Source of the DNA: a virus
IMG/VR virus record: IMGVR_UViG_3300026097_001472
Coordinates: 1 to 22,610 of that record
DNA: 22,610 nt
Strand: one strand, 5' to 3'
Part shown: positions 1 through 22,610 of the stretch, piece after piece
How the letters are laid out: the number at the start of each line of letters is the position of its first letter
How positions within the stretch are numbered: position 1 is the first letter of the stretch
Notes under the pieces: model-generated
Told to the model about the DNA's origin: nothing
What the model saw: only the letters and a program-made list of their open reading frames with translations
The model's database searches: none
Translations under genes and position numbers: made by a program

Positions 1-1131
1 TTCTGTTGTTTTAACCCAAACACTACCTGATGGTCTTGGATTATCATCGTTTGTTTTCCATTCTGGAACACTTGTGTGGGGAGTTTGCTGAAGCGCAACA
101 CCGTATTTGGTGCCAGCTGTGATACCAACCTCATCAAGATTAGCAGTATCTCCAGCAACCACAATAGCGTTTTCGGTTGGATCTGTGTCGCCCGAGCTGT
201 ATAGATACAAACTACCAGATATGTTCTTAGCAGATACACCTGAAATATCTAAACCATTGATGTTATCTACCAAATCATCAAGAGTGTCTCCGCCAGTTAC
301 AGTAACGGTAGTGCCGTTTAGCACAATATCACCAGAGGTCAGTGTTCCTGTTACAATTACCGAGCCAATTACCGTAGGCCAACTTGCTCTCCACTCGTTT
401 GATCCTACCAATACCCAGTCACCTGCAGCAACACCAACCTGCATGTTGCCTGCTGACTTGTAATAAAAACGTGCAGTTTCTCTGCTTGCCGCAAATCCGT
501 CGCCGCCGTCTACAGTTTCAAACACAACTGCGTAGTCTCCGATCGACCCTACTGCGCCTTTAGGTCTGCGTCCTTGTCCCTGGAACGGTGAAGCTTCAAT
601 CTTGGTTGAGTCATCGTCTGTAAGCACAATTGGTGCTTTGTTTGTGAATCTTTGTCCGCCTGTGGTAGAAATAGCCGCGCCATTCCATTCTTGGATTCCC
701 CAAGCTGTGGCTCTGGTGTCTACCCACCATTGTCCGTCATCTGGAGCCGCTCCCGGAGCTTCTGCTTGACCTTCTAATTCGTTTAGATTTACATCGGCTC
801 TTTGTATGAATGCTGAGTTTGATACTCCTAGCAAACTGTATGCCGCCAATAAACCATATTCATTTCTTTCTGAACCATGAATTGGTGTTGAGCTTGCTGT
901 CTTTTCGAAAAACGGAACGCCAAAAATATCGTTCAGTTCTTTCTGGCTGGAAACTCTGTATACGGTTCCAACGTTTGCAGCAAGTGTTCCTTGTGCAGTT
1001 CCTGTGCCTGCACCATTTGCTTTGTCTTGGCCTGTTGCAACCACAATTAGTGGAACAGTGCCCGGTGCTGCTGGCGTGTAGAAACTTTCGTCAATTACGG
1101 TAACTTCTACGCCTGGTGATGTTAGTGCCAT
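1..1131 (-). CDS. gp18: Tail sheath protein gp18, N-terminal part (cut by window edge)
   Basis: This is the contractile tail sheath subunit, which polymerises around the tail tube and contracts to drive DNA injection. An open frame of 377 codons runs from ATG 1131 through the left edge without a stop, so the C-terminal part is missing. The protein begins MALTSPGVEVTVIDESFY and continues with PGTVPLIVVATGQDK, the usual start of T4-like marine phage sheaths; the clamp to neighbouring subunits lies in this N-terminal region in the family. An in-frame ATG lies two codons upstream (1137), but AGGAG sits about 8 bases before ATG 1131 and only 2 before the other, so 1131 is chosen. A late promoter core lies about 34 bases upstream. 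Its neighbour on the right is transcribed in the opposite direction. Family assignment is firm; only the extent is unknown. Confidence 0.93.
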   Translation of the reverse strand, partial: MALTSPGVEVTVIDESFYTPAAPGTVPLIVVATGQDKANGAGTGTAQGTLAANVGTVYRVSSQKELNDIFGVPFFEKTASSTPIHGSERNEYGLLAAYSLLGVSNSAFIQRADVNLNELEGQAEAPGAAPDDGQWWVDTRATAWGIQEWNGAAISTTGGQRFTNKAPIVLTDDDSTKIEASPFQGQGRRPKGAVGSIGDYAVVFETVDGGDGFAASRETARFYYKSAGNMQVGVAAGDWVLVGSNEWRASWPTVIGSVIVTGTLTSGDIVLNGTTVTVTGGDTLDDLVDNINGLDISGVSAKNISGSLYLYSSGDTDPTENAIVVAGDTANLDEVGITAGTKYGVALQQTPHTSVPEWKTNDDNPRPSGSVWVKTTE

Positions 1132-1164
1132 TCCCATATCTCCTGGTAATAGTATGTTGTCTTG

Positions 1165-1170
1165 TATTTA
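1165..1170 (-). promoter_or_regulatory. T4-type late promoter core for gp18
   Basis: On the minus strand the sequence reads ACTAAATACAAG, containing the TAAATA core of T4-like late promoters. It lies about 34 bases before the gp18 ATG, leaving room for a leader with a good Shine-Dalgarno (AGGAG). Recognition by a phage late sigma factor is inferred from the family; no such gene is in the window. Confidence 0.6.
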
Positions 1171-1233
1171 GTGATAAAAACAAAAAATGCCCGCGTTACA
1201 AAGGTTTAAAAGGGGCAAAAAGGTGCGGTTGGT

Positions 1234-1239
1234 TAAATA
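1234..1239 (+). promoter_or_regulatory. Late promoter core 5 bases before the HNH-like gene
   Basis: TAAATA is followed by five bases (CGCAT) and then the ATG at 1245. No Shine-Dalgarno lies between them. If transcription starts at the usual distance from the late -10 element, the first base of the mRNA would be at or next to the A of the start codon, giving a leaderless message. Confidence 0.5.
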
Positions 1240-1244
1240 CGCAT

Positions 1245-1580
1245 ATGAGACCACTTTGCAATTGTGGGGCTAGACCCTGCGCTGTTAATTATAAAAAAGC
1301 TGGTAAGATATACTACCGCAGTCTGTGTGAAGCGTGCATGAAGCATGGCAGGAATTACGGAGTGCCTAGATGGTTTCGATCCGGCTATCGAATCTCAAAT
1401 AAGTGTGACAAATGCGGATTTAAATCTAAACACGAGGCTGTGTATAGGGTTTTTCATGTAGACGGCAACCTAGAAAATTGCCGAAGAAGTAATCTTAAAA
1501 CAGTTTGTGCTAATTGTAGAATTGAATTAAGTTTTCAAAACTCAACCTGGAAACAGGGTGATCTAATCGCCGATTTCTAA
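1245..1580 (+). CDS. HNH-like / treble-clef zinc-finger protein
   Basis: This is a 111-residue cysteine-rich protein of a type found near virion genes in T4-like cyanophages. Cysteine pairs are visible at C5/C7/C12, C28-x2-C31, C54-x2-C57 and C88-x2-C91, enough for two zinc sites. The segment H71-V-D-G-N75 followed by NLKTVCANC resembles the HNH nuclease layout (HxDGN ... N ... CxxC), but the expected last histidine after the final cysteine is R92. It may be a nuclease with altered chemistry or a nucleic-acid-binding protein without cleavage activity. The frame is open further upstream to 1116, but the residues before M1 are hydrophobic and unrelated to the family, and the late promoter lies just before ATG 1245. 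Its 3' end overlaps the convergent dNMP kinase gene by 18 bases. The family call is moderate and the activity uncertain. Confidence 0.7.
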   Translation: MRPLCNCGARPCAVNYKKAGKIYYRSLCEACMKHGRNYGVPRWFRSGYRISNKCDKCGFKSKHEAVYRVFHVDGNLENCRRSNLKTVCANCRIELSFQNSTWKQGDLIADF

Positions 1581-2183
1581 GAAGCTTTCAATTTTTGTAT
1601 ACAAGTTGGACAGTGAGCTATTGTTTTGGACAATCATGTCAAACTGAGAATCTAACCAACTCCATTCCGAGCTATGCACATTTAAAATTTCCATTTCGGT
1701 TTGAGCTTCCCTAGATCCTTTACAAGCATCAAGTCCTATGTCATACCAAGCAGGAAGATCTCCACGTTGGACCCAGACAATGTGTCCACCTTGATTTTTA
1801 ATGCTTGATACTTCGTTTGGAAAACGACAATCTGTTATAACAACGTTGGATTTATTCTGTAACTTTCTTTCTAGGCTGCGGATCCAAATTTCATCATGGA
1901 ATCCTTTTCTGGCAACTTCTGTGCCCCAATATTGTAGCACCCATCTAGGTGTAAGTGTTGGCATGTTTAGCTTGTCTGCCCACCAAGTATCTACTTGCTC
2001 TCTCCACTCTCTGGATTCTGTGCTTCGGCCTTCAAGCATTTCACGATCCCAACCGAATATGACACTGACGGCATCCTTGAGATTGCCAGCGAAACTTTCA
2101 CGGGTATATCCGTGTTCATTAATAAGATAATCAGCCACGGTGTCTTTACCACAGCCTATAAAACCGCAAATTCCTATAATCAT
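1563..2183 (-). CDS. gp1: Deoxynucleoside monophosphate kinase (T4 gp1-like)
   Basis: This predicted enzyme phosphorylates dNMPs to dNDPs with ATP, feeding phage DNA synthesis from recycled host nucleotides. The 206-residue protein starts with a P-loop (GICGFIGCGKDTVADYL, residues 4-20), followed by FAGNLKDAV, the region matching the T4 gp1 AGPIKDAL segment. WVLQYWGTEVARKGFHDEIW (about 82-101) and VITDCRFPNEV (about 114-124) match the T4 segments containing LGTDL and PDTRQDHE. The length is a little below T4 gp1. It begins at ATG 2183, and a near-consensus sigma70 promoter lies immediately upstream, so unlike its late-gene neighbours it is probably transcribed early by host polymerase. No Shine-Dalgarno is visible. 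It is separated by 30 bases from the upstream basic-protein gene. Confidence 0.88.
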   Translation of the reverse strand: MIIGICGFIGCGKDTVADYLINEHGYTRESFAGNLKDAVSVIFGWDREMLEGRSTESREWREQVDTWWADKLNMPTLTPRWVLQYWGTEVARKGFHDEIWIRSLERKLQNKSNVVITDCRFPNEVSSIKNQGGHIVWVQRGDLPAWYDIGLDACKGSREAQTEMEILNVHSSEWSWLDSQFDMIVQNNSSLSNLYTKIESFLEIGD

Positions 2184-2189
2184 AGATTA

Positions 2190-2217
2190 ATTATAACAAG
2201 ATTGTGCAAAAAGTCAA
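2190..2217 (-). promoter_or_regulatory. Near-consensus sigma70 promoter for the dNMP kinase gene
   Basis: On the minus strand TTGACT (2217-2212) is followed by a 16-base spacer and a perfect TATAAT (2195-2190). The ATG at 2183 begins six bases after the -10 box, so transcription would start at about the start codon. The -35 box overlaps the stop codon of the upstream gene. This looks like a host-polymerase early promoter embedded in a late-gene block. Confidence 0.7.
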
Positions 2218-2492
2218 CGAAGTTTTTTGTTTAATTGCTTCATTAGTTTTGCATATGGATTGACCATTTTTGTTCTGCGGGCTTTTCGAGCCTGTCTGAC
2301 TTTGGTCTTTTGACGTGTTGCTTTCATCTTAGCGGCTTTAGCAGGATTAGGTGCCGCATAGCAATCTGATGGTTTCTTTACAATTCTACCTTTGCGTGGG
2401 CCAGCAGGGCATCTAAACTGAAGCTTTTGCGCTCCGCTTTTAGATCTCTTAAATGCTCTTCTAACTTCTGTTATGAATTCTTCTGCTCTCAT
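2214..2492 (-). CDS. Small highly basic protein, function unknown
   Basis: This 92-residue protein has an extreme excess of Lys and Arg. It starts MRAEEFITEVRRAFKRSK, an opening seen in other small proteins of T4-like marine phages. The middle has two cysteines (FRCPAGPRKGRIVKKPSDC) and the rest is a Lys/Arg/Ala-rich helix-prone tail. It could bind DNA or RNA, or act in the prohead or neck, but nothing proves this. The start at 2492 is chosen because the ATG shares one base with the gp13 stop codon (TAATG), the coupling also used between gp14 and gp15; a further upstream start would run back into gp13. It is the second gene of the gp13 operon. Confidence 0.7.
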   Translation of the reverse strand: MRAEEFITEVRRAFKRSKSGAQKLQFRCPAGPRKGRIVKKPSDCYAAPNPAKAAKMKATRQKTKVRQARKARRTKMVNPYAKLMKQLNKKLR

Positions 2493-3250
2493 TATCCTAC
2501 TATCCAACTGTAGCCTTGGCCGCCTGATACCTGTGTGGTAAGTTCAAGTGTCAATCTGTCAATTTCAGCAACAGCTTCTGCTTTTAGGCTAGCACCATTA
2601 AGAGCCGTTCCGCCTTGTGGTCCTGCAATGGTGGCAAATTTTTCTCTTGCTTGTCCTAGCATCATTTTGCAATTTGCTAGTGTGTAATCTTTTATCCACT
2701 GCATTGAATATACATCCGACATTATAACATCATCTGGTTTTTCGTTGTATGCCCACAACATTACCAGTTCTTCGCCTCTGGGACGCTGTTGAATAATTAG
2801 TTTGCGGTTATGTGGATGCCACGTAAAGTTGATAAAGCTGCCGAACATTTTGCCCACAAGTTCTTGATAACCAGCAAACAGTTCGTATGTCAACAATCCG
2901 CCCATGTTGGTAGAGCTTAACAGATAGGTATTGGTGTATGCTAGGTTGAAAGGTTCAAATACAGTTCCGCCAGTTCCGCCACCGCTTCGTGATCCAACAC
3001 TTCTGCGGAATATCTGTCTTACCTGTTGAACTTCCTTGGGCAGTATGTATTCATTTTGATCTTCTACAAGATACAAAAACATATAACTTTCTTCAACAGC
3101 ATTATCCGCTCTTTGACGAAATACACCTAAGCTTCTTTCTAATGCTGTTTCATAATGAACAGGATCTAATTCAACATCAATCATGCCGTCACCTAGCATG
3201 TTACGACAGTAACTGAATACTTCCTGTTTTTTCTCATCAACTTGACTCAT
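2492..3250 (-). CDS. gp13: Neck / head-completion protein gp13
   Basis: This is a homologue of T4 gp13, which with gp14 closes the filled head and forms the neck where the tail joins. The 252-residue protein starts MSQVDEKKQEVFSYCRNMLG, followed by GMIDVELDP, matching the T4 start with its INVELTP segment. The C-terminus (WIKDYTLANCKMMLGQARE ... LNGASLKAEAVAEIDRLTLEL ... YSWIVG) aligns with T4 WVKDYATALAKELNGQI ... EEARLEKEALREEL ... FGILVG. Start 3250 is chosen because it matches the family N-terminus; a TTG codon further upstream at 3298 would overlap gp14. There is no Shine-Dalgarno; a late promoter core ends five bases before the ATG. It is transcribed away from gp14. Confidence 0.85.
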   Translation of the reverse strand: MSQVDEKKQEVFSYCRNMLGDGMIDVELDPVHYETALERSLGVFRQRADNAVEESYMFLYLVEDQNEYILPKEVQQVRQIFRRSVGSRSGGGTGGTVFEPFNLAYTNTYLLSSTNMGGLLTYELFAGYQELVGKMFGSFINFTWHPHNRKLIIQQRPRGEELVMLWAYNEKPDDVIMSDVYSMQWIKDYTLANCKMMLGQAREKFATIAGPQGGTALNGASLKAEAVAEIDRLTLELTTQVSGGQGYSWIVG

Positions 3251-3255
3251 ATGCT

Positions 3256-3263
3256 TATTTATC
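3256..3263 (-). promoter_or_regulatory. Late promoter 5 bases before gp13
   Basis: On the minus strand the sequence is GATAAATA, then AGCAT, then the gp13 ATG. The spacing of five bases and the absence of a Shine-Dalgarno predict a transcript starting at the start codon. It forms one half of a divergent promoter pair in the 41-base gp13/gp14 gap. Confidence 0.6.
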
Positions 3264-3279
3264 GTTACGAGCAATTCCG

Positions 3280-3286
3280 CTAAATA
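3280..3286 (+). promoter_or_regulatory. Late promoter 5 bases before gp14
   Basis: CTAAATA is followed by CTGAT and then the gp14 ATG at 3292. The spacing is the same as at gp13 and there is no Shine-Dalgarno. It is the plus-strand half of the divergent pair. Confidence 0.55.
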
Positions 3287-3291
3287 CTGAT

Positions 3292-4677
3292 ATGCCAAGA
3301 TTAAGTCTTTACAGGTCCCAAAAGGGCAATGATTACAAATTTTATGATCGTGTGGTTTGGGAGCAATTTCAAGTCGGCGGCACTGATGTTCTAATACATC
3401 GTTATTTAGGGCCAGACACAGCAGGGGACGAAACGCCTGCTACTCCTGCTTATCAATCGGATTCTGTATTCAACATACAGGATCTGTTGTTCTTAGAAAA
3501 CAGAGACAGAAAGTATGACGACGACGTTTATGTTCTTAGAGGAATTTACAACGTAAATGACATCGACTTTAATCTAAGCCAATTCGGACTGTTCTTACAG
3601 AACGATACACTATTCGTAACATTTCACATAAATGACACTGTTGAAAAATTAAGCAGAAAGATAATTCCAGGAGATGTTATAGAACTTCCGCATCTCAAAG
3701 ACGAATATGCAGGCAATGAACTTAACTTTGCGCTTAAGAGATTTTATGTTGTAGAAGATGTGAACAGAGCCGCAGAAGGATTTTCAGCACTGTGGTATCC
3801 ACATCTATATCGTGCCAAGTGTGTGCCATTGGTTGACAGCCAAGAATTCAAAGATATCCTGGATCAGATTGCCAACGATGAAGACTATCAAGGTGCATAT
3901 AATCCTAATATAACATATCAAGTGAACGATGTTGTGTTAGGATCAGACGGCACAAAATACATTGTAACACAAGAAGTTACAGGCATAGATCCTACCAGCA
4001 CGCAAGGCCCGTCTTATTATAGACCTGCTGACACCTTGCGTGATCTCATGAGCACATATGAAAAAGAAATGCAGATCACGCAGGCGGTTCTGGATCAAGC
4101 AGAATCGGATGCTCCAAGAAGCGGATATGACACTTCAAAATTCTATACCCTACAAAAAGATTCCGAAGGTAATCCAGAACTAGTAAGTGCAGATTCAGAC
4201 GAACTGTTGATACCCAGCACGGACGAAAATGGCGATCAACTGCTGGACGATCAAGGTAATCCTGTATACATGGCATACACCGCAGATACAGAATTCCAAA
4301 GCGCAGAAGGATCAGCATACAAAGGTTATATCACGGGTGACGGGGTTCCACCAAACGGTGCACCGTTTACACAGGGCATAAGTTTTCCTATAAACCCCGT
4401 GCAAGGCCAGTATGCTCTCAGAACAGACTATTTGCCGAACAGACTGTTTAGATTCGATGGTGTGCGTTGGATCAAAGTTGAGGATGATGTAAGAATGACA
4501 ATGAGCAATCTGGGTGCAAGCGATGTAGCACAAGGTGCAACGTTCGAAGGCAAGGATTCAAGACAGACGCAAAAATCCAGTTTCATAAACAATCCCGCTG
4601 AAAGTCAAATTAGTGGAAAAACTATTAAAGAAAAACAAAGTCTTAGTAAAGCACTAAGACCAGAGGCGGACGAATAA
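3292..4677 (+). CDS. gp14: Neck protein gp14, enlarged
   Basis: This is a homologue of T4 gp14, the neck protein that with gp13 joins head and tail. The segment at about residues 92-180 (DFNLSQFGLFLQND ... IPGDVIELPHLKDE ... FALKRFYVVEDV ... WYPHLYRAKCVPL) matches T4 SNFGMQVQDEV ... KEGDLIYFPMDNS ... LFEITWVEPYD. The end, with KSSFINNPAE and SLSKALRPEADE, has the usual cyanophage gp14 tail. At 461 residues it is much longer than T4 gp14 (about 256). One added piece, residues 201-247 (YNPNITYQVNDVV ... GTKYIVTQEVTGIDPT), resembles a CBM5/12-type carbohydrate-binding fold; another (LFRFDGVRWIKVEDDV) is a short aromatic hairpin. The stop overlaps the gp15 ATG by one base (TAATG). Confidence 0.87.
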   Translation: MPRLSLYRSQKGNDYKFYDRVVWEQFQVGGTDVLIHRYLGPDTAGDETPATPAYQSDSVFNIQDLLFLENRDRKYDDDVYVLRGIYNVNDIDFNLSQFGLFLQNDTLFVTFHINDTVEKLSRKIIPGDVIELPHLKDEYAGNELNFALKRFYVVEDVNRAAEGFSALWYPHLYRAKCVPLVDSQEFKDILDQIANDEDYQGAYNPNITYQVNDVVLGSDGTKYIVTQEVTGIDPTSTQGPSYYRPADTLRDLMSTYEKEMQITQAVLDQAESDAPRSGYDTSKFYTLQKDSEGNPELVSADSDELLIPSTDENGDQLLDDQGNPVYMAYTADTEFQSAEGSAYKGYITGDGVPPNGAPFTQGISFPINPVQGQYALRTDYLPNRLFRFDGVRWIKVEDDVRMTMSNLGASDVAQGATFEGKDSRQTQKSSFINNPAESQISGKTIKEKQSLSKALRPEADE

Positions 4678-6167
4678 TGGACTTTTTTTATGATGGCCAA
4701 ATAAGACGTTATGTTACACAGTTCATGCGTATTTTTATAGGCTTCAAAACCCAGGCCGGCGATGGCACACAAAAAACAGTGCCGGTTAAATATGGCGACA
4801 TGACGAGGCAGGTTGGCAATATTATCAGAGAAAACTCTGAAAACAAACTGCCTACTGTTCCGGTTATTAGCTGTTACATTACGGGTTTAGAGTTAGATAA
4901 TACACGACTAACGGATCCTACGTTTATTTCTAAAGTAAACATCAGAGAAAGAGCTTACGATTTTAACGAAGCAGGCGACCCTGTATACACCGGAGCTCAA
5001 GGCGGAAACTACACCGTTGAAAGATTGATGCCCACTCCGTTTACACTAAGCATGAAAGCAGAAGTATGGACGTCAAATACTGATCAAAAACTGCAACTGC
5101 TGGAGCAGATTTTGGTTCTGTTTAATCCCAGCCTTGAAATTCAAAGCACTGACAACTACATAGATTGGACCAGTCTGAGCGCGATATATCTTAGCAATTT
5201 AAGTTTCAGTTCAAGAAGCATACCACAAGGTATTGACAGTGAGATCGATGTTTGTTCTATAGATTTCACAATGCCAATTTATGTAACACCGCCTGCTAAG
5301 GTCAAGAAGTTGGGCATTGTTCAAAATATTATTGCAAATATTTTCACAGAACAAGGCGATGTTGCTGACATAGAAACCCTAGTGTATAACACAGGAGAAG
5401 CGGCAACCCAAGAAATTATTCCTGCCATAGACTACAGTGTATTGCTACTGAAAGCCAACAACGGACAACCGTATGACTATAATGTAACACTGGTGGACAG
5501 AGACGAAGTTGTTGCAACTCTAACCACGCTGGGTATTGAATACAAAATAGGTGATGATATTGATTGGAATTTAATTCTTAGCACCACCGGCGGATACAAA
5601 GCCGGAAGCACTATGTATTTTAAACAGCCTACAGGATACGAGCTGGCAGGAACATTTGCAGTCAATCCTGTTGATCCTAGCGTTTTGACAGTAACTTTTG
5701 ATCAAGACACTATTCCCACAAACACTGTGTTGTCAGGTGTTACTGACCGAGGCACAATTGATGCAATTATAGATCCTTACAAGTTCAATCCGGACGCACA
5801 ATGGAACGGAATTGCAAACATTCCTTCCGGAACAAGATATCTCATGCTGGACGATGTAAACAACAGTGTCAACGTAGGTCAAACCATAGACATATCTGAC
5901 GACACCAGCACCAGAGCACAATACGATGGTCCGGACGGATGGAAAGATTTAAATGGCGATGATTCGGTTATTGCAGCAAATAGCATAATAGAATGGAACG
6001 GAGAACGGTGGATTGAAATATTTGATCCAGACACAGCATCTAGTTCAACTTATGTTCAGAATTTACGCACCGGTGTCCAATATGTATGGACCGGAGAAAC
6101 TTGGCTGAAATCGTTCGAAGGTGAATATGCTCCAGGATACTGGAGATTTGATCTAAATCCTGCATAA
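4677..6167 (+). CDS. gp15: Tail completion / sheath-terminator protein gp15, with long C-terminal extension
   Basis: This is a homologue of T4 gp15, the hexameric protein that ends the tail tube and sheath and docks to the neck. The N-terminal half matches the family: MDFFYDGQIRRYVTQFMRIF at the start (T4 MFGYFYNSSFRRYATLMGDLF), VPVKYGDMTR, LPTVPVISCYITGLELD, then PTPFTLSMKAEVWTSNTDQ and QILVLFNPSLEIQ. The family part ends near residue 215 (FTMPIYVTPPAKVKKLG). The remaining roughly 280 residues are Asp-, Thr- and Gly-rich and end in aromatic hairpins (IIEWNGERWIEIFDPD, VQYVWTGETWLKSF), probably surface decoration. T4 gp15 is about 272 residues, so the extension is large. The ATG shares a base with the gp14 stop. 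Confidence 0.85.
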   Translation: MDFFYDGQIRRYVTQFMRIFIGFKTQAGDGTQKTVPVKYGDMTRQVGNIIRENSENKLPTVPVISCYITGLELDNTRLTDPTFISKVNIRERAYDFNEAGDPVYTGAQGGNYTVERLMPTPFTLSMKAEVWTSNTDQKLQLLEQILVLFNPSLEIQSTDNYIDWTSLSAIYLSNLSFSSRSIPQGIDSEIDVCSIDFTMPIYVTPPAKVKKLGIVQNIIANIFTEQGDVADIETLVYNTGEAATQEIIPAIDYSVLLLKANNGQPYDYNVTLVDRDEVVATLTTLGIEYKIGDDIDWNLILSTTGGYKAGSTMYFKQPTGYELAGTFAVNPVDPSVLTVTFDQDTIPTNTVLSGVTDRGTIDAIIDPYKFNPDAQWNGIANIPSGTRYLMLDDVNNSVNVGQTIDISDDTSTRAQYDGPDGWKDLNGDDSVIAANSIIEWNGERWIEIFDPDTASSSTYVQNLRTGVQYVWTGETWLKSFEGEYAPGYWRFDLNPA

Positions 6168-6175
6168 TTAACTAC

Positions 6176-6559
6176 ATGCAACAACGTGCAGGACTCTTAT
6201 ACCTAGCCAAAGATTCGGGCAGAATTTTACTGTTTTACCGGGACGGCAGATGGACCGTCCCTACATTCGAAAGAACAGGAACATTGTTAGAAGATGTAGC
6301 CGAAATTTTGCAAGAATACGGCGATGGAAAAATTGTTCCTATAGAACTTTATCTCAGCAAAGACAATGGATTTGCATACGGAACTTACATATGCTTGTGT
6401 GACAAAGAATTTTTGCCCAACGGACACAGAACTCTGTGTTGGGCAAATATGGCCAATCTTCCGAAGGGTTTGCATACAGGGCTAAAAAATACATTGACGA
6501 ATCACACTATACGTGTTAAAATAGAAACTATAATGGAGCTTAACAATGTTCAGTCTTGA
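6176..6559 (+). CDS. Nudix-like small protein with degenerate Nudix box
   Basis: The 127-residue protein opens with the strand pattern of Nudix hydrolases: RAGLLYLAKDSGRILLFYRDGRWTVPTF, split here as AGLLYLAKDSGRILLFY then WTVPTFERTGT. The helix that should carry the catalytic REUxEE motif reads DVAEILQEYG (residues 39-48), so the Arg is Ala and one Glu is Gln. Metal-dependent pyrophosphatase activity is therefore doubtful. Very similar small proteins are widespread in T4-like cyanophages. It follows gp15 after 8 bases, suggesting co-transcription with the neck genes, and its end overlaps the next gene by 14 bases. It could be a protein-binding derivative of the fold. The fold call is moderate and the function unknown. 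Confidence 0.6.
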   Translation: MQQRAGLLYLAKDSGRILLFYRDGRWTVPTFERTGTLLEDVAEILQEYGDGKIVPIELYLSKDNGFAYGTYICLCDKEFLPNGHRTLCWANMANLPKGLHTGLKNTLTNHTIRVKIETIMELNNVQS

Positions 6560-6818
6560 AAAAAGTGAAAGATTTCAAAAAGAATATACAGATTTTTCTC
6601 GTCGTGCAGAAAAAGTAGAAAACATGCGTGTAAGAGGCGAACTGGATACATTATTAAAACAATTGCTAGCACAGGTGCGTATCATAGACATGGAACACAA
6701 AAACGTTATGTCAAAAACTGGTATAGCAGATACCGTTTCTGACAGTAGAACAAAGTTAGCTTCTATTAGAAAGAAGATTACAAAGTATTTAGAAGATTAC
6801 GAAAACAGCTTAAATTGA
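6546..6818 (+). CDS. Small helical (coiled-coil-like) protein, function unknown
   Basis: The 90-residue protein is rich in Lys, Glu, Arg and Leu, with heptad-like stretches (VRGELDTLLKQLLAQVRIID and ASIRKKITKYLEDYENSL) that suggest a helical bundle or coiled coil. No catalytic motif or membrane segment is seen. The start ATG 6546 has GGAG about 8 bases upstream and lies inside the end of the Nudix-like gene, indicating translational coupling. It is the last gene of the plus-strand gp14 operon and overlaps the convergent fibre gene by 9 bases. Genes of this kind accompany the neck genes in related phages, so an assembly role is possible but unproven. Confidence 0.65.
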   Translation: MFSLEKSERFQKEYTDFSRRAEKVENMRVRGELDTLLKQLLAQVRIIDMEHKNVMSKTGIADTVSDSRTKLASIRKKITKYLEDYENSLN

Positions 6819-8900
6819 ACTGAATGCCTTGATTGTAATGGCGCCTACCATGCTACCGTGTATTGAGCACTGATATCTGTAGTTGCCTGATATTGAGCTG
6901 GGCACTTTCCAATATAGCGTTCCTGACTGTTGACCCTGTGCGCTCGACCCAGTGCTTACAGTCCCTGTAGTTGAAACATGCACAAGTCCTGTGCTATAGT
7001 TACTAGCAGCTCCGTCTTGTATCAAGAAAGGATGACCTCCTATGGCATCTAGGTCAAAAGCAATTGTGGTGCCGCTTATAGCAAATATAGTAGGGTTATT
7101 AGTTGCTCCATATTGATCGAATGTGTATGCACTTGCACCAACATTATTAACCACTAATCGTGTTATAGCCTGCAGATATATTTTGTCAACACGCAGACTT
7201 GCGGTGGTTACATCTCCGAGATCCGTAAAGTCAGAAGCCGCACTGCTTGAGATTGTGACAGTATCTCCCAGTATACTGGTCGATATGCCAGTTCCGCCTG
7301 CTATTGTAAGTGTGTCCGTTGTAGAGTTAGCAGTAGTAGACCCACTGTCCGCATCTACAGTTGCAAAGAGATTAGGTGAAGACCCTGAATTAGTAATTGT
7401 AATGCTGTCGCTACCGGCGTCAGTTGTTATATCTATTCCTGTGCCAGCAACCAGTGTTAGGGTATCGGCAGAGCTTGCTGCTACAACATCACTCTCTCCA
7501 CTAACGCTGATTGTTTCAAACGAATTGCTTGCTGTAGAAGCCGCACTTATGGTAATTCTGTCATTGTCTGCGTCTGTGGTAAGTGTTACATTTGTGCCTG
7601 CTACTAGGGTAAAAGTATCTCCAACAGCATCGGCAACAACATTGTCTTGTCCGGTGATTGCGATAGTTGAAAAACAATTCTGGCTGTTTGTGATCGTAAT
7701 ATTACCTTCCGCATCACTTGTGGTATCGATGCCTGTTCCGCCTAAGAACAGTATAGATTCTTGATCCGTTACAGTTCGTAAGGTAGAATCATCGGCACCC
7801 ACAAATATTTCAGTTTTCGTTTCAGTTGATCTTGTAACCACAGGACTGCCATTAAGGATAAGAGTCGTGCCGTCGAATGTAAGATTCTCACCTGTATCTT
7901 GAACAACCTGTCCTGTGCTGGCATATCTTGCTAACCTATCTGCCTGTCCGGTGCTTACACCGCTTGCTTCCCCGCCTTCAGTAGTTGCTGAAATTGTTAT
8001 CGAATCACTGCCTGGACTAGTGGTTATGGAAATGTTTGGTCCGGCAACTAACTGAAGGGTATCTTCTGCTTGATCTGCAACCACATTGCTCTGACCTGAC
8101 ACTGCGATGGTGTTGAATGCCTGTGTTGTAGGTTGCGCTGACAGTGTTACGGTATTAGACTCACCGTCTGTGGTAATTGTTATATTATCGCCGATTAATG
8201 TTAGTGTGTCTGACAATTGCGCGGCCGTAATTGTATCCTCTCCACTTACAGCTATGTTTGCAAAAGAATTTTCAGTGTTCGCTACAGTGAATGTGCCGCT
8301 TGAATCGTCAACTACACTTATGCCTGCGCCTGCTACAACAGTTGTATTTGAAATTCCGGATAGATCTGGCAAATTGAGCAGATCATCATACGAACCGCTA
8401 TACGCTACCGCGCTAAGTGGATCAGTATATCCTGCACCTACAGCATCGTTGTATGAAGTGTCAGTTATTAATTTACGCCATTCGCCGGCATGCGCATAGT
8501 ATAGTGCACCTGTTTCATGAACGTGCATGGTCATGCCATGATAAGTTGCTGGGCTGTAGTTGCTGAGATCTTCCTCTAGCTGTATAGCATTGGCATATTT
8601 AATTATGTTGTTGCCAAAATCATATTCGCCTGCGGCCCAGGTTAAATCTTCGTTGGTTTCATATGGTATTTGATTGCCGCCACCGACTGCATCCAATTTA
8701 GTTGAAAAATCACTGTTTGATACATTTGATAGATCGTTCTTGGCTAGACTTACCCCGCTCTGTGTATCACCATCATACAAACGCAGAGTGTTTGTATCTC
8801 TGTCATAATAGACTTCGCCGCGGCTTCCAAATTTTCTATCAAGAAATTCGCCGTCTCTGGGTATCAGTCTGAATTGGTTTGTTATGATCGGTTGTGTCAT
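6810..8900 (-). CDS. Repetitive tail-fibre-like protein with C-terminal cupredoxin-like domain
   Basis: This 696-residue protein has three parts. Residues 1-55 form an attachment-like module (RGEVYYDRDTNTLRLYDGDT), related in pattern to the start of the other fibres here. Residues 180-555 contain five or six degenerate repeats of about 45 residues, each with F-x-T/N-I-A/S-V-S-G, then DTL-x-L-x-AG and a Thr/Ser-rich TITIS strand, as in trimeric beta-structured fibres. The last ~120 residues resemble a cupredoxin: H623 in GGHPFL and the loop YQC678-S-I-H681-G-S-M684 give the His-Cys-His-Met ligand set of type 1 copper sites, with amicyanin-like spacing. A virion adhesin role is inferred from composition and locus. 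A late promoter precedes it. It ends 9 bases into the convergent small helical gene. Confidence 0.8.
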   Translation of the reverse strand: MTQPIITNQFRLIPRDGEFLDRKFGSRGEVYYDRDTNTLRLYDGDTQSGVSLAKNDLSNVSNSDFSTKLDAVGGGNQIPYETNEDLTWAAGEYDFGNNIIKYANAIQLEEDLSNYSPATYHGMTMHVHETGALYYAHAGEWRKLITDTSYNDAVGAGYTDPLSAVAYSGSYDDLLNLPDLSGISNTTVVAGAGISVVDDSSGTFTVANTENSFANIAVSGEDTITAAQLSDTLTLIGDNITITTDGESNTVTLSAQPTTQAFNTIAVSGQSNVVADQAEDTLQLVAGPNISITTSPGSDSITISATTEGGEASGVSTGQADRLARYASTGQVVQDTGENLTFDGTTLILNGSPVVTRSTETKTEIFVGADDSTLRTVTDQESILFLGGTGIDTTSDAEGNITITNSQNCFSTIAITGQDNVVADAVGDTFTLVAGTNVTLTTDADNDRITISAASTASNSFETISVSGESDVVAASSADTLTLVAGTGIDITTDAGSDSITITNSGSSPNLFATVDADSGSTTANSTTDTLTIAGGTGISTSILGDTVTISSSAASDFTDLGDVTTASLRVDKIYLQAITRLVVNNVGASAYTFDQYGATNNPTIFAISGTTIAFDLDAIGGHPFLIQDGAASNYSTGLVHVSTTGTVSTGSSAQGQQSGTLYWKVPSSISGNYRYQCSIHGSMVGAITIKAFSSI
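7242..8264 (-). repeat. Tandem ~45-residue beta repeats within the fibre gene
   Basis: Copies begin near residues 213, 262, 410, 461 and 512 of the fibre (FANIAVSGEDTI, FNTIAVSGQSNV, FSTIAITGQDNV, FETISVSGESDV, FATVDADSGSTT), with a more diverged unit near 365. Each ends in a strand such as SITISA. The copies are conserved as protein but only loosely as DNA, which suggests old duplications kept for structure. Confidence 0.75.
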
Positions 8901-8920
8901 GGGTATCCCGGCTTTACAAT

Positions 8921-8928
8921 TATTTATC
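8921..8928 (-). promoter_or_regulatory. Late promoter before the cupredoxin fibre gene
   Basis: On the minus strand GATAAATAATTGTA lies 20 bases before the ATG at 8900. It shares the block TAAATAATTGTA with the promoter of the neighbouring fibre gene at 9849-9856. It sits in the 76-base gap between the two fibre genes, in which no convincing terminator was seen. Confidence 0.6.
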
Positions 8929-8976
8929 GGAAATTTATTAGATTAAAGAATACATAATTGTTCTACCGGTAAGCAA

Positions 8977-9843
8977 CTATCTAGCCATACAAACCAAATA
9001 TTGTCCAGGAGCAAAGTGGGTTGTATTATTTGAACCTCGCGTTCCGAAGTATCCAAAATTATTCTCTGAACTTATTGCGCCTGGCACTCCGGAAACGCTG
9101 CTGTCCCAATGAGGATCGTAGATCGAGTTGGTATTATACCACCAGCGCATGTCATAGGTTCCACCTCGCCATGGTTCAGGACCGTTGTTTCTTGCATAAA
9201 AACCGCGCACCCTGCCATAGCCCGGTATGGTGGTTCGCTGTGATCCCGAGCCATACAAAAAGTCTTCGGTATCATTTTGCGGTAAAACAACAGCAAAGTT
9301 GTTTGCGGAGTGTTCGTCAAAAGGACCGCCGCCGCTTATGTATAATAGATATTCTCTATTGGCTACATTTCTTTTCCATGAAAGGCTTCCTGGGCTCCAT
9401 AAAGCAAAGTTGAACGCTGTGGTATTATATGCAGTTCCGTCGTTATTCCATGCTCTGGAAATGTTAGTATTATTACCCTGGGCATAATCATAGGATCTGA
9501 TACAGGTCCAACCGCCGCCTTGGGTCGTAAAATCACAGTATGTGTGAAACGCAGAATCAGAGGCGCTTGGTTTGATCCAGTAAAAACCGTTTTCTCTTAC
9601 GCCGTAGTTGTCTCTTAAATCTTTGGCACTTAATGCAGGGTTACTCTGTGTAAGTCCGGGAATTCCCTCGCCGGTTCGTCGACCAATACGAAATTGGCCG
9701 CTGTTATTGTTTCTAAATTCTAATCTTTCTGTATCAGTGTTGTAGCGAATATCCCCTTCGGTATTACTACGCTGTGCTGAAGTTCCGCTTGGTAATATCA
9801 AACTGTCGTTTGTATCAAATACTGTGTTTTTTAAATCTGCCAT
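8977..9843 (-). CDS. Tail-fibre adhesin with fibrinogen-like GGGWT domain
   Basis: This 288-residue protein has an N-terminal module (MADLKNTVFDTNDSLILPSG, then GDIRYNTDTERLEFRN) shared with the adhesins at 10704-11711 and 13097-14071. After a short linker comes NPALSAKDLRDNYGVRENGF, then YWIKP and the hallmark FHTYCDFTTQGGGWTCI (residues 99-115) of the bacterial fibrinogen-like YCDxxxxGGGWT family. In animal ficolins and fibrinogen this fold binds sugars and acetyl groups, so glycan binding on the host surface is a reasonable inference. The rest is rich in Gly, Asn, Trp and Tyr and ends YLVCMAR. It has its own perfect TATAAATA promoter five bases before the ATG and no Shine-Dalgarno. The oxygenase gene at 9862-10506 lies just upstream in the same direction. 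Confidence 0.8.
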   Translation of the reverse strand: MADLKNTVFDTNDSLILPSGTSAQRSNTEGDIRYNTDTERLEFRNNNSGQFRIGRRTGEGIPGLTQSNPALSAKDLRDNYGVRENGFYWIKPSASDSAFHTYCDFTTQGGGWTCIRSYDYAQGNNTNISRAWNNDGTAYNTTAFNFALWSPGSLSWKRNVANREYLLYISGGGPFDEHSANNFAVVLPQNDTEDFLYGSGSQRTTIPGYGRVRGFYARNNGPEPWRGGTYDMRWWYNTNSIYDPHWDSSVSGVPGAISSENNFGYFGTRGSNNTTHFAPGQYLVCMAR

Positions 9844-9848
9844 ACAAT

Positions 9849-9856
9849 TATTTATA
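9849..9856 (-). promoter_or_regulatory. Perfect TATAAATA late promoter 5 bases before a fibre gene
   Basis: On the minus strand TATAAATA is followed by ATTGT and then the ATG at 9843. It is the full T4 late consensus octamer. The spacing predicts a transcript starting at the start codon, in line with the lack of a Shine-Dalgarno. Confidence 0.65.
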
Positions 9857-9861
9857 CGACT

Positions 9862-10506
9862 TTATTTTAAAAATGCACCTAGATTAAAACTTATTGAAAT
9901 TCTAAGGTCTTCACTACTATTTGGTTCTACAGCATGCATGATATCGGCCATCCAAATTAATAAATCTCCATCTTTAGGAGAAATTGACCTCACAGGGTTT
10001 AATATGGGATTTTGAATGTTTTTTAGAAAAATTTCAGGAATATGCAGTATGCTTGGTTCAGTTTTATCTTTGTTTGGCTCTTCTCTGCTCTGATGGAAAA
10101 GTATGTTTCCGCTGTTGTCAGGAACATTTACATAGTATGCACCTGTTAACAGGCAAGGATTTATTAATCTATCATATGCAGGTGCGTCAACATGTTTGTG
10201 AAAAACATTAAATGTGTTTGTAAAATTTATATTAAACCAAATGTTCATTATTTTCAGTTCAAGTTGATTGACCAGTTCAATTTCATCACCGACAATTTTA
10301 GCTTTCTCTTCAATCATTCGGATTAAAAATTCTAATCTTGCATCCTCTTTTAGATTAATGCTGTGATAGCCTCCCCTATTTGAGATTGTTTGTCCTTGAG
10401 GGTTTGAACCATACACTTCCATTGCAGTGTCTCTGAGATTTATAAAGTGCTTATCTTGGTCGGCGTAACGCCAAACATAATCGTAGGTTAAATCTAATCG
10501 TTCCAT
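9862..10506 (-). CDS. 2-oxoglutarate/Fe(II)-dependent oxygenase-like protein (adhesin operon)
   Basis: This 214-residue protein has the double-stranded beta-helix signature of phage 2OG-Fe(II) oxygenases (TIGR02466-like). The segment MNIWFNINFTNTFNVFHKH leads into H105-V-D107 as the HxD iron ligands, then LTGAYYVNVPDNSGNILFH, PKDGDLLIWMADIMH with H191 as the distal ligand, and LRISISFN with R202 placed to bind 2-oxoglutarate. It should hydroxylate a substrate using O2 and 2-oxoglutarate; the substrate is unknown. ATG 10506 has AGGGA about 6 bases upstream. It is the last gene of the run S74 fibre - fibre - halogenase - fibre - zinc ribbon - oxygenase, with gaps or overlaps of at most about 30 bases, so it is made together with adhesins. 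Confidence 0.8.
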   Translation of the reverse strand: MERLDLTYDYVWRYADQDKHFINLRDTAMEVYGSNPQGQTISNRGGYHSINLKEDARLEFLIRMIEEKAKIVGDEIELVNQLELKIMNIWFNINFTNTFNVFHKHVDAPAYDRLINPCLLTGAYYVNVPDNSGNILFHQSREEPNKDKTEPSILHIPEIFLKNIQNPILNPVRSISPKDGDLLIWMADIMHAVEPNSSEDLRISISFNLGAFLK

Positions 10507-10515
10507 AATATTCCC

Positions 10516-10704
10516 TTATGCAGGAATATTTACCCATTTATTTAAAGGACAGGTTGATCCTGAAAATCTTGCCTTTGCAGGAATGAGGCAAAAGCATTCT
10601 TTGCACTGCATTGTTATCGGTATATATCTGTCACAGGTTTTACAAATATTGTGTCGGCTGTTTATAATTTTTTCGTCGACAAACGCTGTGTCTTTCCAAT
10701 GCAT
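10516..10704 (-). CDS. Small zinc-ribbon protein, function unknown
   Basis: The 62-residue protein has C21-x2-C24 and C34-x2-C37 (ICKTCDRY and QCKECFC), a zinc-ribbon spacing, plus C39 and a CPLNKW motif near the end. Similar small proteins sit beside fibre genes in marine T4-like phages. ATG 10704 is chosen because it overlaps the stop of the upstream fibre gene by one base (TAATG) and has GAG just before it; a TTG eight codons upstream would also keep the frame open. It may help fibre assembly or regulate the operon, but nothing here shows which. Confidence 0.7.
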   Translation of the reverse strand: MHWKDTAFVDEKIINSRHNICKTCDRYIPITMQCKECFCLIPAKARFSGSTCPLNKWVNIPA

Positions 10705-11711
10705 TAACTCTTTGCCCACCAAAGCCAATACATCCAGTTGTTTGAAGTTGGGGAATTAATACCCCACGTGCTTGACCAATTTGGTTCTGAAAAGTTTCTA
10801 TTTGAATAGTTAACAGCCATATCTTGATTTCCGGTCCATGCATGATGCTCAATATTACAACCGTCCGATCTACACCCCAACGCATTTATCACAGCCATGC
10901 GCTGGTTTTCACAGTTTGCCCTGCCAAAATCCAGCTGATTCGAAGTTACCAATTCGCCGACCGGTCCTGATCTATATCTGTCTTTGGATTCTTGGGCACT
11001 GCCTTTGATAAAGTTTAAACCTCCAATCAACGTCCTTCCCGAACCGCCGGTTGTGCTTAAATCCGGACCGCCGTTGCCGGATAAAAAGCTAGAAAGACTT
11101 CTACCTCTTCCGTTTTGATTTAACCAACCACTGTTGGTATATGCTATTTCAGTAGACGCACCAAAATAGTCGCCAGATATGTCTTCATCCTGAAAACCCT
11201 GCATGATGCAGATATCATCATAGTCATAATCAAACCACAAGCGGCCCTTGTATGTCTCCTCCCTGTTGGCGGTTTCTGGAGTGCCAAATGTAGTCGTGTT
11301 TATCCAGTTGGTATACCATGTTCCGGGTGGGCCTGCTCGTTGTCCGTGATCTAAAGTTGAAGATATTCCTGCAATTAAAATATAAGCAGTTTCGTTTTCT
11401 GGATTTACAAACAATTTTGTTCGTATTACATTACCACTTTTGTCTGTAACATAGATGTTTCCACTCTTTTGTCCTATTGCGTTTACTATGGTAGTAACGC
11501 TTGTGCCAGAAGGGATAGCTCTATCAGGCGAAGATCCGTCCAAGCTGGCTACCCTAAGCCAGCGTGCACCGTCATAAATTTCTAATTGGCCTTCATCTGT
11601 ATTATATCTAATTTCTCCGTTGGATGGCGAAACAGGACGCTGTGCGGTTGTGCCAACAGGAATTGTTATCGCGCCGGTGTCGTCAAATGTGGTTTTTTGT
11701 AAAGTTGCCAT
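10704..11711 (-). CDS. Tail-fibre adhesin sharing the common N-terminal module
   Basis: The 335-residue protein starts MATLQKTTFDDTGAITIPVG, then TTAQRP, GEIRYNTDEGQLEIYDGARW, the same attachment-like module as the adhesins at 8977-9843 and 13097-14071. After a linker (about 55-90) comes a Gly-, Asn- and Trp-rich globular region with segments such as YILIAGISSTLDHGQRAG, RLWFDYDYDDICIMQGF and CRSDGCNIEHHAWTG, ending WMYWLWWAKS. It looks like a diverged fibrinogen-type lectin head, but the GGGWT hallmark is absent. Its ATG lies 29 bases inside the end of the halogenase gene, with AGGAT about 8 bases upstream, so translation of the two is likely coupled. Receptor binding is inferred from the module and locus. 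Confidence 0.75.
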   Translation of the reverse strand: MATLQKTTFDDTGAITIPVGTTAQRPVSPSNGEIRYNTDEGQLEIYDGARWLRVASLDGSSPDRAIPSGTSVTTIVNAIGQKSGNIYVTDKSGNVIRTKLFVNPENETAYILIAGISSTLDHGQRAGPPGTWYTNWINTTTFGTPETANREETYKGRLWFDYDYDDICIMQGFQDEDISGDYFGASTEIAYTNSGWLNQNGRGRSLSSFLSGNGGPDLSTTGGSGRTLIGGLNFIKGSAQESKDRYRSGPVGELVTSNQLDFGRANCENQRMAVINALGCRSDGCNIEHHAWTGNQDMAVNYSNRNFSEPNWSSTWGINSPTSNNWMYWLWWAKS

Positions 11712-13080
11712 GATCTAAATCCTGCAGTCCGTATCTTTCCAGAGTCTTTCTAGCGGTGTCTGAATCTATTTTGCCTATTCCAGCCAATACCCAATTATAC
11801 AGCGCACTTCCTGCACAACCAAAATAGTGATCTATCGTTAATGCACTAGGAACCTGGTTTTTTGCTACATCTAAAACATATTCAGCACCTGGCGTTAGTG
11901 TGTTTCCTGCTGTGATATGTCGCCAAAACTCTGTATCAGTTCTTCCGCCCATATAATGAACCACCAAAAAATCTCTCATATCGTCGTAGAGTTTTGCCAT
12001 ATGAGAATTATATTTTTCAATGCGTTGTGGTAAAATAGTATCTTTTGAGTCATCTTTTAGATATTCTAATGCAAACACAACGGTTTGCATGATTGTGCAG
12101 TGGATGCTTGTTGCCTCTAACGGTTCTGAAAATGCCGCTGCCAAACCTAATGCTAGACAGTTTCCTTTCCATAATTCTTCACTGCGACCGCTGTTGAACT
12201 GGAATTCCCGCTGTATCTTAACATCGCCATACAACTGTCTAATTTCTTCGTGTGCTTGTTCCTTCGTGCAAAAATCACTAGAGTAAACATATCCACAACC
12301 ATATCTTTCAGCCGTTGGAATTTTCCAACACCAACCATTATTCATTGCTGTGGCGGTTGTTAAACGTTCATAGTTTGGTTCTATAGGCATCCTAAATGCG
12401 ATTGCAGAGTCAACAGGCAGATTTTCCTTATAAGATTTCCATTTCATGTCCATTGCACCGCACAGTGTTCTTTTAAACCCTGTGCAGTCAACAAAAAAAT
12501 CTCCTTCTATTTCTTCGCCGTTTTCGCATACCAATCGCTTGATAGTATTTGTTTCTTGATCAACATTTACACCCCATACGGTGTTAACAATTTTCTCTAC
12601 ACCGCTTTCTATCGCAATTTTTGAGAAGTAATCACCTACCTTGAATGCATCAAAGTGATAACTTCCAGATCCCCAAATTCCTTTTTCCCAGTTTCTTCCC
12701 AGTTGTGAAGCACGATGAAGATGATCTGGATCATGCATAAGTTGTAAACAGAATTCTACATCAGGGACTAGACCGTTTGTGCTAGAGCCATCTAACGGTG
12801 CAAAGTATGAGGAACCGTCGCCGGTCCAGTTTACGTGCTTGATGCCTGATTTGTGTGTTGCATTGGCATGCTCAAAAAACTGTTTTTGGTCGATTCCAGT
12901 ATCGAACCAAACATTATACAAAAAATCATGCAACAATCTTGTGCTGCCTTCGCCTGCGCCTACAATTGGAATACTGTCTGATTCAACCAGCACCACTTTA
13001 TGTTTTCCTGGTTGGGCCCTTGCAAATGTAAGTGCTGCCATCCATCCTGCGGTTCCGCCGCCGACTATTACTATTTTCAT
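11683..13080 (-). CDS. Flavin-dependent (tryptophan-halogenase-like) halogenase 1
   Basis: This 465-residue enzyme belongs to the PrnA/RebH class, which uses FADH2, O2 and halide to make hypohalous acid and halogenate aromatic substrates. Visible motifs are the FAD-binding GGGTAGW (7-13), a candidate catalytic lysine K77 in THKSGIKHVNW (aligned with the K79 region of RebH), the diagnostic WCWKIP (W250-x-W252-x-I-P255), and SEPLEATS with E319 matching the active-site Glu segment. It is shorter than RebH (about 530). A cyanophage halogenase (VirX1) has been characterised as a broad iodinating enzyme, so viral members can be active. It lies between two adhesin genes: 16 bases after one and overlapping the next by 29. 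No flavin reductase is in the window. Its substrate is unknown. Confidence 0.88.
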   Translation of the reverse strand: MKIVIVGGGTAGWMAALTFARAQPGKHKVVLVESDSIPIVGAGEGSTRLLHDFLYNVWFDTGIDQKQFFEHANATHKSGIKHVNWTGDGSSYFAPLDGSSTNGLVPDVEFCLQLMHDPDHLHRASQLGRNWEKGIWGSGSYHFDAFKVGDYFSKIAIESGVEKIVNTVWGVNVDQETNTIKRLVCENGEEIEGDFFVDCTGFKRTLCGAMDMKWKSYKENLPVDSAIAFRMPIEPNYERLTTATAMNNGWCWKIPTAERYGCGYVYSSDFCTKEQAHEEIRQLYGDVKIQREFQFNSGRSEELWKGNCLALGLAAAFSEPLEATSIHCTIMQTVVFALEYLKDDSKDTILPQRIEKYNSHMAKLYDDMRDFLVVHYMGGRTDTEFWRHITAGNTLTPGAEYVLDVAKNQVPSALTIDHYFGCAGSALYNWVLAGIGKIDSDTARKTLERYGLQDLDHGNFTKNHI

Positions 13081-13096
13081 CTGTTTATAACTCCGA

Positions 13097-14071
13097 TTAT
13101 CTTACCCAAACAATGCCAGGGTATGCTTCAACAACACCCGAATTAGACCATTCGCCTACACCGCAGCTCCATGTTCTCCCTGGATTGCCAGCGCCGCCGC
13201 CGAAACCAAACCCTGAATCTGAGCCACTGAATGTGGTATTTCCTTGTGTATATCCGCTGCCATTATCAAGCGGACACCCTATTCGTGCGCCGGCTCTGGC
13301 TACATGAGAATGACCTGCATTGTCAGGATTTTGTTGCGACCCATTATTAGCCCAGGTATTTATACCATATCTCATAACATAGTCTTCGGACCCGCTTTGA
13401 TCTCCGAATTGTCCATCTGTGCCAGAAAAATAAAAACTAGAGTCAAAATACCTTACGCTGGTTCCTAGGCTAGGTGTTTGACTGTCGCTTCCATATGCAT
13501 TTCCATTACCAACACTGTTTAGATTCATTGCGTCTACCATTGTTCTTGCGGTGGTAAAATTCATTATCGCAGGAATAATTCCGTTCATGTCTAATAAAAC
13601 ATGATTGAAAGGATAATAGAGATATGAATAATACTTGCTCCACATGTTCGACAGTAGATTAAAATCATTCCAATTCCATGGCTCATTGTTTGTCCAATAA
13701 GCACTGCCACTAGGCATGTCTCCCCTATTATGAACTTTGAGTATTGCAACCCAATGTTCATTTTGGTGCCAATTAAATTTTGTATATGCCTGATATGTTA
13801 CACCTTCGTGCTGATACCAATAAGGACCGTCGCCCGCATCATTGTTGTCATCGTAAATTTGCGATGCTGAAGTAGCTGGGTTCGCTTGATCGGTGCCTAC
13901 TGGCAATGTGATGTTTATCCAGTTTGTGCCGTCATAAAATTCGGTGGCATTTGTGTCTGTGTTGTAGCGTATCATACCTTGCGATGCAGGATTGGGCCTC
14001 TGCGCAGTTGTGCCCTTGGGCAACACAATGCTTTCGTTGGTATTAAATGAAGTTCGCTTGAGCGTAGCCAT
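13097..14071 (-). CDS. Tail-fibre adhesin with shared N-terminal module and fibrinogen-like head
   Basis: The 324-residue protein begins MATLKRTSFNTNESIVLPKG, then TTAQRP and MIRYNTDTNATEFYDGTNW, the common attachment-like module. From about residue 60, NPATSASQIYDDNND, YQAYTKFNWHQNEHWVAILK and later ARIGCPLDNG resemble a diverged fibrinogen-type fold without the GGGWT hallmark. The end is Gly- and Ser-rich and closes AYPGIVWVR. Two adjacent ATGs are possible (14074 and 14071); the second is chosen because its paralogues start MATL/MADL and AGAGG then has the better spacing. It follows the S74 fibre gene by 4 bases and precedes the halogenase by 16, so the three are one transcript. Confidence 0.75.
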   Translation of the reverse strand: MATLKRTSFNTNESIVLPKGTTAQRPNPASQGMIRYNTDTNATEFYDGTNWINITLPVGTDQANPATSASQIYDDNNDAGDGPYWYQHEGVTYQAYTKFNWHQNEHWVAILKVHNRGDMPSGSAYWTNNEPWNWNDFNLLSNMWSKYYSYLYYPFNHVLLDMNGIIPAIMNFTTARTMVDAMNLNSVGNGNAYGSDSQTPSLGTSVRYFDSSFYFSGTDGQFGDQSGSEDYVMRYGINTWANNGSQQNPDNAGHSHVARAGARIGCPLDNGSGYTQGNTTFSGSDSGFGFGGGAGNPGRTWSCGVGEWSNSGVVEAYPGIVWVR

Positions 14072-14075
14072 CATC

Positions 14076-14861
14076 TTACCTCTTAAGATCGTCTATTTGT
14101 TGCTTCAGTTCTTTTACCGCTTCAATTAGATATGCTGTCAATCTGCTGTAGGCCACACTGTTAGGATTCTTATCCTTGTCTAAGGATACAAGTTCAGGCA
14201 AAATTTCGGATACTTGTTCTGCTATCAACCCTGATTCTTGCAATCCCGTTTGCTTTCTGTTATATTTCACTCCAGCAAGCTGTGTGATTTTATCAAGCGC
14301 ATCGGTTATAGGCTCTATATTTTCTTTGTAGACCAACGATGACGTTTCGACTATTGTATCCGCTTGCATTGTGCCTTCTACAGTAAGATTGTCAACTTCT
14401 AATGTTCCTGTGCTTGGAACAAATTCTAGTTTTCCGCTAGTTGTTCTGACAGCATTGGCAACTCCTGTTGTAGCTGTGCTTAAAAGAGGATAATGAGTAT
14501 TTGAGTCTGTTGTATTATTTGATATAATTGCTCCTACAGCCGCAAAAGAAAGATTTCCGCTTCCGTCGGTTACTATTGCTTCTAAATTGTTTCCATCAGC
14601 TGTTGGCAAAGTCCATGTAACATTACTAGGAACAGTCGCGGCGGCTTTAAATCCTACATATCCTGTATTATCCGAATCTGCAAAACGCAAAGCACTTTCT
14701 TCATTCAGTTGTGCATTGCCTTCTATTAACACTCTACCAGTTCCGGTTGGGTCGAGTATGATGTCCGCATCGTCATCGGTGGTAATAGTTGTGTTGTTAG
14801 ATGCTAGCAACCCACCGAATGTGGGTGCGCCAATTCTGCCTGAGGAGGTTCTTCTTCCCAT
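14076..14861 (-). CDS. Tail-fibre protein with C-terminal S74 chaperone domain
   Basis: The 261-residue protein has a fibre-like N-terminal part with Thr/Asp-rich beta segments (TTITTDDDADIILDPTGTGR, WTLPTADGNN) and a C-terminal intramolecular chaperone of the endosialidase type (peptidase S74). This domain trimerises the fibre and often cuts itself off. SSLVYKENIEPITDALDKI (174-192) corresponds to the family SDxxxKxxI site, with S174 and K179 at the right spacing, although the usual Asp after Ser is Ser. GLIAEQVSEILPELV and YLIEAVKELKQQI match the following helices. ATG 14861 has AGGA about 10 bases upstream and a late promoter 30 bases upstream. It heads the adhesin/halogenase/oxygenase operon. 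Confidence 0.85.
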   Translation of the reverse strand: MGRRTSSGRIGAPTFGGLLASNNTTITTDDDADIILDPTGTGRVLIEGNAQLNEESALRFADSDNTGYVGFKAAATVPSNVTWTLPTADGNNLEAIVTDGSGNLSFAAVGAIISNNTTDSNTHYPLLSTATTGVANAVRTTSGKLEFVPSTGTLEVDNLTVEGTMQADTIVETSSLVYKENIEPITDALDKITQLAGVKYNRKQTGLQESGLIAEQVSEILPELVSLDKDKNPNSVAYSRLTAYLIEAVKELKQQIDDLKR

Positions 14862-14891
14862 TTTTAAAAGTTCCTATGGTTTATTACTAAG

Positions 14892-14899
14892 TATTTATG
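14892..14899 (-). promoter_or_regulatory. Late promoter for the adhesin/halogenase operon
   Basis: On the minus strand CATAAATACTTAG lies about 30 bases before the ATG of the S74 fibre gene, which also has a Shine-Dalgarno. It is the only evident late promoter before the six-gene run down to 9862. Confidence 0.6.
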
Positions 14900-14922
14900 C
14901 ATCGAAAGAGAGAAATTTAAAT

Positions 14923-15177
14923 ATGGATAGTTTACAAATATATATATGTAACGAAAACAAAATTCCAAATCTGTTTTTTTTAAGATTTCTTAAAGAATTT
15001 CTCGATTTACATCCTGAAATTAGAGACAATCGATACCCTGCTAAGTATCTTAATTTTTTATTAAAAAATATTTACAAATGTAAAATTTTAGTTGCCGACG
15101 ACGGGAAGGTAATATTGCGTTTTAATAAACGCATAGACAAGACACATTTTTTATTAAAGTTCAATAGTTTATATTAG
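14923..15177 (+). CDS. Small protein of unknown function
   Basis: The 84-residue protein is Lys-, Leu-, Phe- and Asn-rich and ends FLLKFNSLY. The frame is open upstream to 14587, but that part lies opposite the S74 fibre gene and has fibre-shadow composition, so ATG 14923, with AAAGAGAG about 10 bases upstream, is the likely start. No motif is recognised. It is AT-rich like the oxygenase cassette that follows, and its 3' end overlaps the convergent gene at 15161-15508 by 17 bases. It could be a real small phage gene or a remnant; coding is supported only by the start signal and a full-length frame. Confidence 0.5.
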   Translation: MDSLQIYICNENKIPNLFFLRFLKEFLDLHPEIRDNRYPAKYLNFLLKNIYKCKILVADDGKVILRFNKRIDKTHFLLKFNSLY

Positions 15178-15508
15178 AAATTTGTAACGAAATTCCTAAA
15201 TTTCTAAATTTTTCTTTAATTTTATATACACCGTGTTCACCTGAAAATGTTTCGTAGCCTTCGGTATCACTTAAAAACAGATTATAGGTTACCAAGTAAT
15301 ATTCTACTAAAGGCTTGTGTGCTACGTATAATCCTATGAATCCTGGACTATAGTAAAGCTGTTCCCATAATTCAATTTCTTCAATCGTAAAATTTCTATG
15401 AATCGGTTTCATAGTTGCAGATACGTTTGCGGGTAATGTCCCTGTATTTAATGGATTCGATTCCCACGGATTTTGAAGAATGTGTTTAGTAGTTTTCAAA
15501 ATAGCCAT
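15161..15508 (-). CDS. Unknown conserved phage protein, short paralogue
   Basis: The 115-residue protein is related to the gene at 20766-21215. Both start with F/LKTT-x2-IL-x2-P and share the block FTIEEIELWEQLYYSPGFIG (there LKVEDVDYWEVLHEGSAGIG), then YVAHKPLVEYYLVT (there YASWQPYAEFYMIT), and a YETF-x-G segment. This copy lacks the last ~35 residues of the other. I recall relatives in marine T4-like phages without assigned function. It starts at ATG 15508 with no Shine-Dalgarno; TAAATA lies four bases upstream. It borders the left side of the oxygenase/halogenase cassette, as its paralogue borders the right side in the same orientation. Confidence 0.7.
   Translation of the reverse strand: MAILKTTKHILQNPWESNPLNTGTLPANVSATMKPIHRNFTIEEIELWEQLYYSPGFIGLYVAHKPLVEYYLVTYNLFLSDTEGYETFSGEHGVYKIKEKFRNLGISLQISNINY
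15175..15206 (+). terminator. Possible weak hairpin terminator after the small gene
   Basis: TAGAAATTT (15175-15183) and AAATTTCTA (15198-15206) are perfect inverted repeats with a 14-base loop, followed by a T-rich run (AATTTTTCTTT). The stem starts at the stop codon of the gene at 14923-15177. The stem has almost no G-C pairs, so termination would be weak and the match may reflect AT-rich sequence. Confidence 0.25.
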
Positions 15509-15512
15509 AATG

Positions 15513-15518
15513 TATTTA
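15513..15518 (-). promoter_or_regulatory. Late promoter core 4 bases before the short paralogue
   Basis: On the minus strand TCTAAATACATT runs directly into the ATG at 15508, with four bases between TAAATA and the start codon and no Shine-Dalgarno. It is another case of the predicted leaderless arrangement. Confidence 0.45.
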
Positions 15519-15534
15519 GATCATTTTTCCAACA

Positions 15535-15542
15535 AATAAATA
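15535..15542 (+). promoter_or_regulatory. Late promoter for the oxygenase/halogenase cassette
   Basis: AATAAATA lies 23 bases before the ATG at 15566, with AAGGA (15552-15556) as Shine-Dalgarno. No comparable promoter is evident before the later genes of the cassette, so this one probably drives all seven. Confidence 0.55.
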
Positions 15543-15565
15543 ATTTTCTTTAAGGATATCGAATA

Positions 15566-16195
15566 ATGAGCACTAGAGTTAACGGACTGTTTCCTGGAGA
15601 ATTACAACCAGATCAAAGTTTAGCTGGGGGGATCGATATTTTTGAAAATGCGTGGAAAAATCCAAAATATGCTATAGATCAGGTAGAATCTGTTTGCAGC
15701 GATCCCGAAAAAGGCGTATATTGGCAACAAGCAGAAACAGTAGGTCATGGGCCTATACAGGACATGCGAACAAATCAGATATGCCATATTACCTATCAAG
15801 CAGATGTTACCGGCAACGGTGTAATGCAAAATATACATAATCAGTTCTACGTTTTACTATTAGCTGCGTCAATTCCGTATGCAAAAAGATACGGAATGGA
15901 GGAAGGTCTATTTCATGAACAATATTCAATGTTACGTTATAGACAAAATCAGGAATATAAAGCTCATTATGATAGTAACACCGGCATGGGAAGAGCTATT
16001 TCTGCATTATGTTATCTCAATGATGATTATAAAGGCGGAGAATTAGAATTTGTAAACCAAAAAATACAAATTAAACCGAAAGCAGGAATGTTAATATTAT
16101 TCCCCTCTAATTTTACGTTTTCCCATAGATCAATGCCAGTTACTCACGGAACAAAATACGCTATGGTGACCTGGATACGGGATAGAGAGTTTTGA
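15566..16195 (+). CDS. Prolyl-4-hydroxylase-like 2OG-Fe(II) oxygenase (cassette gene 1)
   Basis: The 209-residue protein carries a canonical prolyl-4-hydroxylase-type catalytic core in its second half. H134-Y-D136 (YRQNQEYKAHYD) is the HxD iron motif, followed by RAISALCYLNDDYKGGELEF and PKAGMLILFPSNFTFSH with H187 as the distal ligand. K197 in MPVTHGTKYAMVTW is the lysine that binds 2-oxoglutarate in this subfamily. All key residues are present, so activity is expected; known members hydroxylate prolines in proteins or related substrates. It has a clear Shine-Dalgarno and is the first gene of a seven-gene operon; its stop overlaps the next start (TTGA). The proline- and glycine-rich adhesins nearby are attractive but unproven substrates. 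Confidence 0.87.
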   Translation: MSTRVNGLFPGELQPDQSLAGGIDIFENAWKNPKYAIDQVESVCSDPEKGVYWQQAETVGHGPIQDMRTNQICHITYQADVTGNGVMQNIHNQFYVLLLAASIPYAKRYGMEEGLFHEQYSMLRYRQNQEYKAHYDSNTGMGRAISALCYLNDDYKGGELEFVNQKIQIKPKAGMLILFPSNFTFSHRSMPVTHGTKYAMVTWIRDREF

Positions 16196-16839
16196 TAATA
16201 GATCTGAATGTTAAATATGTCAACAATCTACCTGTAGCTATCTTCGATAACTTTTATAATGAAGAAGAATATCAAAGAATTTTTAATGAATTACTGTTTT
16301 TAAACGGGCCTGAAAAATTGTTAGATCCGGAATTTTCCGGATCTGCTTACGATTTGGATGATAACAACAACAAGATTTATCGCAAAAAAAATAAAGCTAC
16401 ATTTTTAGAAGATGTCTATCATGATAGAAGATATTCGGATATTTTAAACATAAATCGTAAATTATTCAATCCTAACATTATTGAAAAATTAGAAGAAATA
16501 GATTTGTTTTTTAGATATCTAAAAATATCTAACAGAGATACAACCATGATTAGTTATTATGAAAATAATGACTATTATAAATTTCATAGAGACGATGCTG
16601 TTTTAACTGCATTATGTTGGTTTTATAAAATACCAAAAAAATATTTTGGCGGAGATCTTGAACTTGAGCAAAACGTTTTTATTGAAAGTATTTGTAACAG
16701 ATTAATTTTATTTCCGTCGATTATCGAACACAAAGTAACAGATGTAAACATGGACCCTGAATTTTTAAACAACAACAACGGCAGATTTACAATGACCCAG
16801 TTTATCTTCATGGAGCGCAGTAGTGAAAGAGAGAATTAA
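16192..16839 (+). CDS. 2OG-Fe(II) oxygenase-like protein (cassette gene 2)
   Basis: The 215-residue protein has the iron motif H132-R-D134 in SYYENNDYYKFHRDD, then LCWFYKIPKKYFGGDLEL, NRLILFPSIIEHKV with H180, and R198 in GRFTMTQFIFM as the likely 2-oxoglutarate-binding Arg. This is a complete HxD...H...R set. It differs clearly in sequence from its neighbours, so the cassette is not a recent tandem duplication. The start is probably TTG 16192, which overlaps the previous stop as TTGA and follows GAGAG; no ATG lies near. The N-terminal 60 residues (VNNLPVAIFDNFYNEEEYQR) resemble the usual lead-in of P4H-like enzymes. The substrate is unknown. Confidence 0.8.
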   Translation: MIIDLNVKYVNNLPVAIFDNFYNEEEYQRIFNELLFLNGPEKLLDPEFSGSAYDLDDNNNKIYRKKNKATFLEDVYHDRRYSDILNINRKLFNPNIIEKLEEIDLFFRYLKISNRDTTMISYYENNDYYKFHRDDAVLTALCWFYKIPKKYFGGDLELEQNVFIESICNRLILFPSIIEHKVTDVNMDPEFLNNNNGRFTMTQFIFMERSSEREN

Positions 16840-17329
16840 ATATAAAGTTATTGATAATTTTTTAGATGCAGAGCAGTCTGATAAAATAGAGCAGTATATG
16901 TGCGTGTGGAATGATTTTCCGTGGTTTTTTAACAAAGAAATAACTTTTGCAGATAATGAAAACGAAAATTACTTTTATTTTATACACATGTTTTATCGTC
17001 AATTCAATATTTCTAGTCAATTTTATAAAGAATTAGTAGAACCGATTGTCGACAAAATCAATCCTAGAGCTTTGATAAGAATAAAAGGAAATCTTTACCC
17101 TAACCTCAACGAACCAATTAAAGGCGAGCTACATAGTGATTATGATTTTAATCATCATGGTGCGATCTATTTTGTGAATACCAATAATGGTTATACTCTT
17201 TTAGATGATGAAATCAAGATCGATTCTATAAAAAATAGATTATTACTTTTCGAACCTCATGTTCCACACAGAAGTGTAGGATGCACAGATAACAAATGTA
17301 GAGTAAACATTAATTTTAATTATTTTTAA
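16823..17329 (+). CDS. 2OG-Fe(II) oxygenase-like protein, small (cassette gene 3)
   Basis: The 168-residue protein begins YKVIDNFLDAEQSDKIEQYM after a short lead, and has H104-S-D106 (KGELHSDYDF), HGAIYFVNTNNGYT, NRLLLFEPHVPH with H149, and R160 in KCRVNINFNYF. This is a complete HxD...H...R set in a compact form seen in marine phages. The start is GTG 16823 with GGAG about 9 bases upstream, lying 17 bases inside the previous gene, which points to coupled translation. The pattern N-G-Y-T after the iron motif is typical of this phage subgroup as I recall it. The substrate is unknown. Confidence 0.82.
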   Translation: MKERIKYKVIDNFLDAEQSDKIEQYMCVWNDFPWFFNKEITFADNENENYFYFIHMFYRQFNISSQFYKELVEPIVDKINPRALIRIKGNLYPNLNEPIKGELHSDYDFNHHGAIYFVNTNNGYTLLDDEIKIDSIKNRLLLFEPHVPHRSVGCTDNKCRVNINFNYF

Positions 17330-17330
17330 T

Positions 17331-17996
17331 ATGAAAATTATCACTTTTAAAAATCAAGAGCCTGTTACCGATTTTGCACCTGTGTATGATTACTCTATGT
17401 GTGAAGTTTTTCTGGATAATATTGATAATAATGCATTGTCTGATTTGATCATGACCAAAGAAAAAGAAATAATTGAACAAACTTTACCTGTTGATAGTTC
17501 AAGTCCGGATGGATATACCGGGTTAGGAATAAACAGTTTAACATCAAGATACACAAGATTCAATGTTATGAAGTGGCGCAATCCTTGTGTCGTTGATTTA
17601 AAAAATGCAATTTATGAATCATATTTAAAGTTTTTAGAATATCATCAAGTCAAACGTAGAAAAGTTTGGATAAGTTGTTGGGCCAATGTTCTGCGTTCAG
17701 GAGAAAGTATACAACCTCATATCCATTGTGTTGACGAATATACATATTTGAGCGGAAATTATGTGGTTCAAGCAGAAACTACAAAAACATTTTATTTAAA
17801 TCCTATAAATCAAATTAACGAGCCTGCAACTTATGAAGTTGTAAATACTCCTGGAAATCTAGTTATCTTTCAATCAAATATACCGCATTTTACCGATATA
17901 CATACTAGTAACGAACCAAGAATAACGATAGCATTTGATCTTATAGTTGACGAAATGGATACCACGGTTAATACTGTGTTATTCGATGGAGAATAA
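17331..17996 (+). CDS. Putative 2OG-Fe(II) oxygenase with HxH motif (cassette gene 4)
   Basis: The 221-residue protein resembles TIGR02466-like oxygenases. VWISCWANVLRSGESIQPHIH leads to H130-I-H132, then YLSGNYVVQAE, PGNLVIFQSNIPHFTD with H186, and PRITIAFDLI with R197. The first iron motif is HxH, not HxD; D135 or E136 shortly after might supply the acidic ligand, or the site may be altered. It starts one base after the previous stop, with no Shine-Dalgarno, so it probably depends on translation of the gene before it. The oxygenase family call is good; catalytic competence is less sure. Confidence 0.72.
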   Translation: MKIITFKNQEPVTDFAPVYDYSMCEVFLDNIDNNALSDLIMTKEKEIIEQTLPVDSSSPDGYTGLGINSLTSRYTRFNVMKWRNPCVVDLKNAIYESYLKFLEYHQVKRRKVWISCWANVLRSGESIQPHIHCVDEYTYLSGNYVVQAETTKTFYLNPINQINEPATYEVVNTPGNLVIFQSNIPHFTDIHTSNEPRITIAFDLIVDEMDTTVNTVLFDGE

Positions 17997-17999
17997 TAA

Positions 18000-18605
18000 A
18001 TGAATTTTGCAAATAATGGATATTTTATACAGAAACAGGTTTTATCTAAAGAAATTGTCGAATTAATAACACAATATGCGCTGTTTGACGAAATGCAGAA
18101 TCCTAGTATCGGTGATGAACAAATTAAAAATGCACATAGCAGATATGCTGACCCTTTAATGGAAGCTGTATTACTGAAAATACAGAAAACTATAGAGTCT
18201 ATTACTGATTTATCGTTGCACCCGACTTATTCTTATTATCGTATCTACAGAAGTGGTGATGAACTTGTTAATCACACAGATAGACCATCCTGTGAAATTT
18301 CTGCAACAGTATGTTTTGATTATGAATACTCAAATAAAGATTTTCAATGGCCTATATATATGAACGGAACGGCTTTAATATTAGAGCCTGGAGATATCGC
18401 GGTATACAGAGGATGCGAAGTTCCGCATTGGCGAGATAAATTTATAGGAGAAGAAGACGATTGGCATATTCAAGGTTTTTTCCATTATGTAGATGTGAAT
18501 GGTCCTTACGAAAATTACATGTATGACGGACGCTCCACAGTAGGAGAACTGAAAACAAAACAAGAATATAAAAATCAATATCCTGACTACATAAAAATAT
18601 TATGA
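18000..18605 (+). CDS. 2OG-Fe(II) oxygenase-like protein (cassette gene 5)
   Basis: The 201-residue protein has YYRIYRSGDELVNHTD with H92-T-D94, ATVCFDYEYSNKDFQWPIY, LEPGDIAVYRGCEVPHWRD with H143, and HIQGFFHYVDVNGPY near the end. The HxD and distal His are clear, but the usual Arg or Lys after the distal His is not obvious, so 2-oxoglutarate must be held by another residue or the site differs. The ending HYVDxNGPY is seen in a subgroup of phage and bacterial oxygenases as I recall them. ATG 18000 has GGAG about 8 bases upstream. The stop overlaps the next start as ATGA. Confidence 0.76.
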   Translation: MNFANNGYFIQKQVLSKEIVELITQYALFDEMQNPSIGDEQIKNAHSRYADPLMEAVLLKIQKTIESITDLSLHPTYSYYRIYRSGDELVNHTDRPSCEISATVCFDYEYSNKDFQWPIYMNGTALILEPGDIAVYRGCEVPHWRDKFIGEEDDWHIQGFFHYVDVNGPYENYMYDGRSTVGELKTKQEYKNQYPDYIKIL

Positions 18606-19192
18606 TCAACACAGAAATACAAACATGGTTTCCTAAAAGTGTTTTTCAAGCCGAAAACGTATTAACAAATAACCAATTAAAAAATTTGTATAATTTTTTA
18701 ACTCCGTTTTTTGAAAAACAATCGTTACGAACTGGCATGTTAAATGTAGATTCGACACATAGTATGTGTAATCTAAATAATTATGCCGAAATACAAGAAT
18801 TAAAGAAAGAAATATTGTTTGCTGTATCTAATTTTGCATTAGCCATGGGATATTCTGAAAAACAAATTTCTACTTTGTCATTCATAAATATATGGGCTAA
18901 TAGGTCATATCAAGGAGATTTTAATTTCCCACATGTGCATTCTGGAAGCCAATTCTCTGGAGTATTTTACGTTTGTGTTCCAAATAATTCAACAATTACA
19001 TTCTATAACGATATGACAAGAACACTGATCGAGCCAGAAAATTATAATGAATTAAGTTTTAACTACGTAAGATATAAATGTGTAAAAAATTCGATTTTGG
19101 TTTTTCAAAGTAATTTTTTACACGGTAACGAATTCCAAGATGAAGGCGAAAAAATTGCTGTCTCTTTTAATTTAAAAATGGATATTATATGA
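18602..19192 (+). CDS. Putative 2OG-Fe(II) oxygenase with HxH motif (cassette gene 6)
   Basis: The 196-residue protein has the TIGR02466-like layout: FINIWANRSYQGDFNFPHVH with H111-V-H113, SGVFYVCVPNNSTITFYND, SILVFQSNFLHGNEF with H174, and EKIAVSFNLK, where K184 stands in place of the usual Arg. Like cassette gene 4 it has HxH instead of HxD. The N-terminus (TEIQTWFPKSVFQAENVL) matches the family lead-in. Its ATG overlaps the previous stop (ATGA) and its own stop overlaps the halogenase start in the same way, so the oxygenase and halogenase are translationally linked. Activity and substrate are unproven. Confidence 0.74.
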   Translation: MINTEIQTWFPKSVFQAENVLTNNQLKNLYNFLTPFFEKQSLRTGMLNVDSTHSMCNLNNYAEIQELKKEILFAVSNFALAMGYSEKQISTLSFINIWANRSYQGDFNFPHVHSGSQFSGVFYVCVPNNSTITFYNDMTRTLIEPENYNELSFNYVRYKCVKNSILVFQSNFLHGNEFQDEGEKIAVSFNLKMDII

Positions 19193-20775
19193 AAACTGAA
19201 AATATAGTAATTGTTGGAGGCGGATCCGCCGGATGGATGACTGCTGCAACATTGATAACAGCCTTTCCTAAAAAATGTATTACTGTTGTAGAGTCGCCGG
19301 ATGTCCCTACAGTAGGCGTAGGTGAATCTACAATTTTAGGAATACGAAAATGGGCAAGATACATCGGATTAGATGAAAAAGATTTTTTAAAACATACTGA
19401 CGGATCCTATAAACTTAGCATTAAATTTACAAATTTCTATAAAAAAGATAGTGGCGGATTTCATTATCCTTTTGGTAGCCCAATTACAATGAGTGATAGA
19501 AATCCTGTATCGGATTGGCATTTTAAAAAATTTTTTCACCCAGAAACAGATGTCGAGGATTTTGTTAGGTGTTTGTTTCCGTCTGCGGCGTTATTTGAAA
19601 ATAATAAATTTACAAAAGACTACCCCGATATTTTTGATGCAGATGATGTAGTCGCATATCATTTTGACGCAACTAAATTTGGCATTTATTTGAGAGACAA
19701 CATCTGTATTCCTAACGGAGTAAAGCACGTAAAGAACACAGTAAATCACGTCGAAACAAGTAATCAAGGAATTGATTTTATTGTTTGTGACAATAATAAA
19801 ATTTTTGCTGATTTATTTGTGGATTGCACTGGTTTTAAAAGTTTACTCTTAGAACAATCCCTACAGGAACCATTTGAGTCATACGACAAAATTTTACCTA
19901 ATAATAAAGCATGGGCAACAAAGATAGATTATAAAGACAAAAAACAAGAACTAGAAGGATTTACAAACTGCACAGCAATACAAAACGGATGGTGTTGGAA
20001 TATACCTCTTTGGTCTAGATTAGGAGCAGGTTATGTATATTCTGATAGATATGTGTCTGATAAACAGGCGCTTGAGGAATTCAAAAATTATTTAACTTCT
20101 GAAAAAATGCAGGTTACTAGGACGCCCGAAGAAGTTGATCAACTAGAATTTAAAAATATATCAATAAAATCGGGCATACACACAAGAACATTTGTCAAAA
20201 ATGTAGTAGCAATAGGTCTTTCTGCTGGATTTATTGAACCTTTAGAAAGTAATGGATTGTTTTCTGTCCACGAGTTTCTTTTTAAACTTACTGATATACT
20301 GCAAAGACAGGAAATAAATCAGTTCGATAGAGACATGTATAATATTAGCATAAGAGACATGTTTGATGACTTTGCAAAATTTGTATCATTGCATTATGCA
20401 TTATCGCACAGAGACGATACCGAATATTGGAGAGACATACAGACAAGACAGTTTTGTGACAAACATGGAGATCCGTATTTTCCTTATATTGGGAGAACCG
20501 ACGCCTATTACAATATGTCATGGAGATATATGACAGAATGGGGACATCCTAAAGACAGTGTAATGAATGGAATTACATATATTTCAACTGGAATGCATGT
20601 TTTTATGATGAATAAGTATAGGGTAGATGATTTAGAATATAGGACAGGACGTAATTTCGAAATCGAAATAAATTCAATAGTAGAACAATGGGAACAACTG
20701 AAAAATAATTGGCAAAAAATATCTGCCGAATCACTAAGTTTATATGATTATTTGAAACAAGAAATTCATAAATAA
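19189..20775 (+). CDS. Flavin-dependent (tryptophan-halogenase-like) halogenase 2
   Basis: The 528-residue protein is close in length to RebH and PrnA. It has the FAD-binding GGGSAGW (10-16), GVGEST (43-48), candidate catalytic K75 in GSYKLSIKFTNF, VDCTGFKSLL (211-220), the diagnostic WCWNIP (W268-x-W270-x-I-P273) and FIEPLESNG with E350 in the active-site Glu segment. All family hallmarks are present, so it should form hypohalous acid at a flavin and pass it through the lysine to an aromatic substrate. In related enzymes this is free Trp or a larger indole or phenol; here it is unknown. It ends the seven-gene cassette and differs widely from halogenase 1, so the two are not recent duplicates. 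Its 3' end overlaps the convergent gene by 10 bases. Confidence 0.9.
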   Translation: MKTENIVIVGGGSAGWMTAATLITAFPKKCITVVESPDVPTVGVGESTILGIRKWARYIGLDEKDFLKHTDGSYKLSIKFTNFYKKDSGGFHYPFGSPITMSDRNPVSDWHFKKFFHPETDVEDFVRCLFPSAALFENNKFTKDYPDIFDADDVVAYHFDATKFGIYLRDNICIPNGVKHVKNTVNHVETSNQGIDFIVCDNNKIFADLFVDCTGFKSLLLEQSLQEPFESYDKILPNNKAWATKIDYKDKKQELEGFTNCTAIQNGWCWNIPLWSRLGAGYVYSDRYVSDKQALEEFKNYLTSEKMQVTRTPEEVDQLEFKNISIKSGIHTRTFVKNVVAIGLSAGFIEPLESNGLFSVHEFLFKLTDILQRQEINQFDRDMYNISIRDMFDDFAKFVSLHYALSHRDDTEYWRDIQTRQFCDKHGDPYFPYIGRTDAYYNMSWRYMTEWGHPKDSVMNGITYISTGMHVFMMNKYRVDDLEYRTGRNFEIEINSIVEQWEQLKNNWQKISAESLSLYDYLKQEIHK

Positions 20776-21215
20776 ATCTTTTTGGTTGTATTATTGGTTT
20801 CATACAACCAAAGTTTATCATTTTCTACCCATTCAAACGATTCTTTTAAATTGATACCGAAATCTAAAGCACGTTTTTTGACCGCATGCTGAGCACCGGG
20901 CCCGTAGAATGTTTCATATATTCTATCGTGATATAAAAACTTGTCAATAACTCTTGCATCGTTTTTAAAATCTAATCCAGTAGTAATCATATAAAATTCA
21001 GCATAAGGTTGCCAAGAAGCATATACTCCTATTCCTGCAGAACCTTCATGTAAAACTTCCCAATAATCAACGTCTTCTACTTTTAGTTTTCTTTTGTAGT
21101 CCCACGGTTTGCTTGGGGGCAGCAGTAATTCGCTGGTCTCGAACCATTTTTTTTCAAATGCTTCGTCTTCGTCTGGTTTTTTAAGTATATTATATGTAGT
21201 TTTGAATTGGGGCAT
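20766..21215 (-). CDS. Unknown conserved phage protein, long paralogue
   Basis: The 149-residue protein begins MPQFKTTYNILKKPDEDEAF and contains LPPSKPWDYKRKLKVEDVDY, then WEVLHEGSAGIGVYASWQPY and AEFYMITTGLDF, followed by YETFYGPGAQHAV. It is a paralogue of the gene at 15161-15508. I recall such proteins in marine T4-like phages with no assigned function. The frame is open to 21302, but ATG 21215 is chosen: AAGG lies about 7 bases upstream, the paralogue starts at the same point, and the upstream extension is read out of the glycine-rich gene. It follows the glycine-rich gene by 8 bases in one operon. Confidence 0.8.
   Translation of the reverse strand: MPQFKTTYNILKKPDEDEAFEKKWFETSELLLPPSKPWDYKRKLKVEDVDYWEVLHEGSAGIGVYASWQPYAEFYMITTGLDFKNDARVIDKFLYHDRIYETFYGPGAQHAVKKRALDFGINLKESFEWVENDKLWLYETNNTTKKIYL
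20781..20812 (+). terminator. Hairpin at the end of the cassette, possible terminator
   Basis: TTTGGTTGTAT (20781-20791) and ATACAACCAAA (20802-20812) form an 11-base-pair perfect stem with a 10-base loop, five bases after the stop codon of halogenase 2. A moderately T-rich stretch follows (GTTTATCATTTT). It lies inside the last codons of the convergent gene. It could end the plus-strand transcript, though the T-run is not strong. Confidence 0.4.
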
Positions 21216-21223
21216 TATTAACC

Positions 21224-22141
21224 TTATGCAATGTATCTTACAATAACAACACCAGAACCACCATTGCCGTTTTGACCTGCTCCTTGCGGGCCACCTTGCC
21301 ACCCGTCAGAGCCTCCGCCGCCGCCAGTGTTTGGCTGACCTGGTTGAGCTGCACTACCTTGAGGACCAGTTGATCCCCCGTTTGTTCCTGTGCCGCCACC
21401 GCCTGGGCCACCAGATCCGGCATTTGATCCAGGACTGTGATAACCGCAACCGCCTCCGCCGCCTCCGCGCTGAACAGGAGATCCGCTAATTGAACTATCT
21501 AAGCCAGCTCCGCCTGGACCTCCAACCGTTGCATTTGTCCCGGCTGCACCTCCTGGATTGCCTTGCCCGCCCGGAACCGCTGATCCTAGTGAACCACTAC
21601 CTCCGTCACCAGCGGGGCTACCTGCTCCGCCTGCTCCTCCTCCGCCTGCGCCTTGGTGATTGCCGCCGCCGCCACCGCCGGATCCGCCTGATCTGCCGGG
21701 TCCTCCTTGGTAGCCTCCACCACCACCACCTCCGGTTGTGGTTATAGAACCAAATGCTGATGGTTGGCCGTCATTTGCTTGCGGACCATAAGGCCCGGTT
21801 GAAGCACCACCACCACCAACCGTTATCGGGGTTGATCCTAGTGTTTTGGTTTGTGATCCTGTTAAATAGCCGCCGGCACCGCCTGCTCCTCCGATAAAAG
21901 ATCCGGCTCCGCCGCCGGCAACAACCAGATGCTCCACATCCAAAGTTGAAGTAATAAGATTGGAAAATTCATTTCCGCCTTTGTGTTTTATTGTGAAGTC
22001 GTGATCACCTTCAGTGGTAAACATGTGTATTACATAGCCGCCTGCCATGTAGATTTCATCACCGCCGGTGATTTCTAAATCACCGATAGATGTGTTAGTT
22101 GGAATATCGTAGTTTTTTCTTAAACTTTTAACATATGGCAT
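21224..22141 (-). CDS. Glycine-rich adhesin-like protein (complete copy)
   Basis: The 305-residue protein has an N-terminal ~75 residues with a small beta-domain pattern (GGYVIHMFTTEGDHDFTI, VEHLVVAGGGAG) and then about 200 residues dominated by Gly with Ser, Pro, Asn and Gln, ending GGSGVVIVRYIA. Similar glycine-rich proteins occur at the tips of marine phage fibres; in the Salmonella phage S16 gp38 adhesin, glycine-rich motifs pack as polyglycine II helices. Receptor binding is therefore a reasonable inference. One Cys (GGGCGYH) is present. ATG 22141 has AGGA about 9 bases upstream. It follows the partial copy by 8 bases, and the unknown conserved gene comes next. Proline and glycine richness makes it a possible hydroxylation target. 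Confidence 0.75.
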   Translation of the reverse strand: MPYVKSLRKNYDIPTNTSIGDLEITGGDEIYMAGGYVIHMFTTEGDHDFTIKHKGGNEFSNLITSTLDVEHLVVAGGGAGSFIGGAGGAGGYLTGSQTKTLGSTPITVGGGGASTGPYGPQANDGQPSAFGSITTTGGGGGGGYQGGPGRSGGSGGGGGGNHQGAGGGGAGGAGSPAGDGGSGSLGSAVPGGQGNPGGAAGTNATVGGPGGAGLDSSISGSPVQRGGGGGGCGYHSPGSNAGSGGPGGGGTGTNGGSTGPQGSAAQPGQPNTGGGGGSDGWQGGPQGAGQNGNGGSGVVIVRYIA

Positions 22142-22279
22142 AAATTATCCTAAGCTGTATATCTAACAATAACAACACCAGGACCTCCGGTGCCGTTTTG
22201 ACCTGCTCCTTGCGGGCCATTTTGCCACCCGTCGGAGCCGCCGCCGCCGCCGGTGTTTGGCTGACCTGGTTGGGCTACA
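21235..22279 (-). repeat. Direct repeat at the 3' ends of the two glycine-rich genes
   Basis: About 120 bases at 21235-21353 and 22161-22279 are nearly the same, offset by 926 bases; for example TGCCGTTTTGACCTGCTCCT occurs at 21265 and 22191. They encode the shared C-terminal ends of the two proteins. Homologous recombination between them could delete or swap a whole gene body. Confidence 0.7.
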
Positions 22280-22610
22280 CTACCTTGTCTGGGTGCTCCG
22301 TTCGGAGTGCCGTTTGTTCCTCCTCCGCCGCCGCCTGGGCCACCAGAGCCGCCGTCGTTGTTTCCTTGCGGGCCGGTGTATCCTCCACAGCCTCCACCGC
22401 CGCCGCCTCTTGTTACAGCAGAACCAGATATATTACTCGAGATACCAGCTCCGCCTGGGCCGCCTGTTCCTTCTGATGGAGGTGCTCCTCCTGTGCCGCC
22501 GGGATTTCCTTGGCCGCCTGGAACCGCTGATCCTGCGGCACCTTTTGGTGCAGGACTTGCGGGTGTTCCGGCACCGCCTGCTCCGCCGCCGCCGCCGCCA
22601 TCGTGATCGC
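22150..22610 (-). CDS. Glycine-rich adhesin-like protein, C-terminal part (cut by window edge)
   Basis: The frame runs from the right edge to TAG at 22150-22152, giving about 152 residues of the C-terminal part. It has the same glycine-rich make-up as the gene at 21224-22141 and ends GGPGVVIVRYTA. The last ~40 residues (QPGQPNTGGGGGSDGWQ onward) are almost identical to that gene, as is the stretch GSAVPGGQGNPGG. It also has the Cys in GGGCGGY. It is a tandem paralogue; the N-terminal domain is outside the window. The strong DNA similarity of the 3' ends suggests recent duplication or gene conversion. Confidence 0.75.
   Translation of the reverse strand, partial: DHDGGGGGGAGGAGTPASPAPKGAAGSAVPGGQGNPGGTGGAPPSEGTGGPGGAGISSNISGSAVTRGGGGGGCGGYTGPQGNNDGGSGGPGGGGGGTNGTPNGAPRQGSVAQPGQPNTGGGGGSDGWQNGPQGAGQNGTGGPGVVIVRYTA

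Follow-up and report, generated by a model that had tools for sequence, protein, structure and literature searches.

Why should a marine T4-like phage carry halogenase and oxygenase genes in and beside the genes for its fibres? The question is raised by the window, the whole 22,610-nucleotide stretch of the IMG/VR virus record IMGVR_UViG_3300026097_001472 that was analysed here (Table 1). The earlier note on this DNA had described two halogenases, seven 2OG/Fe(II) oxygenase-like genes, five fibres and two glycine-rich adhesins, and all of these were found, the halogenases as PF04820 proteins. The range it gave, 6810–20775, encloses the enzymes and fibres, but the glycine-rich genes (21224–22141 and 22150–22608) lie beyond its end. 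A near-identity search among phages returned no match to the window, which therefore has no isolate relative, and a scan for close relatives using halogenase A alone confirmed nothing. Known RNA families, tRNAs, a JmjC gene and a flavin reductase gene were not found in the window. The gp15-type stabiliser marks a T4-like structural module next to the enzyme island.

Table 1. Features of the window, with coordinates, strand and supporting evidence.
Feature	Position	Strand	Evidence or remark
Tail sheath, cut by contig end	1-1137	-	phrog_10581 E=4.5e-50
gp15-type tail sheath stabiliser	4677-6167	+	PF16724 E=2.5e-23
Baseplate wedge-tail fibre connector / long fibre protein	6810-8900	-	phrog_677 E=9e-51
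Fibre, TAQRP-type N-terminus, fibrinogen-like/COLFI C-terminal region	8977-9843	-	PF00147 E=1.7e-6; PF01410 E=6.9e-7
2OG/Fe(II) oxygenase-like, inside fibre operon	9862-10506	-	PF13759; HxH..H..R metal site
Small cysteine-rich DUF6171-like protein	10516-10728	-	phrog_13558 E=1.2e-14; pattern C..C...C..C.C...CPLxKW
Fibre, TAQRP..IRYNT N-terminal domain	10704-11711	-	phrog_29838
Halogenase A, flavin-dependent, outside VirX1 clade	11683-13080	-	PF04820 E=1.5e-94; tree; between two fibre genes
Fibre, TAQRP..IRYNT N-terminal domain	13097-14074	-	
Fibre, C-terminal Peptidase_S74 (endosialidase-type) chaperone domain, first fibre-operon gene	14076-14861	-	PF13884 E=9.7e-11
Small conserved protein	15161-15508	-	homologues in L007, L043, L050, L051
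2OG-Fe(II) oxygenase (HxD), opens enzyme operon	15566-16195	+	PF13640 E=9e-20
2OG-Fe(II) oxygenase (HxD)	16192-16839	+	PF13640 E=1e-7; HRD motif
2OG-Fe(II) oxygenase-like	16823-17329	+	phrog_274 (misnamed 'DNA endonuclease V') E=4.5e-40; HSD motif
2OG/Fe oxygenase-like, HxH type	17331-17996	+	PF13759 E=4e-9
2OG/Fe oxygenase-like	18000-18605	+	phrog_2954 (misnamed 'ferrochelatase') E=1.5e-46; HTD motif
2OG/Fe oxygenase-like, HxH type	18602-19192	+	PF13759 E=1.2e-11
Halogenase B, flavin-dependent, VirX1 clade	19189-20775	+	PF04820 E=8.5e-99
Second member of the 15161-15508 small conserved family	20766-21218	-	directly downstream of glycine-rich adhesin
Glycine-rich receptor-binding adhesin, 35% Gly	21224-22141	-	PF21722; AF2 model
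Second glycine-rich adhesin, 41% Gly, open at contig end	22150-22608	-	

The gene order matches the split claimed earlier, with one halogenase and one oxygenase in the fibre operon and the remaining enzymes apart. The minus-strand operon (14861 to 6810) reads S74 fibre, fibre, halogenase A, fibre, DUF6171-like gene, oxygenase, fibre and connector, all five fibre-like genes being on this strand within 6810–14861. The plus-strand operon (15566 to 20775) consists of six oxygenases and halogenase B, whose genes overlap or are spaced by 1–3 bases; its GC content is 31.7%, compared with 42% in the fibre operon. Late-type promoters, also proposed before, were borne out for one motif only: four of the eight NATAAATA sites lie 6–31 nt upstream of the starts at 8900, 9843, 14861 and 15566 (21 nt for 8900, 31 nt for 14861, 24 nt for 15566), against 0.28 start-proximal sites expected (p<5e-5), whereas the strict TATAAATA motif occurred in the window at chance level (2 vs 2.15 expected) and was dropped as a late-promoter marker, NATAAATA having proved informative. 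These upstream motifs suggest that both operons are expressed late.

Both halogenases carry the marks of PF04820, namely the FAD-binding GxGxxG, the catalytic Lys, WxWxIP and the catalytic Glu. Among 19 halogenase homologues, GxGxxG, K77 (the catalytic Lys), WxWxIP and the EPLE glutamate E319 are invariant or nearly so, the catalytic Lys and Glu being invariant. Halogenase B has VirX1 (6qgm) as its best PDB match (E=2e-95) and groups in the tree with VirX1, represented there by its syn9 counterpart, in a 31-row clade (SH-aLRT 99); halogenase A belongs to a separate deep clade. A and B are putative parts of a halogenase-oxygenase system that may halogenate proteins or peptides.

The enzymes could instead serve to make or modify a small molecule in infected cells, for example an indole or an amino acid derivative that they would halogenate and hydroxylate and that would function as a pigment, a signal or an antibiotic. 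PrnA-type halogenases use free Trp, and VirX1, for whose natural substrate we found no report in the literature, halogenates many free small aromatics in vitro (PMC8407142). Two different halogenase clades together with many oxygenases have the look of a pathway, a halogenase/2OG/carbamoyltransferase cluster of S-SSM6a has been proposed to serve metabolite synthesis or capsule decoration (PMC7824862), and antibiotic protection is the usual suggestion in the literature (PMC2984593, PMC9964418). Nevertheless, we consider a small-molecule product unlikely, given that genes for a scaffold-forming enzyme, transporter, carrier protein or precursor peptide are absent among the window's annotated proteins, that the promoter motifs are of late type and that VirX1-clade genes, unlike other auxiliary genes, are linked to adhesin genes (see below).

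Five of the seven oxygenase-like genes (starting at 9862, 15566, 16192, 17331 and 18602) score above the Pfam 2OG-Fe(II) cut-off, while those at 16823 and 18000, both with HxD, were detected by PHROGs alone under misleading family names. The putative metal-site motif is also HxD in the genes at 15566 and 16192; it is HxH..H..R in the one at 9862, and the HxH..H pattern recurs at 17331 and 18602. In the oxygenase of the fibre operon, H103, H105 and H191 are invariant, and its AF2 model (pLDDT 84) adopts the 2OG double-stranded beta-helix, matched first by 3bvc and 2rg4 and then by PHD2, P4H and vCPH. Orthologues of 15566–16195 (52–55% identity) and 18000–18605 (48–51%) are found in L043, L050, L051 and L066. 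For cyanophages, Sullivan et al. 2010 proposed that such oxygenases shift 2-oxoglutarate pools and nitrogen signalling (PMC3037559), in keeping with the numerous 2OG enzymes across cyanophage genomes; for this locus the proposal is very improbable, as it leaves the sequence diversity, the adhesin linkage and the halogenases unexplained.

With regard to the structural genes, the fibre at 8977 also has fibrinogen matches in the PDB, and the start of the fibre at 10704 overlaps the end of halogenase A. The DUF6171-like protein matches PF19668 at E=1.8e-5, slightly under the family cut-off. The small protein at 15161, which has no Pfam or PHROG match, belongs to a family found here only in contigs with the halogenase island; its second member convergently overlaps halogenase B, as it does in L007, and could possibly be a fibre chaperone. 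For the adhesin at 21224, a sequence search against the PDB gave no match, but a fold search returned the Pam3 cyanophage fibre (7ypx_A, E=1.8e-4, prob 1.00) as the sole PDB match below 1e-3, from a model with a mean pLDDT of just 64. The match extends over the TNF-like and glycine-rich region, which places the predicted model in the Pam3 gp24 type. Glycine-rich domains bind the receptor in a myocyanophage (PMC9608196).

Co-occurrence of enzyme and fibre genes across phages had been set beforehand as a test. In complete cyanophage genomes, a glycine-rich adhesin gene is located no more than 5 kb from 9/10 halogenases of the VirX1 clade (0.9 expected) and from 0/6 non-VirX1 halogenases. None of 5,000 rotations reached 9/10, and in uncultured contigs 18/22 VirX1-clade halogenases vs 18/66 others are within 6 kb of such a gene (Fisher p=1e-5; counted per contig, 15/19 vs 8/37, p=5e-5), these p-values being too small because cyanophage genomes share synteny by descent. 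Two oxygenase families likewise show linkage within 12 kb, with 18/29 genes of phrog_274 (5.5 expected) and 7/8 of phrog_2954 (1.7 expected), whereas the control auxiliary genes talC, psbA/D, phoH and petE gave 0/46 within 5 kb. However, other halogenase clades are frequently distant from fibres and most 2OG genes are scattered far from them; enzymes lacking any link to the adhesins were what the earlier note had named as speaking against its interpretation, and this was therefore observed in part. VirX1-clade halogenases of S-B64 and L003/L004 are next to recombination or sliding-clamp genes. With the TAQRP fibre marker by itself, a weaker test, 9/18 halogenases lie within 10 kb (2.2 expected) and oxygenase linkage is not significant; the glycine-rich marker splits the halogenase clades far better. 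A single origin of the fibre-near halogenases was rejected, as this label, based on the incomplete TAQRP marker, is scattered on the tree.

The enzyme set and the fibres are conserved together in the window, L043, L050 and L051, and the halogenase-adhesin link occurs in at least two genome architectures, a cyanophage type upstream of gp13 and that of the window, next to gp15 and the connector. Since the gene arrangement is repeated in many other phages, it is not due to chance. The C-terminal domains of the fibres are unrelated between contigs, though the enzymes are conserved, and a specific C-terminal partner for halogenase A was rejected, none being conserved. Fibre modules are recombination hot spots, and the enzymes might merely gather in a part of T4-like genomes that is prone to recombination, the fibre/hyperplastic region, and be carried along with fibres without acting on them. 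The deviating composition of the enzyme operon, the many 2OG genes located elsewhere and the synteny common by descent would agree with such a purely positional association. Yet we doubt it, as the control genes show no comparable build-up near adhesins and the link is clade-specific and recurs across architectures.

VirX1 itself is CPUG_00131 of Syn10 and matches 6qgm end to end. Its gene is closely preceded by three glycine-rich fibres and followed by a series of oxygenase genes including a JmjC_2 protein, whose best PDB matches are the histidyl-hydroxylases NO66/MINA; JmjC_2 genes are also within the cassette in S-RIM44, syn9, S-CREM1, Sf-CH3 and P-RSM6. This resemblance to protein hydroxylases bears on a further explanation, namely that, at a late stage of infection, the enzymes alter the surface of the host or its receptor (LPS, outer-membrane protein, pigment), for instance to prevent superinfection or the sticking of progeny to debris. 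Receptor-modifying genes would likewise be expected to be linked to receptor-binding proteins, the late-type motifs would fit, and glycosyltransferase or heptose genes adjoin some halogenase loci (L080, L044). Besides the hydroxylase-like cassette member, the lack of any export sign in the annotations (these alone, not a dedicated export search) argues against host-surface modification, which we regard as decidedly unlikely.

Our best explanation, put forward tentatively as a serious possibility, is a late cassette whose halogenases and 2OG/Fe(II) oxygenases modify side chains of receptor-binding proteins, the likeliest clients being glycine-rich adhesins of the Pam3/gp38 type. Fibres and glycine-rich adhesins would be produced late, at the same time as the two halogenases, one of them of the VirX1 clade, and the oxygenase set; during folding and mounting of the fibres, the oxygenases would hydroxylate side chains of receptor-binding proteins and the halogenases would add chloride, bromide or iodide from seawater. 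The basis for this reading is the gene content, the late-type motifs, the conserved catalytic residues, the clade-specific linkage to glycine-rich adhesins and the likeness of the Syn10-cassette oxygenase to protein hydroxylases; a protein substrate, the identity of the modified residues and an effect on adhesion or stability are what we infer. Trp and Tyr, named earlier as the modified residues, gain no support from composition, as linked glycine-rich proteins are not enriched in them (4.7% in both sets). His is more frequent in linked adhesins (2.3 vs 1.2%, p=0.001, with 14 residues tested) and at JmjC loci (2.9 vs 1.8%, p=0.004), in both cases among homologous proteins that are not independent, and this is no more than a hint. 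Overall, the earlier interpretation of fibre modification is partly supported.

These results suggest that VirX1-type halogenases and oxygenases may chemically finish the phage's own adhesins. It is quite possible, though short of likely, that marine T4-like phages possess a dedicated halogenase-oxygenase system for tailoring their glycine-rich receptor-binding adhesins after translation, and that such tailoring is the native function of VirX1-type halogenases and accounts for part of the cyanophage 2OG expansion. For the substrate of viral halogenases and the abundance of cyanophage 2OG genes, antibiotic protection, nitrogen signalling and metabolite synthesis have been proposed; the link of one halogenase clade to a particular class of adhesins offers a concrete candidate substrate that is testable by mass spectrometry on cultured phages (Syn10, syn9, S-CREM1). 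If so, the adhesins on the virion would be proteins tailored by enzymes, prediction of receptor binding from sequence only would be incomplete, and halogenases and hydroxylases that act on proteins could be obtained from phages.

Virus-encoded protein hydroxylases are known from PBCV-1 (vCPH) and mimivirus (collagen lysyl hydroxylase) and provide a precedent in idea for a virus hydroxylating structural proteins. The oxygenase of the fibre operon matches P4H and vCPH structures, but at the fold level only (TM about 0.6) and with HxH in place of HxD, and its fold also matches small-molecule enzymes, e.g. SnoK and KanJ. Flavin halogenases with ribosomal-peptide substrates exist, such as SrpI (PMC10858898); SrpI, MppI and MibH are of one superfamily with the window halogenases (PMC10858898, PMC12615548), but work in RiPP clusters with leader peptides, whereas the window has no precursor peptide. 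The prnA and 2OG genes of cyanophages, called 'auxiliary metabolic', share their gene families with the window, but were treated as metabolic genes with no adhesin link drawn (PMC3037559, PMC2984593). Among glycine-rich receptor-binding proteins such as Pam3 gp24 and S16 gp38, the Pam3 fibre is the only confident PDB match of the window adhesin; in the passages on Pam3 that were consulted, modification enzymes go unmentioned. In comparison with VirX1 of cyanophage Syn10, halogenase B shares clade and active-site residues at only distant sequence similarity, and both settings combine glycine-rich fibres with an oxygenase run, while the window adds a non-VirX1 halogenase within the fibre operon and occupies a different genome position.

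The window is itself a viral record of 22,610 bases, probably a fragment of a genome, and a search of 50,697 phage records found nothing closely matching it. Its tail sheath, head-tail adaptor, gp15-type sheath stabiliser and baseplate-fibre connector genes place the virus among the T4-like phages by gene content. Genes of the fibre operon overlap or stand short spacers apart, and the end of the right-hand small conserved gene overlaps that of halogenase B. The GC content is 31.7% in the enzyme operon (15160-20775) versus 42% in the fibre operon, which suggests that the former was acquired separately. An earlier note had listed two halogenases and seven 2OG-Fe(II)-oxygenase-like genes among fibre and glycine-rich genes, and this list was confirmed by model matches and catalytic residues: both halogenases cover the flavin-dependent halogenase model almost end to end, with E about 1e-94 and 1e-98, and an alignment of 19 viral homologues shows no variation at their catalytic Lys and Glu. 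The late-type promoters proposed there held in part, as NATAAATA lies 6-31 nt upstream of gene starts at four of its eight window sites (0.28 expected; p<5e-5) and precedes the first gene of both operons, whereas the strict form TATAAATA occurs in the window at chance level.

Features of the window and their coordinates
Feature	Position	Strand	Description
Fibre operon	14861 to 6810	-	S74 fibre, TAQRP fibre, halogenase A, TAQRP fibre, Cys-rich DUF6171-like protein, oxygenase, fibrinogen-like fibre, connector
Fibrinogen-like fibre	8977-9843		tail fibre with a fibrinogen-C/COLFI-like region that resembles animal fibrinogen and intelectin domains
Fibre-operon oxygenase	9862-10506		PF13759-type
DUF6171-like protein	10516-10728		small, Cys-rich
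Small ORF	14758-15177	+	possible, AT-rich, without family; between both operons
Small conserved protein	15161-15508		no Pfam or PHROG match
Enzyme operon	15566 to 20775	+	six oxygenases, last gene halogenase B
Oxygenase	17331-17996		PF13759-type
Oxygenase	18602-19192		PF13759-type
Right-hand convergent genes		-	two glycine-rich proteins, then small conserved protein
Small conserved protein	20766-21218		same family as 15161-15508
Glycine-rich protein	21224-22141	-	modelled

Two small gene families recur elsewhere. The DUF6171-like protein is found on other contigs that carry halogenases, oxygenases and fibres (L028, L068, L070, L076, L097-L099, L103, L106), and most members end in CPxxKW. The small conserved family, also present in L007, L043, L050 and L051, often comes directly after a fibre or glycine-rich gene, overlaps the end of halogenase B in the window and L007, and may act as a fibre chaperone.

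Two window oxygenases belong to PHROG families misnamed "DNA endonuclease V" (phrog_274) and "ferrochelatase" (phrog_2954), labels that propagate in phage annotation; from their HxD motif and cassette context, both look like 2OG oxygenases. In the PF13759-type oxygenases, all 37 sequences have HxH...H where HxD...H is usual, which suggests an iron site of three histidines or of some other non-canonical kind, so that their chemistry should not be assumed. The model of the fibre-operon oxygenase (pLDDT 84) matched first the uncharacterised structures 3bvc and 2rg4, then the prolyl hydroxylases PHD2, P4H and viral vCPH, and also the small-molecule enzymes SnoK and KanJ; fold alone therefore cannot pick the substrate. 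Synthesis of a metabolite or decoration of the capsule, a published suggestion (PMC7824862), is a possible alternative to protein tailoring.

Similar islands occur in the annotated cyanophages syn9, S-RIM44, P-RSM6, Sf-CH3, Sf-CH11 and S-CREM1, ordered as large fibre genes, short fibres, one or two halogenases and several oxygenases, in several of them directly before gp13. In S-SRM01, a halogenase is flanked by a tail fibre and a gp37-gp38 adhesin tip gene. Scanning IMG/VR confirmed at least 596 halogenase relatives from the 600 candidate stretches listed; 80 loci were retained, some of them contigs on which as many as five halogenases and roughly a dozen oxygenases sit beside fibre or connector genes. 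The window shares an orthologous enzyme set with L043, L050, L051 and L066, and its genome site with L036. About four or five halogenases each are carried by the uncultured marine contigs L061, L062, L059, L056, L067, L041, L108 and L091; as members of the same deep halogenase clades occur in L059, L061 and L062, the enzymes seem to have been retained as a set and not to stem from recent duplication.

A tree of 149 viral halogenases places halogenase B in a 31-member clade (support 99) with the syn9 counterpart of VirX1, the characterised halogenase of cyanophage Syn10, and halogenase A in a distant clade. Across complete genomes, 9/18 halogenases lie within 10 kb of TAQRP fibres, which carry an N-terminal "TAQRP..IRYNT" domain (2.2 expected; p=0.0006), and 2OG genes overall showed no such proximity (26/142 vs 19 expected; p=0.14). 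Signalling through 2OG has also been suggested (PMC3037559) and is possible. Glycine-rich ORFs (at least 120 aa and 20% Gly; 0-4 per genome) gave a sharper pattern: in complete genomes, such an ORF is found less than 5 kb away for 9/10 VirX1-clade halogenases (0.9 expected; 0/5,000 rotations as high), against 0/6 of other clades. Among uncultured loci, a set overlapping the complete genomes because it includes some phage records, the figures within 6 kb were 18/22 versus 18/66 (Fisher p=1e-5), or 15/19 versus 8/37 per contig (p=5e-5); these p-values overstate independence, since genomes within each architecture share synteny by descent. The link occurs in at least two architectures, the cyanophage type (upstream of gp13) and the window type (beside gp15), with S-B64 and L003/L004 as counterexamples. 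The control genes talC, psbA/D, phoH and petE gave 0/46 within 5 kb in the rotation test, so auxiliary genes do not generally settle in this neighbourhood. Within 12 kb of glycine-rich genes lie 18/29 phrog_274 (5.5 expected) and 7/8 phrog_2954 members (1.7 expected). The proposed co-occurrence of enzymes and fibres is supported for VirX1-clade halogenases and these two families, but not for other halogenases or most 2OG genes. In Pelagibacter phage HTVC008M (L021, 1138-5901), a glycine-rich ORF lies near five oxygenase genes, and the link may therefore extend beyond cyanophages.

VirX1 itself (PDB 6qgm; CPUG_00131 of Syn10) is preceded by three glycine-rich fibres, with 22-35% Gly, as well as by a second halogenase, and is followed by a run of oxygenase-type genes; one of the fibres matches Gly_rich_2, the Pfam family also of the window adhesin. 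A JmjC_2 protein encoded in that run best matches the histidyl-hydroxylases NO66 and MINA (E 3e-6), which hydroxylate protein residues (PMC9994133), and JmjC_2 genes lie in the corresponding cassette of S-RIM44, syn9, S-CREM1, Sf-CH3 and P-RSM6. Histidine is more frequent in glycine-rich proteins linked to VirX1-clade halogenases (2.3 vs 1.2%; p=0.001) and in those of JmjC loci (2.9 vs 1.8%; p=0.004), which, computed from related proteins, only hints at enrichment. Trp and Tyr, among the targets first put forward, are not enriched in the VirX1-clade-linked proteins.

The best-supported reading, which we hold tentatively, is a cassette for late tailoring of adhesins by hydroxylation and halogenation, whose likeliest clients are the glycine-rich receptor-binding proteins; the gene linkage is observed, the substrate and the effect of tailoring are inferred. 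Collagen hydroxylases encoded by viruses are one precedent. Ribosomal peptides are precedented flavin halogenase substrates (PMC10858898, PMC12615548). Against tailoring speak the non-VirX1 halogenases and most 2OG genes, which lack the adhesin link, fibre C-terminal domains unrelated from contig to contig, and the fact that modified virion proteins are not known; antibiotic protection, as published (PMC2984593, PMC9964418), is another possible role. The original interpretation is supported in part, in a narrower form that pairs halogenases of the VirX1 clade with glycine-rich adhesins, and is directly testable using cultured phages.

None of the papers found by searching open-access literature drew the enzyme-adhesin link, which does not prove novelty; as far as we searched, known enzyme and fibre families recur here in an undescribed combination. 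The modelled glycine-rich protein (modest confidence, pLDDT 64) matches just one PDB entry with confidence (E=1.8e-4). This is the myocyanophage Pam3 fibre, which it resembles by predicted fold and whose glycine-rich domain is described as receptor-recognising (PMC9608196).

Follow-up and report, generated by a model that had tools for sequence, protein, structure and literature searches.

The window, a stretch of 22,610 nucleotides of viral DNA, carries at 15566-19192 on the plus strand six intact 2OG-Fe(II) oxygenase genes that run into a flavin halogenase gene (19189-20775), and the view that the six genes and the halogenase form one operon-like unit, rather than a redundant set, is supported. 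The surroundings are best explained if the cassette belongs to a Kyanoviridae-like, T4-like marine phage and sits in the part of its genome that serves host recognition (tail fibres). A probability of about 0.4 is given to the reading that the cassette is expressed late and tailors a peptidyl substrate by hydroxylation and halogenation, with the adjoining glycine-rich fibre as the likeliest target.

9862-10506, minus strand: seventh 2OG-Fe(II) oxygenase, HKH, among fibre genes (PF13759 2.5e-13; TIGR02466 above cut-off)
11683-13080, minus strand: second flavin-dependent halogenase, among fibre genes (PF04820 1.5e-94)
15161-15508, minus strand: small protein s, fibre-linked, on the left side of the cassette and paralogous to its right-flank counterpart (27.8%, E 1e-11)
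15566-16195, plus strand: g1, P4H/PKHD-like 2OG-Fe(II) oxygenase, HYD...H...K (PF13640 9e-20)
16192-16839, plus strand: g2, 2OG-Fe(II) oxygenase, TTG start, HRD...H...R (PF13640 1e-7)
16823-17329, plus strand: g3, 2OG-Fe(II) oxygenase, GTG start, HSD...H...R (PHROG 274, 4e-40)
17331-17996, plus strand: g4, PF13759-type 2OG-Fe(II) oxygenase (4e-9), HIH...H...R
18000-18605, plus strand: g5, 2OG-Fe(II)-like oxygenase, HTD...H (PHROG 2954, 1e-46)
18602-19192, plus strand: g6, PF13759-type 2OG-Fe(II) oxygenase (1e-11), HVH...H...K
19189-20775, plus strand: VirX1-like flavin-dependent halogenase (PF04820 8.5e-99)
20766-21215, minus strand: small fibre-linked protein s, right flank, paralogue of the left-flank protein
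21224-22141, minus strand: glycine-rich fibre protein (Gly_rich_2), candidate substrate (PF21722 1.7e-6, above cut-off)

A sequence-only reading had described six 2OG-Fe(II) oxygenase-like genes in one tight array, mutually divergent and of several subtypes, and this description held throughout: Pfam, PHROG, predicted folds and iron ligands agree on the identity of the six, within-array BLAST matches reach E < 1e-3 only for g1-g2 and g4-g6, and distinct iron-ligand motifs and families occur among them. The junctions given there are exact when recomputed from ORF coordinates and sequence, being in order a TTGA 4-nt overlap, a 17-nt overlap, a 1-nt gap, a 3-nt gap, ATGA and ATGA. No terminator-like site was found on the plus strand inside the array, and decay of the array was rejected, as all frames are open and the iron ligands are present. 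ATAAATA, a T4 late-promoter-like motif, is located at 15536-15542 on the plus strand, 23 nt before the g1 start. This motif is enriched upstream of gp13 (12/17, expected 1.0) and of Gly-rich fibre genes (17/67, expected 2.1); no enrichment was seen before array-first genes in general, so its presence ahead of g1 is only suggestive, and a late-promoter signal common to all arrays was not found.

That all six products are 2OG-Fe(II) oxygenase-fold proteins with iron ligands is strongly supported. The g1, g2, g4 and g6 proteins exceed Pfam cut-offs; g3 and g5, for which no significant Pfam match was obtained, are recognised only via PHROG and iterative profiles. By sequence, the iron ligands HxD/E (or the HxH of PF13759) and a distal His are present in all six and conserved in homologues. 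Homologue comparison identified H132, D134 and H180 as conserved in g2, while H104, D106, H149 and R160 are invariant across 44 g3-family sequences and H92, D94 and H143 across 22 g5-family sequences. The Arg/Lys position for the 2OG carboxylate is occupied by K in g1, R in g2, R160 in g3, R197 in g4 and K184 in g6; g5 has no clear Arg/Lys at the usual position, its other invariant residues being R81, Y83, R145 and Q158. The HxH subtype noted earlier is indeed present in g4 and g6 but is not special to this array, as the solved PF13759 proteins 3BVC and 2RG4 also align with HxH, and an unusual three-His chemistry for these members was set aside on that ground.

The double-stranded beta-helix fold is assigned to g1, g2, g4 and g6 by homology only. 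For g3 and g5, the two proteins without Pfam support, structure prediction gave a prolyl-hydroxylase-like double-stranded beta-helix in both cases (pLDDT 92.8 and 91.1, respectively). The g3 model aligns with PHD2/P4H at Z 16.0 (rmsd 2.6, 147 aligned), and the g5 model matches SnoN at Z 17.2 and the P. putida P4H at Z 16.7. The best PDB sequence matches of g1 are prolyl 4-hydroxylase 3ITQ and procollagen lysyl hydroxylase LH3, and the nearest solved relatives of g1, g3 and g5 are mostly peptidyl (prolyl/lysyl) hydroxylases. The database labels tell a different story, PHROG 274 (g3) being annotated as 'DNA endonuclease V' and PHROG 2954 (g5) as 'ferrochelatase'. T4 DenV-type endonuclease V has a small, all-helical pyrimidine-dimer glycosylase fold; a DenV function for g3 was rejected, as its model shows a beta-helix that holds a 2OG active site. 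A ferrochelatase function for g5 was likewise rejected, PF00762 matching only at E 0.18 (below cut-off) and the fold being a double-stranded beta-helix. Both labels look wrong, and they are widely used (homologues in at least 252 phage records for PHROG 274; at least 156 records for PHROG 2954/3531), which inflates DNA-repair and haem-synthesis claims for marine phages.

The halogenase that ends the array has VirX1 (6QGM) as its best PDB match (E 2.2e-95) and carries the motifs GGGSAGW (GxGxxG) and GWCWNIP (WxWxIP), with K75, W268, W270 and E350 conserved. The second halogenase shares the conserved K, W and E positions; it and the seventh 2OG gene, both lying between fibre genes, were omitted from the sequence-only reading. 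NCBIfam gave weak matches between the halogenase and two peptidyl-modifying flavoenzymes, LodB and QhpG, which would be compatible with a protein substrate. Pattern scans found no relatives of the halogenase in cellular genomes and none of the second halogenase in viral contigs, with weaker ones in other loci. Within 4 kb of a 2OG gene halogenases are enriched (21/27 vs 9.5 expected), whereas within 1 kb they are not (6/27 vs 4.7).

During infection the cassette could instead make or tailor a small molecule or glycan (a sugar of the host surface, a signalling compound or a product resembling an antibiotic), a reading that we consider rather unlikely, even though halogenases and 2OG oxygenases are typical tailoring enzymes and VirX1 halogenates many free aromatics (PMC8407142). 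The g5 fold matches include SnoN and SnoK, the halogenase of S-SSM7 is surrounded by carbamoyltransferases, heptose genes, a methyltransferase and a cysteine dioxygenase, and published suggestions for the halogenase include antibiotic protection (PMC9964418, PMC2984593). However, neither the window nor the cassettes examined in relatives showed a recognisable scaffold builder such as a synthetase, glycosyltransferase or precursor peptide, and the nearest fold relatives are mostly protein hydroxylases.

The array recurs in relatives without decay. In 25 complete related phages, a sample biased by halogenase matches and made up of genomes akin to one another, 2OG genes form 29 clusters of at least three, compared with 3.0 under random placement (maximum 8 of 500), and chance clustering was therefore rejected; just 89 of the 323 2OG genes in these genomes are in clusters, many lying elsewhere. 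In a dereplicated set of 45 arrays with 232 members, the best hit falls in the member's own array in just 10 cases, by which tandem duplication was rejected; the arrays were assembled from old, distinct lineages, a result that is new here. The g5 type is single-copy in 26 arrays (null 16.3, p = 0.0015), with two copies in one array only, g1 and g5 are adjacent in many loci, and 157 of 203 junctions are at 30 bp or less; gene order and content differ between relatives, whose cassettes also include DUF6445 (PHROG 1644). Natural fusions, also a new observation, join a halogenase to g5 in a single 713-aa ORF and g5 to g1 in S-SCSM1 and ACG-2014f, which suggests that the enzymes work together. Operon junctions, fusions and recurrent co-occurrence strongly support the cassette working as a unit. 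The earlier suggestion of sequential modification by a multi-enzyme pathway thus survives in part: a multi-enzyme set rather than redundancy is favoured by the low within-array similarity, the single-copy g5 and the fusions, but parallel modification of different residues fits as well as a strictly sequential pathway, since parallel hydroxylation of different residues of one fibre leaves the same gene anatomy.

Homologues of protein s flank the arrays of relatives, and the same cassette is retained in the window's close relatives, where s and Gly-rich fibre genes flank it on the opposite strand, an arrangement reported here for the first time. Equally new is that 2OG/halogenase groups adjoin Gly_rich_2 genes far more often than in circular-shift controls: of the 15 complete phages with both, 12 have a group and a Gly_rich_2 gene no more than 6 kb apart (control mean 1.75, maximum 8 of 5000). 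Of the halogenases, 12 of 27 are within 3 kb of Gly_rich_2 (1.1 expected), and the groups occur in 15/17 genomes with Gly_rich_2 vs 3/8 without (p = 0.017). In half of the metagenomic arrays (26/52) at least one of the three genes nearest upstream is a Gly-rich ORF, compared with 4.4% of background ORFs; such an ORF is the immediate upstream neighbour of only 6 of 52, because a small ORF (~150 aa) usually intervenes. S-B64, S-MbCM6, S-MbCM7 and P-SSM7 are among several clusters with no fibre gene within 6 kb. The fibre region has been described as a hypervariable hot spot (PMC7029224), so the linkage could just mark cassette landing sites. The array might be a pile-up of mobile accessory genes with no shared substrate, consistent with the known hypervariable island (PMC7029224), with an array GC content of 29-34% vs 38-53% across most of the remaining window, and with the variable order and content. 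This is the least probable of the alternatives and leaves unaccounted for the fusions, the near-fixed single-copy g5, the g1-g5 adjacency and the tight junctions.

If the cassette does act on the adjoining fibre, the genes would constitute one co-translated oxidative tailoring unit active in late infection. The oxygenases may each have their own side chain to hydroxylate (Pro, Lys, Asn/Asp or another), and the halogenase would chlorinate, brominate or iodinate Tyr/Trp of a protein made next door. The most likely target would be the glycine-rich adhesin encoded beside the cassette, and the modifications could change how stable the fibre is, how it folds or how it binds its receptor. In favour of this reading, the active site of VirX1 is unusually open and accepts large substrates (PMC8407142). 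Several observations run against the fibre reading: S-SSM7 mixes its halogenase with sugar and carbamoyl genes, g5 has no obvious 2OG-binding Arg/Lys, Foldseek/VIA matches include the small-molecule enzymes SnoN, FtmOx1 and OkaE, and these phage genomes have many further 2OG genes at other places.

It is improbable, if still conceivable, that the targets are host proteins or the host envelope, or that the enzymes use up 2-oxoglutarate to shift nitrogen signalling. Modulation of 2OG/NtcA (PMC3037559) and metabolic reprogramming (PMC9602691) have been proposed for cyanophages, and one close fold match, the P. putida P4H, has a solved structure in which it is bound to EF-Tu (4IW3). Nevertheless, six divergent active sites are not needed to lower 2OG, and a host target leaves unexplained why the subtypes are kept together with a halogenase and positioned beside Gly_rich_2 genes.

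Extending the fibre reading, it may tentatively be proposed that marine T4-like phages hydroxylate and halogenate their own glycine-rich adhesins, in a dedicated collagen-like maturation pathway with swappable chemistry that could diversify host recognition. Published guesses for cyanophage 2OG oxygenases and VirX1-type halogenases range over DNA repair, nitrogen sensing and antibiotic protection. If tail-fibre maturation is what these sets do, the natural-substrate question would be directly testable by virion proteomics, some of the marine-virus genes now counted as 'auxiliary metabolic genes' would move to structural maturation, and host range would gain a new layer of variation, one of chemistry rather than sequence.

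The array is not unique, as multi-copy 2OG genes in cyanophages are already published, with ten 2OG-Fe(II) oxygenase genes in S-CREM1 (PMC9964418) and 24 in S-SCSM1 (PMC9602691). Both resemble the window in carrying several divergent PF13640/PF13759 genes per genome, and in S-CREM1 at least eight 2OG genes follow one another without interruption downstream of a halogenase and a collagen-like protein gene; unlike these arrays, that of the window is on the strand opposite to the fibre genes and has its halogenase last. In these reports the 2OG genes are treated as auxiliary metabolic genes (DNA repair, lipid and nitrogen metabolism) and the fibre link is not discussed (PMC9964418, PMC9602691); a search of a limited collection of papers found none on phage-fibre hydroxylation. 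The P. putida P4H, PHD2, chlorovirus vCPH and LH3 share fold and iron ligands with the array proteins, g1 and g2 having the P4H-type domain, although identity to peptidyl prolyl/lysyl hydroxylases is about 10-20% by structure and likeness of substrate would be by analogy. The PHROG 3531 'ferrochelatase' of ACG-2014f naturally joins a g5-type domain to a g1-type one, but is a single gene outside the fibre region, and its label is unsupported by the g5 fold. The closest solved relative of the window halogenase is VirX1 (6QGM) of cyanophage Syn10; a Syn10 halogenase is about 41% identical to it over 415 aa, and Syn10, like the window, has a row of 2OG genes, there located after its halogenases.

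The window, a viral fragment of 22.6 kb, carries T4-like neck and tail genes on its left side, followed by minus-strand tail-fibre-like genes, whose products include a Peptidase_S74 chaperone and a protein of the Gly_rich_2 type.

Main features of the window
2492-3298, minus: head-tail adaptor, Ad2/gp13-like (T4-like neck/tail part)
3292-4677, plus: virion structural protein (T4-like neck/tail part)
4677-6167, plus: tail-sheath(-stabiliser)-like protein (T4-like neck/tail part)
8977-9843, minus: fibre-like protein with a fibrillar-collagen C-terminal/fibrinogen-C match (COLFI 7e-7, Fibrinogen_C 2e-6), near the seventh oxygenase and the second halogenase
9862-10506, minus: seventh 2OG-Fe(II) oxygenase
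11683-13080, minus: second halogenase, overlapping a fibre gene (10704-11711)
15161-15508 and 20766-21215, minus: small fibre-linked proteins (s family) flanking the array
15566-19192, plus: array of six 2OG-Fe(II) oxygenase-like genes, g1 to g6
19189-20775, plus: flavin halogenase
21224-22141, minus: Gly_rich_2 fibre

ORF calls and sequence reproduce exactly the overlaps and abutments that the sequence-only reading had listed for the six plus-strand ORFs, including the ATGA overlap of the sixth into the halogenase. The array has a GC content of 29-34%, against 38-53% for most of the window outside it, in keeping with acquisition as a cassette.

Pfam assigns g1 and g2 to PF13640 and g4 and g6 to PF13759, with no significant Pfam match for g3 and g5, which match PHROG 274 ('DNA endonuclease V') and PHROG 2954 ('ferrochelatase'), respectively. 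Iterative profiles started from g1, g2, g3, g4, g6 or the seventh oxygenase recovered a largely common ORF set (323-402 each), and the g5 profile overlapped it weakly. Alignments of 44 (g3) and 22 (g5) sequences gave confident predicted models (pLDDT 92.8 and 91.1), and both predicted folds match prolyl hydroxylases: the top VIA match of g3 was PHD2 (Z 16.0, rmsd 2.6, 147 aligned), and g5 matched SnoN (Z 17.2, rmsd 3.5, 177 aligned) and P. putida P4H (Z 16.7, rmsd 2.8, 161 aligned), with Foldseek E as low as 9e-8 (g3) and 1e-10 (g5). As the HxD and distal His are also invariant in each of these two families, Pfam, predicted folds and motifs together allow all six to be called 2OG-Fe(II) oxygenase-fold proteins; the activity of g5, in which the usual 2OG-anchor position is not Arg/Lys, is the least certain. 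By predicted fold and active site, the widespread cyanophage 'DNA endonuclease V/denV' family (PHROG 274, T4-GC 100) is a 2OG-Fe(II) oxygenase, and the models give the cyanophage 'ferrochelatase' family (PHROG 2954, PHROG 3531) a prolyl-hydroxylase-like fold. In S-CREM1, pyrimidine dimer glycosylase is annotated on a gene separate from the PHROG 274 member. The nearest solved protein to the array halogenase is VirX1, and the halogenase Lys, WxWxIP and Glu are retained. A pattern scan of viral contigs found no close relative of the second halogenase; a distant halogenase relative (30% identity) lies at 1941-3317 of locus L041 (MT835646.1), a phage contig from human faeces.

The array had been read as a set of distinct enzymes rather than redundant copies, and this view was borne out in 45 dereplicated arrays with four or more 2OG genes from isolates and IMG/VR contigs. 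Only 10 of 232 members had their best hit inside their own array, and the best detectable in-array paralogue had a median identity of 30%. The g5 type is nearly fixed as a single copy, occurring exactly once in 26 arrays (16.3 by shuffle, p = 0.0015) and twice in one (5.4 by shuffle, p = 0.003). Junctions were 30 bp or less in 157/203 cases, most commonly -4.

Scans with g1 and with a fusion protein described below located closer relatives of the cassette (loci L202/203, L208-L218, L246-L248 and L250), with g1 54-58% and g5 48-59% identical, a plus-strand array containing zero to three halogenases and, as in the window, minus-strand genes for s proteins and Gly-rich fibres at one end or at both. 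Members of the s family, which border the array and occur together with Gly-rich fibre genes in these relatives, have no Pfam or PHROG match and may be fibre chaperones or tips of the adhesin. Some relatives have two further genes between g1 and g5, and the enzyme set is therefore exchangeable around a g1/g5 core.

Additional array genes in two relatives
L211 6525-7193 and L217 6532-7200: DUF6445 protein, PHROG 1644 ('minor coat protein'), inside arrays
L211 7190-7993 and L217 7197-7985: PHROG 7084 protein, about 265 aa, no match in a Pfam search; in several relatives it separates the DUF6445 gene from g5

The DUF6445 proteins show HxD...H...R-like motifs and are probably another 2OG oxygenase. 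In contig IMGVR_UViG_3300032242_001373, a halogenase (aa 4-481) is followed within a single 713-aa ORF by an oxygenase of the g5 type (aa 490-685), and the junction shows no start codon; the locus also encodes an orthologue of g1 (57%) and the first part of a halogenase that shares 71% identity with that of the window. Fusions of g5 and g1 occur in phages S-SCSM1 (453 aa) and ACG-2014f (362 aa), and PHROG 3531 is itself a fusion of a g5-type domain (PHROG 2954 kind) with a P4H-like g1-type domain. These fusions tie the halogenase, g5 and g1 together into one putative working set, the halogenase part coming from a single metagenomic fusion that needs confirmation.

A recurring order of fibre genes, small ORF, halogenase(s), 2OG row and then neck gp13 or other genes was seen in Sf-CH11, Sf-FP1, Sf-FR1, S-RIM44, Syn10, S-CREM1, P-RSM6, S-WAM1, S-SZBM1 and P-TIM40, and without halogenase in Pelagibacter phage Mosig. 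In Mosig, a 2OG array of six genes, next to a glycine-rich gene, ends with genes for a putative heme oxygenase and a PcyA-like protein (10984-12220 of locus L135). We mapped PF13759, PF13640, PHROG 274, PHROG 2954, gp13, halogenase and Gly_rich_2 in 25 complete genomes, mostly picked via halogenase or g3 hits and including several close relatives; PF13759 and PF13640 were counted among the matches listed, the weakest being left out. These genomes hold at least 323 2OG genes, forming, among the matches listed, 29 clusters versus 3.0 at random. On the same basis, 2OG/halogenase groups of at least four genes lie within 6 kb of Gly_rich_2 in 12 of 15 genomes having both (mean 1.75, maximum 8, over 5000 circular shifts), and such groups occur in 15/17 genomes with Gly_rich_2 versus 3/8 without (p = 0.017). 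For 12 of the 27 halogenases, Gly_rich_2 is no more than 3 kb away (1.1 expected).

The T4 late-promoter core, ATAAATA, is present before gp13 in 12/17 loci (expected 1.0) and before Gly-rich genes in 17/67 (expected 2.1), and stands at chance level before array-first genes; many arrays could therefore use the promoter of the fibre gene that precedes them. In the window, where the array is on the strand opposite to the fibre genes, a single motif of this kind lies 23 nt ahead of g1 and is at most suggestive of a late promoter.

The sequences themselves show a set of putatively co-translated genes, active sites of the 2OG/Fe and flavin/halide kinds, linkage that recurs, and fusions. The array would be expressed late together with the fibres, and its products would hydroxylate and halogenate peptidyl residues of a fibre protein, either the glycine-rich adhesin or a different one. 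The main rival is tailoring of small molecules or glycans, consistent with S-SSM7, where the halogenase is surrounded by sugar and carbamoyl genes. There, carbamoyltransferases, 2OG genes, the halogenase, heptose genes, a methyltransferase and cysteine dioxygenase lie between fibre genes and gp13 (4820-16332 of locus L039). A protein substrate is favoured because g1, g3 and g5 have mostly peptidyl hydroxylases as their nearest relatives, genes for candidate proteins adjoin the cassette, and the VirX1 active site is open to large substrates (PMC8407142).

The literature searched, mainly open access, yielded no report of fibre hydroxylation or halogenation and no paper linking cyanophage 2OG/halogenase genes with the hypervariable host-recognition cluster. 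That cluster has itself been described (PMC7029224), and multi-copy divergent 2OG genes and halogenases are published for cyanophages (PMC3037559, PMC9964418, PMC9602691, PMC9146016, PMC10452541).
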